In this document: positions 1-64,000 of the stretch, piece by piece
Numbering within the stretch: the first letter of the stretch is position 1
How the letters are laid out: every line of letters begins with the position of its first letter
Source: Stentor roeselii
Lineage: Eukaryota > Ciliophora > Heterotrichea > Heterotrichida > Stentoridae
Direction of reading: 5' to 3'
Length of the DNA stretch: 64,000 nt
NCBI GenBank assembly: GCA_006503475.1
Contig: RSEH01000156.1
Coordinates: 1 to 64,000 of the forward strand
The notes under the pieces: generated by a model
What the model was told of the DNA's origin: nothing
What the model saw: the letters and a program-made list of their open reading frames with translations, nothing else
Database searches by the model: none
Translations under genes and position numbers: made by a program

Positions 1-34
1 TTGGAGTGTTTTTTTGGATTCAAGCATATTATTA

Positions 35-349
35 TTACAGAATTATTTCTTCGGTCGATTTGAAGAGTTGAAGTTTTGTTATCAAGTCAATCACCTGATC
101 TGCAGAAACTTGCCTTGGGTCTAAGTAAGTTGAGTGCTTTTTACGAAGACTGTTGTAGATGTGCTCTGCTGGGGTTGAAAGAAGGGATTCACGTATTCGC
201 ATTTTGTGAAGGTATAGTTTTCCTGTTCCTGGAACTAGGTACTCCATTATTAAAGCGGAGTTTTGATAGTCTAGGGCAAAACGCTTGGGTTGGATCTCGG
301 AAAATGTGTCCACTCCTAATGCCATTGATCCTTGTGTTAAGAAAGCCAT
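35..349 (-). CDS. CEP19-like centrosomal/basal-body protein
   Basis: Encodes a 104-residue protein starting at ATG and ending in TAA. The core, from about residue 24 (RFALDYQNSALIMEYLVPGT) through the stretch with LHKMRIR, KKHSTYLD and VIDLITKL, follows the pattern of the CEP19 domain: an aliphatic strand, a Lys/Arg-rich turn, then a K.H..YL motif and a closing helix. In animals CEP19 sits at centrioles and ciliary basal bodies, where it recruits the RABL2 ciliogenesis pathway. The protein is shorter than human CEP19 (about 165 residues) and lacks its C-terminal tail, as short protist members seem to. The gene is divergent from the TTLL gene across about 400 bp. The family call rests on pattern recognition only. 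Confidence 0.6.
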   Translation of the reverse strand: MAFLTQGSMALGVDTFSEIQPKRFALDYQNSALIMEYLVPGTGKLYLHKMRIRESLLSTPAEHIYNSLRKKHSTYLDPRQVSADQVIDLITKLQLFKSTEEIIL

Positions 350-749
350 TAGAAATAGTTTATTGAGATTTTTTAGGTGACGGGAGAATTATGTCTTTTT
401 AGGTATTTTTGTTATCAAGGGTTATGAAGAGAAATGATTTTTTTGAAGAATTTTAATTGGGCTATGAGGCTGTATTCATGTTATTTTAAATATTTCATAG
501 AAACTGAATGATGAAGGGTTGGCTTATTGGGAACTTTTGATTTAAATCATTCATATCCCTGGGTTAATCATATAAAGAATTTATTATAATCAAACTGAAT
601 TATATGAAAGAAAGTTTTATAAATACCCCGAAAATCATTGTATTAAACCCTACTCAAAAGTACTAATTTCACTTATTTCATCCCTCCACATCAAAAATCA
701 TTGAAATACATTCAGTCCAACCCCTATTCTTAATTTAAATCATTTAAAA
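350..749. promoter_or_regulatory. Divergent intergenic region (CEP19-like / TTLL)
   Basis: AT-rich stretch between two divergently transcribed genes, so it must hold both promoters. No convincing coding frame, RNA gene or recognisable regulatory motif is visible. Confidence 0.4.
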
Positions 750-2200
750 ATGAACCAAAGCCCAGAAAAACTCGATGTGAAGATATCCACAGCAAGTAAA
801 TCTAAATAGACACAAGATACAAGGTTCTTCGCTATGTAGCCAAAGAGCTGAACTGGAAGCTGACAAAATCAGAGGACAATTGGAACGTGATGTGGTTTGA
901 CTGCACTATTCCTCCATCGTTTCTCAGTAAAATGAAAGGCTATCAGAGAGTCAATCATTTTCCAGGCATGTACGCAATTGCTAGAAAAAGCAATTTATGC
1001 ATGAATCTTAACAAAATACGCAAGAGACTTCCGAATGACTTCAATTTTTACCCTCGGACATGGTTTCTGCCTTCGGAGTTCCATGATTTTTCTAATTACT
1101 CAACAAATAAACGAGGAACTTATATTGTGAAGCCTGCTGCGAGTTCTCAGGGAAAGGGAATTTTTATGATTTCTGAAGCTGAGGAAGTTAATTGTTTAGG
1201 AGATGCTATTGTTCAAGAGTATATAGACCAACCTCTCCTAATCGACGGTTTAAAGTTCGACATGCGTATCTACGTCTTAGTATCAGGTTGCGACCCTCTC
1301 CGTATTTTCATCCACAAAGAAGGCCTAGCTCGATTCGCAACAGAAAAGTACTTCAAGCCCGCTCCATGGAACCTCGACAAAGTCTGCATGCACCTAACAA
1401 ACTACTCCCTAAACAAATCCAATCCAAAATTCATAAAAAACAAAAGTGCGAACGACGACAATCAAGGTCACAAGCGAAGTTTATCCTCAACTTTAACTTA
1501 CTTAGAACAAAAAGGCTTCGACGTCAAGCAAATGTGGAAGCAAGTTTCAGACATGGTAGTAAAAACAATAGCATCGATTCAACCTTCTCTTGCACACACT
1601 TACAGAACCTGCAGACCTGCAGACGTGACAAACGCGATGTGCTTTGAAATCTTGGGATTCGATGTCATTCTTGATAAGAACTTCCAGCCTTGGCTACTTG
1701 AAGTGAATCATTCTCCTTCTTTTGAAACTTCTACTCCTCTTGATAAAAAAATTAAAACTCAGGTAATTGTTGATTGTTTAAAATTACTTGGGTTGGCACC
1801 TCATGATAAGAAAAACTTTGAAAGTCGAAATAAAATGATGATCGCTCAAAGAAGCATTTTTCGGAAAAGTTTTTATGAAAAAAATCAGGACTTGGCTATT
1901 GAGAAGGAAATTTTTGAATATGAAAGAGAGGTTATTGAAGAATCTGTTTGTGGACTTGTTCGTGTTTACCCGAAAAGGTTGGAGTATTATAAGAAGGTTA
2001 TTGATTGTGCTAAGGAAATCGTTGAGGAATTCACTGGAGCTAGGAAAAGACCTCAGACTACTGGAAGGACTTCTACTACTCCTCAACCTGCTCGAGGAAA
2101 GTCTTTGGAAAAGTCACCTTATAGAAGACTAGCTGTTGATGGAAAAGTTGTAAATAAAGATTGCTCGCTTAAAAAAAAGGTAAAAACTAAGAAAATTTAA
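750..2200 (+). CDS. Tubulin polyglutamylase, TTLL6/7/13-like
   Basis: Tubulin tyrosine ligase-like enzyme that would add glutamates to tubulin tails, probably on axonemal or cortical microtubules. The intact frame without an intron would begin only at a GTG inside the conserved domain; an upstream ATG at 750 joins it in frame across a tiny intron (796-809), restoring the usual TTLL start (YKVLRYVAKELNWK then WNVMWFD). The spliced protein is 478 residues. Motifs in order: KPAASSQGKG (Lys near residue 123, ATP binding), QPLLIDGLKFDMRIYVLV, CDPLRIF, EGLARFAT, HLTNYSLNK near 206, and the Mg-binding PWLLEVNHSPSF near 314. The DPLRIF, LARFAT and HLTNYS signatures fit the TTLL6/7/13 polyglutamylases better than TTLL1 or TTLL9. 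The C-terminus is basic (KKKVKTKK), possibly for microtubule contact. Family certain; subtype likely. Confidence 0.88.
796..809 (+). other. Tiny intron in the TTLL gene (14 nt as read)
   Basis: GTAAATCTAAATAG has GT and AG ends and carries in-frame stops. Its removal fuses the ATG at 750 to the conserved TTLL N-terminus in the correct phase. It is one base shorter than the two 15-nt introns near 58.4-58.6 kb; a base missing from the assembly inside the intron would not alter the spliced message. Confidence 0.65.
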
Positions 2201-2383
2201 TGATTTCATTATTTAATAGAAAAAATCTATTAGGATCCACAGTATTCATTATTTAAGTGAAGATCAAATGAAGATTAAGAACAATATAAAAAAACTTACT
2301 TCTTTTCAATATACCTCACGATCAAAGTGACTATTCAACTTTTCCCCTGATTTTCTTGTATAATTTCTCCAGGTATAATAAAA

Positions 2384-3505
2384 ATGAACGCAGAAAGAAG
2401 GTATTTCCTAACTCGATACCTTTGCATCATCGGAACAGTATTATGTGGTTCAGGAAGCACAATCATCGCAAAACGTTTAGACTCGATAAACTTTTACTTC
2501 CCATTATTCCAAACCGGGTTGATGTTCCTCGGAATGTCGATATGTTGTGGTCTAACTCTTCTCTTCTCAAAAAAAAACGAACACCTAAAGCTAATTCAAT
2601 CCTCTTCAGAACAAAAAGAAACCAAAAACTGCATCGAAAAAATCGGAAAATTTGCCTTTTGTGTGACAGCAATTTTCGACTTTTTAGGTTCATTTATGGA
2701 ATACTTTAGCTACAACCTACTCAAAGCCTCTTCAATAGTCACTTTTAAAATGATGGTAATCGTTTTCATCGTGCTCTATCGCGTGATTATCATGAAAAAA
2801 ACTATTTATCGTCACCAAAAACTCGGATTGACTTTCCTAGGAATGGGTTTTTTAATCGTAGGGTCTGAAGTGTGTTTTAACTCAGATAATCAAATTGACT
2901 GGAACAGCACTGCAGGAATCGGTATCACTTTAATGATAATCGCGCAGATATTCAACTCCTCAGTGATAGTTCTACAAGAATACCAAATGAATCAAATCCC
3001 AATAACACCTCAAGAGGCAGTTCTAATCCAAGGAGTGAGCGGTTTGATATTCTGCACAATAGTCTACGCGCCGCTTCATTACCTTTTTCGTAATTTCAAA
3101 TCAAACATAACAGATATTTCAGAACCTTCTATAAAACTGACTAACTCTACTGAGATCCTCTTGTTAATTCTTTTTTTTCTAGTCGTTGTTGGTTTTTTGA
3201 ACTTTTTTCAGGTAAAAACAATAAAAATCTCTGATTCTCTTTCTTTGTGCACCATTGACTCTGGACGTGTTATCCTTGTTTGGATCCTTTCAATTGCCTT
3301 CAGCTTCGAAACTGCCTTACCCGTCGAAATAATTGGAGGAGGTTGTTTGATCTTCGGGATTTTGATTTATAATGAAGTTGTCGTCATTCCTTGTTGCGGA
3401 CTCAAAAAGTCTGCAAAGGCCAGTATGAAGGAAAATGAAATTTACAGGGAATTGAAGATTAAGGATAGACAATGGCAGATGAACCTTGACTCTATTCTCA
3501 AATAA
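2384..3505 (+). CDS. SLC35F6-like drug/metabolite transporter (EamA fold)
   Basis: Polytopic membrane protein of 373 residues with about ten hydrophobic segments, the layout of the DMT/EamA superfamily and of nucleotide-sugar-type SLC35 carriers. The order of features matches SLC35F6: an N-terminal helix with GSGSTIIAKR, the stretch DFLGSFMEYFSYNLLKASS, then FKMMVIVFIVLYRV, TFLGMGFLIVG, IIAQIFNSSVIVLQEY and the final SLCTIDSGRVILVWILSIAF with a GILIYNEVV end. SLC35F6 in animals is a lysosomal or mitochondrial-associated protein whose substrate is not settled, so none is named here. The C-terminal ~40 residues are charged and cytosolic-looking. The stop lies 14 bp from the stop of the convergent zinc-finger gene. 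Confidence 0.75.
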   Translation: MNAERRYFLTRYLCIIGTVLCGSGSTIIAKRLDSINFYFPLFQTGLMFLGMSICCGLTLLFSKKNEHLKLIQSSSEQKETKNCIEKIGKFAFCVTAIFDFLGSFMEYFSYNLLKASSIVTFKMMVIVFIVLYRVIIMKKTIYRHQKLGLTFLGMGFLIVGSEVCFNSDNQIDWNSTAGIGITLMIIAQIFNSSVIVLQEYQMNQIPITPQEAVLIQGVSGLIFCTIVYAPLHYLFRNFKSNITDISEPSIKLTNSTEILLLILFFLVVVGFLNFFQVKTIKISDSLSLCTIDSGRVILVWILSIAFSFETALPVEIIGGGCLIFGILIYNEVVVIPCCGLKKSAKASMKENEIYRELKIKDRQWQMNLDSILK

Positions 3506-3519
3506 TTGTAATTTAGTTA

Positions 3520-3945
3520 TTAATCATCGTGCATTGGTAACGTGCAGGAACCTTGACGTGACTCGGATATGTGAGGAAGGTCTACCCTTTGGCTTAGGTC
3601 TGCGTAGAGGTAAATTCGCTCGATTTTTGAAAGGGGTCGAATGTCTGGGTCTAAACTGCAGCAGAGCATTGTGGATAGTTTTGGAATACGAATGTTTTCT
3701 TGGTCTGGCCTTGATGATGTCTGAGGGGCTGAATTGGAGTGCCAACTATAAGAGTGTTCCAATCGCATGTGTTCTCTCTTGTTTTGTTTGGATGAGAAAC
3801 GCTTGTAACAAATAGAGCATTCATAAGGTCGTATCCCATTATGACAAGACTCGATATGTCGCTTCAGATTGTACTTGGAGCTGAGTATTTTGTTGCACCC
3901 AGGCACTGAACACTTCATTTCTTGCTGTCCTGCAAAAGATTCCAT
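3520..3945 (-). CDS. Small two-finger C2H2 zinc-finger protein
   Basis: 141-residue protein with two adjacent C2H2 fingers near the N-terminus: Cys12, Cys17, His30, His35 and Cys43, Cys46, His59, His64, joined by a variant linker (NGIRPYE) close to the TGEKP type. The first finger has C-x4-C spacing as in TFIIIA-type fingers. Two fingers in tandem suggest DNA or RNA binding, probably nuclear. The remaining ~75 residues are low in hydrophobics and show no known domain. Target unknown. The gene is convergent with the SLC35F6-like transporter and its 3' flank is only 14 bp. Confidence 0.8.
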   Translation of the reverse strand: MESFAGQQEMKCSVPGCNKILSSKYNLKRHIESCHNGIRPYECSICYKRFSSKQNKREHMRLEHSYSWHSNSAPQTSSRPDQENIRIPKLSTMLCCSLDPDIRPLSKIERIYLYADLSQRVDLPHISESRQGSCTLPMHDD

Positions 3946-4671
3946 TTATTAGAGGCTGGTATTAAGTTATTTTGGAATAATGGATTTACGAATGCAATAT
4001 TTTTATCTTGTGGAAATTTTTCTTCTCTTTACATACTGCTGCTTTTTTAGCTCTTTATTTAGTTTGACTCGAAACTCTCAAAGATTTAAGAGTTTTTGTG
4101 GACTTTCAATGAATTGAAGATATAATTAAGTAGAAAACTTAGTTGATTTGAAAATTTCAAGATTTTTAAAGATTTTAGAAAGTTTTTGGTTGATTTGATG
4201 AAGATTTGACGATTTTTAACATTTTTTAGTATTCATGGATTTAATTAGTCTTGGAGATTTACAAGGAATTACTAGTGCTTATCTTAATCATGTTTTAGGA
4301 TAATATTCTTTTGCTGGAAATTTTTAGATATTAGAGGATTATGATGCAAGATTTTTAAATTTATTAGAGTTTTCCTTATTTCTAAACTAAATGATTAATA
4401 CCATTTAAGATTTTACATAAATAATAGATTTTCGCTGAAGTATTTGCAATTTTATGGGTTTATTGAATCTGATGAAAAAAACATACGTAAAAAATGACTG
4501 CATTATAATAGTTTGATATTTAACTCCGGTAAATCTTCAGATATTAATAAAAACAATCACAATAACAGCAATCCACTTAAATAAAATCTCCAACTAAAAA
4601 AACCTGTTCCCCTCTAAACTCACCAAATTAATGACCTAAAATTCCATGACTTCCATATCTTATGACAATAA
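3946..4671. other. AT-rich intergenic region, no gene seen
   Basis: Very AT-rich, with runs such as GATTTTTAAAGATTTT. It must hold the promoters of the divergent zinc-finger and citrate synthase genes. No coding-like frame or RNA gene was recognised. Confidence 0.5.
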
Positions 4672-5961
4672 ATGCTAACTCATCGTTCAATATCTTCAAT
4701 CTTCTCAGTGATGTCATCTAAAGTCTCGGACAAGCGAATCCAACTAGAATCCCTTATACAATCAAAGCATTTCCCAGTATCCCAAAACACAATATCCGAG
4801 CTTCTAGACGGTCAAAAAGGTGTAAAATCCTTGATCTGCGAGACATCAAGCGTGACCTCATCAGGTATAAAATTCCGAGGATTATCCCTAAAAGAAGTTC
4901 TTTCAGACCTTCCAGGTGTTCAAAAGCAGCCAAGTCTTGAGTCTCTTCTTTGGCTTCTGCTGACAGGAGAGGTTCCCTCTTACCAAGACTTCTTTTCATT
5001 CAAGTCTGACTTAAGCACCTTCGTCCTTCCACCCTCAACCGAGTCTCTTCTAGTCTCTCTTCCAAAAGACCTACACCCAATGACCCAATTTTCAATTGCA
5101 GTGACATCTTTGACCCCCTTGAGCCAATACTCCTCAAAGTACTTCTCAACTCCAAGATCAGACCACTGGGAACTAATGTTAAAAGACAGTCTTTTCCTCA
5201 TTTCAGTCCTTCCTAAAATCGCTGCTCTCATATATCGAGGGACTTTTAAAGATGGAATACTTGGAAGTCCTTCTCATGCTGACCTAGCGGAAGACTTTTC
5301 TCGAATGATTGGCTGGAAAGATGAAAAATTCTTTGAAGCCCTTCGGCTTTTCCTTGTCATTCACGCTGATCATGAAGGAAGCAACGTGAGTACTCATGCC
5401 GCTCGACTGGTGGCCTCGGCAGGTGGAAATGTTTTTGAAGCTTTTGCTGCAGGGCTGAATGGACTAGCTGGGCCTAGTCATGGGATGGGAATGCAGAACT
5501 GCTTGATGTGGCTTGTGGACCTTTGGAGGACTTTAGGTGAAAATATTGATGAAAAAAGTGTGGAAATCGCTGTTAGAGCTTTTTTGATGAAAGATGGAAA
5601 AGTACCAGGATTTGGACACCCAGTGTTGAGAAATGTTGATGAAAGGTTTTTGGCTCAGTTTGAATTTGCGGGGAAACATTTAAAAGGTGACCCGCTTTGT
5701 GAAATTATTAGAATTGTTAGTCAGGTCACTCCGAGAGTGATGAAGGAAATGGGGATGAATGTTTTGTATCCTAATATGTACTTGCATAGTGCTGCGATAC
5801 TTTTTCATTATGGGTTAAGGATGTATGAATACTATTGTGTTCTTTTTGGATTTTCTAGAGCTGTTGGAATTGTTAGTAATGTTGTTTGGGATGTCGCTTT
5901 GCAGTTACCGATGGAAGAAATCCAATCAGTTACTTTAGAAGAACTAGAAAGACTTAGCTGA
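4672..5961 (+). CDS. Citrate synthase homologue with altered active site
   Basis: 429-residue member of the eukaryotic mitochondrial citrate synthase family (oxaloacetate + acetyl-CoA to citrate). The N-terminus is Ser/Arg-rich without early acids, compatible with a mitochondrial presequence. Conserved landmarks: HADHEGSNVSTHAARL (His234, equal to pig His238), GPSHGMGMQ (His270, pig His274), GFGHPVLRNVDERF (His316 and Arg325, pig His320 and Arg329), and FSRAVG (Arg396, pig Arg401). Two residues differ by my hand alignment: the catalytic Asp375 of PNVDAHS is Tyr370 in PNMYLHS, and substrate-binding Arg421 in LERPKS is Glu416 in MEEIQS. The protein may therefore be weakly active or inactive as an enzyme. 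Citrate synthase of Tetrahymena is also known as a 14-nm filament protein, so a structural role is possible (inference). Fold assignment is secure, activity is not. Confidence 0.92.
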   Translation: MLTHRSISSIFSVMSSKVSDKRIQLESLIQSKHFPVSQNTISELLDGQKGVKSLICETSSVTSSGIKFRGLSLKEVLSDLPGVQKQPSLESLLWLLLTGEVPSYQDFFSFKSDLSTFVLPPSTESLLVSLPKDLHPMTQFSIAVTSLTPLSQYSSKYFSTPRSDHWELMLKDSLFLISVLPKIAALIYRGTFKDGILGSPSHADLAEDFSRMIGWKDEKFFEALRLFLVIHADHEGSNVSTHAARLVASAGGNVFEAFAAGLNGLAGPSHGMGMQNCLMWLVDLWRTLGENIDEKSVEIAVRAFLMKDGKVPGFGHPVLRNVDERFLAQFEFAGKHLKGDPLCEIIRIVSQVTPRVMKEMGMNVLYPNMYLHSAAILFHYGLRMYEYYCVLFGFSRAVGIVSNVVWDVALQLPMEEIQSVTLEELERLS

Positions 5962-6051
5962 GTAATAATTTAACATATCAAGCTTATATTCAGAATTAAC
6001 AAATAGAAATAGAATAACTATTATCTAATTCTAGCATTTGCTTTAACCTCC

Positions 6052-8652
6052 TCACTTACCAGTAGTTTTCGCTCTTTCCCTAACAAGAAAGTTTTCCTCT
6101 AAAGAAACTGCAGTTCTAATTCTTTTCTCTTCCCTCAAATCATTCAAAATTTCTAATCCAAAAGGTCCTCTGCGATGTTCTCCAAGACAATACTTTAAAA
6201 AAAGTTTCTGAATATTTTCATGAGAAACCATTTCATGACTATCTCTGATTTCATGATAAAACCTTTCAGTCTTTCCTTCCAATTCAGGGTCAACAAGTCT
6301 AAAGATAGTTTTAAACTCTTCTTTATTGACAGGGTCCTTGAATCCATTTAAGATTCTTGCAATATTTTCCCTTTGTTTCCTTTGAATTTCATTAAAAACC
6401 TCGACTAAGGTACTTAAAAACTTTGCCTTTGAAATAACATAATTTTTATTCCTTGCAAGTTCCTGAAAGTTCTTGATACTAAAACGATTCATAAAAACCT
6501 CCTTCGCTATTTCTTGTGTTCCAGGAGTTGCTATTTTCGCAAAGCAAAGTTCCAGGTCGTTTTCATCGACCCACAGGTCGATGTTTGACTTAGAGAACTG
6601 AGAAAGTTCCTTGATATCCACACTTAAAGACGCATCTTTATCAATTATATTGAAAACTCCTTCAATTGACCTTCCAAGTCTAACAATTTTCTGACAAATC
6701 TGAAAAACAACGAAGTCTTCCACACAGATCTCAGCAGGTCTTAATAGTTTCAAGGCAAGTGTTCCGAGATTTCTATAGTTTTCAAAGATATTCACTATTA
6801 AATCAATCACATCATTTGCTTGTGCAAGTCCTCCTGATTTTGCCTCGTCAATCATGTCTTTTTTATTTCTACTTGACCGACGGTTCTGAGTGATTAATGA
6901 GCTTTTCTCGTATTTTTCATTTAAAACCATGAACTTTGAACGTGCTGACGCCAGGTAAACCGCGAAGTGAAGAGGAAGAGGGTTCATATCAAAAATGCCT
7001 AACAATCGGCAGAAAATACTTCCGTAAGGATCTTGTTGTTCGTAGAGTTCTTGAAGAGCGGGAATGATTTGAGCTAGTTGTCTGTTCGCGATTTTAGGAA
7101 TTCCGAAGACCCTTGAAAGATGTTCTTGCATAAATTCAGCCATTGATCTGGGCTTTCTCTTTTCTTTTATGTCTTTTTCGTCAGTTTCGACCTTCTTATC
7201 CATGAGTTCTTCGAGAAACTTGAACAAGTTCACAGTGCTCATCGGCTTTTCATTCGCTCCTCGAATTGTAGTGAAAATCGCGTTGGTTTCTCTGATATCA
7301 CTGTCGATCAATCCAAGACCCTCATCTTCATGAAGCCCACTTAAAGATACCTGCCCGATTGAAGAAATCACTGAAGCTTCTTCTTTTAAATTGAATAGTT
7401 TCCAGGACTGGAAAGATTTTCGAAGGATTTCGTGAAAAGCTGATTTTAAACGCATCACGATGAATTTTTTTAGAGTTGTTGAACATTCGTTTTCTTTTAC
7501 CTTTATTTGCTCTGAGAGTTCAAGTGACATGTTTCCGAGTCTACAGAGCTCTGACTCAAGATCAGCTAGTTTTTTTTGCTTTTTTTCATCAATTTCAACG
7601 TTTTTTTCAGGGTCTTCACATTGAATATCGAGTTTTTCAGCTTGCATAGCGAGAAGGTCTTTAGTATTAGAAAGTTTTTCAATTTCATTTTTGTATTGAT
7701 TGGTTGTTTCTAAGCTTTTTACAAGATCTTGGTAAAGTTTTTCAAGGTCATCTTTTTCATGTTCGACTTTTTCCCTTTTTTCATCAATTTCTTGAATTTG
7801 CTTCTGAAGATCTAAAATTCCTTGCATGCGAGTTTCGAGGTCATTTTGAGTGTTTTCTAAAGCTTCTACTTTTTTTTCTAATTCTTGAACAACAGGGAGG
7901 ATTTGTTCATGTTCAAATTGAAGAGTACTGATTTCTTGATCATTATTTTTCGTGTTAAGTCGAACCATGTCCCAAGCTCTTTCCAAGTCACTTCGAGTAT
8001 TTCTCAATTCAGTGATTTGCGCTTGCAGACTTTTCGATTCCGCATCTTCACTATTAAGAGAGTTGAAATACTGTTGATTCTCTAATTTTGCTTGAATAAT
8101 TTCTAGTTCTTTATCCATGTCATATCTTTTACTCACTCGAGTCACAATCTCTTCAAAGCTTCCTCCACGAAAGGAAGAAAGAATAATTTGATCATCTTTC
8201 ACCTTCTGCAAGTCAGAAAGAAGAGCAGAATATTGACCTTGTGAAAGAATTATTGAAAGACTTATCGACTTGCTGTTGATTTTTTGACACATTTTCACGT
8301 CAAGTTCTTTCAGATGGTCCATGAGTTCTGAAAAGTTCTCAGATATGCGGTATTCGTGCTCTGATGACTCAAGTCGCAATGCGATGTAGGCCTTTGAAGA
8401 GTGAGAGGCTTGTGACATGTTTTTCAGCTTTTCTTGGTATGAAGGACTGGGCATGATTTTAAAGTACTCGGAAAGGATTTTTAAGTTTTGCGAGGACTTT
8501 CGTAACTCGAGATCGATTTTTTCTTGCGGGATTGATACCAGCTCCATGTCGGATTTTAAGAGTTTTGATTCAAGATCTGAGAGACGTGCTTTTTGGTCGG
8601 AAATTTTTGAGAGGACTTCTAATGCTGATGATTTATCTACTACGCAGCCCAT
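6052..8652 (-). CDS. Myristoylated-type coiled-coil protein with EF-hand-like C-terminus
   Basis: The start chosen is the ATG giving MGCVVDKSS, an N-myristoylation/palmitoylation signature; the frame extends 56 codons further upstream only to a TTG, so that extension is rejected. The 866-residue protein is mostly coiled coil over about residues 15-450, followed by a folded C-terminal half. Near residue 670, DKDASLSVDIKE fits an EF-hand loop except for Leu where Gly is usual at position 6. The C-terminal layout (coiled coil, helical domain with LLGIFDMN, EF-hand region, KEEFKTIF) matches the 1,031-residue protein at 21-24 kb, where SRLLGLSE and FEEFQLIF occur at corresponding places. A lipid-anchored cortical or ciliary scaffold is plausible; function unknown. 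Confidence 0.8.
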   Translation of the reverse strand: MGCVVDKSSALEVLSKISDQKARLSDLESKLLKSDMELVSIPQEKIDLELRKSSQNLKILSEYFKIMPSPSYQEKLKNMSQASHSSKAYIALRLESSEHEYRISENFSELMDHLKELDVKMCQKINSKSISLSIILSQGQYSALLSDLQKVKDDQIILSSFRGGSFEEIVTRVSKRYDMDKELEIIQAKLENQQYFNSLNSEDAESKSLQAQITELRNTRSDLERAWDMVRLNTKNNDQEISTLQFEHEQILPVVQELEKKVEALENTQNDLETRMQGILDLQKQIQEIDEKREKVEHEKDDLEKLYQDLVKSLETTNQYKNEIEKLSNTKDLLAMQAEKLDIQCEDPEKNVEIDEKKQKKLADLESELCRLGNMSLELSEQIKVKENECSTTLKKFIVMRLKSAFHEILRKSFQSWKLFNLKEEASVISSIGQVSLSGLHEDEGLGLIDSDIRETNAIFTTIRGANEKPMSTVNLFKFLEELMDKKVETDEKDIKEKRKPRSMAEFMQEHLSRVFGIPKIANRQLAQIIPALQELYEQQDPYGSIFCRLLGIFDMNPLPLHFAVYLASARSKFMVLNEKYEKSSLITQNRRSSRNKKDMIDEAKSGGLAQANDVIDLIVNIFENYRNLGTLALKLLRPAEICVEDFVVFQICQKIVRLGRSIEGVFNIIDKDASLSVDIKELSQFSKSNIDLWVDENDLELCFAKIATPGTQEIAKEVFMNRFSIKNFQELARNKNYVISKAKFLSTLVEVFNEIQRKQRENIARILNGFKDPVNKEEFKTIFRLVDPELEGKTERFYHEIRDSHEMVSHENIQKLFLKYCLGEHRRGPFGLEILNDLREEKRIRTAVSLEENFLVRERAKTTGK

Positions 8653-8892
8653 GTTATTATTAAGGATAGATTTGTTAAGGATGGGAGAATGGATGGGAGA
8701 ATGGAAATTGGAACTTAATGATTGGATATGAATTAGGAGAAAGTCATGATTGAGGAAAGTGACTTGAAGATATTTAAAGAGTTTCAATTTTAAACTGCTG
8801 GAATCATCTGGATTTGACAAGAAATAAAAAAAATTAAGTTTAATTGTAAGTAAGAATTAATAATCTTAATCAAGTTCTACTTTAAGTAATTC

Positions 8893-10287
8893 TCACTTCA
8901 TCGTCGATAAAGACTTTCTGATCTGAAAGCTTGACATTCTTCTAAAGTCCACCAAATCTCTCCAAAAGTAAATAGCGGCTATGAAATTGAAAAAAGAATA
9001 CAGACCAAAAGTAACTTTAAGTCCAAGTAACTCGAGTATAAAAGGAAAGGTCATCACAACAGCAGTTCCCGTTAAAAAGTTCACCCCAGCAGCAAGACTG
9101 ACCCCTTTATCAGGCATGATGATGCTCGAGTAAAACCAAGGAACCTGCCCAACAGTATTAGTAAAAATCCCCAAGAACAAGAAGACCAAGATCACATTTA
9201 AAATTGCAAGCTGGGCATAATCAATAGTAAAAACCAGAACAAGACAACAGCAAGTCATTAAAATGGCTCCAGTGACGCTGATCTTTTTTTTACTGATCCT
9301 GTTAATGCAAGGAAACACGATGACTAAAGAAAAAACTCTGATGGTAGTTCCGATGACTGTGTAAATCCTGGCGTATAAGACACTTCCTGCGAGTTTTTCA
9401 AATAACAAAGTCGAGTAAAACATGACCCCGTTAATCCCTGACAACTGCTGAAAAATATGAATTAAAATACCAACTCGCATAGCTTTTTTCACTTTCTGTG
9501 CACAAGTAAGTATTTCTTTATAACTAGAATCATTGAAATCTGGGTTTTCTGCAGTGTTATTATCAACATTAAGCTCTCTTTTCAGCTTTTCCAACTCAAC
9601 GACAACTGACTTTTCCTCATAAATCCCTTCAGCACTGATCACCGCTGCTTCAAAATCCTTACATTTAACAAGCCACACAGGACTTTCCTGTTTAAACTTC
9701 TTTAAAAGCAGTACCAGTTGTATGAAACAAACGATGCCAGGGAGTGAAAAGATAGAAAAGACCTGAAAACCGATGTTGCTATCACAAGAGCTGACAGGTA
9801 AAGCCATGCAAATTGAATTAGAACTCAGGATTCCGAGAACCATTGATATTTGATTAAGGCTTCCCATGCTTGCTGACATGGAACTTGGAGAAAATTCAGT
9901 GATGTAACTCGAGCATAACATTGAAAAACTCCCTGATGCGAACCCGCAGATGAACCTTCCGATGCCGAATGAGACTGTTTGTGGAAAACTGCAGAGCAAA
10001 GAACCTATTATCATTGTGATGTCAGATATCAGCAGGTTTTTTCTCTTACCGAATAATTGGCTCATGAATCCTGCAAGAATCGCACCTAGACTCCCACCGA
10101 AAAGAACGAGGGCTGACATTAAGGATATTAGGTAACGAGAACTCTCACCCCAGTTTAGTATTGAGGATACGCAGGATAGACTTGAGTTAAATACACCGAT
10201 TGTGTAGCCGTATGCGAAGAAACCTAGCGATGCTGTGAATGATCTCAGGTATACTTGAAGCTTTTTTACTTCGGTTCTGTGAGTCAT
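8893..10287 (-). CDS. Sugar-porter family MFS transporter 1
   Basis: 464-residue twelve-helix major facilitator protein of the sugar porter (GLUT-like) family. Diagnostic motifs: FGKRKNLL after helix 2 (variant of the G-x-R-R loop), GRFICGFASG in helix 4, QESPVWLV after helix 6 (variant of PESPRWL), QQLSGINGVMFYST in helix 7 and QVPWFYSS in helix 10. The QLSGIN segment contacts hexose in characterised GLUTs, so a hexose is the likely substrate. It is a close paralogue of the next gene, clearly more than half identical over the first half, and arose by tandem duplication. The central loop between helices 6 and 7 is the most divergent part. Confidence 0.9.
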   Translation of the reverse strand: MTHRTEVKKLQVYLRSFTASLGFFAYGYTIGVFNSSLSCVSSILNWGESSRYLISLMSALVLFGGSLGAILAGFMSQLFGKRKNLLISDITMIIGSLLCSFPQTVSFGIGRFICGFASGSFSMLCSSYITEFSPSSMSASMGSLNQISMVLGILSSNSICMALPVSSCDSNIGFQVFSIFSLPGIVCFIQLVLLLKKFKQESPVWLVKCKDFEAAVISAEGIYEEKSVVVELEKLKRELNVDNNTAENPDFNDSSYKEILTCAQKVKKAMRVGILIHIFQQLSGINGVMFYSTLLFEKLAGSVLYARIYTVIGTTIRVFSLVIVFPCINRISKKKISVTGAILMTCCCLVLVFTIDYAQLAILNVILVFLFLGIFTNTVGQVPWFYSSIIMPDKGVSLAAGVNFLTGTAVVMTFPFILELLGLKVTFGLYSFFNFIAAIYFWRDLVDFRRMSSFQIRKSLSTMK

Positions 10288-11003
10288 TTTTATTTGTTAT
10301 AGAATGTTTGAGTTTAAATTAGTGATCTTTGGAAATTGTGGATTAAGGTGGGTTAATGATTGGGACTTTAAAAGTTTATTGTTTAGAGAGTTAAGATTCA
10401 GGATTGAGAATTATTTTGGTTTAATGTTAGTGTCTTTGGATTAGTTTAATTTAAGACCTAGCGATTATTTAGAGTGAGAAGAGATTAATTGATTTTTCTT
10501 GACTATTGAAAAAATAATAGATAAATTTATGATCTTTATTAGGATCCTTTATTTATTCAGTTGTATAGTCAAGAGTTTTTAGGTAAATTTTAGCAGATTT
10601 CAGCTTTGATTAACTTTTGGTTGTACTTTAAGTAATTTAATAAAATATGAAATTCTTGAGTGATTTTTATAATTTTAAAGGATTTTTGATACTATATAAA
10701 ATAGTAATTTATTCTTAACTACTTGGTCTTCATTTTGAACATGCAGAGACTAGGTAAATTTAATTTAGATGTATTGTGAAAGAATAAATTATTATCTTAT
10801 TCAAAAATCTAATAATTGATTATTTTCAATTGTTCTAATTAATTATTCCTATTTTTACCCCAAGGGCATCTTTTAATATTATTTCCAGCCTTGCTCAGTA
10901 AAGCATATATATAATAAATCATTCAAAAGAGCATCTCAAACTTTCCTAATTAGGCAGAATTCTCTGATACCTAAAACTAATATTTTCAGTTAATCTATCT
11001 AAC
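10288..11003. other. AT-rich spacer between tandem MFS genes
   Basis: Holds the promoter of MFS 1 and the 3' flank of MFS 2. No coding-like frame, repeat or RNA gene is seen, and no obvious sequence similarity to the other MFS spacers. Confidence 0.45.
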
Positions 11004-12395
11004 TTATTTCATCGTTGATAAAAATCTTCTAATCTCATAACTGGAAACTTGAGCACAGTCCACCATATCAACGCAAGAGTAAACAGCAGAGCAAAAATTA
11101 AAAAAAGTGTAAATTCCAAATGTGACCTTCAGTCCTAGCTCTTCCAGCAAAAAAGGAAAACTCAAGACAACAACTGTGCCAATCAAAAAGTTGGAAGAAG
11201 CAGCGAGACTAATCCCTTTATCCGGCATGATAAGACTTGAGTAAAACCATGGGACCTGCCCAGCAGTTGTAGTAAAAACCGCTAAAAACAAAAAAACAAT
11301 AACTGCATTCATCACAGTTAAACTACTATATTCAAGAGTAAATACCAAAACAAAAAAGCATCCCATCATCATCAAGCTTCCATAAATACTAAGCTTCTTT
11401 TTACTAACTCGATTGATAAAAGGAAAAACAACAAGTAAAGCTAAAATCCTAACCCCTGTGCCAACAATCGTTAAAACTCTTGATATTAAAAGACTTCCTC
11501 CAAAATTCTCAAATAATAACGTAGAATAAAACATGACTGCATTAATCCCAGACAACTGCTGAAACATATGAATAAAAATTCCAAGCCGCATAGCTTTTCT
11601 TATCGTTTTAGAGCAAGTTAAAATATCCTTACAAGTAGCTTCAGAATTCTGTATCGAGTATTCATTCGAGTTATCATCATATTGTTGTTTAATCCTTTCA
11701 ATTTCCGTTTGAATATAATTCTCTTCATAAATCTCTTCAGCACTTTGAGCAGCTTTCTCATATTCTTTCCTTTTCACAAGCCAAACTGGGCTTTCTTTTT
11801 TAAATTTACTCAGGAACAAAACGAGTTGAATGAAACAAGCGACGCCAGGGACAGAAAAAATCGAAAAAGTTTGAAATTTAATCTTGGAGTCGCATGAATT
11901 TAGCGGTAAAGTCATGCAAATTGAATTAGAAGTGATTATTCCTAACATCATTGAGATTTGGTTCAAACTGCCCATACTGGCTGACAAGTGACTTGGGGAG
12001 AATTCGATGATGTAACTTGAACAAAGCATTGAAAAGCATCCTGAAGCCAATCCACAAATGAATCGACCTATTCCTAAGGTTATTGTGTTGGGATAGTTGC
12101 ATAAAATCGAACCTAGTATCATTATGACATCTGTCATCATCATGCTTTTCCTTTTACCGAAAGAATGACTTGTAAAACCAGCTAGTAATGCACCGATGCT
12201 ACCTCCCAGCAGTACTAATGCTGACATTAAGGATATCAGATAGCGACTACGCTCTCCCCAGGATAGGATTGATGAAATGCATGAAAGACTTGAATTGAAC
12301 ACTCCCAATCTGTAACCGTAGGAGAAAAATCCAAGAGAAGCTGCAGAACTTCTAAGGAAGACCTGCAGGATTTTTACTTGATTTGACGTACTCAT
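11004..12395 (-). CDS. Sugar-porter family MFS transporter 2
   Basis: 463 residues, one shorter than its neighbour MFS 1 and nearly superimposable on it: FGKRKSMM, GRFICGLASG, KESPVWLV, QQLSGINAVMFYST and QVPWFYSS occupy the same places, and both end in L-S-T-M-K. The divergence is enough that this is not a recent copy. Substrate probably a hexose; in QQLSGINA versus QQLSGING, the Ala/Gly difference lies in the helix-7 sugar-contact region. Plasma membrane or food-vacuole location is open. Confidence 0.9.
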   Translation of the reverse strand: MSTSNQVKILQVFLRSSAASLGFFSYGYRLGVFNSSLSCISSILSWGERSRYLISLMSALVLLGGSIGALLAGFTSHSFGKRKSMMMTDVIMILGSILCNYPNTITLGIGRFICGLASGCFSMLCSSYIIEFSPSHLSASMGSLNQISMMLGIITSNSICMTLPLNSCDSKIKFQTFSIFSVPGVACFIQLVLFLSKFKKESPVWLVKRKEYEKAAQSAEEIYEENYIQTEIERIKQQYDDNSNEYSIQNSEATCKDILTCSKTIRKAMRLGIFIHMFQQLSGINAVMFYSTLLFENFGGSLLISRVLTIVGTGVRILALLVVFPFINRVSKKKLSIYGSLMMMGCFFVLVFTLEYSSLTVMNAVIVFLFLAVFTTTAGQVPWFYSSLIMPDKGISLAASSNFLIGTVVVLSFPFLLEELGLKVTFGIYTFFNFCSAVYSCVDMVDCAQVSSYEIRRFLSTMK

Positions 12396-13587
12396 ATTTA
12401 CAGAGATGAATTTAAAATTTGATTCATTTAATGTTTCTTAAAATATTGGCATGTTCAAATTTTATTTAACAATTGATTATTATTGTTATTCGGTTTGTTT
12501 AGTTGATTAAAATTAAATAAGATGATGCAAGTTTAATCATTTTCGGTTTAAATCTCGGTTTATTCATTTACATAAAATTAACATAAACTGTTAATTGGAT
12601 TCAAAAATTTCACACTTTCATCATCGAGTTATTTTTAATCGAATTTTTAACTCTTCAAATATTCTAGATATAAAATGTGCAGATTTTCTTAAAGTCAATT
12701 TATAAGTTTAATTGTATTGTTGTAATATTTCTCTCAATAGGAAAATTCAAGATTTTGCTTGATAGCAGATTAAATCCTCATGAAATTTTTTTCTAAGCAT
12801 TTAGATCAGTAAAAGTTTGGCTTAGAGTCATATAAGCAGGCCTTGGGTTCTTTTATAAGATATTCTAATAGTTTTTCATTTAATCCAGCCTTGTGAATCA
12901 TCGATTATGCACCAGGCAAAAAATCTGAGTTTTACAATGCTTTGATGTAAGTAATAACATCATTAGGAAGCCTATTTGTTATTCATTTCACATGTTTTTA
13001 TCAAATTACCATATATTAATCAAAATATCACATAGTAGCGATCACAACCTTTTAACTAGTTTTCCAAAACAATCATATTTTCTATCAGAAACTTCCTATT
13101 TCTAAGGTTCATATCATCATAAGCCCTTTAAACATCTCACAAGGGGTTAAATCACTTTTCAAATTTATAAATAAAACACTTATGCTTATTATTTCAATTA
13201 ATATCGATACGAAAGTGAAACATGCAATGATTTACTAATGATATATAAAAAAATACTAAATTGATAGATAATGATTCGATAATTAAATATCTAAGTTTAT
13301 TTAAAAAACTGTAAAAACGATATGAACTTGAACAAAAATCAAATTTCTAATAAATATCTAAAATTCATCTATAGATAAAATAGCTTAAATCAAAGCATGT
13401 GCATAGTTTCAAAACATCTTTTTTTAAATCTCATTAAATATTTCTAATCTTTCTACAACAAGCCCTTCTCTTAATCAAAATGAAATTCACTTAATCATCC
13501 ATTTCAATCACTACCTATCTAAAAAGACTCAAAGCATAAAATCAAATCTTGAAAATTATCTTTAAATCAAAGCAAACCTTAATAAAG
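12396..13587. promoter_or_regulatory. Divergent intergenic region between MFS 2 and MFS 3
   Basis: About 1.2 kb, strongly AT-rich, between two divergently transcribed transporter genes and so containing both promoters. No coding frame or recognisable regulatory element was found. Confidence 0.4.
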
Positions 13588-14982
13588 ATGCAAAAACCCA
13601 GTGCTCGCAAAGACTACAACATTAAAAAAGTTTGGAAGAGAGCTCTTAGTGCAGCACTAGGTTTCTTCATTCTAGGTTATGTTCTAAACGTGTTCAACTC
13701 GAGTCAAACATGTGTATCATCAATTCTTTCCTGGGGATCGAATTCAGAATTTTACATAGCTTTAAACACAGCAATTAGTCCTTTCGGGTCATTATTCGGT
13801 GCACTAGTAACAGGCCATTTCTCGAAATACTACGGAAAGCGAAAGCTGATGATTTATTCAGACATTATCACTATCGTCGGTAGTCTTATTAATTACTATC
13901 CGAACACAATTACTTTCATCATCGGAAGATTCATCTTAGGCTTCGCAGGAGGTTGTTTTTCAATGTTGACTTCTCAGTATATCTCGGAATTCACACCTCC
14001 TGAAGTTTATTCAAAAATGGGAGTTCTCGGTTCTTTGAATGCCATGTTTGGCAACTTGGTTTCAAACCTCGCCTGCCAGTTACTGCCTGAAGATGGATGC
14101 AATCAAGAAAACAAGTATTTTATTTTTCTTCTTTTTGGGTTTCCTTTGTTTGTGGCTTCGTTTCAAATGTTCATTTTTGTTAAGGTGTTTAATAAAGAAA
14201 GTCCTGGGTGGCTGATAAGGTCGAACCAACTCGAACTTGCTTATAGTAGTAATGAAAGTATATTTGGCACGTCTTATGCTGAGAAGGAACTGGAAAAAGT
14301 GACAAACTTGATCGAATCCAAAGGAAATACTTATGCAGGTCAAGAAGAAAGCTTTTGCGAGTTAATAAGTTGCAAAAAAGGAACAACTAAAGGAATGAGA
14401 GTAGGAACAATGATTCATTTATATCAACAAATCAGCGGAATCAACTGCATCCTCATGTATTCAACTCTTTTATACATAGATTTAGGTGAAGGACTGATAC
14501 TTGCGAGAACTTTAACAAGTCTCGGAACATTTTTAAGAATGGTGGTTTTACTTGGTTTTATACCATTTATTTCAAAAGTGAGCGCAAAAAAGCTAGTTAT
14601 TTTTGGACATTTCATGATGGGATCAAATCTTTTAATCATTTCTTTTATCATCAAATTTTCAGATTTAAAGATTCTTTCTGTTTGCAATATTTTTCTGTAC
14701 TTAATAGCTTTCGCAATAAGTATTGGTCCACTTTGTTGGAGTTATTCTAGTCAAGTCATGCCGGATAAAGCGATGGCTTTAGGAACTGGGGTTAATTGGT
14801 TTACTTGCACAATATCGGTACTGTTTTTTCCTTATTTGATTGATTTGATTGGACTTCAAGGAGCCTTTTTGTTGTATGCTGGGTTGAATTTTTCAGGGGT
14901 TCTGTATTTTGGCTTGGATATGATTGATATTAGAGGGAAATCAAAGCAGGAGATTAGGGAGATATTTAGCAAGTATCGTTAA
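13588..14982 (+). CDS. Sugar-porter family MFS transporter 3
   Basis: The start taken is the ATG of MQKPSARKD; the frame extends 13 codons upstream only to a TTG. This gives 464 residues, the same size as its two paralogues. Motifs: YYGKRKLMI, GRFILGFAGG, KESPGWLI, QQISGINCILMYST and LCWSYSS. It is more distant from MFS 1 and 2 than they are from each other, with PLCWSYSS in place of VPWFYSS in helix 10 and Ile for Leu in the QxSGIN motif, so substrate preference may differ. It is divergent from MFS 2. Confidence 0.88.
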   Translation: MQKPSARKDYNIKKVWKRALSAALGFFILGYVLNVFNSSQTCVSSILSWGSNSEFYIALNTAISPFGSLFGALVTGHFSKYYGKRKLMIYSDIITIVGSLINYYPNTITFIIGRFILGFAGGCFSMLTSQYISEFTPPEVYSKMGVLGSLNAMFGNLVSNLACQLLPEDGCNQENKYFIFLLFGFPLFVASFQMFIFVKVFNKESPGWLIRSNQLELAYSSNESIFGTSYAEKELEKVTNLIESKGNTYAGQEESFCELISCKKGTTKGMRVGTMIHLYQQISGINCILMYSTLLYIDLGEGLILARTLTSLGTFLRMVVLLGFIPFISKVSAKKLVIFGHFMMGSNLLIISFIIKFSDLKILSVCNIFLYLIAFAISIGPLCWSYSSQVMPDKAMALGTGVNWFTCTISVLFFPYLIDLIGLQGAFLLYAGLNFSGVLYFGLDMIDIRGKSKQEIREIFSKYR

Positions 14983-15329
14983 TTAGATAATTCATAGATA
15001 TCAGATTATTTATTGATTAGAATTTCAACTAGGATCACGCAAACTCAATTGATCAGATTTACCGATATCAATATGTCTTACCCATTCAATTCTAAAACAT
15101 TTAAATGTTAAAAAAAGGCAAAGTCGTATAAAACCTTAATAATCTTAAGGAACTCATAATAAAATAAAATCATTAACTTAACATCATAAAAAATCAATAA
15201 TTTTAGTATTCATTTTTTATCAAATCTCTTTAGTTATTCCTATCAAATACAAATTCTACTTAATTTATTATTTCCATCTCTATATTGTTAAAATCAAGAT
15301 TTTACAGTAGTCAGTAAGTTCCAATAAAT
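14983..15329. other. Intergenic, no gene seen
   Basis: AT-rich spacer between MFS 3 and msrA, both on the + strand. It presumably contains the msrA promoter. No other structure noted. Confidence 0.45.
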
Positions 15330-15890
15330 ATGCACAAAGCTCTTAGAACATCAATTCACCCTCCATTCCCTGAAGGTTTTCAAATGATTCAATTCGGAAT
15401 GGGCTGCTTTTGGGGAGCCGAGCGAATGTTCTGGCAAGTTCCAGGAGTATACACTACTCATGTTGGATATTCAGGAGGCCATTCACTTTCCCCTTCGTAT
15501 GAACAAGTCTGTACTGGCCAAACAGGCCATGCAGAGGTGGTTCGAGTAGTTTATGACCCAAGGCAAGTACATCTGAAAGTTTTGTTGAAAGTATTTTGGG
15601 AAGGTCACGACCCGACCCAAGTAAACGGTCAAGGAAACGACATCGGAACCCAATACCGATCAGCAATATTCGTATACAACAACGAGCAACTATCAATAGT
15701 AAACTCAACCCGTTCCATATATCAAAGATCATTAGAAGTAAAAGGTTTCGGTGAAATATCAACTGAAATAAGACAAGCAGGAGAGTTTTACTACGCCGAG
15801 GACTATCACCAACAATACCTTCACACCAGACCAAATGGTTACTGCGGACATCGCAAAACTGGCGCCAAGCTAGACATAACTAGTTTATAG
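15330..15890 (+). CDS. msrA: Peptide methionine-S-sulfoxide reductase
   Basis: 186-residue MsrA that reduces methionine-S-sulfoxide in proteins using thioredoxin. The catalytic GCFWGAE motif is present with the nucleophile at Cys26; GYSGGH, GHAEVV, FWEGHDPTQ, GNDIGTQYRSAIF and AEDYHQQY follow in family order, and the late Cys in NGYCGH near residue 172 is a candidate resolving cysteine. There is no clear targeting peptide, so a cytosolic location is likely. The stop codon lies only 8 bp before the ATG of the following PHD gene on the same strand. Confidence 0.97.
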   Translation: MHKALRTSIHPPFPEGFQMIQFGMGCFWGAERMFWQVPGVYTTHVGYSGGHSLSPSYEQVCTGQTGHAEVVRVVYDPRQVHLKVLLKVFWEGHDPTQVNGQGNDIGTQYRSAIFVYNNEQLSIVNSTRSIYQRSLEVKGFGEISTEIRQAGEFYYAEDYHQQYLHTRPNGYCGHRKTGAKLDITSL

Positions 15891-15898
15891 TAATATAA

Positions 15899-17737
15899 AT
15901 GAACCCTTGCATCATCTGCAAGAAAGCCAATAATCTGATGCAATGTAAGGGAAAACTAGGCAAAACATGTAACGTGACAGTTCACCACACTTGCTACGGA
16001 GCGACTTTCAAGGAAAATTGGGAATGCGATCAATGCAAAGAACCAAATGGAAAGTGTTTCTTATGCCCTTCTTCCTTCGCCACCTCAAAATTCAGCCCTC
16101 TTCGCAAGTCTCATTCAAAAGGCTGGGTGCATCTCGCCTGTAATTTTCACAAAGGTCTAACATTTATAAGCGAGGCCTTTCTAGACACATCAGACGACCT
16201 TTTCCCAGCAAAAGGTTTGGAAAACATCGACGACGCTGCACTTTTCTTGAAATGTAGTCTTTGCGGTTTCATGGGGGGTCTATGCGTGAATTGCGCGAAA
16301 CCATCTTGTACGAAAAGTTTCCATCCTTACTGTGCAATGACGAACGGGCAGTTGATAACTCCTCCAGAAATTCAATGCAAAGACCATTCAGAAGCTCCTA
16401 AAACAGAGCAAATCGAGGCTTACAAGATACGAGAACAATCAAACCCTAGAACCCAGCAGATCTTTCATAAATACCCAGTATCTTCGATAAAAAACCCTCC
16501 AAGACAGCAACAGTTTAAAGTCAACAACAACTTTGATAGAATCTCTGAATTTTTTTCAAGTTTTCCTAAAAAGGCCTTTGAAAAAGCAGTTGTTCCTTTT
16601 GATAAGTCGAGTTTCACACTTCCTAGTAGTGTCTTCCGGGTGTCTGAGAGATGTCGCATCATTTATCAGGGGCCTGTTCGGGACTACCTTGTAAGTTTCA
16701 AGGTTTTTTTCGCTCCTCATGCAGCACTGCAGGGCGGCGAGCAGTTCATCATTATTCCCAAGTCTTCAGAGCAGGTAAATTTAAAGTACTCTCTGCAGGT
16801 CGAGAATTTCATGGCGCTGACAAAGGACACAAGTGCAGAATACGAACTCTTGTCGCGATGTTTAAATGAAACTGCAAATGCTGATGACGAGGTGACTAAA
16901 GAAATATTATTCAACTTGGAGCACTTTCAACGTAAAGTGATTCCACTTGTAAATGGCAAAAAAGAACTATTAGGTCGACTTGCACAGCAACACCCGAAGT
17001 TTGACGTTGAAAAGTTGAATCGGGAATGCACAGATTCACTTACTTTCATGCAGTGGACGATGATTTACAAGAACCTTAAAAGTGGACTAGAGGACAAAGA
17101 AGTGAAAAATTACGAACCTCAAGATGACTGCAACCCTGAATACCCGAAAATTGACTGTAGCATCTGTTTTAACTATGATGAGGAAAATTATATATTAAAC
17201 CCGACTGTTTATTGTGAAGGATGCAGACTGATCATGCATAAGGCCTGTGCTGGTGTAAGCACTTCAACTCAGAGCTTTACATGCAAAGTCTGTGAGGCGA
17301 AAACGAGTCCTCATTGTTTTTTATGTTACAACAAGGAATGGCCGATGAAGTGCTGTGATAAGAACTGGTATCACATCACTTGTGCCCTTTGGGAAGAAAA
17401 AGTTCAGTTCATCAACAAGCAGTGCCTTGATGGAATCATCTTAAGCGGGTCTACTGAACTTGGCTCTTGTTGCGTTTGTCGCAAACCGAATGGCTTGCTT
17501 AGCAAATGTCAACAGTGCCCTGTACTCTGTCATCTGATGTGTGCCTGGAGGGGTGGTTTTCGATTCATCACTAAAGAACTCAATACTGAACATCGAAGGC
17601 TTCATGCGAACTTCTTGTGTGATAAACACGAACCCAGTCGGGACTTTGAAGTTCAGAAAAAGCTGAGATTGAATGCTTTTATGAATTACTTAAGTCCGAG
17701 AGTTAGAGACAAAAGACCTAATGTAAGGTATAATTAA
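15899..17737 (+). CDS. Double PHD/extended-PHD chromatin reader
   Basis: 612-residue Cys/His-rich protein with two zinc-binding blocks. Block 1 (about residues 1-165) starts with a PHD finger (CIICKKANNLMQCKG, then CNVTVHHTCYG and CDQC), then CFLC...HLAC and CSLCGF...CTKSFHPYCAM, an extended PHD (ePHD/HC5HC2H) pattern. Block 2 (about 420-595) repeats it: CSICFNYDEEN, CEGC, MHKACAG, CKVC, CFLC, CCDKNWYHITCALW, CCVCRKPNG, CHLMCAW, CDKH. PHD-knuckle-ePHD modules occur in BRPF, JADE and AF10 proteins and bind histone H3 tails and DNA. The 250-residue linker has no domain I recognise. No catalytic or bromodomain is present, so a reader or scaffold role in the nucleus is likely. Confidence 0.85.
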   Translation: MNPCIICKKANNLMQCKGKLGKTCNVTVHHTCYGATFKENWECDQCKEPNGKCFLCPSSFATSKFSPLRKSHSKGWVHLACNFHKGLTFISEAFLDTSDDLFPAKGLENIDDAALFLKCSLCGFMGGLCVNCAKPSCTKSFHPYCAMTNGQLITPPEIQCKDHSEAPKTEQIEAYKIREQSNPRTQQIFHKYPVSSIKNPPRQQQFKVNNNFDRISEFFSSFPKKAFEKAVVPFDKSSFTLPSSVFRVSERCRIIYQGPVRDYLVSFKVFFAPHAALQGGEQFIIIPKSSEQVNLKYSLQVENFMALTKDTSAEYELLSRCLNETANADDEVTKEILFNLEHFQRKVIPLVNGKKELLGRLAQQHPKFDVEKLNRECTDSLTFMQWTMIYKNLKSGLEDKEVKNYEPQDDCNPEYPKIDCSICFNYDEENYILNPTVYCEGCRLIMHKACAGVSTSTQSFTCKVCEAKTSPHCFLCYNKEWPMKCCDKNWYHITCALWEEKVQFINKQCLDGIILSGSTELGSCCVCRKPNGLLSKCQQCPVLCHLMCAWRGGFRFITKELNTEHRRLHANFLCDKHEPSRDFEVQKKLRLNAFMNYLSPRVRDKRPNVRYN

Positions 17738-17866
17738 TCTTCAGTTTTATTAGTCTTTTGGTATTGTTTTTATTTTAAATACTTGGAATTTTTATTCAGT
17801 TTATTAGATGTTTAAATGATTAGTCTTTAGAGTTTGGTATTTTTTTTTCTTTTGTTTTTTGATGTA

Positions 17867-18493
17867 ATGGCTGGATTTAAAAATATTCAACGATTGATGC
17901 TTGGGGTTGGAGAAGAGTTTGTGATTATTTGGGTTATTGTAGCTTGCCTTGCTAGTTTCGCTGGATGGACTTTTGAAATTTCTGAGGGATTGAGAGCTAG
18001 GGATTGGATTGGTTCTTGGAATTTCAAGTGGATCACTGGACCCAAGATTTATCTTGATTTTTTTTGGGCATATTTGTGGATTTTTAGGGTTTCGATGGTT
18101 TGTTCTTATTTTTGGGTTAATAGCAAGAAAGTTTGGAAAATTTGGAAGATTTATTTTTGTGATGCTTGTATTAGTTTGATGTTCTTTCCTGTTTATATGG
18201 TTGTACTTGAAGTTTATGCAATTTCTGGATTTAAGATTTCTGGACATTGCTTTTTGTTGAGTCTGGCCTTGTGGATGTTGAGACGTGAAGGGGAAGTTTC
18301 GGTTGTTATTTTAAGGATGAGGTGGGTGAAAGTGGTTACTATTTGTATTCTGGCATATCACTATTTTATCTTGTTTTTTACTTGTTTTGCGTATCATACT
18401 TTCTTGGAAATATCAGCCGGGTCCTTCCTCGGTGTATTTCTGACCCAATCAATCCAACACCTTCTAAACACAATTCCAATAAACTTAACCTAA
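17867..18493 (+). CDS. FIT family protein (FITM/SCS3-like) for lipid-droplet formation
   Basis: 208-residue polytopic membrane protein starting at the ATG of MAGFKNIQRL; the longer frame begins only at a TTG. About six hydrophobic segments. Two FIT hallmarks are present: FKISGHCFLLS with His127 and FAYHTFLEISAGSFLG with His177, matching the D-I-S-G-H and Y-H-T-x-x-E-K motifs whose histidines are catalytic in FIT2, an ER acyl-CoA diphosphatase needed for lipid-droplet and ER lipid balance. It is smaller than human FITM2 (262 residues), and Lys of the HTxxEK motif is Ile here. The coding strand changes from T/G-ending to C/A-ending codons near its 3' end, the reverse of most genes in this window. 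A PAP2-type phosphatase is a less likely alternative. Confidence 0.65.
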   Translation: MAGFKNIQRLMLGVGEEFVIIWVIVACLASFAGWTFEISEGLRARDWIGSWNFKWITGPKIYLDFFWAYLWIFRVSMVCSYFWVNSKKVWKIWKIYFCDACISLMFFPVYMVVLEVYAISGFKISGHCFLLSLALWMLRREGEVSVVILRMRWVKVVTICILAYHYFILFFTCFAYHTFLEISAGSFLGVFLTQSIQHLLNTIPINLT

Positions 18494-18507
18494 CTTAAAA
18501 AAACCTC

Positions 18508-19692
18508 TTAATATCTTTTGCAAACTTCTAAACTTTGTGTGAGGACATTAAAATCAACAACAATCTGAGTATCAGATTTTTGTTTCTTGTAGCATTTCCC
18601 CTTTATAAAAAAGTGAGCAGCAACAACAGAGTTATTTTTAAACATAAATTCCTCCATAACAGCAAGTCTTTTGCATTTCCCTCCAGTCCCAAGGCCCATT
18701 TTAAACACCGCAGTTCCTTCATGAGCTTTATTTTTTCCTCCAAGTAGAAAAATTCCATCTCCATAGCTAACAACTCCGACATTGCAAATTCCGCAAGGCA
18801 GTCCAACATTCAAGACTTCCCAGAAGGTGTTCCAGACCTCAATAGAAGAATAAGGATGTTTGCCTTCATGGTCGCTGCTGCCTCCAACCAGATAAACCTT
18901 TCCAAGACAAGAGACAGAAGTCAAGTTGCATCTTTTGTGTACCATATTCGAGTGAACTTTCCATTCATTCCCCACAAGTACTTCAACTGAACTTAAAACT
19001 TCGCCATTTTCGCCAACTCCTCCAAAGACAGCAGGGTTTCCATCAAGCCATGCCAAGGAATGTTTATATCTTCCTGTTGTTAACTTTGTAAGGACCCTAG
19101 CCTTATTCAAAGAAATATCAATGAAGGCAGTGAAGTCTTTCCAAGAGACCCCTCCAGCAAAGAGGACTTTACTATCAGAGACCATCAGGTACCTTGTAGT
19201 GGAGTCGATGTCTTGCTTGAATTCATCATAATTGTAAACAATGTTAGGACCCAGCACGAAGATTTTATCATTTTCTAACGAAATGGTCCAGTTATAATTA
19301 TTTAAAACGTGAGCCACTGTCGGAAGGTAAAGTCGAAAAGGACGGGTGTAGGAATCTTCAATGCACAGTTCTGGACCTTTTAGATTTTCTAAATTCGGGT
19401 TGGGTGTTGTAAGGATTGTCTCCAGTGGAGATAAAAATAACTTGGAACTTGGAATGTTTGACTGTGAGTTGATGTAGTTTATGCATTTGTCACAGTAGGT
19501 TACAAAAACTTCTAGTTCTTGTTGAACTTCTTGCATGTTGGATCTTATGCTTGTTATCATATCTTCCAGGTGAGAGGTCAGGTCACGGATTGAAGCGGCT
19601 GCTTCAGTTTTCAGGGAGTTGAGCTTTTGCAGGAGGATTTCTTTGGAGGCCTCGATGAGTTTTTTAGATTCTTCTTTAGCTGGTCGCTTCAT
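18508..19692 (-). CDS. Coiled-coil kelch-repeat protein
   Basis: 394 residues. The first ~75 residues form an amphipathic coiled coil (KKLIEASKEILLQKL onward), a Cys pair follows in YCDKCINYI, and from about residue 155 there are kelch-type blades: VLFAGGVSWKDF, PAVFGGVGENGE, VYLVGGSSDHEG and IFLLGGKNKAHEG, each with the double Gly and later Trp typical of a beta-propeller. This is the coiled-coil plus kelch layout common in ciliates, in which B-box-like parts are often lost. Probable protein-binding adaptor; partner unknown. The stop is 14 bp from the stop of the convergent FITM gene, and its ATG is 14 bp from the next stop on the same strand. Confidence 0.8.
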   Translation of the reverse strand: MKRPAKEESKKLIEASKEILLQKLNSLKTEAAASIRDLTSHLEDMITSIRSNMQEVQQELEVFVTYCDKCINYINSQSNIPSSKLFLSPLETILTTPNPNLENLKGPELCIEDSYTRPFRLYLPTVAHVLNNYNWTISLENDKIFVLGPNIVYNYDEFKQDIDSTTRYLMVSDSKVLFAGGVSWKDFTAFIDISLNKARVLTKLTTGRYKHSLAWLDGNPAVFGGVGENGEVLSSVEVLVGNEWKVHSNMVHKRCNLTSVSCLGKVYLVGGSSDHEGKHPYSSIEVWNTFWEVLNVGLPCGICNVGVVSYGDGIFLLGGKNKAHEGTAVFKMGLGTGGKCKRLAVMEEFMFKNNSVVAAHFFIKGKCYKKQKSDTQIVVDFNVLTQSLEVCKRY

Positions 19693-19706
19693 TTTTATTG
19701 AATTAG

Positions 19707-20873
19707 CTAGATTAAACTGACTGGGTTTTCAACGAACTGTTTAAATGATTTCAACCAGTTGGCACCGACTGCCCCGTCCACTGCTCGATGATCACAGTTC
19801 AATGTGGCTTTGATCACTCTAACTGATTTCAGAGAATCACCAGCACTAACCACTTGACTTTGAACATGACCCAGACTTAACAAGCTAGAAGTTCGCGGAT
19901 TTGCTACTTCATATGCCTCATTGCCGAATGAAATCTCGAAATTTGCAGGTCCTGATGATTCAGCTTTTAGAACATTCGAAATTTCAGAAATTGATCGACG
20001 TTCAGTGTCTTGCAAAAAATACTTTTGAACAGATTTCGATCCGTAAACGTAGACTTGGGTATCAACGTAGTCGTAAAAACGTGTGAATGTCGGAAAGAAT
20101 TTTGAATTTGCCTCTGGGATTTGTTTGCAGCTATTTGATGCGGCCTTTATTAGGAAAGACTTTAAATCACTTTCTGGGAAAAGTGATAAAGGCTTTTCTA
20201 GGTTAATGAAAGTAGTAACTGAGAATCTTGGAGCTCTAACCTCAGTCCTATTATCAAGATCCTGTGTTTTATTTTTCCCCTCTTGAACCATATCAACAGT
20301 CTTCTGTTGAACCATATCTCTATTTTTTTCACTTTCTCTATTTTTATCACTTCCCTTATTCTGCACGAAGTTGATAACATCCTCTTTAAGTATATGCCCT
20401 TTCGGTCCTGTAGGTTGAATCTTACTAGGATCAATTTTCTGAGAATGAATCAATCTCTGAGCCGAAGGCGACATCTTAAAGCTAATTTCATTTCCAGTAG
20501 CTTTTTTCTCCTCCACCTGTTTTTCCTTCTTCTCAGCGACCTGCTCATCCTCCTTATAGCTCTGAAAAGCCTGAACCCTGTCAGACTTGTCAACCAAAAT
20601 AGCGACAGGAGCTCCTAAAGGCAAAGGTGGAGATCCTTCTTTAGCAAGTATCTTCGCCAAAAAGACATCATCCTGCACTTCAAAGGCAACAGTTGCTTTA
20701 TCAGTCTCTACTTCAAACATGTTCTCTCCAGCTTTGACCTTTTCTCCTTCTTTCTTAAGCCACTTGACAATGGTTCCAGTGGTCATCGTAGGAGAAAGAC
20801 TGGGCATTCCAAGTTTTGTATGAGGAGGAAGGTCTGCGAATCTCCTAAGAACGAGCTGAAGAGTTTTTAACAT
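19707..20873 (-). CDS. Pyruvate dehydrogenase E2/E3BP-like lipoyl protein
   Basis: 388 residues with a probable mitochondrial presequence (MLKTLQLVLRRFADL). A lipoyl domain (about 18-95) carries the lipoylated Lys59 in ETDKATVAFE. A peripheral-subunit binding domain follows near 133-170 (SPSAQRLIHSQKIDPSKI, GPKGHILKEDV). The C-terminal catalytic-like domain is only about 165 residues against the usual ~230: the first helix-strand block with IRRVIAxRL is absent, though the HxxxDG site is intact (CDHRAVDGAVGANWL). That pattern suggests an E3-binding protein (protein X) or a specialised E2 rather than the standard dihydrolipoyl acetyltransferase. Either way it belongs in the mitochondrial PDH complex core. 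Confidence 0.82.
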   Translation of the reverse strand: MLKTLQLVLRRFADLPPHTKLGMPSLSPTMTTGTIVKWLKKEGEKVKAGENMFEVETDKATVAFEVQDDVFLAKILAKEGSPPLPLGAPVAILVDKSDRVQAFQSYKEDEQVAEKKEKQVEEKKATGNEISFKMSPSAQRLIHSQKIDPSKIQPTGPKGHILKEDVINFVQNKGSDKNRESEKNRDMVQQKTVDMVQEGKNKTQDLDNRTEVRAPRFSVTTFINLEKPLSLFPESDLKSFLIKAASNSCKQIPEANSKFFPTFTRFYDYVDTQVYVYGSKSVQKYFLQDTERRSISEISNVLKAESSGPANFEISFGNEAYEVANPRTSSLLSLGHVQSQVVSAGDSLKSVRVIKATLNCDHRAVDGAVGANWLKSFKQFVENPVSLI

Positions 20874-20924
20874 ATTGCCTTATTTATAACACTGATAATT
20901 ATTATTGGCTAAACAATGAATAGG

Positions 20925-23900
20925 CTAAAACAAAGCCCCTTCGTCATTTTCATCAAGCATCGCTAGATTCTTCAGTTCTCTTCTGGGAGGGTTCCTGTCA
21001 ATAGCGATCATTCCTTGAGTCTTTTCATAAAACTTTAAAATCGAAGGCATAAACTTCCCAATCTCTAAAGCGACAAGTCTTTCCCTGGTATCATCATCAA
21101 GTAATCTAAAAGCAATTAAAACATTTCTACTTTTTCTTCCTTTCAACACACATTCCTTCAACAACCCTAGTTTTTCCTTCATAAACCCAGAAGCTTCCCT
21201 GAGTTTATTAATTTTCCATTCAATATTTTTAAAAATTTTTGCATGGTTCAAAAAAATCTGTTCTAAAGCATTATCCAATCCTGACTCTTCAACTTGCAAC
21301 AACTGTTCCTGAGCTTCATTCTGAAAAAGTCCCTTTTCAGCTGAAAGCGCTGCGAATTTCAAGTAACTAATCGCTGGGTACTGCACACCGTTGGACTCAG
21401 CGACGATATCCGCATAAGCCGTGAAAAGTGAATTCGCGTAAAATTCAGTAAAACTCTTTTTTTCGAGATTTCTGAAGATTAATTGAAATTCTTCAAAGTT
21501 TAAAAAACCGTCATTGTCCAAGTCCATCGAGTCGAACAAGTCTTTCACCTGGTGTTTCGAGTGTTCTAAGTAAAAAACGTAAGTCCTTAAATTAGCCTCT
21601 AAGAAGTCTGCTTGGTGAACGACGCCAGTCCTGTTGAAGTTTTTAGGACAGGCGATAGCGACTTTTTGAAGTGATTTTTTTAAGTCTTGCATTTCGTTTT
21701 CTAAGATTTTTCCTTTCCAGTAACTTTCAACTGCTTCTTCGCATTTGTGAAGAGCGATGAAAACTTCTTCGTTACTGTCAGTGAGAATCTGGTGTAAATG
21801 ACAAGAAGACATAAGGACTTTGAATAGTTCGATGAAGGTGTAGAAATAGTCAACGTCTAATGATTCTGAAAGACCTAGAAGACGTGAAAATAACTTGAAA
21901 GTCTTGTTGTTGCCTTTGTAGGTCTTGAGAGCTAGTAAGTACTGGGCGTAGTTCGCTTTTGCTATCGCTTTTATTGGGAATTTTGAACTGATGTAGGAAA
22001 AAAAGTAGTGGTTTGGAGAAGTTATTGATTTTATATCTTCTGGGGAAAGAGAGATTATGTCGTGGATGAAGTTGTTTAGAATTTTTTGCATTCCGCGCTT
22101 GCTGATGCTTAGTTTTTCTTTGAACTTTCCTGACATTACTAGATTTGTAAGAAAATTTACTGTTGAGAAATCAGGTTGCTCTTTATCTTCTTGCACTTCA
22201 GCTAATGACCTTCGTTTACCTATCGCAAACTCTTTAGTAATAGTGAGTTTCTTACGAGCCCCTTGTTTTTTCACGATTTTTCTACCAGGTCCTAAACTTC
22301 CACTCCTTAATTTCTGTTTAAGTTCCAAGTTTTCATTAACCACACTAAATAACATTTTTCTAAGTTCTTTAAGTTTTAACAGACATTTTTGTTTTTTTAT
22401 TTTCTGATAATTGAGTTTTCTCTTCAGTTCCAAGAAGATCATAGAGTTCTGATTATGAATTCCTTGAATAACCTTTTTCGCTCTTTTATAAGTATCACGA
22501 TCAAGAGAAATCAACTGAAACTCCTTCTTTCCAAAACTGATCATCTCAGTCCTCAACTCATCAGTATCAGAGTCCTGTTCAACTTCATCAAAATTATAAA
22601 AAGCTTTCAATCTTTCTTCATGAGCCATGTTTTCATTATTCAACATTCCAGCAATAAAATCATGAAACTGACCAAATTTCTCCTGAACCTCTTCTTTTTC
22701 CACCTGAACTGAAGGAATCGGAAAGTCTTGCAAGTCGGTCTGAGTTTTGAGATTTTTATATTCTTTAATAGTCGTGTTGACTTCTTTGTCATCCATTTCT
22801 TCCTCAGTGTCGATCATCTGTTCTTTTATCTCTTGAAGAAAAATTTTATTTTCAAGTTCGACTCGCTGCTTCTCGACCAAGTCTTCCATGTCTTGAGCTG
22901 AGCCGCTTAGGTCAAGACTTTCATTTCTTGAAGCGAGAACTGGGTCCGAGATGAGAATTTCTGAAATGTTTCTAAATCGAATAATGTGTTTTTCACGCAT
23001 TTTCTTCAGACCCGGCATGTCTGAGTCGATGTCGTCGAGGACAGTCCTTAGAAGGTGTTTCAAGTTGTTGTTGGTGTCTTCCAGTCGAAGAAGCTTTACC
23101 TTGTCTTTTTCGTATTTACTTAAAACAACGTTGAGTTTTGTTTGATGGAGTTTTTCGTTCATTTTGTATTTTTCTATTGTTTTTGTTAAGGAATCGGCTG
23201 AGTATTTCGCTGAGGCCAGTTGAGATATCGACTCGGATAATTCAAACTGAAGGTTTGATATGGTTTCTTTGTATTTTGACTCTAAAAGCTTTATATTTGC
23301 TGAAGTCTTCACTTTTAACCCGAGGTTTGAGGTTTGGTACTGTTTTATCGCTGCGATCATCAAACTGAAGTACGAAGTCCAAACCCTTTCTAATAGTTTT
23401 CCACGTTCTAAACAATTCACTTTCACCTGGTTAATCAAATCTTGTAAAACTGCAGAATAAACTATTTGAGCGTCTTCAAAAATATTTTCACTTTTGCTTG
23501 AAATCTGTTGTAACATGAAGTCAAGCCAATCTTCTAAGATTTCCACATCTTTTCTACCTACAGGTCGCAAAGCAGGTCTTTTTTTAGGTAAAACTTGAGG
23601 AATGTTGAAAGAAAAATCAAGATTTTTAAGTATTTCGAATTGAGACTGCTCGATTTGACGTCGAAGTTCGCTGAGGTCTGTTGTTATTTTGAAGATGACT
23701 TCAGGTTTCTCAGTGCCCAGGGTGTTAACAAGTTCATTTGAATAGTTGAACAGGTTTTGAGTGCTTGAAAAAACATCAGGAAGTAAAGAACCTGCTCTTT
23801 CTTTTTCTTGTTTTAGTTTAGCGGTTATGAAGTTGCATCGGTGCCTTGTCATTAAGTCGCTGTCGTCTAATTGGAGAAGGGAGCGGTTGTATTTTATGTC

Positions 23901-24020
23901 TTTTGGACGTTTGAAGATTAGCTCTTTGGAGATACTTCTTAGTTCTTGAAGACTTCGTAATGACTTGTGTCGAGGGTCTATTGTTGACTCTGGAGTTCCG
24001 ATATTGTAAGATTTATTCAT
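20925..24020 (-). CDS. Large coiled-coil protein with EF-hand
   Basis: 1,031 residues. Residues ~1-210 are basic and helical, ~240-330 and ~370-580 are coiled coil with acidic patches (EEEMDDKEVNTTIKEYKNLK), and the rest is a folded helical domain. Near residue 830 a canonical EF-hand reads DSMDLDNDGFLNFEEF, with Asp, Asp, Asp, Asn and Glu at Ca2+ ligand positions. The C-terminal half resembles the 866-residue MGC protein at 6-8.7 kb (SRLLGLSE versus CRLLGIFD; FEEFQLIF versus KEEFKTIF), so the two are probably ancient paralogues. It is likely a Ca2+-responsive cytoskeletal or ciliary scaffold; no specific function is recognised. Confidence 0.8.
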   Translation of the reverse strand: MNKSYNIGTPESTIDPRHKSLRSLQELRSISKELIFKRPKDIKYNRSLLQLDDSDLMTRHRCNFITAKLKQEKERAGSLLPDVFSSTQNLFNYSNELVNTLGTEKPEVIFKITTDLSELRRQIEQSQFEILKNLDFSFNIPQVLPKKRPALRPVGRKDVEILEDWLDFMLQQISSKSENIFEDAQIVYSAVLQDLINQVKVNCLERGKLLERVWTSYFSLMIAAIKQYQTSNLGLKVKTSANIKLLESKYKETISNLQFELSESISQLASAKYSADSLTKTIEKYKMNEKLHQTKLNVVLSKYEKDKVKLLRLEDTNNNLKHLLRTVLDDIDSDMPGLKKMREKHIIRFRNISEILISDPVLASRNESLDLSGSAQDMEDLVEKQRVELENKIFLQEIKEQMIDTEEEMDDKEVNTTIKEYKNLKTQTDLQDFPIPSVQVEKEEVQEKFGQFHDFIAGMLNNENMAHEERLKAFYNFDEVEQDSDTDELRTEMISFGKKEFQLISLDRDTYKRAKKVIQGIHNQNSMIFLELKRKLNYQKIKKQKCLLKLKELRKMLFSVVNENLELKQKLRSGSLGPGRKIVKKQGARKKLTITKEFAIGKRRSLAEVQEDKEQPDFSTVNFLTNLVMSGKFKEKLSISKRGMQKILNNFIHDIISLSPEDIKSITSPNHYFFSYISSKFPIKAIAKANYAQYLLALKTYKGNNKTFKLFSRLLGLSESLDVDYFYTFIELFKVLMSSCHLHQILTDSNEEVFIALHKCEEAVESYWKGKILENEMQDLKKSLQKVAIACPKNFNRTGVVHQADFLEANLRTYVFYLEHSKHQVKDLFDSMDLDNDGFLNFEEFQLIFRNLEKKSFTEFYANSLFTAYADIVAESNGVQYPAISYLKFAALSAEKGLFQNEAQEQLLQVEESGLDNALEQIFLNHAKIFKNIEWKINKLREASGFMKEKLGLLKECVLKGRKSRNVLIAFRLLDDDTRERLVALEIGKFMPSILKFYEKTQGMIAIDRNPPRRELKNLAMLDENDEGALF

Positions 24021-24071
24021 ATATAGAGAGGTTTAGGGGATTTGAAGGGGATAATATTATGTCAAGTCTAG

Positions 24072-27056
24072 CTAGTCGTAGAGGATCTCGAAATCTTCGT
24101 AGCCTGAACTTTGGCTCTCGTTTTCTTCGTTGTTTGATGTTTGTTCTGAGTAGCTTTCTTTGACTTGTTTTTTTGATTTTTTATCGTCTTTTTCTCCTTT
24201 TTCGGAGTCTTTGCTGAAACTTTCACTTTGTATTGTGTATCTCTTGCTTTCTCTTTTGCTTAAACTCTGGCTAGCACCCATCATCGAAGAGCTTCCTTGA
24301 GAAACCGTCGGTTCCTTAAAATTTCTAAAAACCACTTCCTGAAAAGATTCATTTTCAGAAGTACTACTGAAAGCATCCGCATTACAAGTAAGTAAATTTA
24401 ATTTCGCCTTAAGAGCAGTTAATTTCCCAGCAGCAAGAGTTCCACGAATATCAGGAGCAATAAAAACATCAGAGCTATCTTCATAAACAGAAAACCCAAT
24501 AGAAGGTTCCCTCGGCATTTCAAAAGCCAAAGACTTAAGCGATGAGTCCCTAGGTGTTAAGTTCATATTTTTAATAGCACTTGGAACCTGTTGCAAGCTA
24601 ACAACTTTAGAATTACTTTCAGAAACTCCATTAAAAGACTGATTATGACAAACAAAAGAAGCATCCTGCATTTCAAGAGGATTCAAACATTCCGAAGTAT
24701 TCATTTCCTTTTCGCTAGTTTTCAGAAATTCCGAAACCTTAACACTAGAAATATTTTCATGTGTGTCAGGTACTTTCGGAAAAAGATGCCCCATTTCAGG
24801 TTTATGCAGTTTTACATTAAAATCATTCCAAAACAATCTCCCGGGTTCCTCAGAGCTGCTTTCTTTCGGACTTTCTGAAGAGTTTTTTAAGTTTTTATTT
24901 TCAATTTCAACCATAGCAGGACTTCCGTTTGAATCACGGATAAAAACAGGTTGTTTTCTCGGAGACAATGAAAAAAGAGGAGGATTTGCACTACGGACAG
25001 GCCTTGGGATGACTTTTTTCTTGATATCTTGAAAAGATGTCTCAAATTTCGCCCTTGTCGGAGTTTCATTTCCAGCATCTGAGTCAATAATATCGAGTTT
25101 ATGAACTTTTGCAAGAAAATTAGAAAAATTCATTTTGTTCTTCGAGGATTTCGAAGGAGTCACTTTTGGCTCGTCTCCATGATTGAACTCGTTTTTGTAT
25201 AAAGTGTCTGACAACCGCTTTGGACGCTCTTGAAACGAGTTTGCTTTAAAAAAATACTTGTTTTCAGGAGTTGTGTCCATTCGGTACTTAACGCATGGAG
25301 AACAAAGCGAAAAACGACAGGGTAGACAGTAAAAGTAACCGATTTGCTTCAAGCTGCTTAAGCAACTGTCGCATGTTGATGATGGAGTAGAAGTTGATGA
25401 AAAAAGAACCCATTTTAACTGGTGGTCTATTGAACACTTTAGAGATACTGGAGAAGTCTGTGATTGAATCAGGAATTCGCAGTCTTGGCATAGGAAAATC
25501 TTGCAGACAAAGCAAAAAAGGGAGAGCTTGCTTTGTGGATTTAAACAATTTGTACAGATTTCTTTGGAGTCTATTGTTGACTCGTCTTTTTTACTGCAAA
25601 AGTAATGATTTTCTTTACATTTTAAACTGGGACATATGAGAGGTTTGAAGATCTGTAGGTCTTTTGAACATGACTTGCAAAGGATTTTAGAACATTCTTC
25701 ACATTGATAGATTTTTATTTGATTTTTACCGCAATGGCCACATTTAAAGCTGAGATCATTTAAAAGTCCTGTGGCGATGTTCGACCCGCATTCACATCTG
25801 ACAATTTTTTCCTTTTTCACAGGAGTCTCTGAATGCGAAGTGACTAAAATTTTCAGTTCTTCGCCTTCTTCAAAAGGATTTTCTGAATGTTTAGACTGAT
25901 TAACAACAACGATTTGCTCATTCAAACTCATCATCTCTTCTTTAGACTGATCTTTTTCATCCACAATGAAATTTATTCTCAAATTGACTAGTTTTTTAAA
26001 GGGTTCTGAATTATTCGTGGTTTCATGAGCCAAACTCTGAAATTTTTCTATTTTTACTGTGTTGGGCAAGTTAAAATGGAAAACGTTTTTCTTGTCTTCA
26101 CGGATGTATAACAACTTTGGAGGGGAAACACATGCGATGCCTTTGCCGTCTGTCACGATTGGAAAATGAGGCTCGATTGGACGGTCGAAGGAAAGGTCGA
26201 ACTTTCGAATTAAACCTTGGCTGCAGTCTACTAAGAAGACTTCTAGGTTCTGTGACATGTCTTCTAAGTAACCTCCTGCGATTATTGCTAGGTCTTTTTT
26301 TATTGTGCAGCTTGGGGATATTAAAGCTATTGGAAGTGATACGTTTTCTTCGTTTATACCGAAGCTGGTTTCGTTTAGACAGATTGAGAAGATTTTATTT
26401 GTTGGGGTGAAAGTTTTCTTTAATATTTTCCCTCCGAATAGAAAAATTCGGTTTTCAAATAAAACAGCTCCTGGCTCATGCAAATCTTTAAGTCTGACAC
26501 CAGATGGGGCATAGACACTAAGTCTTTCAGTTTTTTCATCAGTGAAAATTTTTCTTTGAAGGAATTTACTAGGGTTGAAATCAGGTTTGCACACGAACAT
26601 TTCCCATTTCATAGTACCCTTGCTAAGTCGACAGAGCGGAGCTCCTTCTTCCTCACAACTCGAATCCGGATCAAGAGAACTGCAAATTCCGCCGACATAG
26701 TAAAAATATGAAGGCGTCGACAGAAACGTGCCGTATTTGCAAGGAATCGGTAGATTCGGGTATTTTCTAAGAGAAAGGTCTGAAAGATTTATATGATGCA
26801 CCCAGCTTGTCAAGCTTCCTGAAGAATCACTTCCACCGGCGATGATGACAGATGAGTCTTCTAAGATGCTGATGCAAGAGTCTCTGTAAATTCTGACTTT
26901 CTTTTTTAACTGAAGCTGAAACGAGTTCGTGGATTTTAAAGAGTAGAGTACTTTGCTTTTACGGTCGATATAAACAACGTCTGGGATCTGGATTTTGACT
27001 GATGATTTGTAGGAACTACTTGGGTTTGATTTATTGTGTGAAGTGCAATTTCCCAT
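24072..27056 (-). CDS. Kelch-propeller and Cys-rich protein with MGNC N-terminus
   Basis: 994 residues beginning MGNCTSHNKS, a myristoylation plus palmitoylation signature that would place it on a membrane. Residues ~45-340 hold kelch-like blades (SSVIIAGGSDSSG, YFYYVGGICSSLD, RIFLFGGKILKK, LAIIAGGYLEDM). Residues ~430-625 are rich in CxxC pairs (CECGSNIATG, CGHCGKNQ, CEECSKILCKSCSKD, CTNC, CFVC, CDSC, CLPC), resembling serial B-box/RING-like zinc sites. The last ~350 residues are Ser-rich and disordered with an acidic end (SSGYEDFEILYD). The combination suggests a membrane-tethered adaptor, perhaps ubiquitin-related, but no complete RING is certain. It lies 51 bp upstream of the EF-hand gene on the same strand. 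Confidence 0.75.
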   Translation of the reverse strand: MGNCTSHNKSNPSSSYKSSVKIQIPDVVYIDRKSKVLYSLKSTNSFQLQLKKKVRIYRDSCISILEDSSVIIAGGSDSSGSLTSWVHHINLSDLSLRKYPNLPIPCKYGTFLSTPSYFYYVGGICSSLDPDSSCEEEGAPLCRLSKGTMKWEMFVCKPDFNPSKFLQRKIFTDEKTERLSVYAPSGVRLKDLHEPGAVLFENRIFLFGGKILKKTFTPTNKIFSICLNETSFGINEENVSLPIALISPSCTIKKDLAIIAGGYLEDMSQNLEVFLVDCSQGLIRKFDLSFDRPIEPHFPIVTDGKGIACVSPPKLLYIREDKKNVFHFNLPNTVKIEKFQSLAHETTNNSEPFKKLVNLRINFIVDEKDQSKEEMMSLNEQIVVVNQSKHSENPFEEGEELKILVTSHSETPVKKEKIVRCECGSNIATGLLNDLSFKCGHCGKNQIKIYQCEECSKILCKSCSKDLQIFKPLICPSLKCKENHYFCSKKDESTIDSKEICTNCLNPQSKLSLFCFVCKIFLCQDCEFLIQSQTSPVSLKCSIDHQLKWVLFSSTSTPSSTCDSCLSSLKQIGYFYCLPCRFSLCSPCVKYRMDTTPENKYFFKANSFQERPKRLSDTLYKNEFNHGDEPKVTPSKSSKNKMNFSNFLAKVHKLDIIDSDAGNETPTRAKFETSFQDIKKKVIPRPVRSANPPLFSLSPRKQPVFIRDSNGSPAMVEIENKNLKNSSESPKESSSEEPGRLFWNDFNVKLHKPEMGHLFPKVPDTHENISSVKVSEFLKTSEKEMNTSECLNPLEMQDASFVCHNQSFNGVSESNSKVVSLQQVPSAIKNMNLTPRDSSLKSLAFEMPREPSIGFSVYEDSSDVFIAPDIRGTLAAGKLTALKAKLNLLTCNADAFSSTSENESFQEVVFRNFKEPTVSQGSSSMMGASQSLSKRESKRYTIQSESFSKDSEKGEKDDKKSKKQVKESYSEQTSNNEENESQSSGYEDFEILYD

Positions 27057-27442
27057 TTATATCGAAATAATTAGGTGATCTTACTTTTGATTTGAGGTTT
27101 GAGGCAAGATTAGGTTTAAAGGTATCAGGAATTTAAATTATCTAATTTTATACATCAAGGAAAAACATAGTGGAAGTTTAATAATATTAAATTAATAACT
27201 TATCAAAGAATAAAATTTCTGAAAGATTTAATTAAAATTTATAGCCAATATCCACGACAATATTTCAATCATAAAATTTCTAAACACTCACTTCCATCAC
27301 AAGAAATGAACCTCAAAAAACAAAATAAATCAAGAAATCACTAGAAATGAATTAAAAAACTTAATCAATACCAACTATCCCCAAAAATCCCAATCATTCC
27401 AAATAATTAATGCTCCAAACATAAACCATCACTAATCCTAAC
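27057..27442. other. AT-rich spacer, no gene seen
   Basis: Contains the promoter of the kelch/Cys-rich gene and the 3' flank of the Rab6 gene, both on the - strand. Nothing else is recognised. Confidence 0.45.
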
Positions 27443-28066
27443 CTAACAGCATCTTTTCACCTCTTTCGCCTTACTCTGAGTAACAGATCCCGGAAGCATA
27501 AGCCCAACGCCTCTCTTTTCCTCAGTAACAGGAGTATTTTCCTTTCCAAGAGCTTTAGCAATATCCCTAAACAACTCCTTAATATTCATACCCGTCTTCG
27601 CACTAGTTTCAGCGTAAATCGCTGAAAATCCATTAGCTTTAGCCTGAGCATCTTCTTTAGAAACAGTTCTTTCTTCAGTTTTATCAGCTTTATTGCCAAC
27701 AATAGCAATGACAGCATCAGTTCCTCTTTCATTCCGGACGTCTTCGATCCACTTTTCAACACTTGTGAATGTGGCGGTGTTTGTGATGTCGAAAACAATT
27801 ATCGCTGCTGACGAGTCTCGGATGTAATTCGGGATTAAACTGCGGAAGCGCTCTTGACCTGCTGTGTCCCATAATTGAAGTCGCATTGGAGAGTCACCCA
27901 TTTGAATTGTTTTACTTAAAAAGTCGATTCCGATTGTCGCTTGGTAGTTGTTGTCGAAGGTCTCGTACATGAACTGGTTTATTATTGATGTCTTACCAAC
28001 GTATATGTCACCTAGGAAAACAAGTTTGTACTTTGGAACTGCTGAACTTAAGATCATGTCGGCCAT
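27443..28066 (-). CDS. rab6: Rab6-family small GTPase
   Basis: 207-residue Rab that would govern retrograde traffic at the Golgi. All G motifs are present: GDIYVGKTS (Lys25, Thr26), effector segment [38 protein letters not shown] and [18 protein letters not shown] followed by [24 protein letters not shown] is diagnostic of Rab6 among Rabs. The C-terminus ends RCC, a double geranylgeranylation signal. The P-loop has Ile-Tyr where most Rab6 proteins have Gln-Ser or similar, a mild departure. No intron. Confidence 0.95.
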
Positions 28067-28169
28067 CGGAGATTAATTGAAGGATTTTAAAGATGTTGGG
28101 AGATTAGGGAGATTAGGGAGATGGACTTTAGTTGGATGGATTGATGAAGGTTAGTCTATGATTTAATAT

Positions 28170-31100
28170 CTAAGTGAAGATAATAATAACTAAAGAAATC
28201 AAGAAATTCCTTCCACAGTTCAAATACTTGAATTTGAATTTGTAACTCGAGTCAGTCTGTCCACCAACCCAAACAGTAAGAGCTAAAACCTGTTCATCAT
28301 CAATTAACTCAGGATTTCCAGGTAAGTCATTTTCAGCAGTCAAATAAACAGTAAACTCTTTCATAACAGTCAATCCCGTGAAATTAAGTTCATTCTTAAC
28401 CCCTTGAATCATTTCGACAGATCCAAACCTTCCCTTCCTAACTTTTCGATTCAAGCCATCAAGTCCATCCCGTATCTGAGCCGAGTTCGGTTTACTAGTA
28501 TCACTTGGAAGTACAACCCCGAAGACTTTTCCATCAGTTTTAATACCAACACTAACAACCAAATTTCCACGATCATCAGTTGAAACAAGGTAATCATCTA
28601 AAAATCCAGTAGAAGCCGTATCATATTCCGTAGCAAATTCAGAAACAGGAGTCCCATCATAAAACGGGACATATTTTTTTAACTTCTCAGGACTTCTATC
28701 AAGATTTTTCGCATAAGTGATGGGCTTTTCACCGTCAACTACTCTATTCACAAACAAGGTAAGTTCATAGTAAAGAGACTCTTCAGTCAATCTTCGAGTT
28801 ATTCCAAGTGACGGGTCGATACCTGAATGAATCAAGAACTCGACAGGCAAAGCTAAAGCTTTCGCAGTTCCCGTTAAAACCTGTTCAATAGTCGAGACCT
28901 CCTTGACATAAATTCTAAATTTCGCAGGAAGGTAAGTTGGAAGAGTTTCAAATTCGAATAAAGTGACTCCTTCAGTGGTCCTTCCTGCTCTATCAACAGC
29001 AGCAATAAACAAGACATATCTCGTCGCATCAGTGAGTCCTTGAAAACTGACAGAAGCGTATCCAAGACTGATGTCAGTCCAGGTGGATCCGACATGATTT
29101 TCACAGTCATTCCACATGATATCTCCAGTGATCAACATCTGAACAACAGGCACAAGCGAGCCTTTTCTCGTCAACTGGTAAAAAACTTGAACTAGTTCAG
29201 AAGCCTTGATCTGCACCTTGCAAGACACCCGGGTTAACTCAACAAGTCGCACTGAGTAAATCGCTGGAGGGTCGTTGTCGATTGGCAGAGTTTGAAAAGG
29301 AATTAAAGATCTTTCAAGGTAGTAAATTCCGCTCGCATCTCCAGAGACTGACAACTCGATCCACCCGCTGACTGCTCCGTAAATCAAGTTCACAGTGAAG
29401 AAAGAAGCAGAGTTGTTATAAGTCAAGTTTAAGAAACTCGGATTTATTTTCACGTAATCTGATTGGAAAGGTTTGGAAGTTGTTAAAGAAATATCAATTG
29501 TTTCATAGGTCTTCACAGGGACCCAGACCTTCACAGGCAAACTGCTTCCTGATAAGGGGATGTAAGAAATGTCTTCACAGATTATTGGAATGTTGCCTGC
29601 AGGAGGCAAGACATTGATGTACATGTTGACTAGAGGTTTATATTGACGACTTTCAGTATCGTTGTTTACTTCAGTTTTTATCCAACTCAAGAGGTACCTT
29701 CCTGGCTCCACTGAATTAGGGACGAAGACTCTGAAGCTTTTTTCCTTGTCCCATGCGTATTTCCACAAAAGCTCTTCAGGGTCAACCCCGATCGAATTTA
29801 ACTGAGGAACTGGCCGGATCTTCAACAGGTCAAAAGAAGGCTTTTCAAGAGTAAGAACAACTGCATAGGAATAAGCTCCTTGATAAACGTTAATTTCTGA
29901 CGTGTTTATAAATATTCGGTAGCCTTTGTTTGTGAAGTCCAGGTTTGGGTAGGGTGTTAAATTCGGATACGACTGGACTGAAATGATTTCAGCGTCTTTG
30001 TCAATGAATAATATGAAAAAGTTTCCGGAATTTCCATGTTCTTGTAAAGTTGGAACTTTTTTAAATAATAAAAAAAGTTCTTGCCCGACTGATGTGATTT
30101 CTTGACTGGTACTTGTGGAAGATAAACGAAAACCTGAATCTTCTTTGAAGTTACATTCAGGGTTTAGAAGACGAGGGTCAGTTGAATTGATGAATTCGCA
30201 AGAGTAGCTTCCGCTGATTAATAAATGAAAGTTTCCTGGCCATTTTATCAGAACTTCACCGTTTTGCTTTATTGATGCGTCTTCTAAGGTGAATTTGAAT
30301 AAAAAATCAGAAAATGTGTGGGTTGTTAACGATTTCGAACTCACTGAGGACATGTTTAGAACTCCTGGAAGGTCTAAGACTTGGAAATCGATTGACTGGT
30401 CGGAAGCTAGAACTTTTCCTGATTGTTGGTCGATCAGCTGTATGTTTAATTTGTTTGTTGTTCCTTTTACTGGGTTGACTATTGCGTAGATGTTGAAAGT
30501 CATTGTTTGTGACTCGGAAAATTGCCCGAGAGAATCGAAAACTACAGTTCTTGGGTATTTACGGAAACAGGTTTCTGATGATGGAGTCGATTCACAATAG
30601 ACTTCTGTGTCTGCGAAGACTAATTGATAAGCGTATTCTACTGGAAACTGGATGTGCATTGAGATTTGATTTGTGGTGTTTATATCTATTGGATTTTCTA
30701 GAACGAAGGTGTATTGAGAGAATATCGCCTCGTTTTTAGGCATGAACCTTGATGATAGGACGTTTAAGAGTGATGGAGCAGGGGATATCACAAGCATACT
30801 TGATGGATCATTCTCGTCTAATTCGTCAAGAGTTACTCCTCCAAATGAAGTGCTTATTGAAAATGATGAAGTGTTTCCAGTGGTTTCAGGGTTTTTAATG
30901 TATCCGAGAGTGATGTTGAAAGTAACGTAGCGCTTGATAGGTGTAAAAGTATTCACAACTAAAGTTTTTCCTTTCACAGTGCAAGAATTAAACGCCTTTA
31001 AAGCTCCACTTGTAAAGCATCTCTCAGTGGTAGGTAAGTCATTGTATTCCTCAGGAAAATCAATTTTTATATCTCCTCCAGATGGGAGACTTTGCATGGT

Positions 31101-34100
31101 ACTAAGTTGAAAAGTATAACTTGTTAATACTCCAGCTTCATAAAACTCAGGCAAAATCTTAACTTGCAGTCGCAAAACAGGATTTGAATCTACAATCCGA
31201 TATCTTGGAAATTCAGCGTAAGCAATAGTCTTTTCTGCAGAATCCAAAGCAGTAATAGTCATTCCATCAGAAGACTGAGGAACAACAAGCGCATTATCTG
31301 GATTCAATAGTCCAAAAATCTTGAAACAAATAAGTGAGTTTTCAGGTATCAAGTTATAATCTTTGATATAAATGTCATCATTTTGAACTTCACAGACCCC
31401 GAAATTCACCTGACAAGTTACCTGAGGAGTGATAGTAGATAGATCTGGGTAGTCATCAGGTAACTTCACCTTGATACTAGACCCACTTTCTAAAGAAATA
31501 ACCAGAGAAAAATTCAATCTAACTTCAACATCAGATCCTTTAGCAAACACATTACTAGTGAAAACAGGGTACGTTGAGAACTTCAAAGGTGTAAACGATA
31601 TAATATCAAAAATATTCCCAGTTGTGAATTTATCTTGAATCTGTTTATCATCATTGATTGAGTAATACTTGATATATCCAGTACTATCCACATAGCTAGG
31701 ATTAGTAAAATTGATAAGTTTAACATCAACATCTTCTCCCGAATAAATCGTTCCAGGCAGAGTCAAAGCAACCATTTTAGCTTCAGGATAAGTAACAACA
31801 TCAATTCCATCAATAATATAAGTTTCAGTATTTTTATCATTCAATGGATTTTTCTTCACACTTGCCTTAACCCCATTCTCAGGAATATCAAGATACTGCT
31901 GAGGGAACTGAATGACAATCATAGACCCTTCCAGTAAATCACTCGAAGCTTTAAAATAAAGAACAAGGTTCGTTCGAGTCCTGATGTTTTTATTAGTAAC
32001 ATAACATTCACTTCCAATACTTGTGCACACCCCTTGTTCCGTGGGGTTCAAAGATGTCAAGACCGGGTCAAGACTAAAGCTTTTTCTACTGATGAGCCAA
32101 GTGACTTGCCCTTCAAAGCTTTCTTTATAAACTCCAACCTTAATCTGCGGAGTATCCCCAACAGTCACTGGAGTTCGAATGACTGGAAAATGAATCGAAA
32201 TAAAAGTCTCCTCAGAAATCGCTTCAAAATTACTAACTCTGACCAAAGCCGGGTCATGTTGCAATGCAGGGGAAGTAGACACAATTCCATAAGTGAGTTT
32301 ACAAAGAAGTGACTCTCCAGATCTAGGACTCAACCCTTTAATGCCATTACAAAAGACTTTCATATCATTGGCATCAATGTTCAAGTCCTTTTCAAAGCTC
32401 ATATACGACTCGAACTCCAAGAGAATCGTGCTCTGGTCCCCCGGGGTGGTCCCGTCCATGTAAAAGTAACCGTTCGGAATGAAAGTCTCCGTCGTGAACT
32501 CAACTTTTAATATCGCGTCGCTGTCCGCGTCGAGGGTGCTCAGGTCGACGGTCATGTCGTCGGCGGGGGACCCGACGACACAGATGTCTGGAACAGCCGA
32601 CTCCATCACATCTGAACCTTCCATCGCGTAGAACTGGATCGAGTAACACCCTGAGCTTCTTGATGATTTGAAACCTTCTGAACCGTCTATAGGACTCGGA
32701 TATGTTGAAAGGACTAAATAAGTGCAAACTCCTTTTTTGATTCCGTAAAACTCGCGAAGAACGTCGCCTGTGAACTTTATGCTTATCACTTTGTTTGAAT
32801 AAAGACATTGAGGAACCTCGAAATGGGTTCTTGATTCAGACCATCGGTCTGGGTAGTTGTTGAATGGAAGGTCTTTGTGGTATATCGTGCAACGAGGAGA
32901 TGCTGATGGAGCGATGTCGAAGTCGTCTGGAAGGATCACTTTGTACCAGCCTTTGGTTGATGATAGACCTTTGCGACTACGGAATCTGAACCAGATTTCG
33001 CCGTATGAGTTTTGCTCGAGCTCTCTTTCGTTTATACTTATTGTCGGCCATTCCACCCAGTAGTCGTTAGGATAGATGATATCATCTATATCAAGCTGAT
33101 TGCCAGTCCAACTCTCAACAACCTGACTAGTATCCTCCAAATCACTATAATAAAATATTTGAAAATCCGAAGTAGTAAGTGCCTCAGCAGGGTTCATGGC
33201 TCCCAAGACAACCTTAATAGTCCCAGTTGAAGACTGAGGTTCAAAGTTACTAATAACGATATGATTATCACATTCTTCCACATTACAATCAGAAACACAA
33301 GACACCGGATAAATATTTTCCGTACTCTGACTAAGTCCTTCCACAGAACACTCCGAGTCAAGCCAAAGAAACTCTTCAGGAAACCACAAATCAATTCTTT
33401 TAACACGACTAGATCCTTTAGAAGGCGTGATTTCAACAGTCCAAATATCATAAGTTCTTCGATGAAGAGTCGAAAGTCGGTGAGTGATAGTCACAGTAGG
33501 AGATACTCTATTAACTTTAGGAATTTTCACGAAGTAATGCTCTTCCGCCCATATTCCTTCATCAATGACATAAGCTGTGAAGTTATAATCAACATCTTCA
33601 TAGTTCGGAGATTTGAATAAATTATTTCCAGCATCTAAAAACTTCATTAAAAACGAAGAGTCAGAATTTGAATCATCTCGCCAAACAACCCAGAGACTTT
33701 CCGCATAAATATCACAGTTCGTTGTTTCGCTGTTGCATTCGATATTCGCACTGCCAGTAGTGGGTAAAGTGAAAGCTTCATCAAATTCATAAATGACGAA
33801 ACTAGAGTCAGTGTCAATGTCCACTTGCAAGTCAATAGTCGCTTCAAGTGGATCTGTATAAACAGTGAAAACTGTTGTTATCGGGTTTGAAATAGTCTCG
33901 TCATTGAATATCGCAGGAGAAGGCTCAACCATTTTGCTATTCCCAGAGTAATCAAAAATATTCAGCAATGTATCAAGATTAAACCTCGCATAATCCGTTC
34001 CAAAAGTATTCGAAGTGCTACAAAAGCTCCAGACAGTGAAATGAACTCTAAGCTGTTCATTTAAAATCTCTGAAAATGATTGAACAGGATTTTTTACTTT

Positions 34101-37100
34101 TACAATTCGAATGCTATGTGAAGAAGAACTAGAAATATCAGAAGAATGCCCTGTAATATAAATAAAAACTGGAGATTTTTTTGTAATTTCCGTTGATTTG
34201 TGAACTTGACACTTAATCGTCCCTGGTGAAGGGCTATTGAATCCAGAAAGAACAATGCACCCGATATCTTTAACAGTTTCCAAAGGTTTCATATCAAGTC
34301 CGAGGTCGAGTTCAAAGATCTGGTCAAGTTCATTAGTAGTTCTCATTTCAACCACAACCCCTCCACCGACAGGTATATCTCGAGAAGGCTGAAAAGTGAG
34401 ATCCCAAATATTCCATTTCCTGACAGTGAAAGAATAAGTCCGCAACTGCAAGTCACTCCAAGGAACGGGGCAGACCTCATTGATAACCTTGGCTCCATCA
34501 CCTTTACTTCCAGTAGTCGCTAAGATATACCAACTTTCCCATTCAGGAAAAGCAGGAAGTTCGACGCCGGTCTGATAAAGTCCTCCAGAAGTATCTCTTG
34601 TATAAACATGAACAGTGTACTCAGAGTAAGGCTTAAGACCTTGCTGGTCAGTGACTCCAACACTGATCACAGTTTGACCAGCGTCAGTCCCAACAGTGCA
34701 GAACTCAGCAGGAGTCTTATTAAATCGATTGCGCCAGTAACATTCAAGATAAGTAGTCGAATCAGTGTCTTTTGTCAATGCAACTCCACTCGGAAGATAG
34801 ATCCTCACCGCATGCCCTGTGTTATAAATCGATCGCTGAGTAACGATTTTCACGAAGATATCAGCAAAATTTCTATTTTCACAAGCAGGAGCACGAGTTC
34901 TTTCAGGCCATCCCATTCTAAAGTCCTTCAATTCTTTCGGTGCGTCAGTGATTTTAAAAGAAGCAGTGATCGGCTTGGAAAATAAGGAATTTCCAGAGCT
35001 GTCAAAAGTTTCTACTTTAAAATTATCAAGATTTCCTTCTTTTGAAGGGTTAATCGCGTAGCACTCGATGTGGATCTCGGGCATGTAAGGGTCCCATTGT
35101 TGGAAACCTGAACAAGTGATGACTGTTGTGCTGGTTTTTATGCATTTTCCACCGTTGCCGAAGATACCGTGAAGAGGGTTGCATGCGTTGTCGACTGAAT
35201 AGGTGTTGGACGAGTCCGTGCTCAGGCCTGGGAAGGTGATTTGCAAGGACCCGCCAAGAGGAATTGAAGTTGAAGGACGAAAACGGAAAAGGTATCTGTC
35301 GTGTCTGTTGATTAATGGATTTTCAACGTTTTCGTCAGGCATTCGCCAAGTTACACTTGCTCCTCCACTTGGCTCTGGAATAGAAAAAGGAGTTTTAGTG
35401 TAGGATAACTTGTCTTGAATTATGTTGTTTTTAAATATGTATAAAGTCCAGCTCTGCACCTCGTTTGGGTCGTCTGGATTCGGCACTTTTTCTAAGGTCA
35501 GGGTGTCTTGATCTAGGATTTGAGAAGATGGAGTCATCAGGATTAGGTGCTTGGGTAATATGGCTTCACATGTGTAAGAAACACAGTAGTTGCTTGTCCA
35601 TTCTGGCTTGGATTCACTTAACTTCCAGACGATTTTTTCACTTGGGTCGGAACCTGAGATAGTGTTTGTTAGAGAGACTTTGAATCCAAGGTCAGCTAAT
35701 GCATGAATGATCTCGCTGCTGTATGTGACGTCGCTGGTTTTTGTGGTGATTCCTTGATTTTTCGAATCATAACAATACCGAAACTCCTGATAGACTTTCA
35801 ATTCGTAAATCCCGTTATTCTCTTCCCAGATCTCAGTGAAAAAGTGAATCAAAACATCACTACTCGAAGGGTTTTTCAGCCAAGGGAGGTAAAACTTATA
35901 AGAAGTGCCAGCAGTTAAGTCATTTGTATAGTTCCTTATATAAAAAACTCCATGAGTCCCTGATGCCTGGTCTCCTAAAACAAGTCGACTTTCAAGTAAT
36001 TCCAAATTTTCCACATTAAAACTGTCCATCAAGTCCTGATCACCCAGACCAGTGCCGATGTCATCATCAAAGCAATTCAAGGTGTTAACAACAGTCGGAA
36101 AATAAACAAGCATGTAACTTTTACCTCCAGATTGAGGGATTCCTTTACTGACATCATTTTCAGGTACAAATTCAAATTCGAATATAATTTCTGAGTCTTT
36201 CAAGACATTGTAAGTAAAAATATCAGCTGAGTCAAAAGCGTCTTTCGGGACTTTTACATTAGCCGAGCCTAAAACAGCAGAAGAGCTTCCATCAGTAGAA
36301 TACTCAATATTGACTAAAGCGATTTTGTAACTAGAAGAAGGATAAGTGATTCCATCATAAACACCTCCTGAAAGTCCTCTGATAGTCACTTTCCAGGTAC
36401 CAGCAGTGATATCATGATACTCAGGCGCCATCACCTGAACCTTAAACTCAGAAGTCCCTGAATCAACCTGAGCTAAACAATCACTTGCCTGCCAATTATC
36501 CGAGTTAGAAGTCCATTCACAAGTGGCTTTATAAACACTCATATCAAAGCTATTTGCTTCAAAAACAAAAGTAACAAATCCCAAATTCTTCGTCAAATCA
36601 AGAGGAACACTGACATCAAAGTAAATCCAGTCAGTCTCCCCAGCATAAACCGGCTGATAATTCGAGTTTTTAATGAAAAAGTCAATCCAAAACCTGCTCA
36701 AAGCTGGAGTGTTAATCACTGAGAACGTCTCAGAGCCTTCATAAGACACAAGACTTGGGTACTGATAGTAAAAAACAATAGAAACCGTATGAGGACCAAC
36801 TGAATTCGGCAACTTCGCCCATCCTCTAACTCTCACCTTCGTGTTACTCGAGTACCCGTTGATGTTCGACAGGATAAAAGAAGACTCCGAAGACCTGCAG
36901 TCCACCCAGTCCCCTGTAATCGGCGATAACGAAATTTCTAATACTTGGCAAAATGTGTCAAGGGCAAAAGTCGTTGGAAAGTCAATACTTATCGCCAGGT
37001 TCGTCCCCATCACTCCTGAGATTTCAAAAATTATGTCAATGTCGGAGTAACCGTTCAGGTACCCTTCGACTTGGATTATTGAATTTCCTGAGACGTATAG

Positions 37101-40100
37101 TTGAGAGATCGTTACTTGACCTGGCTCGTGGTTTAGAAGATTTTTGCTGAATTTTATGCTGAACTTGTGGAAATTGTTGATTATGACATCGATTGTTAAC
37201 ACTGGACTGTTTAGTGGCTTGTATGGAGGGTTCTCGAAATCGCTGATTGACCAGGTTATGGATCCTGTGTATGAATCTGGAGAAGGGGGGGATGATATTA
37301 TCAGGCTTTCGAGAATTGATGATTTTTCTAGGGAAAATGAAGTCGATTGGGAATCTCCAGTTGAATCTTCTTGGATTGTTATAGATGAACTTGCTAGGAT
37401 GTAGGGGAATCTCCAGAATAAGTAGTCGGAACTGGATAGTATGCTGGAAGATATGTCGGTGGATACAGTGAAACTGTTTGTTGCTCCTACTAATAAATCG
37501 GTTTCTCCATTCAAAAAAGAATCCTCGTTCAATTCAACAGCATCAGATTCAGCAGTTCCAAGAGTATAAAAAATCATTTCATCAATAACAGTAGTCTCAG
37601 TAGTCCCACTTAATCCAAAGACCCTAACGCGAACCTTGACATTCAAATCAGCCTCAGACGGATTCTTGACATTGGCGATCTGAACCTTTTTTTTTCCAGA
37701 GTCAGAGTCCTGCGAATGAACCCTAACACTAGCGCCTCGTGGTCTGTAGTTAAATCCAGCATCAGATCCAACTTGCAAAGTGCAGTAAATACTCGAAGAA
37801 GTGTCAAAATCAGACAAACAGTCAACCTTTTGTCCATCAGTAGTTCCAGTTCCCAAGTCATTTTCAAAACTTTCTGCTTCGAACAAGACTTCTATTCGGC
37901 CTCCATTCGAGTAAGTGTCAACACTTGTTTCAATCCAAACTTCAAAGAAATTCAAAAAATCGACTGTGTGGCACTTGGAGAAGACCTTCGCAGTCGAGGC
38001 AGCTGCGGGGATGACTTCGTAATAATATTCAAAAGTATCAGAACCTGCTTTAACGGTGATCAAATCTTGCCCGGAAGAGGGAAAAGTTAGTCCGTTGTTG
38101 GTACTTAAACTGTAAGTGAATATTTCTAGGTCCCAGACTTGTCCAGAGGTAATGTTCACTGTAAGAGGGGCGGATATCGTAAATTTTGGACTTGAGTAAG
38201 TGCAAGAGGAACTGATATATTCGACGAAATCTTTAGAACGATCGATAAACTTGCAGATATAGGAAGTAGTTGATGGGGTCAGTGATGATGATATTTCGAA
38301 TGTTCCTGATGATTTAGAAATTGTGGATGATGGCTCGAATGAAACTGTAAATGATGATGTCTGGCTGGCTCGAGTGGAAATAGTTGCACTTGTCATTGAA
38401 AAATAAACTTTCGCTGACCCATCAGGAGAACTAGTTGGACCATTAACGGTATAAACTATTGAAGTAGTGTCACTACCAATATTTTTATCACCATCAGCAT
38501 CATAATACACATTCACTGACCCTGCTGAAGTACTGATTTGCTTCGGCGGACTAAGAGCTTTCACATAAACATCAACATTTTCTCCAGCAGTATAACTTCC
38601 AAAGTTCTCAATCCTCACCATAAGCCCTGAATCCCTGCCGCAGCTTGCTGCGGCACTAAACCCAGCAGAAATAGCTTCACAGTTCTTAGACACAGACTGA
38701 AACTCTTCAGAATCATCAGGAAAAGTGACTTCAAAAACACTTCCAGATGGCAGGTTCAAATCGAAATTAAAAGAAATCTTGAACATCACCTCAGATGACG
38801 ATTCAATATTTGTCGAAGTGCAAGTCAAGCAGGTCCAACTTGTTAAACTCAGAGTTCCTAGATCAAAAGGTGGAGTAGGGGCTGAATTACTAAATGTGTA
38901 CTCGTAGGCAATCACTCCTCGGTCTCTTATCGATGTAAGGGCGTTCACGTGATAGGCTTTGAAGATGTAATCTGAACTTGTAGAACTGATATATGATGGA
39001 TTATCGATGTTGGTGAATATTATTGATGTTGAAGATGCCGTGTCTATTATTGATGACGGCTGGAATACTATCCACCCAGCTTTTGGATAAATGAATAGAA
39101 AATTGTTTCCTGTTGATGATGAGGTAGTCGATGTAATCGAAACATGTCCGACTTTCGCTTCGAAAATCAGCACATCTGAAGTTTGAATGGGAAGAGAAGG
39201 CTGAAGTTTAAATGTGAAAGTATTTCCAGTACTCATTAACTTTGAATCACTTATTGTTGGGTACTCCGCTGGTACTGTTGAAGTTGAAGTAACAGTGTGA
39301 ACGTAGTGAACTGATCTGAGATATTGGTAGTCAAGTAAATTTGAACCTGAATAAGAAAAAATCACTAAATCTGCCCCTTTCGCTGTTGAAGGGACTTGAA
39401 TCCCTGGCAGTCCTAAAATATAAGAATTCCCAGAACTCAAACTTCCAGTCAAATGAACAACAAGCCTACTGTTAACAGTCGCAGTAGAAGTATAAAACCC
39501 TTGCTCAACCAAACAAGTGACTCCACTCATTAAACTTGTCCCTGATTCAAACACTTCACAAGGAAAATAAGTTCCATCGACTTGACTGCTGCCGATTTCT
39601 GCTTCGAACAACTCTTGAGAAGTTTCCAAATCATATAAAGGGAACTCAACCACTAAATACCCTGAGCTGCTAATAGTTTGACTTGGGGTCAATTTTATGT
39701 GTAACAAACTGGAGGAAGAGCTTCCTTGTGCAAAAATCTCGGAGGTTAGTTTGGAGAATGGTGAACTTATAGGGACTGAAACAGTTCCTTGGTCCTCTAT
39801 TGGAGTTGTTTTGTAAGTTAGAATAGTCACTTGATGCCATCCTGATGTTGTTGGAGCAGCAAGGCCGTCATCTTTTGCATTATTAGCAAAAACTCGGATT
39901 TTGTAAAGGGTGCCTGAGGTTAAAATGATTGAATTTACTATCTTTATGTCAGTTGTTGTCCTTGAACAATCATGAGAAAGGTTCTCGTTGATTAGGCATT
40001 TTAAGCTTGCAGTTGAGTCTTTTTCTTTCCAAACTGAATTGTCAGCAAATCGAATCACAAGATATGATGAGTCAGCTGGGTCAAGTGTTGTGTAAGGATT

Positions 40101-43100
40101 GATCATCAGTTCGAAGTCTACTACTGAGGAAGTTTCTGGATATTTCCAAGTTGTCAAAAAGGAAAGTCTTGGTAATAATACCATCCCTGGCAATGTTACT
40201 TCTGAGGACACACTCAGGCTAAGAGAAGCTATGTCAATTTTATTTGACCCTGAATATGTGGCCAAGTCTATTGAATATGACCCACTGGTTTTGCATTCTA
40301 CTCTTATTTGGTTTAGATAAACACTTCCTGCTGATATTTCTTCGAAATTTGTAACTGTTACCATCCAATAATTAGAATTAGATGTTATTGCATAACTGAC
40401 ACGGTTTTGATAGTCAACATCAGTTAAAGAACTGATGCAAGCAGTGCAAGAAATCGAATCAAAATTTGATTTTGTAAATGAAAATACAATTGAACCTCCT
40501 GCAGGTACATAATGTGGAAGTGTAAATGAAAGGTCTACAGCAACTGTAAAAGGAACAGTTGGTACATGAGGCGTACTTTCTGAATATGAAGTTGCTGTTC
40601 CTGTTGAAATAACCAAAGACGAACTAGTCACTATTTTTACAAGATTTGTTCCTGAAAAAGTACTGCAGCTCATTGAATATGATGATGAAGAGTGTTTCGG
40701 ATTATTCATTGAAAATTTAATAGCACTGTTTGGAATTGACTGCAAAACTAACCAGATTGATGGATTTTTTTTAAACACTTTCATACTTGTTATACCCGAA
40801 CCCAATGATGCCGAAGCAAGATCATAAGAATCCAAGTTATTCGTGAAGTCTATTAAAACCTTATCCCCTGGAATCGCATAAGTGTAGTCGATCAAAGAAG
40901 TCAAAGTCCAGACTGAATTTTCCTGAACGATAATAGTTGATAAAGATGGATTATCTGAAGAACTAGATGGGCTATTTGAAGAAATTGATACTGAATTGGT
41001 TATAAAAGAATGATATTTTGTAGCTGATGACGAATAAGTCACCATGTAAATATTATACAAGCCTGTTGTGGATCCTGATGGATTCTTTATACCTGCTAAA
41101 TATATCAAGTGGCCTGATAGATCTGAAAAACTCGCTGAAAGACAACGAACACCTGAAACCATTCCAGAAGAGCTGGTTCTCAATACACAGTCTTCAGTTT
41201 CTGAACCTGAATATTCAGTTATTCCGCTGATGAAATCGCCATCTGAAAGACCTGTACCCAGATCACTTAAAAAGCCTTGATTTGATGTGAAGTCCTGGAA
41301 AAACTCTAAGAAAAAGTAAGTTAATGTCATTGAACTTGTGACTTCTAGTTCTATTATTGACTTCTCTGATGTTCCAGTTCCGTAATGATTTGCTGAATCT
41401 AGAGTTCCTGATGATGAAGGGACAATCATGAAAAAAGTGTAGTAGTAGTCGCTTGATGATGGAGTGGTTGATGAACTGAGCCACATTTCTACTAGATGTA
41501 AACCTGATGATGATATCGCTATGTTCGAATATCCTGAGAATTCAATATTATGAACTCCGGAACTGAGAGATGAGAATGAATATTGTAATTTATTGCTTCC
41601 AGTCCAGGATGAGCTTGAGCAAGGTGAGGCGCAGGCAGCTCCATTATAAATTGATGAAGAATCTGCGACTGGAAATGAACCTGTAAAACTTGTTGAATCA
41701 AATATTGAACCGAAGTTTAAAGTAAGATAGACAGTGTTGGTAATATCTGAATCAAGTTTAAAATAAAAATTGATACTTAGAGAAGAAACTGAAAGCCATC
41801 TTATTATATGAGACTGCTCATTCAACTGGTTATAAGATGAAGATGTCATAGCAGATGTAGTAATTGATACTGCCCCAACAGACTGATCCAGACTATTAAA
41901 AGCTTCAAAATTTAGTGAAATAGCAGATCCTAAATCAGGATTCTTAACAGGTACTTGCAAAACAAAAGGACTGGAAATACTACTAAAATCATAAACTGTA
42001 AAAGTATTTCCATTCAGCTTAAATTTAAACTTTCCATCTATCCCTGAACCTGACTGAAAATAATAAGGATCAGTAGAAGTATCAAGCTCCAAAGTAAAGT
42101 ACCCATTACTTGGAAAGCTACCAGTGAAGCTGATAGTAACCTCTAACAAGCTGTAAACTTTTTCTTCTGAATTCAAATTAGTTACTGCAATAGATGGACT
42201 GATAGAAATTGCAGCAGCTTTTGTTATTTTAGTAGCTACTTTAGTAAACGAGTATATATCAATCATCGTTGGTTTGTACAGAGTAGTCGATGAAACGCTA
42301 GGTTTTTTCGTGATGATATAAGCTTTAAACTCTAAAACATTTTCTAATATTTCATATGCTGGGTTCGTAAATCCAGTCAAAGTTGAGGATGGGTTTCCTG
42401 ATTGACACGCCACAGCAGCACTCGACTTAATTATAATCCAATTCGCTGACTCAAATTTTTTAAATACACTGGTAAATGAATTTGAAACTGAAGGACTTGA
42501 AGGAAAAGAGTAATCATCAGGTATTTCTAGAATAAGCATATCTCCAGCTTGCAAATCGGAACTTGCACAGCATTTAAACTCTAAAGTTGAAGTAGCTTCA
42601 GTTTCATAACTTGATAAAATAGGTTCATTCCCAGTGCAGGAGGTCGAAGTAGAGTATTCAAAAGGAGCGAAAATGTAATCAACTGTTCTTTCCTCTTCAA
42701 CCAAGCCACTTGAATAAATGTAAGCCCTTATTGAAACTTGCACATCGTATCCCGCTGTTGAAGGGTTTTTTATTCTTGCGATGTCAAAAGGAATATCAGT
42801 GCTGGCTGATATTGAACCGAACCCGGAAATTTCAACTCTTGCTGGGAAGTTGTTGGTTTTATCTCCGTGGAAAAGTATGCATTTAACGGAACCTGAAAAT
42901 TGATGATTGTCTAGGTAAAAAAGTTCTCCTGAGGCTTTTCCTGAACCCAGGTCATAGTCGAAGAGCTCGTTACCGTTGTAGTCTTTTAGAGGAAATTCAA
43001 GGACTATAGTATCGGTGCTGCCGTCCAAGGCACTACTTGACCTAATCTTAAAATAAAACACATTCATCTGCCCAGCAGTAGTATGCAAATAATCCACATT

Positions 43101-46100
43101 AAAATATTCCAAAACTCCCCCAGCGACAGACATAGTTCTCGTTTCTTCAGTTCCATCACTCAACTTAACAACAAAAGAATTACTCAACTCACTACTCGGC
43201 TGTAAAAATCCATCAAATCCTCCATCAGCAAAATGAGTAGAAATCAAAACCTCATGCCAATTACCAGCAGTGATCGAATAAAGACTAGAAGCATAAACCT
43301 TAAACTGTTTATCAGCAATGCTTTCTTCGCAAGGTACTCGATTCGAGTCAACAGTGCAATAAAGTTCAGCTCCTGAGGACTTACCATCGAAAGCAGTGTC
43401 CATTTCAACAGTAAAATAATCAGAATTAATGTTTGATATGTCAAAAGTCGGCTTCAACTTAAATGAAATCGAAGCTCGCGTTGATTTAACAGCAGTTGAC
43501 CTGCTTTCTGATTGTGCAGGAGCTGCGATGTACATCGGGTAAGGGTAAGTTGCCGAGTTTGCTGTAACAGTCTCTGATTTAGTCTCTATTCCCACTGTGC
43601 TAAGTGAATCCCAGAAAGAATCCACTTGAATTGATGATGAAGTGTCAGTCAAAGCCTTCATTAAACATGAAATAGTCAGGGTAGTGCCAGAAGCAATACT
43701 TTCATAGAAATCAACTGTCGCTACTGAAGAGTCTATCAAGCACTTGTAGTTCGTCAGTGATGAAAGACCTGAAACTTCACAGTCTGGACTTGGAAACGAA
43801 AAATCATCTGGAAAAGTCACTACAAGGGTACCGTCCTTTGGAATCTCTTCACTTGTTACAACTGTGACTGTCCCACGACTGATCATATTCAAAAATCCTG
43901 GAAAACTTGTAGAAATTGATGAAAATGTTGCTAGGGTCAGGTCATCTAGTCCTGTGTATGAGTTTCCGTCCCTTTGAGCTACGAAGTTGCTCCATTGATA
44001 ACATTTGATCACTGGGGTAGACCATTGGTGCTGAATTGTATTTGTTGTTAAAGTTATGGTCGGGTAACGCCCAGCAGCCCCTGTAGAGGGCGAATCGACT
44101 CGAAGAATTTTTAAGGTTTCGAAAATGGTGCAGCCGGTGAGAGAAAGACCTTGCAAGTCGATCTGGTCATCGAATTCTAAGATAAAAACAGTTCCTGATA
44201 CAATTGCTGCGGAATTGTCCATTAAGGGAATTGTGATGTCAACTGCGCCTCCAACTGAACCTGATGTAGTGGGCTTGTCATGTGGACTTGAAGGGGTTCC
44301 CGGGTCGCTTGATATTTTATCAGTTACTGTCATCACGTAGTTTAAATGGAAAAAATCCAGTTCACCGTAAGAATCATCAAGACTTAAAGCCATCATTTCA
44401 ATATGAATCGCATCACTTAGTTCATTTTTCGGGTTTTTTACCTTCCAGAGGACAAAACTAATTGAAGTCCCTGCTGAAATCGTTTTAAAACCTGTCATTT
44501 CAACAATAGCTGGCTTTCCAATTCCAGAGTTTCCATGATACAACTTGCAATTCAAAGGTTGGGTGTTGCTCATGCTGTTTAAATTTGAAGTTCCTGGAGT
44601 TGGTTGACAAGGAATCATTTCTCCATGTTCAAATCCAGTTCCCAAGTCATTTTCAAATAAATCATGGCCCCAGGAGTCTTTAGTCGGGAAATAAATCCTC
44701 AAATACCCTGAATCAGGAATATCAGTAGTGACCTTTAAACCAAATTCGAATAAATTAGTAGCTTCTGCTGTTTTATGCGAAGGAACAACAGAAAAGCTCG
44801 AAAAGAATGAATCTGGAAAGACTTGAATATAGTCTACTGCGATGGTATCAACTGTTCCATCATCTTGCTCATCTGCAGAAATTTCAATTTTGTAAAGACC
44901 TGGATTTGCAGGGTGTTCAAATCCGACTTCATCAATATTATCAGCATTTGTTGATGTCAAGGTAAGGACCACTGGGTAGTTCACAACAGGATTATCTTCT
45001 GGAGCGTAGACAGTCACAGTACTTGAAGAAACTGAGCATCTCGATCGTTTTGCACCGAAAAGACAAACACCCTGAGCGCCATTAGGAATAGTTCCAAACC
45101 CATTCAAAGTAACATCAATTTTTCCTTGATCCTCCAAGATAGACCCGAATCCATCAAGTTCAATCCTAACAGGTGCATATTTCCCTACAGTAGCAAAAAC
45201 AGGTTTTTTATATTGTCTGGGCACCTCATAAAAACTCGGAGTCACAGCGCTCACGATATCAAAAACATTAGAATCTGTATTCGTTTCTATTTGGTCCGAA
45301 GCACTTCCAGAAGTCGTTGAAAAAGTACTGACCTTCACCCCAGAAGAAGTCCCGGCACTTGAAGGGTTTTCAGCCAAGATCCTAACGACGACGTTTTTTC
45401 CTGTTGCAAGTTTGTCAAACCCTGAAAGCGTCGCAGTGAGTCCAGAGACAGAACAAGTATAAGTCCCGGTCATGAAAGAAGCGCTGCCGTCATGCACATT
45501 GTAACAGGTGGACTCGGGCAAGTTGAAGCCTGAGGGAAATTCAATAACAACACTGCCTTCTGCAGGAACTGCCTTGGTAGGCATGAACTGGACGAGGTAC
45601 TCCATCACGTCTGATGTGAAAAGCTGTGATTTTGAAGGCCAGGAAACAGTGATTGGAAGACTTTTAGCAGATGCGTAGCTGATCACTGAAGATAAAGAGT
45701 TTTTCGACCAATGATAAATCACGAAGTCCAGGTATTGAGAGTCGGGCAAGGGGTTGATGATGTTTTCAATGGTGACGGATGAGAGACTTCCACTCACGTC
45801 GAAGATGACCAGATTGGCTAAAGCGAAATATTTGCAAGTTGTTGAACACGTCGGACTCGAGCTTGCGAGAGAAGCCGCGCTGTGAATCGAGAGAGCTAAA
45901 AAGTCCCCACTGGCAGTGGTGATTTGACTTAAATCAAAAGTAAAGTCCGATCCAGAGACCGTCGGTGGATTCTGATCAAAATCAGCAGGTGAGTTAGTTT
46001 TTACTCTGTAAATTTTCTCCACTTGTCGATAATGCAAATGAGTCCCTGGCCACCCATCAGTCATATCAAGAGCGTACATAGTTAACGATATCTGAACTTC

Positions 46101-49100
46101 ATCTCCTCCAGTGCTAGGGTTGAATATTTTAGGAAATTCAATTCGATAGCTGTTTCCACTGGAGATATCATTAAACCCTGATATAATCACCTTCACAGGC
46201 AGGCCAAGTGAAGCACTTCCCACAAACAAATAACAAGAAATCCCAGCAGTTAACGACCCTGCTCCAAGACAAGGGATCTGCTCGTTGTTAGTCAGTCCGA
46301 GTCCCAAGTCTTCCAAGAAGAGTCCAGAGCTGCTGGTGGGAAACTCAACAACAAGGCGACTTCCAGCAGCCACCGTATTAGTCACTCGAAAGTCAATAGA
46401 AATCCTGGTAAAAGTCCCTTGAGTCCATTGATCCGCCGTGATGCTCAGGTAAGGAAAACGAGTCCCAACAAGTTCAACATATCTTTTCTCAGCGTATTTG
46501 ACACCGCCACCAGTCGGGTGGACTTCAATCAGGAACCCGTATCGAACAAGGCCACTTTCCAGTTTCAAGCCTTCAACGCCTTGATCAGCGAAGACAGTAG
46601 TGATATGAAGTAGATATTTAGTGTTATAAGCAATGTCGTAACTTGTAGGGGCCTGCACTTTGATAGTCGTTGGAAGTGAAGTTGAGGAAGTCACTGTGAA
46701 GAGGCAGTTATCTGCCAAGTATTCATCTGAAGAAACTTTCCACACACATCTGATCTGCCCGTTTGTTGGAAGTGAGATGGTTTCGTAAGTGGACAACACG
46801 ACGTAACCGGTTTTCTTTGTTATCGTCTCGGCAAGTTGGATCTCAAACTCAAGAGGACCGATGCCGCCGTTGGGCAAGGGGAAGGCGTTGTGATAAATGA
46901 TCTCTCCCGTCACTTGGTTCGTTATTATTGGAGGCTCCAAAGACGGCGAATTCGGGTCTGTGAACCAGGCAGTCCCTGCTGGGTCAGCCCTGTCAATCAC
47001 TTCAAAACTGCCTTTAAAAGTATCAGTCGAGTTGTAACTCGCTATTACAAACCTCTTTGCAGTGTAAGGATTTGACATAGTCCCTTGAGGAGGGTTTTTC
47101 ACTGACACTGTCAAATCAACAAGGCTTCCTGCAGCGATGTTTCCTGAAAATCCACTGATGTGAAGTTCTGTGTCTCTTACAACGTTGCAACTGGCGCCAT
47201 TTGCAGAAGTGACAACAGAAGCCCCGATGAAACTGCAAGAGCTGTCATCGATTGAACCTGCAGCGAATTCAATAGGAAAATAAATAATGTACTCCCCAGT
47301 GCTTGGCACTTCTGAAGTGCAGGTAAACTGAAAGCTGTAAATTTCATCAGTGTCGAAGTACCCGTACTCAGTAGTCCCTGCGAAACTCACTGAACAAGAA
47401 GTAGAAGTTCGTGCATAGGACGTGGGAAACTTGTTAGTTCTTGATAAGGAAGACCTACGAGACATGACGACCCAAGTTTTAGAAGTTATTGGATAGTCAG
47501 GCCAGTCTTCCATAGTGATAGGGAAGAATTCCACACGGTTCGGGGTTGATTTTTTATCCAGGTCTTTTAAATTGTACTTTTTTACAGTCAGGTCTCGACA
47601 GTTCATGAACTTGAACATCCTTGTTTCTGGCCACGTGTAAATTATTGGGCTTGGATTGCAGATATCTAGGTTGTCACGTACTCCATTTGTAGAACCGTTT
47701 ATCACTTTTAATGAAATTTTAGTGTTTTTCCAGTCAGGCAGTCGAAAACCGACTGGGACTTGCACCCAGATCCAAGTTCCTGTCGCGACTGTTGCAGTGT
47801 TTTCAATGTTAAATGAAACAGTTAAGTTGTCCATGCCTGGGATGAAATGAACTGGATTCACTACTCTGGAATAATCGTCTTCAATGTGAGTTGTTGTCTG
47901 TCCACTTCCTCCGCCGATGTTAAAAGCGGTCTCGACGTAAGTGTTGAGTTTTGTGTCGAGAGTCACCCATGATGGGTTGGAATAGTTGCTGAGGTCTTCG
48001 TAGACTGTTCTGATTCTTATGGGAAAGTCGTAAAGGTTCTTGGATGGGTTGATTATCCCTCCGAAGTATAAGTTAAATATACTACCTGGATTTGGACTTT
48101 TTATGTTTTTTACGATTATTGTTGTGTAGTCGTAGTAACCGTATTTTAAGAAACATTCGACTCGGGATTCGTTGTAGACTGGGTCTTGGGTTAAGGTTGG
48201 AATTGTTTGAATTGTTAGGTTTTGCAAACAGTCGATTTTACCACCGTCTGGAATACCCGTTCCGAGGTCAGATGACCAGCCTGCCCCCGTTCCAGAGTAA
48301 TCGAAGGGGAATTCAAGTAAGAGGTACCCTGGATAAGTTGTATTATCAGAGCTGGTAATATTATGTTGAATCTTAAAGTTAAACATCATAATATTTGCAT
48401 CACCAATTCTCTTATGCTCCGAAGTTGTATACAAATAAGTAAACCGATCTTCCATGACATACAAAAACGGTTCAGCCTGTTCAATATTAACTCCATTGTT
48501 CTTATCTAAATTGACAATAAACCGATAATACCCAGTCTCTTCAGGGTACAAAAACCCATTTTTAAGAGGATCAGTGACTCCAATAGTATTCAGTTCAATC
48601 TCATAATAATCATAAGGAGCTGCAAGACTCGGGTCGATTCTAAGTTCTTCAGGAGTATAAAATGTGACCATATCAGGAGTGCATGGAGTTCCCGAAGCCC
48701 CTTCAATGAAAGTGCACATCCTTCCAAAATACCCTTCTTCCATAAAATCATTCAAAGTTTTCATGCGACATTGAATTAGCCCATCAACATTTTTGGTAAA
48801 ATACCGAACACCTGAAATGCAAGGAAAAGTAATATTGACCCTTGTATTATACAAAGTATTAGTTTCAGGAAAGATCTCGTTCGGCTTCACTATAATCTTG
48901 ATAGGTCCCCATTCTTGTAAACTGTTCCAAGACTCAGACCCATAAGCTTCAATATAATTTGTATACAAAGAATCCATCGACACATAAAACGGGTACAAAT
49001 TATCATCAATCACAATATCTTCAATTTTCTGATCAATTCTTTTATCAATCCCATCATCTTCATCTTGAGAAAAAATCTCCACCTTTGCAGTTCCACTCTT

Positions 49101-52010
49101 AAAGCCAGTGGTCGCATAGAACCAGACTTCATAAACATTCGTCGGGTCTTTCTGGTAAGTCTCAGGCAGATTCACAGTACTAGAATGATCAGTGACTCCA
49201 AGAACTAACATTCGATGAAAATTCGAGTTAAAGTTATTTTCGCCCTTGCATCTAATCCCGGAATTCACAATTTTATAACAGCCAGTATTAACACTTGCGA
49301 AGTAATAAGAAGGAAGCAGTACCTGAATAGTTCCCCCGTCAGTGATTCGATGATCTTGTTGAAACCTGAGTCTCCAAAGATTCGTGGTGTTCTTATCAAA
49401 AGCTGAATGTTTCTGCATTGCTCCATCGAAGTAGATGGTCGGGTTATAGTCGACTGCTGCATGATTAATTTCTATGTAGTCTCGTACTTTAGAGTCTATT
49501 ACAACGTAAGCTTGGATCATTGGTGACTGGATCCATAAACTTTGCTTGTCGGCAGTGAAGCAGGTTTTAAAGGGACTTGTTACTGATGAACTTGAAGGGT
49601 TTTTGTAAAGAATCCCAGCCGCTTGCGGCTGGGTGAAGACTTGGTAATCACTCACTGATCCTTCGAGCGATGATGAACTGCATTTGTTGATTGGAGTTCC
49701 TTGAGCGTTTGGATGGTCCCATTTGTAACCGTGGGGAAAGACGATGTATACCCAGCCTTCTCCTGATAATGAAGCGCTCATTGGAAGAGAAAAATCCATT
49801 TCTGTACTTGGATTGTCTATCTCGTATGAACTTGCTGTTACATCTCCTGATAAGGCAGATGGAAGATCGATTAGTGAAGGAAGTTCGAATGTTTGCTCGT
49901 TTAGGATTACTCCTTTTTCGTCTTTTGTTCTCATTGTGAATTTAGGAACGAAACCGGAATATTCAGCATTTTTTACATTTGAGAGTTGGATCCACCTTGA
50001 GACACCACTTGATACCACACCATTGAAACCTTTCATTCTTACAAAAACTGGGTCTTTAGTTGTCCCAGCAGTAATCTCACAATATATACTACTAGGAGAG
50101 TTATCTGGAAAAGAGCTATCATAAGTACAAGCAAATTCTTGAGTTTCATAAGACTGCAGACCCCATCCAAGATCTCTTGGAAAGCTATTATTGGAAGTTT
50201 GGAATTCCCATTCGATAAGGCCGTCTGCAGGTATATCTACTGAGTTTTCAAGTTGAAACTTGAGCACATTCCAAGCATCTCTAGTATAATGTAAATACCA
50301 AAAGTCAATAGTTGAGAAACTATCCGGGTTAGTTCCAAAGATATATTCAGCTTCCTCCAACTGATTCCCATCAGAGTCATAAATCCTAGCAATAAACTTA
50401 TACTGTCCATAATCCTCCACAGGTATCATAAACCCTGAAGGCACTCCAGCAGTAGTAACCTTAATCGAAAGTGGACAACAGTCAACTCCAGTCATCGGAC
50501 TTTTAATCTGAATCTGAGGAGGACTAAGACTCGAGTCAAATTTACATAAGCTAGCAATAATCTCTTCCTTTCCAAATGTGCAAGAAACCTGTCCAGTTCC
50601 TGCAACAATAACACTAGGACAGTCAATTTTAATCTCCAAGTAATCCTCAGGAGGAACCTTACAAGAAAGGTAATTCCTCGGATGTATAAAAAAATCAATA
50701 GGCCCATAAGATCCGATGGGATTATCAACCCGATGCTTCAACATTTCAACAGAAAATCCTTCAGGGTACCCGACAGTGCTGATAGTGACATGGCCAGCAT
50801 TCGGGTTATCATCGATGATCAGCGAGTCAGGGTCATAAGTCTTGATAGCGAAAGCTCCAGTATCTCCAGATGTTGAAGGGTTATAAGCCTTGACCTTTAC
50901 TTTAATATACTGACCTGAAACCTTTTTGAAGTTCGCGAAGCTCACCATGTCAGTCGTCACTTCACAAGTCACGGAATCTCTGCCGGCGACAGGTTTGAGT
51001 CCTTGGAGACTAGTGCAAGAATCACGGATAAGGCCGTTGTAACCTTCTGGGAACACGACACTGACCTTCCCACCTTCAGGTACTTCGTTATAAGGCAGGA
51101 AGGTGAAGAAGTAAGTACTTGGAGTGTCTGTCATCAGGGGACTTCCAGTGATCTGCACTTTACTCACTGTCCCTGCTGCCACTGAAGGGCCGGAAACAGA
51201 AGAAGTCCTTGCAAGGACAGTGAAAGTGTTTTCTCTTAATACCTCCAGAGTGATGTCTTCAGTTTGGCCTGACTTCGGCGGATTCACTATTCCGTACACG
51301 TCAAACGTCAACGTCGACTCAGTCAGTCCTCTGGTGAAAGGAGAAAACAGCAAAACTTTATCATTCTTCGAAATCTCCAGCCCGAGCCAGTCATCCCATT
51401 CTTCAACGTAACAAGTCGGCGCTGAAAACGAAAAATCTGATGGAAATATCATCCTCAGCCAGGAAAACTTCGGGATATATCTGGAAGGAGTCAATTTGAA
51501 CTTGTATATCGGCGAGTACCTCGCCATCAATGCACCTTCGACTGTCAAAGACACTTCCAGAGAAACTGGCTCTTCTGCGATTCCAATGTTTGGGTATAAA
51601 GAATTCTCATCTATCACTGTTCCTGACTTTAAAGTTCTCACTTGAAAGACTCCTGTACTTCCTGATTCTGATGGATTTTTTATGTTTTCTATTTCGAACT
51701 TGTGTGCTCCGGCTTTTATTGTCCCTATGGTTAAGGTCAACTTTCGAGAGTTGACCGAACATGATATAGGGAATGGATCTCGGTCTGTTATACGGAAAGA
51801 TGAACATGAACTCAAACCTAGGTCATTTTCGTACTGTTTCGGGAAGTCGATCGTCACTGAGGCTTCTGAGTCGATGTCAGAAGGGATCCAGAAATTGAAA
51901 TAGTAACGAGAACGGAAACCTTGGTTGTTCCATTCGAGTTCTATTGGCTTTGTTTTGTCTGGGCTTATCAGCCCACCCTTGCAAATAGTTAGGAATACCA
52001 AAAGAAACAT
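28170..52010 (-). CDS. Giant secreted/surface super-repeat protein, 7,946 residues
   Basis: Single uninterrupted frame of 23.8 kb, over a third of the window, starting MFLLVFLTICKGG (signal peptide) and ending in a short hydrophobic tail (CGRNFLISLVIIIFT) compatible with GPI or tail anchoring. The protein is almost wholly beta-rich, Ser/Thr/Gly/Pro-rich modules with paired cysteines. Recurrent motifs are an FP edge such as VTFPDDFSFPSPDC, a closing (I/V)KNPS with small residues, an AP/DG module, and a DLGTG-type module that recurs about twelve times with a 1.65-1.96 kb period. Near the C-terminus (about residue 7,580) a fibronectin-III-like domain reads DNDPPAIYSV through TRYVLFIAAVDRAG. I recognise no named family; similar huge FP/NPS-repeat proteins are common but unannotated in ciliates. 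A role in cell coat, adhesion or pellicle is inference. Confidence 0.85.
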   Translation of the reverse strand: MFLLVFLTICKGGLISPDKTKPIELEWNNQGFRSRYYFNFWIPSDIDSEASVTIDFPKQYENDLGLSSCSSFRITDRDPFPISCSVNSRKLTLTIGTIKAGAHKFEIENIKNPSESGSTGVFQVRTLKSGTVIDENSLYPNIGIAEEPVSLEVSLTVEGALMARYSPIYKFKLTPSRYIPKFSWLRMIFPSDFSFSAPTCYVEEWDDWLGLEISKNDKVLLFSPFTRGLTESTLTFDVYGIVNPPKSGQTEDITLEVLRENTFTVLARTSSVSGPSVAAGTVSKVQITGSPLMTDTPSTYFFTFLPYNEVPEGGKVSVVFPEGYNGLIRDSCTSLQGLKPVAGRDSVTCEVTTDMVSFANFKKVSGQYIKVKVKAYNPSTSGDTGAFAIKTYDPDSLIIDDNPNAGHVTISTVGYPEGFSVEMLKHRVDNPIGSYGPIDFFIHPRNYLSCKVPPEDYLEIKIDCPSVIVAGTGQVSCTFGKEEIIASLCKFDSSLSPPQIQIKSPMTGVDCCPLSIKVTTAGVPSGFMIPVEDYGQYKFIARIYDSDGNQLEEAEYIFGTNPDSFSTIDFWYLHYTRDAWNVLKFQLENSVDIPADGLIEWEFQTSNNSFPRDLGWGLQSYETQEFACTYDSSFPDNSPSSIYCEITAGTTKDPVFVRMKGFNGVVSSGVSRWIQLSNVKNAEYSGFVPKFTMRTKDEKGVILNEQTFELPSLIDLPSALSGDVTASSYEIDNPSTEMDFSLPMSASLSGEGWVYIVFPHGYKWDHPNAQGTPINKCSSSSLEGSVSDYQVFTQPQAAGILYKNPSSSSVTSPFKTCFTADKQSLWIQSPMIQAYVVIDSKVRDYIEINHAAVDYNPTIYFDGAMQKHSAFDKNTTNLWRLRFQQDHRITDGGTIQVLLPSYYFASVNTGCYKIVNSGIRCKGENNFNSNFHRMLVLGVTDHSSTVNLPETYQKDPTNVYEVWFYATTGFKSGTAKVEIFSQDEDDGIDKRIDQKIEDIVIDDNLYPFYVSMDSLYTNYIEAYGSESWNSLQEWGPIKIIVKPNEIFPETNTLYNTRVNITFPCISGVRYFTKNVDGLIQCRMKTLNDFMEEGYFGRMCTFIEGASGTPCTPDMVTFYTPEELRIDPSLAAPYDYYEIELNTIGVTDPLKNGFLYPEETGYYRFIVNLDKNNGVNIEQAEPFLYVMEDRFTYLYTTSEHKRIGDANIMMFNFKIQHNITSSDNTTYPGYLLLEFPFDYSGTGAGWSSDLGTGIPDGGKIDCLQNLTIQTIPTLTQDPVYNESRVECFLKYGYYDYTTIIVKNIKSPNPGSIFNLYFGGIINPSKNLYDFPIRIRTVYEDLSNYSNPSWVTLDTKLNTYVETAFNIGGGSGQTTTHIEDDYSRVVNPVHFIPGMDNLTVSFNIENTATVATGTWIWVQVPVGFRLPDWKNTKISLKVINGSTNGVRDNLDICNPSPIIYTWPETRMFKFMNCRDLTVKKYNLKDLDKKSTPNRVEFFPITMEDWPDYPITSKTWVVMSRRSSLSRTNKFPTSYARTSTSCSVSFAGTTEYGYFDTDEIYSFQFTCTSEVPSTGEYIIYFPIEFAAGSIDDSSCSFIGASVVTSANGASCNVVRDTELHISGFSGNIAAGSLVDLTVSVKNPPQGTMSNPYTAKRFVIASYNSTDTFKGSFEVIDRADPAGTAWFTDPNSPSLEPPIITNQVTGEIIYHNAFPLPNGGIGPLEFEIQLAETITKKTGYVVLSTYETISLPTNGQIRCVWKVSSDEYLADNCLFTVTSSTSLPTTIKVQAPTSYDIAYNTKYLLHITTVFADQGVEGLKLESGLVRYGFLIEVHPTGGGVKYAEKRYVELVGTRFPYLSITADQWTQGTFTRISIDFRVTNTVAAGSRLVVEFPTSSSGLFLEDLGLGLTNNEQIPCLGAGSLTAGISCYLFVGSASLGLPVKVIISGFNDISSGNSYRIEFPKIFNPSTGGDEVQISLTMYALDMTDGWPGTHLHYRQVEKIYRVKTNSPADFDQNPPTVSGSDFTFDLSQITTASGDFLALSIHSAASLASSSPTCSTTCKYFALANLVIFDVSGSLSSVTIENIINPLPDSQYLDFVIYHWSKNSLSSVISYASAKSLPITVSWPSKSQLFTSDVMEYLVQFMPTKAVPAEGSVVIEFPSGFNLPESTCYNVHDGSASFMTGTYTCSVSGLTATLSGFDKLATGKNVVVRILAENPSSAGTSSGVKVSTFSTTSGSASDQIETNTDSNVFDIVSAVTPSFYEVPRQYKKPVFATVGKYAPVRIELDGFGSILEDQGKIDVTLNGFGTIPNGAQGVCLFGAKRSRCSVSSSTVTVYAPEDNPVVNYPVVLTLTSTNADNIDEVGFEHPANPGLYKIEISADEQDDGTVDTIAVDYIQVFPDSFFSSFSVVPSHKTAEATNLFEFGLKVTTDIPDSGYLRIYFPTKDSWGHDLFENDLGTGFEHGEMIPCQPTPGTSNLNSMSNTQPLNCKLYHGNSGIGKPAIVEMTGFKTISAGTSISFVLWKVKNPKNELSDAIHIEMMALSLDDSYGELDFFHLNYVMTVTDKISSDPGTPSSPHDKPTTSGSVGGAVDITIPLMDNSAAIVSGTVFILEFDDQIDLQGLSLTGCTIFETLKILRVDSPSTGAAGRYPTITLTTNTIQHQWSTPVIKCYQWSNFVAQRDGNSYTGLDDLTLATFSSISTSFPGFLNMISRGTVTVVTSEEIPKDGTLVVTFPDDFSFPSPDCEVSGLSSLTNYKCLIDSSVATVDFYESIASGTTLTISCLMKALTDTSSSIQVDSFWDSLSTVGIETKSETVTANSATYPYPMYIAAPAQSESRSTAVKSTRASISFKLKPTFDISNINSDYFTVEMDTAFDGKSSGAELYCTVDSNRVPCEESIADKQFKVYASSLYSITAGNWHEVLISTHFADGGFDGFLQPSSELSNSFVVKLSDGTEETRTMSVAGGVLEYFNVDYLHTTAGQMNVFYFKIRSSSALDGSTDTIVLEFPLKDYNGNELFDYDLGSGKASGELFYLDNHQFSGSVKCILFHGDKTNNFPARVEISGFGSISASTDIPFDIARIKNPSTAGYDVQVSIRAYIYSSGLVEEERTVDYIFAPFEYSTSTSCTGNEPILSSYETEATSTLEFKCCASSDLQAGDMLILEIPDDYSFPSSPSVSNSFTSVFKKFESANWIIIKSSAAVACQSGNPSSTLTGFTNPAYEILENVLEFKAYIITKKPSVSSTTLYKPTMIDIYSFTKVATKITKAAAISISPSIAVTNLNSEEKVYSLLEVTISFTGSFPSNGYFTLELDTSTDPYYFQSGSGIDGKFKFKLNGNTFTVYDFSSISSPFVLQVPVKNPDLGSAISLNFEAFNSLDQSVGAVSITTSAMTSSSYNQLNEQSHIIRWLSVSSLSINFYFKLDSDITNTVYLTLNFGSIFDSTSFTGSFPVADSSSIYNGAACASPCSSSSWTGSNKLQYSFSSLSSGVHNIEFSGYSNIAISSSGLHLVEMWLSSSTTPSSSDYYYTFFMIVPSSSGTLDSANHYGTGTSEKSIIELEVTSSMTLTYFFLEFFQDFTSNQGFLSDLGTGLSDGDFISGITEYSGSETEDCVLRTSSSGMVSGVRCLSASFSDLSGHLIYLAGIKNPSGSTTGLYNIYMVTYSSSATKYHSFITNSVSISSNSPSSSSDNPSLSTIIVQENSVWTLTSLIDYTYAIPGDKVLIDFTNNLDSYDLASASLGSGITSMKVFKKNPSIWLVLQSIPNSAIKFSMNNPKHSSSSYSMSCSTFSGTNLVKIVTSSSLVISTGTATSYSESTPHVPTVPFTVAVDLSFTLPHYVPAGGSIVFSFTKSNFDSISCTACISSLTDVDYQNRVSYAITSNSNYWMVTVTNFEEISAGSVYLNQIRVECKTSGSYSIDLATYSGSNKIDIASLSLSVSSEVTLPGMVLLPRLSFLTTWKYPETSSVVDFELMINPYTTLDPADSSYLVIRFADNSVWKEKDSTASLKCLINENLSHDCSRTTTDIKIVNSIILTSGTLYKIRVFANNAKDDGLAAPTTSGWHQVTILTYKTTPIEDQGTVSVPISSPFSKLTSEIFAQGSSSSSLLHIKLTPSQTISSSGYLVVEFPLYDLETSQELFEAEIGSSQVDGTYFPCEVFESGTSLMSGVTCLVEQGFYTSTATVNSRLVVHLTGSLSSGNSYILGLPGIQVPSTAKGADLVIFSYSGSNLLDYQYLRSVHYVHTVTSTSTVPAEYPTISDSKLMSTGNTFTFKLQPSLPIQTSDVLIFEAKVGHVSITSTTSSSTGNNFLFIYPKAGWIVFQPSSIIDTASSTSIIFTNIDNPSYISSTSSDYIFKAYHVNALTSIRDRGVIAYEYTFSNSAPTPPFDLGTLSLTSWTCLTCTSTNIESSSEVMFKISFNFDLNLPSGSVFEVTFPDDSEEFQSVSKNCEAISAGFSAAASCGRDSGLMVRIENFGSYTAGENVDVYVKALSPPKQISTSAGSVNVYYDADGDKNIGSDTTSIVYTVNGPTSSPDGSAKVYFSMTSATISTRASQTSSFTVSFEPSSTISKSSGTFEISSSLTPSTTSYICKFIDRSKDFVEYISSSCTYSSPKFTISAPLTVNITSGQVWDLEIFTYSLSTNNGLTFPSSGQDLITVKAGSDTFEYYYEVIPAAASTAKVFSKCHTVDFLNFFEVWIETSVDTYSNGGRIEVLFEAESFENDLGTGTTDGQKVDCLSDFDTSSSIYCTLQVGSDAGFNYRPRGASVRVHSQDSDSGKKKVQIANVKNPSEADLNVKVRVRVFGLSGTTETTVIDEMIFYTLGTAESDAVELNEDSFLNGETDLLVGATNSFTVSTDISSSILSSSDYLFWRFPYILASSSITIQEDSTGDSQSTSFSLEKSSILESLIISSPPSPDSYTGSITWSISDFENPPYKPLNSPVLTIDVIINNFHKFSIKFSKNLLNHEPGQVTISQLYVSGNSIIQVEGYLNGYSDIDIIFEISGVMGTNLAISIDFPTTFALDTFCQVLEISLSPITGDWVDCRSSESSFILSNINGYSSNTKVRVRGWAKLPNSVGPHTVSIVFYYQYPSLVSYEGSETFSVINTPALSRFWIDFFIKNSNYQPVYAGETDWIYFDVSVPLDLTKNLGFVTFVFEANSFDMSVYKATCEWTSNSDNWQASDCLAQVDSGTSEFKVQVMAPEYHDITAGTWKVTIRGLSGGVYDGITYPSSSYKIALVNIEYSTDGSSSAVLGSANVKVPKDAFDSADIFTYNVLKDSEIIFEFEFVPENDVSKGIPQSGGKSYMLVYFPTVVNTLNCFDDDIGTGLGDQDLMDSFNVENLELLESRLVLGDQASGTHGVFYIRNYTNDLTAGTSYKFYLPWLKNPSSSDVLIHFFTEIWEENNGIYELKVYQEFRYCYDSKNQGITTKTSDVTYSSEIIHALADLGFKVSLTNTISGSDPSEKIVWKLSESKPEWTSNYCVSYTCEAILPKHLILMTPSSQILDQDTLTLEKVPNPDDPNEVQSWTLYIFKNNIIQDKLSYTKTPFSIPEPSGGASVTWRMPDENVENPLINRHDRYLFRFRPSTSIPLGGSLQITFPGLSTDSSNTYSVDNACNPLHGIFGNGGKCIKTSTTVITCSGFQQWDPYMPEIHIECYAINPSKEGNLDNFKVETFDSSGNSLFSKPITASFKITDAPKELKDFRMGWPERTRAPACENRNFADIFVKIVTQRSIYNTGHAVRIYLPSGVALTKDTDSTTYLECYWRNRFNKTPAEFCTVGTDAGQTVISVGVTDQQGLKPYSEYTVHVYTRDTSGGLYQTGVELPAFPEWESWYILATTGSKGDGAKVINEVCPVPWSDLQLRTYSFTVRKWNIWDLTFQPSRDIPVGGGVVVEMRTTNELDQIFELDLGLDMKPLETVKDIGCIVLSGFNSPSPGTIKCQVHKSTEITKKSPVFIYITGHSSDISSSSSHSIRIVKVKNPVQSFSEILNEQLRVHFTVWSFCSTSNTFGTDYARFNLDTLLNIFDYSGNSKMVEPSPAIFNDETISNPITTVFTVYTDPLEATIDLQVDIDTDSSFVIYEFDEAFTLPTTGSANIECNSETTNCDIYAESLWVVWRDDSNSDSSFLMKFLDAGNNLFKSPNYEDVDYNFTAYVIDEGIWAEEHYFVKIPKVNRVSPTVTITHRLSTLHRRTYDIWTVEITPSKGSSRVKRIDLWFPEEFLWLDSECSVEGLSQSTENIYPVSCVSDCNVEECDNHIVISNFEPQSSTGTIKVVLGAMNPAEALTTSDFQIFYYSDLEDTSQVVESWTGNQLDIDDIIYPNDYWVEWPTISINERELEQNSYGEIWFRFRSRKGLSSTKGWYKVILPDDFDIAPSASPRCTIYHKDLPFNNYPDRWSESRTHFEVPQCLYSNKVISIKFTGDVLREFYGIKKGVCTYLVLSTYPSPIDGSEGFKSSRSSGCYSIQFYAMEGSDVMESAVPDICVVGSPADDMTVDLSTLDADSDAILKVEFTTETFIPNGYFYMDGTTPGDQSTILLEFESYMSFEKDLNIDANDMKVFCNGIKGLSPRSGESLLCKLTYGIVSTSPALQHDPALVRVSNFEAISEETFISIHFPVIRTPVTVGDTPQIKVGVYKESFEGQVTWLISRKSFSLDPVLTSLNPTEQGVCTSIGSECYVTNKNIRTRTNLVLYFKASSDLLEGSMIVIQFPQQYLDIPENGVKASVKKNPLNDKNTETYIIDGIDVVTYPEAKMVALTLPGTIYSGEDVDVKLINFTNPSYVDSTGYIKYYSINDDKQIQDKFTTGNIFDIISFTPLKFSTYPVFTSNVFAKGSDVEVRLNFSLVISLESGSSIKVKLPDDYPDLSTITPQVTCQVNFGVCEVQNDDIYIKDYNLIPENSLICFKIFGLLNPDNALVVPQSSDGMTITALDSAEKTIAYAEFPRYRIVDSNPVLRLQVKILPEFYEAGVLTSYTFQLSTMQSLPSGGDIKIDFPEEYNDLPTTERCFTSGALKAFNSCTVKGKTLVVNTFTPIKRYVTFNITLGYIKNPETTGNTSSFSISTSFGGVTLDELDENDPSSMLVISPAPSLLNVLSSRFMPKNEAIFSQYTFVLENPIDINTTNQISMHIQFPVEYAYQLVFADTEVYCESTPSSETCFRKYPRTVVFDSLGQFSESQTMTFNIYAIVNPVKGTTNKLNIQLIDQQSGKVLASDQSIDFQVLDLPGVLNMSSVSSKSLTTHTFSDFLFKFTLEDASIKQNGEVLIKWPGNFHLLISGSYSCEFINSTDPRLLNPECNFKEDSGFRLSSTSTSQEITSVGQELFLLFKKVPTLQEHGNSGNFFILFIDKDAEIISVQSYPNLTPYPNLDFTNKGYRIFINTSEINVYQGAYSYAVVLTLEKPSFDLLKIRPVPQLNSIGVDPEELLWKYAWDKEKSFRVFVPNSVEPGRYLLSWIKTEVNNDTESRQYKPLVNMYINVLPPAGNIPIICEDISYIPLSGSSLPVKVWVPVKTYETIDISLTTSKPFQSDYVKINPSFLNLTYNNSASFFTVNLIYGAVSGWIELSVSGDASGIYYLERSLIPFQTLPIDNDPPAIYSVRLVELTRVSCKVQIKASELVQVFYQLTRKGSLVPVVQMLITGDIMWNDCENHVGSTWTDISLGYASVSFQGLTDATRYVLFIAAVDRAGRTTEGVTLFEFETLPTYLPAKFRIYVKEVSTIEQVLTGTAKALALPVEFLIHSGIDPSLGITRRLTEESLYYELTLFVNRVVDGEKPITYAKNLDRSPEKLKKYVPFYDGTPVSEFATEYDTASTGFLDDYLVSTDDRGNLVVSVGIKTDGKVFGVVLPSDTSKPNSAQIRDGLDGLNRKVRKGRFGSVEMIQGVKNELNFTGLTVMKEFTVYLTAENDLPGNPELIDDEQVLALTVWVGGQTDSSYKFKFKYLNCGRNFLISLVIIIFT
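32361..51830 (-). repeat. Protein-level super-repeat array (12 units) in the giant gene
   Basis: The DLGTG signature lies at about 51,822, 50,171, 48,268, 46,311, 44,647, 42,950, 41,262, 39,595, 37,858, 36,062, 34,303 and 32,385, reading NDLGLSS, RDLGWGL, SDLGTGI, EDLGLGL, NDLGTGF, YDLGSGK, SDLGTGL, AEIGSSQ, NDLGTGT, DDIGTGL, LDLGLDM and KDLNIDA. Steps are roughly 1,650-1,960 nt (550-650 residues). Each signature follows an FP-type strand and precedes a Cys pair and an NPS motif, so the unit comprises several domains. Nucleotide identity between units is low, indicating old duplication under protein-level constraint. Confidence 0.75.
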
Positions 52011-52448
52011 TTATGGGTAATGGCTTGGATTTAGATAAATTTGGTTGGAGCTTATTGAAGTCATCCTAAATTAGAATTTAAAGTCTGGAATTTCGGTATT
52101 GAGAGTATTAAAGTTGAAATATGAATCCTTTCGGAGGAATTTTGAATTTGAAAGAAGGGTTAAAATATTTTGGATTTTTTATAAGAAGATAAAATTTTTA
52201 TAATAGACTGCTATAAGTTTAAAGATTTATAAAACTTGGATTATAAAAATTGTTAAGATTTGGTATAGTAAATTAATTCTGTTAAAGATATGAGTTTAAA
52301 AAGCATATTATTGAGTAAACCAGATGATTAATCTTAATTAAAGATTTTAATCTTAAAGAATATTATAAAATAAACCCAATATCATAAATCTAAGTTTTCA
52401 CTTTCCTCTCTTATAGAATTTTCATCAAATACTTCATCAGTCTAAGAG

Positions 52449-52640
52449 TTATTTTAAAGTTGTCAAGAACTGTTCTGTTCTTTTTAATCTCTGGAGATTT
52501 TCTTGTCTGATTCGGTCATTAGCAACAAGTTTCGCAAATTTTTGATGATGATCTATCAGATGTTCTTCCAAGATGATGTTAATCGACTCGAAATAGTATA
52601 GTTGCTCGGCAAGCCCTCCTGTATAATTTCCTAATTTTTT
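52449..52640 (-). pseudogene. Orphan coding-like segment (63 codons, no start)
   Basis: This frame reads like a real protein end: from about codon 9, GLAEQLYYFESINIILEEHL, then DHHQKFAKLVANDRIRQE and a Lys/Arg/Gln-rich helix ending in TLK and TAA. Its base composition is visibly less AT-rich than its flanks. There is no ATG; a TGA closes the frame upstream, and I find no 15-16-nt intron that would link it to an upstream exon. It may be the last exon of a gene with an unrecognised intron, or the surviving end of a decayed gene. Homology not recognised. Confidence 0.35.
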
Positions 52641-52666
52641 TCAGTAAAAAAGAAGTTTAAGGTCTT

Positions 52667-52692
52667 ATGGTATCTACTGCATAAGATACCAT
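52667..52692. repeat. 9-bp perfect inverted repeat
   Basis: ATGGTATCT and AGATACCAT are separated by 8 nt, forming a small perfect hairpin just upstream of the orphan coding-like segment. No T-run follows and no RNA family is recognised. Confidence 0.4.
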
Positions 52693-53798
52693 CTGGATAT
52701 GCTCTAGATTATGCACTTAAATGTAGTTCTAGATGATTTTATATATTAATTTCATTTTTATGTGTTCTAACTTGTGAGTATTTACTACTTCTATAGTCAT
52801 ATTCTATAATAAAAGATTGGTAAAGAGTGCTATTTATCTTACGGTATCTGACATTACAGTGCATTAAATTGTCTTGATCAAATAAAAGAGAAATAATATC
52901 TAATTTATAAATTTTTGGTTATGTCTAAACTTCTTAAAGTATCATTATTATAAATTTGGCTTTCATAATTTTAATCTGCATAATAAATAAATATAAGATT
53001 TGCAATACTTTAACTTGAAGATGATAAAGATGAATAAGTTTTTTTTATTCAGCTTCTAATCAGTATGATCTTCATAAATAAATGAAGTATTTTTTGTTAA
53101 AATTTTCATGCGTATAGTTTTCATATTTCATCATTGTAATTATCTCTTATATGAAGCTAATCGTTTTATATGACATCTTGCTGATATCAACTATTGCGAT
53201 TTAGGCCAAACAATGTTGAACATTTTACTGAAGATTAGATTACCTTCTTGTCTACCAAGATCCTCTTCAATTTAGTTCTGGAAAATTATTGATTGTAAGC
53301 AGTGAATAATTTTATCAGACTAATCAAAACAGGATAGTAATTCGTTTAAAGCCAACTTAAATAACTTACTCCTTTGAAATTAACATTTCCAATATATTAA
53401 CAGCATCATTATCATTTATTTAAGTAAAATGAATTAGAAATACTTATAAAATAATAAGATATAAAGAGTGAATTTTAAAGATCAATTAACTATTGCATAT
53501 TAACTTCAGATTTTATACGAGATTGTAGATTACTTTTGTGTGACCATGATAATTTATTATTATAAGGTGGATGAGTGAACTTCATTTTATATGCTAGTGA
53601 GACACAAAAAAAACAGTTATATATGATGATATTTAATCTATGAAATATTCAATTAAATCTATAAATTTTTGTATTTATATGTTTATTAAATCCAATCACC
53701 AAAATACACATATTAAATCCTCCAACTTTCCCAATAAACCCTCTCAATGAACCCACGAATAACTACCTCAATCTAAAATCCTCTAATTAAGCTCAAAC

Positions 53799-54650
53799 TT
53801 ATCCAAACATAATCGAGCTCTGTCCTCCAGGTGGATTACTAACCTTAACCGAGTTTTTTACCTGAAAGTTATTACCCTGTTGCCTAGCATCATTGGCTCC
53901 TCCCTTGAACATAAGTCCACTAAACGCATCAATGGGTCCTTCATTCGAAGCCCCGAACCTCTGAGGCTGTCCAATTTTCTGTGTCGGGAAATTATTTTGT
54001 CCAACAAAAGCCGGAGATTCTCGATGGGCATAGTTGTATTCTTTTCCTCCTTGATGAAAGTGTCTTTCCGGCTCTTTGTAATTAACATCTTGCCCCTTGC
54101 TGAAGTTCTTTTCCATCAAAAACTGACCTTGAGGCGGGTACGTCGGGCTTTTACTTGCAAATTGGTTGAAATCAGGAGGCTTTGAACTTTCGGGCTGCTT
54201 GAAATAATTCACTTCAGCTGGACGGAAGTAGTTGTTTGATGGAAAGTCGATTGGCTTGTAATGGGCTTCTTCTTTGTTTTGGAAGTAGTTTTGGTTTACA
54301 CCGTAGTCTGGAGGTGCGTAGTTCTCGCTTGGGATTAATGGGTCTGCCTTTGCGTTGCTTTTCAAATGAGAGTAACTTGGGTTTGGAGGCATTTTGTTTA
54401 CTTGTTGAGAGTAAATTGGAGGGTGTTGGCCGGCACGTGGGGGCTTTTCGTTTTGCTGGAAATCTTCAGTTTCGTATGGGTTTCTGTTACCTTCTCGGGA
54501 TCTGAATGGGTCTTGGATTGCATGACGCTTTCCAGAATTTTTTGATGGGTTTTGAGGCTCTTCCCATCCTAAGTTGATAGATGAAGCTCCTCCTGGGGCG
54601 TATTTAACTTTAACAGAAGTGAAATTAGTACCGTATTTATACTCGCCCAT
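53799..54650 (-). CDS. Jupiter/HN1-like microtubule-associated protein
   Basis: 283-residue, Pro/Asn/Gln-rich and mostly disordered protein. Both ends carry the same short signature: near residues 14-32 VKVKYAPGGASSINLGWEEP and at the C-terminus SVKVSNPPGGQSSIMFG. Animal Jupiter and HN1/JPT1 proteins have just this layout, PPGG-x-S-x-x-LGF-x-EP at the start and PPGGKSS at the end, and the Jupiter family binds microtubules. The body between is unrelated and made of NYF, PPDF and YKP-like short repeats. The homology call rests on these terminal motifs only, but their paired placement is striking. Probably a microtubule-lattice-binding protein of cortical or ciliary microtubules. Confidence 0.6.
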   Translation of the reverse strand: MGEYKYGTNFTSVKVKYAPGGASSINLGWEEPQNPSKNSGKRHAIQDPFRSREGNRNPYETEDFQQNEKPPRAGQHPPIYSQQVNKMPPNPSYSHLKSNAKADPLIPSENYAPPDYGVNQNYFQNKEEAHYKPIDFPSNNYFRPAEVNYFKQPESSKPPDFNQFASKSPTYPPQGQFLMEKNFSKGQDVNYKEPERHFHQGGKEYNYAHRESPAFVGQNNFPTQKIGQPQRFGASNEGPIDAFSGLMFKGGANDARQQGNNFQVKNSVKVSNPPGGQSSIMFG

Positions 54651-54714
54651 TTATTAAATCAAGAAACTAAACAAAGTATAATTGAATCCTTATATCAGTC
54701 TTAAACCTGAGTAC

Positions 54715-55125
54715 CTATACTAATTCTAACTCCATATGAGGAATTGTAGCAGTGCCAGTTCTGGCTTTCAGATTTTGGGAATTATTGAAAAATAATGTGG
54801 CGGATTTTTTTTCGATATAGTATCTTAGCTCCTCAATTGATAGATGCGATATTTCAGTGGTAGACAAGCAATGCATGCATCGAATTAAAGTATTATTTAC
54901 TTCATTGATATAAGAGAAAGGTTTAGTCGAGTAAATTCTTAGATTTCTTGAAGCTAATTGAGTATTTTCACTATATGCTATAAGAGGTTGATTTGATAGA
55001 AGACCCTGGCTTTGAAAAGTGAATCTAGAGCAAGATTTTAAGTATTTAAAACGAATCTCTTCTACAGAAAGATCTTCATTTCCACTTTCATAAAAAATCT
55101 TAGAGGTGATGTATATATCTCCCAT
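54715..55125 (-). CDS. Small hypothetical protein with two EELR-type motifs
   Basis: 136 residues from an ATG, not recognised. Two internal segments resemble each other: LSVEEIRFKYLKSCSRFTF near 19-37 and LSIEELRYYIEKKSATLFF near 94-112. S-x-EELR-x-x-(D)Y motifs occur in FG nucleoporins, but no FG repeats are present, so that link is speculative. Hydrophobic content is modest, with no signal peptide or membrane helix. The gene lies 64 bp upstream of the Jupiter-like gene on the same strand. Confidence 0.6.
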   Translation of the reverse strand: MGDIYITSKIFYESGNEDLSVEEIRFKYLKSCSRFTFQSQGLLSNQPLIAYSENTQLASRNLRIYSTKPFSYINEVNNTLIRCMHCLSTTEISHLSIEELRYYIEKKSATLFFNNSQNLKARTGTATIPHMELELV

Positions 55126-55674
55126 TTTGTACTTTTATATAGTTCTGTGATAAAATGAATTAGATTTCAAGTATTTGATTTAGGTTAAGACTAAAGGAGT
55201 AAACCCTAATAGTATAGATCTGTTTTTATGAACGAATAAAAGTTTCTTAAGTATATAGCATTAATAGAATATGAAATTTGAGCAACTCTAGACAATTGAC
55301 TTGGATAATTTTTATCTTTTTATTTAAAAAGATAGTAGTCTCTTTCAACTGATAAATTTCTTTCTTATTAATAAATAACCAAATCGAATCTCAGAGAAAT
55401 ATTTCCTTTTTTTTACTCCTCCTAATATACTTAAAAAAAATTTATAAATTAAGTAATATCACTTAATTTGTTAATTAATAGTTCTGAACTTAATTTTCCA
55501 AGTTTCCATCATCCAATTAACATCTAATTTCCAAGAACCCCTGCCAAATCCAAATCAATTCAAAATCCAATTCTTCCATTTCTAATAATAGAGTAACGCT
55601 ACTAAATCATTACAAATAATAATAAATAGTTTAGTTGATAGTTGATTACTATTCTTTGCATAAATAAATAATAA
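55126..55674. promoter_or_regulatory. Divergent intergenic region
   Basis: AT-rich region between two divergent genes (small unknown protein and HAD-like protein). No coding frame is seen; it holds both promoters. Confidence 0.4.
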
Positions 55675-57090
55675 ATGTCTCTGGGTCCTTCGCCAACGAC
55701 AAAAAAAGTGGTAAATCTGATATTCCCAGATTCTCAATCATTAAAACCAGATTCAGCCCTGCTACCAAATCAACCAAGAATCACAAAAATTCCCTTCACT
55801 CGTCCTTCACCTCATCCATCATTTACCCAAAAAAAATCCTTATTCAAGAACCTTCCAGGTCTAAAATCAAAATTTAGCATTCGTTGTGTGACAAGGCAAG
55901 TCTTTCGCCCAAGTGATTCTGTTGCACAAGATTCAAGTCCAGGAACTTTTCTTCATTCAGACCGATCAAAAGGTTCTCAAAATGACAACCTTGAAGCAAA
56001 CAAAGGAAAAAAAACAAGAATCTTCCGTCAGCCGAGTACTTCAAGTTTAAAAGACTTGGAAATAAACAAGGCCCAAAACAATATTTTGATCAGGAATCAT
56101 TCAATTAACTGGATAAGAACTCGAAAGACGTCAAATGGAAGAGATTTAGACCTTTATCACTGTTCCAGGTTCTTATCAACTCAGAAAATTACTTCATTTT
56201 ATCAATTACTTGCGGTTTTTTATGAAAGTCCTACTGTTTTTCCATACTTTAATAAAAATACTAAAGAGTTTTGCAGGGAAAAGTGGAGATTGAAAAACAA
56301 CGGAAATTTTGAAGAAAACGGGCAGATCAAAAGGAAGAGGAAAAGAAAATTGGCCTGGTTTTTTAAGAAGGAAACTCTTATTCCTGTGTTAGAAACTAGG
56401 CACTTTAACCCTGTTGAAGTTATTTTCAATAAAAATTTTATTGTGTTCAACTTTGAGTCCCTTTGCATTGGCAGAAGTACTCAAACTCGTCCTGGGATTA
56501 TAAAGATTCTTCAGAAACTTTCAGGGTATTTTCATTTGATCGTGGTTTCTTCTCATTTGGCTGATCAGTCAGCTCAGATTATAGAAAGTTTCATGTCACT
56601 TGGGATCAAACTTTCAGCATTTTATAATGTACAGGGTCAGACTTTGAAAAATTTTAAATTTGTTGATTATTCTGAGGTTTTTGACGACTTCGAAATTACA
56701 TCACCTCTGACACAGGTGTTGATTGTCAGCAACCACACTTTATATGACTTAGAAGAAAACTTCGAGCATGTTGGCTCGAAATTTGGCTCTAAACTTAAGT
56801 TAAATTGTGAAAAAGTCCCTGCAGTTAGAAACAAGTTTGAAGAATCCCCCATCGTTCTATTGTTACCTGGGTTTACTTCAGGAAGATCTGTAAAGACTTT
56901 AAAGGAAATTTCCAGAATTTTGATAAAAAGTCCGATTCGGATTCCTTTGATAAATTTTTTTGAAATATGTAAAAATGTGAATATTTTCACAAATGACTTG
57001 CCCAGTTTGGTGCTAAAAAATTATCTTTCTGTCGATTCTCAGTTCACAGAAAGATACTCGTTTTTGTATAGTCAGTATTTCATTGTTTAA
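55675..57090 (+). CDS. Degenerate FCP/SCP-like HAD-fold protein
   Basis: 471 residues. The first ~230 are basic, Ser/Pro-rich and disordered with a nuclear-type basic cluster (KRKRKRK, about 220-226). From about 250 there is a domain patterned on the FCP1/SCP (NIF) phosphatase: FIVFNFESL, then TRPGIIKILQKLSGYFHLIV, then ADQSAQIIESF, and VLIVSNHTLYD late in the domain. In active members the first motif is DLDETL; here the two aspartates are Phe258 and Phe260 (F-N-F-E-S), and the late Asp of VxIVDNS is Ser. The expected phosphatase chemistry is therefore absent, and the protein is probably a binding pseudo-phosphatase. Assignment is by pattern only. Confidence 0.6.
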   Translation: MSLGPSPTTKKVVNLIFPDSQSLKPDSALLPNQPRITKIPFTRPSPHPSFTQKKSLFKNLPGLKSKFSIRCVTRQVFRPSDSVAQDSSPGTFLHSDRSKGSQNDNLEANKGKKTRIFRQPSTSSLKDLEINKAQNNILIRNHSINWIRTRKTSNGRDLDLYHCSRFLSTQKITSFYQLLAVFYESPTVFPYFNKNTKEFCREKWRLKNNGNFEENGQIKRKRKRKLAWFFKKETLIPVLETRHFNPVEVIFNKNFIVFNFESLCIGRSTQTRPGIIKILQKLSGYFHLIVVSSHLADQSAQIIESFMSLGIKLSAFYNVQGQTLKNFKFVDYSEVFDDFEITSPLTQVLIVSNHTLYDLEENFEHVGSKFGSKLKLNCEKVPAVRNKFEESPIVLLLPGFTSGRSVKTLKEISRILIKSPIRIPLINFFEICKNVNIFTNDLPSLVLKNYLSVDSQFTERYSFLYSQYFIV

Positions 57091-57100
57091 CCATAAATAA

Positions 57101-57853
57101 TTAAGAATTAATCTTTTCGACAAGGCTTAGGTAAAAGTCTCTCAGGAACTTGTACTCGAAAGATGCACGACTTTTCCATATAGGAAGATCGTCGAGATTG
57201 TTGAGATTGCTTGATAGGAACTCATATAAATATTCTCCGTTTTCTTCTCTTTCTAATAAAAACTCCATTGATCTGTCTTTTTTGCCTGCTACAGCCCTGT
57301 ACTTTTCCTGGCCTTCATAAATCTCTTGAATATCAATCAAAGTTAGAGACTGAAACATCTTAATCGTTTGTTGATATTCTTTTAAGACATTATCTAAACA
57401 TTTCTTCTTTTCCGTCAAATTTCTAATTTGTTCATCAGCTTCTAACACCTTACTCTTAACTTCAACAATTTCCGAGTTAATTTGATTAACTTTTTCTTCA
57501 GACTTTTCAAAAATTTCAATTTTTTTTTCATCTAAGTTTTGAATATCCTTTTGAATTTTTCCACAAATCTCATTGAAGTTGACAGGATTTCGACAAATGA
57601 CAGGATTAATTAGTTCAAGAGCTTGTTCCAATTTTTCAAAACAACTCGAAGTCATTTTCTGTGATTCTTGAATTTTTTCAGAGTCATCAAGGTAGATGAA
57701 AGGTTTAATCGGAAAGTTTTTGCTAATCATAGTTTCAGATTTCAAGCAAGGGGCAGGCAAGACTTGATGATTATGTTGATTCAAGACAGGTCTGGCAGTA
57801 TAAGTGAAACTTTTCAGGTCTTTCCCGGTTCTTTTAAAGTGATTGTTTTCCAT
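57101..57853 (-). CDS. Coiled-coil protein, unknown function
   Basis: 250 residues. Residues ~95-180 form a strong coiled coil (KIQKDIQNLDEKKIEIFEKS through LTEKKKCLDNVLKEYQQ), flanked by a polar N-terminus and a compact C-terminal helix region (FEYKFLRDFYLSLVEKI). No catalytic motif, signal or membrane segment. The stop is 10 bp from the stop of the convergent HAD-like gene. Could be a cytoskeletal linker; family not recognised. Confidence 0.7.
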   Translation of the reverse strand: MENNHFKRTGKDLKSFTYTARPVLNQHNHQVLPAPCLKSETMISKNFPIKPFIYLDDSEKIQESQKMTSSCFEKLEQALELINPVICRNPVNFNEICGKIQKDIQNLDEKKIEIFEKSEEKVNQINSEIVEVKSKVLEADEQIRNLTEKKKCLDNVLKEYQQTIKMFQSLTLIDIQEIYEGQEKYRAVAGKKDRSMEFLLEREENGEYLYEFLSSNLNNLDDLPIWKSRASFEYKFLRDFYLSLVEKINS

Positions 57854-57983
57854 ATTCTTATAAAGTAATATTTTGACTTGAATGCTGAAAGGTGGGGAAA
57901 AGAATATTGAGTGGCATTAACGAATTCTTAATCCTGGGGCATCAAAATTTGGAAAATAAAAACATCAACATTTTTAATCTTTA

Positions 57984-58898
57984 TTAAGATACTACCTGCG
58001 GCTTTACTACAAAAACCACTTCAGAATGTGAACGAGATGATCTGTGAGTCTTTGATTCTAAATATTTTTGAGAAATCCTTGGAGGTCTGTTGCTTGTTTC
58101 CAACAAAAACGCGACATCAGAAAAAGTCACTTCAGGTCTAGCCGAGTCAGCAGTTTTAAATAAAAACCCTGGCAAGTTCCTCTTGATTTCATTCTTACCT
58201 TTCATCATCTGATATGCAGACTTGGCCAAGTCAAGAGTATTCGAAGTGAGACTTTCATGGTTTTCATGATTTTCCTTGTGGTCCAAGCCCATGAAGTCAA
58301 AAATAGACGAAAGCAAAGAATGAATAATTTTCGAAGTACTCAAAGATTCGATTTTTACTTGAGTGAAAAGACTGAAAGACTTGACCAAAGTAGCTATTTT
58401 TCAGTTACCTTCAGTTAACCTGCTATTTTTCAAGTAAAATTCAATTCTTTCAAATGTTTTAAGCACTTTTAAAGGCGTGGCCAGGTAGTTCATCATCACT
58501 TCCCTCGGATTTACTTTCATCCCTCTTGTGTTAATTGAATGATCAAGTTCTCCAAAGACCATTAAAAAGCAAATAAAGAGTTTTTCTGAGTCTTCATTCG
58601 ACTTTTCTCTTTTAATCGCCTAGTTATTTCTTACAAGTATTTTTCTTTCATTAAACCTGGAAAGCGAGTCTTTTAAACCTTCCTCTAAGAACTTCGGAAC
58701 CATTCTTTTATTGCAAGGATTAAAACTGTTTAAAGCCTTGGCAGTTTGCAAGTCTTTAAACGATTCACAGCTTGATTCTCTCTGATGTCCTGACTTTTTC
58801 AAGTTAACACTAAGTTCTCGATTAAAAGGACGTTTTAAAGCTAACTTGCTTGTAGGCAGCTTTGAAAAACTCGGGGTTTTAACGACTGAGGAAGACAT
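57984..58898 (-). CDS. Hypothetical protein rebuilt across two 15-nt introns
   Basis: Three exons (58,635-58,898; 58,409-58,619; 57,984-58,393) join in frame to give 294 residues from ATG to TAA, 885 nt in total. Exon 1 encodes MSSSVVKTPSFSKLPTSKL and a basic Ser-rich segment; exon 2 encodes KLFICFLMVFGELDHSINTR and NYLATPLKVLKTFERIEFYL, a helical core; exon 3 adds LVKSFSLFTQVKIESLSTSK and a polar tail. Unspliced, the gene looks like two unrelated short frames with a non-coding gap. The product is not recognised. Its start is about 70 bp from the divergent PDE start, so the two share a very short promoter region. Confidence 0.8.
58394..58408 (-). other. 15-nt intron
   Basis: On the - strand GTAACTGAAAAATAG, with canonical GT/AG ends and an in-frame stop if retained. 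Removal joins ...RLTEA to TLVKSF in frame. Confidence 0.85.
58620..58634 (-). other. 15-nt intron
   Basis: On the - strand GTAAGAAATAACTAG, canonical GT/AG with stop codons inside. Removal joins ...NERKIL to AIKREKSNED in frame. Confidence 0.85.
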
Positions 58899-58968
58899 AT
58901 TAACGATTATTTAAAAATGAAGCTTTGATTGAGTGAAAATCACTTTTTTTAATGGCAATGAAAATCGA
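58899..58968. promoter_or_regulatory. Very short bidirectional promoter
   Basis: Only about 70 bp separate two divergent start codons (unknown three-exon gene and PDE). Both promoters and both 5' leaders must fit here or overlap the coding regions. No motif is recognised. Confidence 0.45.
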
Positions 58969-61017
58969 ATGATTAAAATAAGTCCCTCGTCTCCAAATGA
59001 AAGCCTTATGGACAACGGAATTCAATACACAGAGGTCACCAAGTCAACCAAGGTATCTTCCGCTGTGAAAATGAACAGTTTTAAAGAATCCACTCAAAAG
59101 TTCTACTTAAGGTACTACTTGTTGATAGTCTTTACTTTCTCTAACAACTTTTTGCATTTCTTTTTAGACTCACAGTCAACTATCCTGCTTATCGTCTCTA
59201 TCAGTGTCTTGGTTTTTCTCGTGATTTTCAGCATGTTGGCCATCATCTGTGCAGAAAAAGAAGAAATTCCTTCATTCAGCAGGTTTTTTAACACCTTCAA
59301 CTTACTGATCATCACCGGGTTCTGCTTGATTGGGGTAGACCCGAATGTGATTGATTACTATTCAGAGAAGCGAGTTTTTTCATATGTCTCAAGTTTGCAA
59401 ACATTGATTTTACTGTCATCATTAGGGTACCGATACTCAGTACGTTCAATAAAATACCCAGTTTTTACCCAGACCCTCGCAATTATTTCATTTATCTTGA
59501 TAACCTGCATCCATTCAAACATCGAAAAAATCATTTACGAGTTTTTAGTCCTCACCTCCTTTCACCTCATGGGAGCCCTGTTCATGCAGCAGTCTTCTCC
59601 AAGCAAACAAGGCAAAATCGTTCCATTGGGACCAGTTGTTTCAGGAGTAGAAGAAATCACTAGAAATATCGACCTGGTCATTGAAAAAATGAATGAAATG
59701 AATGAAAATCCTGAATGTCGTGGAGGGTTACTTTTAGTTATTGAAGAGTTGAAGTCTATTCATACCATGTTGAAAAATACTCCAAATATCTACTCTGCGC
59801 AACTTAACTCGATGCTTAAAGGAATGGACGAACAGGATAAAATCTTCATCGAACAGGCTTGCTTTGAAAGTTGCAGCGTTTCTCATATGGCTAGTCCTAA
59901 AGGTGAGAAGGTTAAAAAAGGGTTTTTAGAAAATTCTTATGGAGTCAGTGAACTCGCTGGAGTTTTGAAGGGGGTTGGAAAAGACTGGAATTTTAACACT
60001 TTTTTTATAAATGCTTGCACTAATGATACTCCTATTTTAGTGATAGGAGCTTATACGATTAAGAACTATGGACTAGATGTAACTTTTGAAATTGATGAAG
60101 GGACTTTAATGAAGTTTTTAACTGAACTTGAAGGAAAGTACTTAAAAAATCATTATCATAACTCGGTTCATGGGGCAGATGTGATGTGCTCGTTGTTGTT
60201 TTTAATGCAAAATTCAATGCTTTTTGACCATATCTCCTCCCTTGAACTTTTGGCTTCTTTAGTCTCTGCCCTTGCTCATGACGTGGGCCATCCAGGAAAG
60301 AATAACAAGTTCATGGTGACCAGTAAAAGTGATATCGCGATTCTTTATAATGATATAAGTGTCCTTGAAATGATGCATGCCTCGATTTTGTTTCAGATTC
60401 TTAAAGTACAGGATTGCAATATTTTAGAAAAATGCACAGCTGAGACTTGGCTTAATATTCGCAAGGATGTTGTTGAGATGATTCTTGCTACTGATATGGG
60501 AAAACATTTTGAGTTGCTTGGAATTTTTAAGGCGAAGTATTTGACTACTGATCTTTATGAATTTACTTGTAGGGAAACGAGAAATGATCTTTTTAAACTT
60601 ATTATTAAGGCTGCTGATATTGGACATGCTGCGAAAAGTATTGATTTGCATGAGATTTGGTGTGGCTTGGTTATTAGGGAATTTTTTGAGCAAGGGGACT
60701 TGGAAAAGTCTTTAGGGCTTCCTGTTTCTATGTATTGTGACCGTGATACAACTGATGTCTGCAAATCACAGACTGGTTTTATCAAAAATATTGTTTTTCC
60801 TTTGTTTACCAGTTTAAACACAGTTCTAAGCTCTCAAATTATTGATGATAAATGTGTTCAACAACTTCTGCTTAACCAGAAGTACTGGGAAAACCAGAAA
60901 AAGTACGGTAGAGGGCATAGCTTGATGATAAACGCCGAAGAAACCTCGAAAAAAGGTCCTATTTTCCCAGAAATCAAGATTCGTAAGGGTAGCCTTCCTG
61001 AAAAGTCATTTTCTTGA
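58969..61017 (+). CDS. Membrane-linked class I cyclic-nucleotide phosphodiesterase
   Basis: 682 residues from the ATG of MIKISPSSPNE; the frame extends upstream only to a GTG. Residues ~45-205 contain six hydrophobic segments (for example TILLIVSISVLVFLVIFSML and TLAIISFILITCIHS), so the enzyme is membrane-embedded at its N-terminus. The C-terminal half is the HD-type PDE domain with HNSVHGADV at His397 (proton donor), HDVGHPGKNN (His437, Asp438, metal) and KAADIGHAAKS with a third metal Asp. It would hydrolyse cAMP and/or cGMP; the specificity cannot be read. The six-helix plus PDE layout is a recurrent ciliate/apicomplexan architecture and would place the signal at the plasma or ciliary membrane. 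Confidence 0.93.
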   Translation: MIKISPSSPNESLMDNGIQYTEVTKSTKVSSAVKMNSFKESTQKFYLRYYLLIVFTFSNNFLHFFLDSQSTILLIVSISVLVFLVIFSMLAIICAEKEEIPSFSRFFNTFNLLIITGFCLIGVDPNVIDYYSEKRVFSYVSSLQTLILLSSLGYRYSVRSIKYPVFTQTLAIISFILITCIHSNIEKIIYEFLVLTSFHLMGALFMQQSSPSKQGKIVPLGPVVSGVEEITRNIDLVIEKMNEMNENPECRGGLLLVIEELKSIHTMLKNTPNIYSAQLNSMLKGMDEQDKIFIEQACFESCSVSHMASPKGEKVKKGFLENSYGVSELAGVLKGVGKDWNFNTFFINACTNDTPILVIGAYTIKNYGLDVTFEIDEGTLMKFLTELEGKYLKNHYHNSVHGADVMCSLLFLMQNSMLFDHISSLELLASLVSALAHDVGHPGKNNKFMVTSKSDIAILYNDISVLEMMHASILFQILKVQDCNILEKCTAETWLNIRKDVVEMILATDMGKHFELLGIFKAKYLTTDLYEFTCRETRNDLFKLIIKAADIGHAAKSIDLHEIWCGLVIREFFEQGDLEKSLGLPVSMYCDRDTTDVCKSQTGFIKNIVFPLFTSLNTVLSSQIIDDKCVQQLLLNQKYWENQKKYGRGHSLMINAEETSKKGPIFPEIKIRKGSLPEKSFS

Positions 61018-61136
61018 TAATAGTAGTCTATCAATCTAAAGTTTCTCAAATTTCTATAAAAATCTCAAATCATATGCTCAATAACTAAACCCTTAAAAAT
61101 ACATAAGACCATCTAAACCATAAAAAAAATCCTCAA

Positions 61137-61276
61137 TCAATTATAATCATAAAAATCAATTATAATCATAAAAATCAATTATAATCATAAAAATCAATTA
61201 TTATCATAAAAATCAACTATAATCATAAAAATCAACTATAATCATAAAAATCAATTATAATCATAAAAATCAATTA
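61137..61276. repeat. 19-bp tandem repeat, 7 full copies plus partial
   Basis: Unit TCAATTATAATCATAAAAA, seven full copies and a seven-base partial copy. Copy 4 has A-to-T at one position and copies 5-6 have T-to-C at another, so the array is young. It fills most of the 3' region between the PDE and CYB5D1-like genes and ends two bases before the latter's stop codon. Confidence 0.95.
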
Positions 61277-61278
61277 AT

Positions 61279-61959
61279 CTAGGAAATATCATTAAAGTAA
61301 ATATGTATCGCTGGCACATAAAACTCATCATCAATATTATACTTCAAAAACTCTTCCGCCTCATCTAAAATCCCATTTTCATCAAGAGTCAATTCCATAT
61401 CAAGAGGCCTATTAAGTCTTTTCCAAGTATAATTCCCGGAGTTACTATTGATTTTTTCCAGTCTTTCTTGAATCTCCTGAAGAGTCTCTTCACTAGCGAC
61501 AGTGATACAGTCTTCATCTCTGGTCAGCATATTGATAATTCTGATTTTTCTAGCTTTTTTCGTCAGTTTCCCAATGCAGAAGTCTTTCTTTCGCTTCCAC
61601 CAAGGAAGAGATGTGATTGAACCACCTGGCATCGCATCTGGAATATCGAGATAAGCACCCCAAGGACAATAAACTGTTTCTAAATTGGTTCTTGGGTCTA
61701 TGAAAGTACGAGGATCGCCTGTCTCTCGGTCAAACCAATGAGAGATGTCGTTTCCTCCAGCCTTTATCAATGGTTGGGTCTTCGGGTCACCTGCATAACT
61801 GTTACCCAAGTTTGACTGGATCAGCTCGGAGATATCGAAGACTTGGTGGAAAAAACTCACCCAACAGTCGAAGGCCTTGTTGTGGTTTTCAACTTCTTCT
61901 GGAATGTAAAAACGACGCTTTTTGTAAGGTTTCCGAATTGACTTGGGGTCGATATTCAT
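61279..61959 (-). CDS. CYB5D1-like cytochrome b5 domain ciliary protein
   Basis: 226 residues. The signature matches CYB5D1: RRFYIPEEVENHN, then DCWVSFFHQVFDISELI, AGGNDISHWFDRETGDPRTF, PWWKRKKDFCIGKLTKKARK, and the C-terminal TWKRLNRPLDMELTLDENGI with EFYVPAIHIYFND. CYB5D1 is a ciliary protein that binds heme through a b5-like domain and, in Chlamydomonas and zebrafish, modulates beat via radial spokes and redox. The His of SHWF is a plausible heme ligand. Length is nearly that of human CYB5D1 (228). No targeting peptide. Confidence 0.88.
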   Translation of the reverse strand: MNIDPKSIRKPYKKRRFYIPEEVENHNKAFDCWVSFFHQVFDISELIQSNLGNSYAGDPKTQPLIKAGGNDISHWFDRETGDPRTFIDPRTNLETVYCPWGAYLDIPDAMPGGSITSLPWWKRKKDFCIGKLTKKARKIRIINMLTRDEDCITVASEETLQEIQERLEKINSNSGNYTWKRLNRPLDMELTLDENGILDEAEEFLKYNIDDEFYVPAIHIYFNDIS

Positions 61960-62312
61960 TTTTATTAGAATATGATTGAGTTTAAGATGGAATATTTTTT
62001 TCTTTGTAGGGTGGTGATTTGTTTCTGTTGTTTAGGTACTTTAGAGGTTTTAATTTGGATTTTATTAATTTTGAGCTGTTCGTTAAATGCTTCCATAAAC
62101 AATCTAAAAATCAAATATTTCTTATCATTTAATTATTTTCCAAATATAATAAAATACTGAACAAAGCCATTTTCAACCCTTTTCATCTCCAGGCCAAAAC
62201 ATAATCAACACAATAATTTCTTCCTTTTCCTAAAAAATTAAAACTTAGACTCTAAAAATTGAATAAAAATCTCTATAATATAAATGAGTCTAGACTCAGC
62301 CCATCAGAATAA
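61960..62312. promoter_or_regulatory. Divergent intergenic region with an overlapping upstream ORF
   Basis: Separates CYB5D1-like and TTD14-like genes. A 15-codon out-of-frame ORF (62,284-62,328, ATG AGT CTA GAC ... TAG) overlaps the downstream ATG at 62,313, so it could lower translation of TTD14-like if the leader includes it. No other structure noted. Confidence 0.4.
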
Positions 62313-63623
62313 ATGGAAGTTTCATTAGACTCTTTATTACTCACCCTAATCCTAGGATGCTTAGCGATTCTAGTCTTCCGAAACAAGTCATCCATCCCAT
62401 CCTCCCCAAAATCAGGCCAACAAGCTGGAAAATCACGAATCCGTCGAAGTAAGTCGACAGTAGCCGACGAATACAACAGTCAAGACGTCTTCCGCATCGT
62501 GATAACCGGGGGTCCATGTGCAGGTAAAACGACAGGAATCAACAAATTAGCCTCAGAGTTGTCAAACAGCGTCAAAGTCCTCGTCGTTCCTGAAGCTTCA
62601 ACTTTACTAGTCAAAGGCGGAGCAATAAACAACTTTGAAGGCTTAGACAACAACGCGCAAGTCGAATTTCAAGCAAGTTTAATGCAGCTTCAAATGGCTT
62701 TAGAAGACGCTTTCACCCAAATCGCCTCGTCTGTGCAAGAAAGAAGCATCGTCATTTGTGATCGCGGGCTTATGGACGGGTCTGCTTATATCAGTCCTGA
62801 ACTTTGGCAGGCATTGCTGGATGAACGAGGATGGACTGTTGTGCATTTGAGGGATCGGAGGTATGAAGCCGTCGTGCATATGGTCACTGCTGCTGATGGA
62901 GCTGAAAAGTTTTATTCTTTGATGAATAATGAGGCAAGGCATGAAGGGCTGGAACTTGCCAGGGAAGTTGATGAAAAATTGCAAAGGGCTTGGACCGGTC
63001 ACAGTCATTTAAGCATCATCGATAATCACTCCACAGACAGCTTTGAAGAAAAAATTAACAATTTGCTAACCAAAGTCCTAAGATTTATGGGAGCTAGAAC
63101 AAGTGGTGCCTGGAAAAAAAAGATTCTAATTAAAAACACTGGAGCCATTCCAGTTATCAACAATCTTCAAGTTGTAAGAGTGCTGATTGATGATACATTT
63201 TTAAAGCAAAGCAACGAAAATGTAGCAAAAATCCAAAAACGAGGACAATCCGGAAGTTATATTTATAATCATTGTACGAAAAAAAGGACTGAATTCGACG
63301 ATTATAGAGTGAATAAATGCCAGATAACAGCCCGGGAATATATTTTACTTGGAGAAAATAAAGATGTTTCTAGGAAAACAGTGAAAAGAGTTCGACAATG
63401 CTTTATTTACAAGTCAAATTATTTCATGATTGACACTTATCTTAATGTGAAAAAAGGAGTTTCTGTTCTTAGGGCTGATATTTTGAATTTAGAGGATATT
63501 GCTTTACCTCCTGAAATTTCTATTGTCAGAGATGTGACTGATGACCCTGGGTATAGTACTTATATCATGAGCAAGATCAATTGGTATGTTTCATCTGAAG
63601 ACAAAAATATTATAGTTGAATAG
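62313..63623 (+). CDS. TTD14-like P-loop NTPase with CYTH-like C-terminus
   Basis: 436 residues. The N-terminus is a membrane helix (SLLLTLILGCLAILVF), then a P-loop domain with VITGGPCAGKTTGINKLA (Lys72), VPEASTLL, QVEFQASLMQLQMA and ICDRGLMDGSAY (Walker B-like). Residues ~255-436 form a CYTH/TTM-like domain (VRVLIDDTFLK, KRTEFDDYRVNKCQITAREY, YFMIDTYLNVKKGVSVLRA). This pairing is that of Drosophila TRPL-translocation-defect protein 14, a GTP-binding, phosphoinositide-binding protein for channel traffic; ciliates and other protists carry homologues. Substrate untested here. See the upstream ORF in the adjacent promoter entry. Confidence 0.85.
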   Translation: MEVSLDSLLLTLILGCLAILVFRNKSSIPSSPKSGQQAGKSRIRRSKSTVADEYNSQDVFRIVITGGPCAGKTTGINKLASELSNSVKVLVVPEASTLLVKGGAINNFEGLDNNAQVEFQASLMQLQMALEDAFTQIASSVQERSIVICDRGLMDGSAYISPELWQALLDERGWTVVHLRDRRYEAVVHMVTAADGAEKFYSLMNNEARHEGLELAREVDEKLQRAWTGHSHLSIIDNHSTDSFEEKINNLLTKVLRFMGARTSGAWKKKILIKNTGAIPVINNLQVVRVLIDDTFLKQSNENVAKIQKRGQSGSYIYNHCTKKRTEFDDYRVNKCQITAREYILLGENKDVSRKTVKRVRQCFIYKSNYFMIDTYLNVKKGVSVLRADILNLEDIALPPEISIVRDVTDDPGYSTYIMSKINWYVSSEDKNIIVE

Positions 63624-64000
63624 TTTAGATGAATGGATTTAGGAATAGTTGTTTACTATTAGGCTACTTTTAATTAATTGAGATATTTTAAGTCATTTAT
63701 GATCCAAAAGGAAATCTTCAATCTAATTCTACTCTGTTCGATGAATTTGCAATCGATTTAGAAGATTCTATTAATATGAATTCCGAAAAATGAAACAATC
63801 AACTTTCCAATCCTCACAATTTTCCTGTTTATAATAGATTTGATATCTTAATTCTATGTAATGAAAATTCAATAAATACTAAATATGCTTATTCCATCAA
63901 CAAAATTCAAAATCTAAATTTAAATTTTCTTCTCTTCAATTCACTTTCCCTAACAATCGATTCCCAATTATCAATCTTATCAAAAGCAACAAGAATTAAT
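63624..64000. other. AT-rich 3' flank to window end, no gene seen
   Basis: No coding-like frame or RNA gene recognised. It may contain the promoter of a gene beyond the edge. Confidence 0.4.

Follow-up and report, generated by a model that had tools for sequence, protein, structure and literature searches.

Eleven four-domain units in a giant Stentor protein

A single open frame of 7,946 codons in Stentor roeselii encodes a protein which, judged from its sequence, looks like a ~2,000-residue family layout whose four-domain unit was amplified elevenfold, long ago. The frame runs along the minus strand of the window (the whole stretch of 64,000 nucleotides analysed here) at 28170-52010, from an ATG start to a TAG stop with no internal stop. 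The first-pass annotation, made from the letters alone, had correctly read it as a single 23.8-kb frame with a signal-like start and a short hydrophobic end. That annotation had also counted twelve super-repeats. Eleven are found, with lengths of ~550-660 residues, and they extend from aa 396 to about 6,940 (Table 1), their borders being placed by eye from profile matches. The motif at aa 63, tried as a twelfth unit, lies in N1, the foremost of the N-terminal domains. On the unit profile, aa 43-203 align to positions 368-530, which is the E-A part and not the D slot.

DLG-type motifs are found at aa 613/615, 1248, 1901, 2455, 3020, 3583, 4138, 4718, 5317, 5902 and 6542, and their spacing of 554-653 aa (1.66-1.96 kb) matches the 1.65-1.96 kb first reported for this signature. 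A Cys pair and an NPS-type motif had been described as following every copy. The pair is present after nine of the eleven (there is one Cys after 3020 and none after 5317), and the NP-type motif after eight, being missing from the remaining three.

To score each unit independently, leave-one-out profiles were built from the other ten. The held-out unit is recovered in all eleven cases with 35.7-172.4 bits, compared with a maximum of 7.5 for shuffled sequences (20 each) and 1.9 for reversed ones. When overlapping 300-residue tiles of the protein are compared all against all, there are 126 internal matches (some counted repeatedly), and none in three shuffles or in the reversal. Similarity between successive ~600-residue windows is therefore present by both the tile search and the held-out profiles. 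Plain BLASTP of the giant against itself gives the identity match only and no internal repeats, which reflects a limit of sensitivity, since repeats so diverged escape it while profile methods succeed. Units of the giant share 14-22% identity with one another and 13-23% with those of four paralogues, indicating that the amplification is either old or fast-evolving. The units are too diverged for the unit tree to resolve the order of duplication.

Each unit consists of four domain slots in the order B-D-E-A. Held-out scores exceed those of all shuffles in 11/11 units for slots D and A, 9/11 for B and 7/11 for E, and in comparisons within its own unit D outscores the other slots in 11/11 and A in 9/11. 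The giant is laid out as 3 + 11x4 + 3 = 50 slots, followed by a ~600-residue C-terminal region. An iterated domain profile finds 33 of these domains directly and the remaining slots are placed by register, so that the total of 50, which is in line with the earlier estimate of the order of 45 domains, is partly a count by register.

Table 1. Features of the giant gene, with positions in the window and held-out scores in bits.
Feature	Residues	Position	Strand	Remarks
Giant protein open frame	7,946 aa	28170..52010	-	standard code, no stop within, without 15-base heterotrich intron pattern
Signal-peptide-like N-terminus	1-17	51960..52010	-	by eye; similar short hydrophobic start in six relatives
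N1-N3, three N-terminal domains	26-137, 161-271, 287-403	50802..51935	-	domain profile matches; paired with paralogue N-termini
Unit 1	396-997	49020..50825	-	held-out 98.5
Unit 2	998-1657	47040..49019	-	held-out 83.0
Unit 3	1658-2237	45300..47039	-	held-out 172.4
Unit 4	2238-2804	43599..45299	-	held-out 161.3; structure predicted
Unit 5	2805-3377	41880..43598	-	held-out 148.1
Unit 6	3378-3928	40227..41879	-	held-out 35.7; lowest of eleven
Unit 7	3929-4507	38490..40226	-	held-out 113.0
Unit 8	4508-5072	36795..38489	-	held-out 93.4
Unit 9	5073-5662	35025..36794	-	held-out 123.0
Unit 10	5663-6302	33105..35024	-	held-out 108.6
Unit 11	6303-6940	31191..33104	-	held-out 75.2, scored with shorter end (aa 6303-6817)
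T1-T3, three post-array domains	6957-7063, 7089-7204, 7224-7346	29973..31142	-	domain profile matches
C-terminal region		28266..29933	-	beta-sandwich domains, two FN3-like, alpha/beta stretch (low confidence); conserved in four paralogues
Short hydrophobic C-terminal tail		28173..28217	-	possible GPI-attachment signal; by eye

Paralogues with a single unit

Searched against the same genome, the C-terminal 666 residues of the giant identify four further frames of about 2,000 codons (C281, C78, C154 and C2). The giant's first ~400-870 residues align with the N-terminal parts of these four, and its last ~1,400-1,600 with their C-terminal parts. By the unit profile, each of the four has a single unit. 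The match is full-length in C154 and C2; in C281 and C78 it covers D-E-A, and the domain profile adds a domain at the B position. In all, the domain profile detects ten domains each in C154, C281 and C78, and nine in C2. All four have the layout of three domains, one unit, three domains and a C-terminus shared with the giant.

The Pfam DUF2808 model added C167 and C129 to the family, and C129 as a query then added C126, C182 and C460. The family thus has at least ten members in the genome, nine frames of 1,929-2,171 codons and one of 7,946, and amounts to about 0.2% of the genome. Whole-protein and unit analyses were carried out on the first four paralogues. C129 (whole) and C167 (1,852 of 1,929 aa) enter by domain matches only, and C126, C182 and C460 are represented solely by a match and an open frame.

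In a tree of 60 domains from the five proteins, without slots B and E, 12 changes suffice to explain the slot labels (the minimum is 7, and shuffled labels average 38.6), which indicates that slot identity is kept across the paralogues, most single forks of the tree being poorly supported. The T1 domains of all five proteins form one clade (95/84), and the D domain of Unit 11 groups with the D domain of C2 (92/93, not starred). Expansion by unit duplication, as first suggested for this protein, is supported by the single unit of the paralogues, the shared ends and the slot identity kept in the domain tree.

Gene structure and genomic setting

Stop usage in 20 ORFs of the window is TAA in nine, TAG in seven and TGA in four; as all three codons end ORFs and the giant frame contains none, the code is the standard one. 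Stentor is described as having the standard code and 15-16-base introns (PMC9505925), and Blepharisma as having introns of the same lengths, UGA read as Trp and the telomere unit CCCTAACA (PMC9942806). On the sense strand of the giant frame the 15-base intron pattern GTA-N9-TAG has no match, compared with 2.6 expected from codon shuffling. The 16-base version has three matches per strand, the removal of which would break the frame. The earlier call that the gene is intronless is plausible on the unbroken frame and the missing 15-base pattern.

The assembly comprises 44.4 Mb in 522 contigs. Three tandem CCCTAACA octamers give 220 forward and 327 reverse matches across it, with 0 for the reversed control; among the matches listed, the forward ones start no further than ~75 bases into their contigs and the reverse ones form one high-position cluster per contig. 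Together with the standard code, this repeat agrees with a heterotrich genome. The repeat is absent from all 10 ends of the five contigs bearing the giant and the first four paralogues, and these contigs are therefore incomplete.

Neighbouring genes with clear Pfam matches include those for tubulin-tyrosine ligase, citrate synthase, sugar transporters, a Rab-like GTPase and a phosphodiesterase. Three consecutive sugar-transporter genes (two on the minus strand, one on the plus strand) lie at 8893-14982. G+C per 2 kb is mostly higher over the giant gene (0.36-0.45 at 28001-52000) than in the remaining window (0.27-0.40). Upstream of the giant, a 283-aa ORF without a Pfam match (53799-54650, minus strand) has two PGG-x-SS-type motifs, one close to its N-terminus (APGGASSINLG) and one at its extreme C-terminus (PPGGQSSIMFG), and by these motifs presumably resembles SPIRAL1/Jupiter-type microtubule-associated proteins. 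5S rRNA gives seven equal-scoring matches on five contigs (C15, C27, C150, C466 and C521).

Relationship of the repeat domain to DUF2808

Profile comparison points to a probable remote kinship of the repeat domain with DUF2808 (PF10989), short of membership, with the proviso that other Ig-like families might score too. The ciliate profile was made from alignment A3, which holds 62 of 72 profile matches (26 of 33 in the giant and 36 of 39 in the four paralogues). Ten weak or partial domains were omitted, and the DUF2808 and Cys figures thus describe the better-preserved domains. Compared with DUF2808 from 29 loci in six cyanobacterial genomes, this profile aligns over 97 columns with a probability of 93.3 (E 2.7e-7), or 90.6 and 90.9 with inserts kept, while controls reach 0.2 (reversed) and at most 1.7 (50 column shuffles). 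The giant's 26 domains give 87.6 and the paralogues' 36 domains 93.0; from the cyanobacterial side, the 17 canonical rows give 86.5 and the 12 diverged rows 56.6. Over the 97 columns the two are co-linear and share their opening strands as well as the closing "pG-x-v-x-v-x-l-x-x-v-x-NP ... f-x-v" pattern.

Single-sequence scores agree with this but are weak; the best has E 3.9e-5 in a set of 100 sequences, for which the reversed control reaches up to 0.015. A Pfam scan of the isolated domains matches DUF2808 in 4/62 (best E 3.8e-6). Over the whole genome the model gives five matches (E 0.006-0.59), the best with 21.5 bits against a gathering cut-off of 25.3, and the N-terminal third of the giant scores 15.8 bits. 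As no genome match passes the cut-off, the relationship is put as kinship rather than membership. However, four of the five genome matches (C154, C281, C167 and C129) fall within the family, that is within about 0.2% of the genome, which speaks for kinship despite their individual weakness. The fifth, C39, was set aside as an EGF/furin-like Cys-rich protein. It encodes 1,271 aa (L046, 4226-8041, minus strand) with Cys-rich EGF/furin-like repeats and a hydrophobic C-terminal part.

DUF2808 is present in all six cyanobacterial genomes searched. Its proteins there are small and have one domain, with frames of 161-231 aa in 28 of the 29 matches and 413 aa in one, whereas the ciliate domain carries a Cys pair and occurs in tandem arrays of 10 or 50. 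One DUF2808 protein is listed among Anabaena exoproteins (PMC10957091). One cyanobacterial genome (G006, reached via the Dulcicalothrix desertica locus L056) has nine DUF2808 matches, of which seven are clustered within ~75 kb on contig C19 (L075, L077, L079, L082, L084, L085 and L086). All seven score low (26-43 bits), an apparent local expansion with diverged copies.

The giant as a whole matches only fn3 and DUF2808 in Pfam, both below threshold, and the 62 isolated domains add He_PIG and seventeen other Pfam matches, each in a single domain. NCBIfam yields no match for the giant and one sub-threshold match for C154, and PHROGs eight single-domain matches (best E 0.003). There is no convincing match by sequence in PDB, and none for one 142-residue C154 domain in plasmid and phage records. 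The absence of a family name, noted at first sight of the sequence, holds for these collections, as no Pfam, NCBIfam or PHROGs model covers the protein above its cut-off, and for the literature listed in a search largely without subscription papers, where neither a name nor a description of the family is found.

Predicted structure and known systems

The AlphaFold2 model of unit 4, the one unit folded, is all-beta with a mean pLDDT of 68.4, and an extracellular filament protein, integrin legs, pilins and adhesins are among its best structural matches. Mastigoneme chains make up six of the best 13 Foldseek matches (E from 5.8e-8). Chlamydomonas MST1 is described as a protein of extracellular filaments on cilia, in which nine Ig-like domains stand in tandem (PMC11015965). 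It has no sequence match with the giant at E up to 10, the TM-score by query length is 0.15-0.19, and MST1 chains, though heading the Foldseek list, are not among the best 50 VIA matches for unit 4. The MST1 filament is made by cysteine-rich and poly-proline regions, both of which are absent from the giant: its 122 Cys in 7,946 residues are spread along the chain and its longest proline run is 2, and membership of the MST1 family was rejected. Surface adhesins and pilins of bacteria and fungi (EbpB, ClfB, spaD, Als3) and the integrin alpha legs have no sequence match with the giant, and their Z is at the level of a common arrangement. Viral predicted structures (Ig-like, phage-tail and glycoprotein) were likewise rejected as kin, with a TM-score of at most 0.25.

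The model of the C-terminal region (mean pLDDT 61.9) has structural matches to the FN3 fold, with FN3-like domains at about aa 7581-7691 and about aa 7809-7915. Pfam fn3 (PF00041) scores 19.9 bits against the giant, under its cut-off of 25, and C-terminal regions give weak fn3-type matches. A fibronectin-III-like end had been predicted from the letters, and structure matching places it in this ~600-residue region, to which the likeness is confined, the repeat units being excluded.

Cysteines, sequons and location

Two Cys columns in the domain alignment are each filled in 55/62 domains and are filled together in 53/62 (21/26 in the giant), as would be expected if the protein is extracellular and each domain has one disulphide. 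The whole giant has 29 N-x-S/T sites, compared with 84.6 expected from composition shuffles and 87 for the reversed motif; as a control, 13 of the 20 neighbouring ORFs have 55 compared with 56.4 expected. Depletion of the exact motif points to contact with the N-glycosylation machinery and thus to the secretory route, and the simplest explanation of the loss is selection acting on a protein exposed to this machinery. Within the protein, aa 1658-6303 (units 3-10) have 6 sites compared with 52.3 expected, a stretch picked after the counts were known, unlike the whole-protein figure. Depletion is weak or absent in aa 396-1658 (units 1-2; 10 compared with 13.4), in aa 6303-7346 (unit 11 to T3; 7 compared with 10.4) and in the C-terminal 600 residues (6 compared with 4.4). 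The first 395 residues, with 0 sites for 3 expected, are too short to judge. Among the paralogues, C167 has 7 compared with 24.2 expected, and five other members are little depleted (14-22 compared with 17.2-27.5).

The N-terminus of the giant, MFLLVFLTICKGGLIS, is signal-like as read by eye, and a short hydrophobic start is common to all seven members read (the giant, C281, C78, C154, C2, C167 and C129). The C-terminal tail, NFLISLVIIIFT, also read by eye, is short and hydrophobic. Both ends agree with a secretory route. The first-pass annotation had proposed a modular beta-sandwich cell-surface fibre; the modular all-beta chain is supported by the unit profiles and the unit 4 model, and from the features above we infer the surface location and extended fibre shape, together with a GPI anchor and an adhesive role.

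Proposed history and alternatives

We consider it probable that the giant is a heterotrich cell-surface chain of ~50 disulphide-stabilised beta-sandwich domains with an FN3-like region and a probable GPI anchor, derived by in-register duplication of a four-domain unit. The ancestor would have been a ~2,000-residue member with three domains, one four-domain unit, three further domains and the C-terminal region. Its unit would have duplicated repeatedly in register, long ago, the number of units setting the length of the chain. The chain would be secreted, with its domains head to tail, and anchored near the C-terminus by a probable lipid (GPI), and the three N-terminal domains common to the paralogues would be the outward end, held far from the membrane. 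The result would be a long, sugar-poor stalk or fibre, a spacer through which the cell would touch substrate, prey, a mate or an adjacent fibre. Having few glycans on the amplified part would favour one of two states: chains packed tightly side by side as a fibre, or chains that extend freely. An extended domain of this type is about 4 nm long, and the giant would then measure roughly 200 nm if all domains were extended.

A further-reaching version, which we put forward tentatively, is that this unnamed heterotrich family made a DUF2808-related domain, obtained through old shared descent or transfer, into surface chains, one of which grew to 50 domains and was purged of sequons by selection, giving a bare, extensible fibre of ~200 nm. 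The loss being most pronounced in units 3-10, it is the central part of the array that would then have been selected as a mechanical element.

The evidence for an anchor is the C-terminal tail, which passes the hydropathy threshold in C281, C78, C154 and C2 and fails in the giant and C129, a comparison of the giant with five paralogues, as the tail of C167 is outside the sequence stretch examined. The two failures would suit an unanchored secreted structural or matrix protein (of a lorica, mucus, holdfast or cell coat), with the tail as an assembly or retention element, and the Cys pairs and sequon depletion fit such a protein equally. However, four of the five paralogues with seen ends pass the threshold at the same place, as is typical of anchor signals, and we regard an unanchored protein as rather unlikely.

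The direction of change could also be reversed, the giant being the older state and its ~2,000-residue paralogues contractions to one unit. The unit tree fails to resolve the giant's units as a single clade (20% of bootstrap trees have one of the possible splits), the D domain of Unit 11 sits with that of C2, and trees cannot give direction. Contraction would however be required in several lineages and expansion in one, as all nine other members have 1,929-2,171 aa, which makes this order of events distinctly improbable. An intracellular, titin-like elastic or cytoskeletal protein is a still poorer candidate. Giant tandem beta-sandwich chains do occur inside cells, and ciliary central-apparatus proteins are the best six Foldseek matches for the C-terminal model, with one such chain sixth for unit 4, but the signal-like start in 7/7 members, the conserved Cys pairs and the sequon depletion argue against it. 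Long repeats are prone to mis-assembly, but a collapsed or mis-joined repeat is hardly credible here, with units only 14-22% identical, far too different for mis-joining, in an unbroken frame of 7,946 codons.

Implications

Giant tandem beta-sandwich surface proteins are already a known kind. New here are the domain and its link to DUF2808, the amplification from 1 to 11 units beside paralogues whose layout is fixed, and the depletion of sequons. Heterotrichs (Stentor and its kin) are models for single-cell regeneration and contact behaviour, and to our knowledge their surface proteins are poorly characterised at the molecular level. The family described above would give heterotrichs a defined group of such proteins, with a domain model, a clear history of unit amplification and the testable prediction that the giant forms a glycan-free stalk. 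It may also open a eukaryotic approach to DUF2808, a cyanobacterial domain whose function is unknown.
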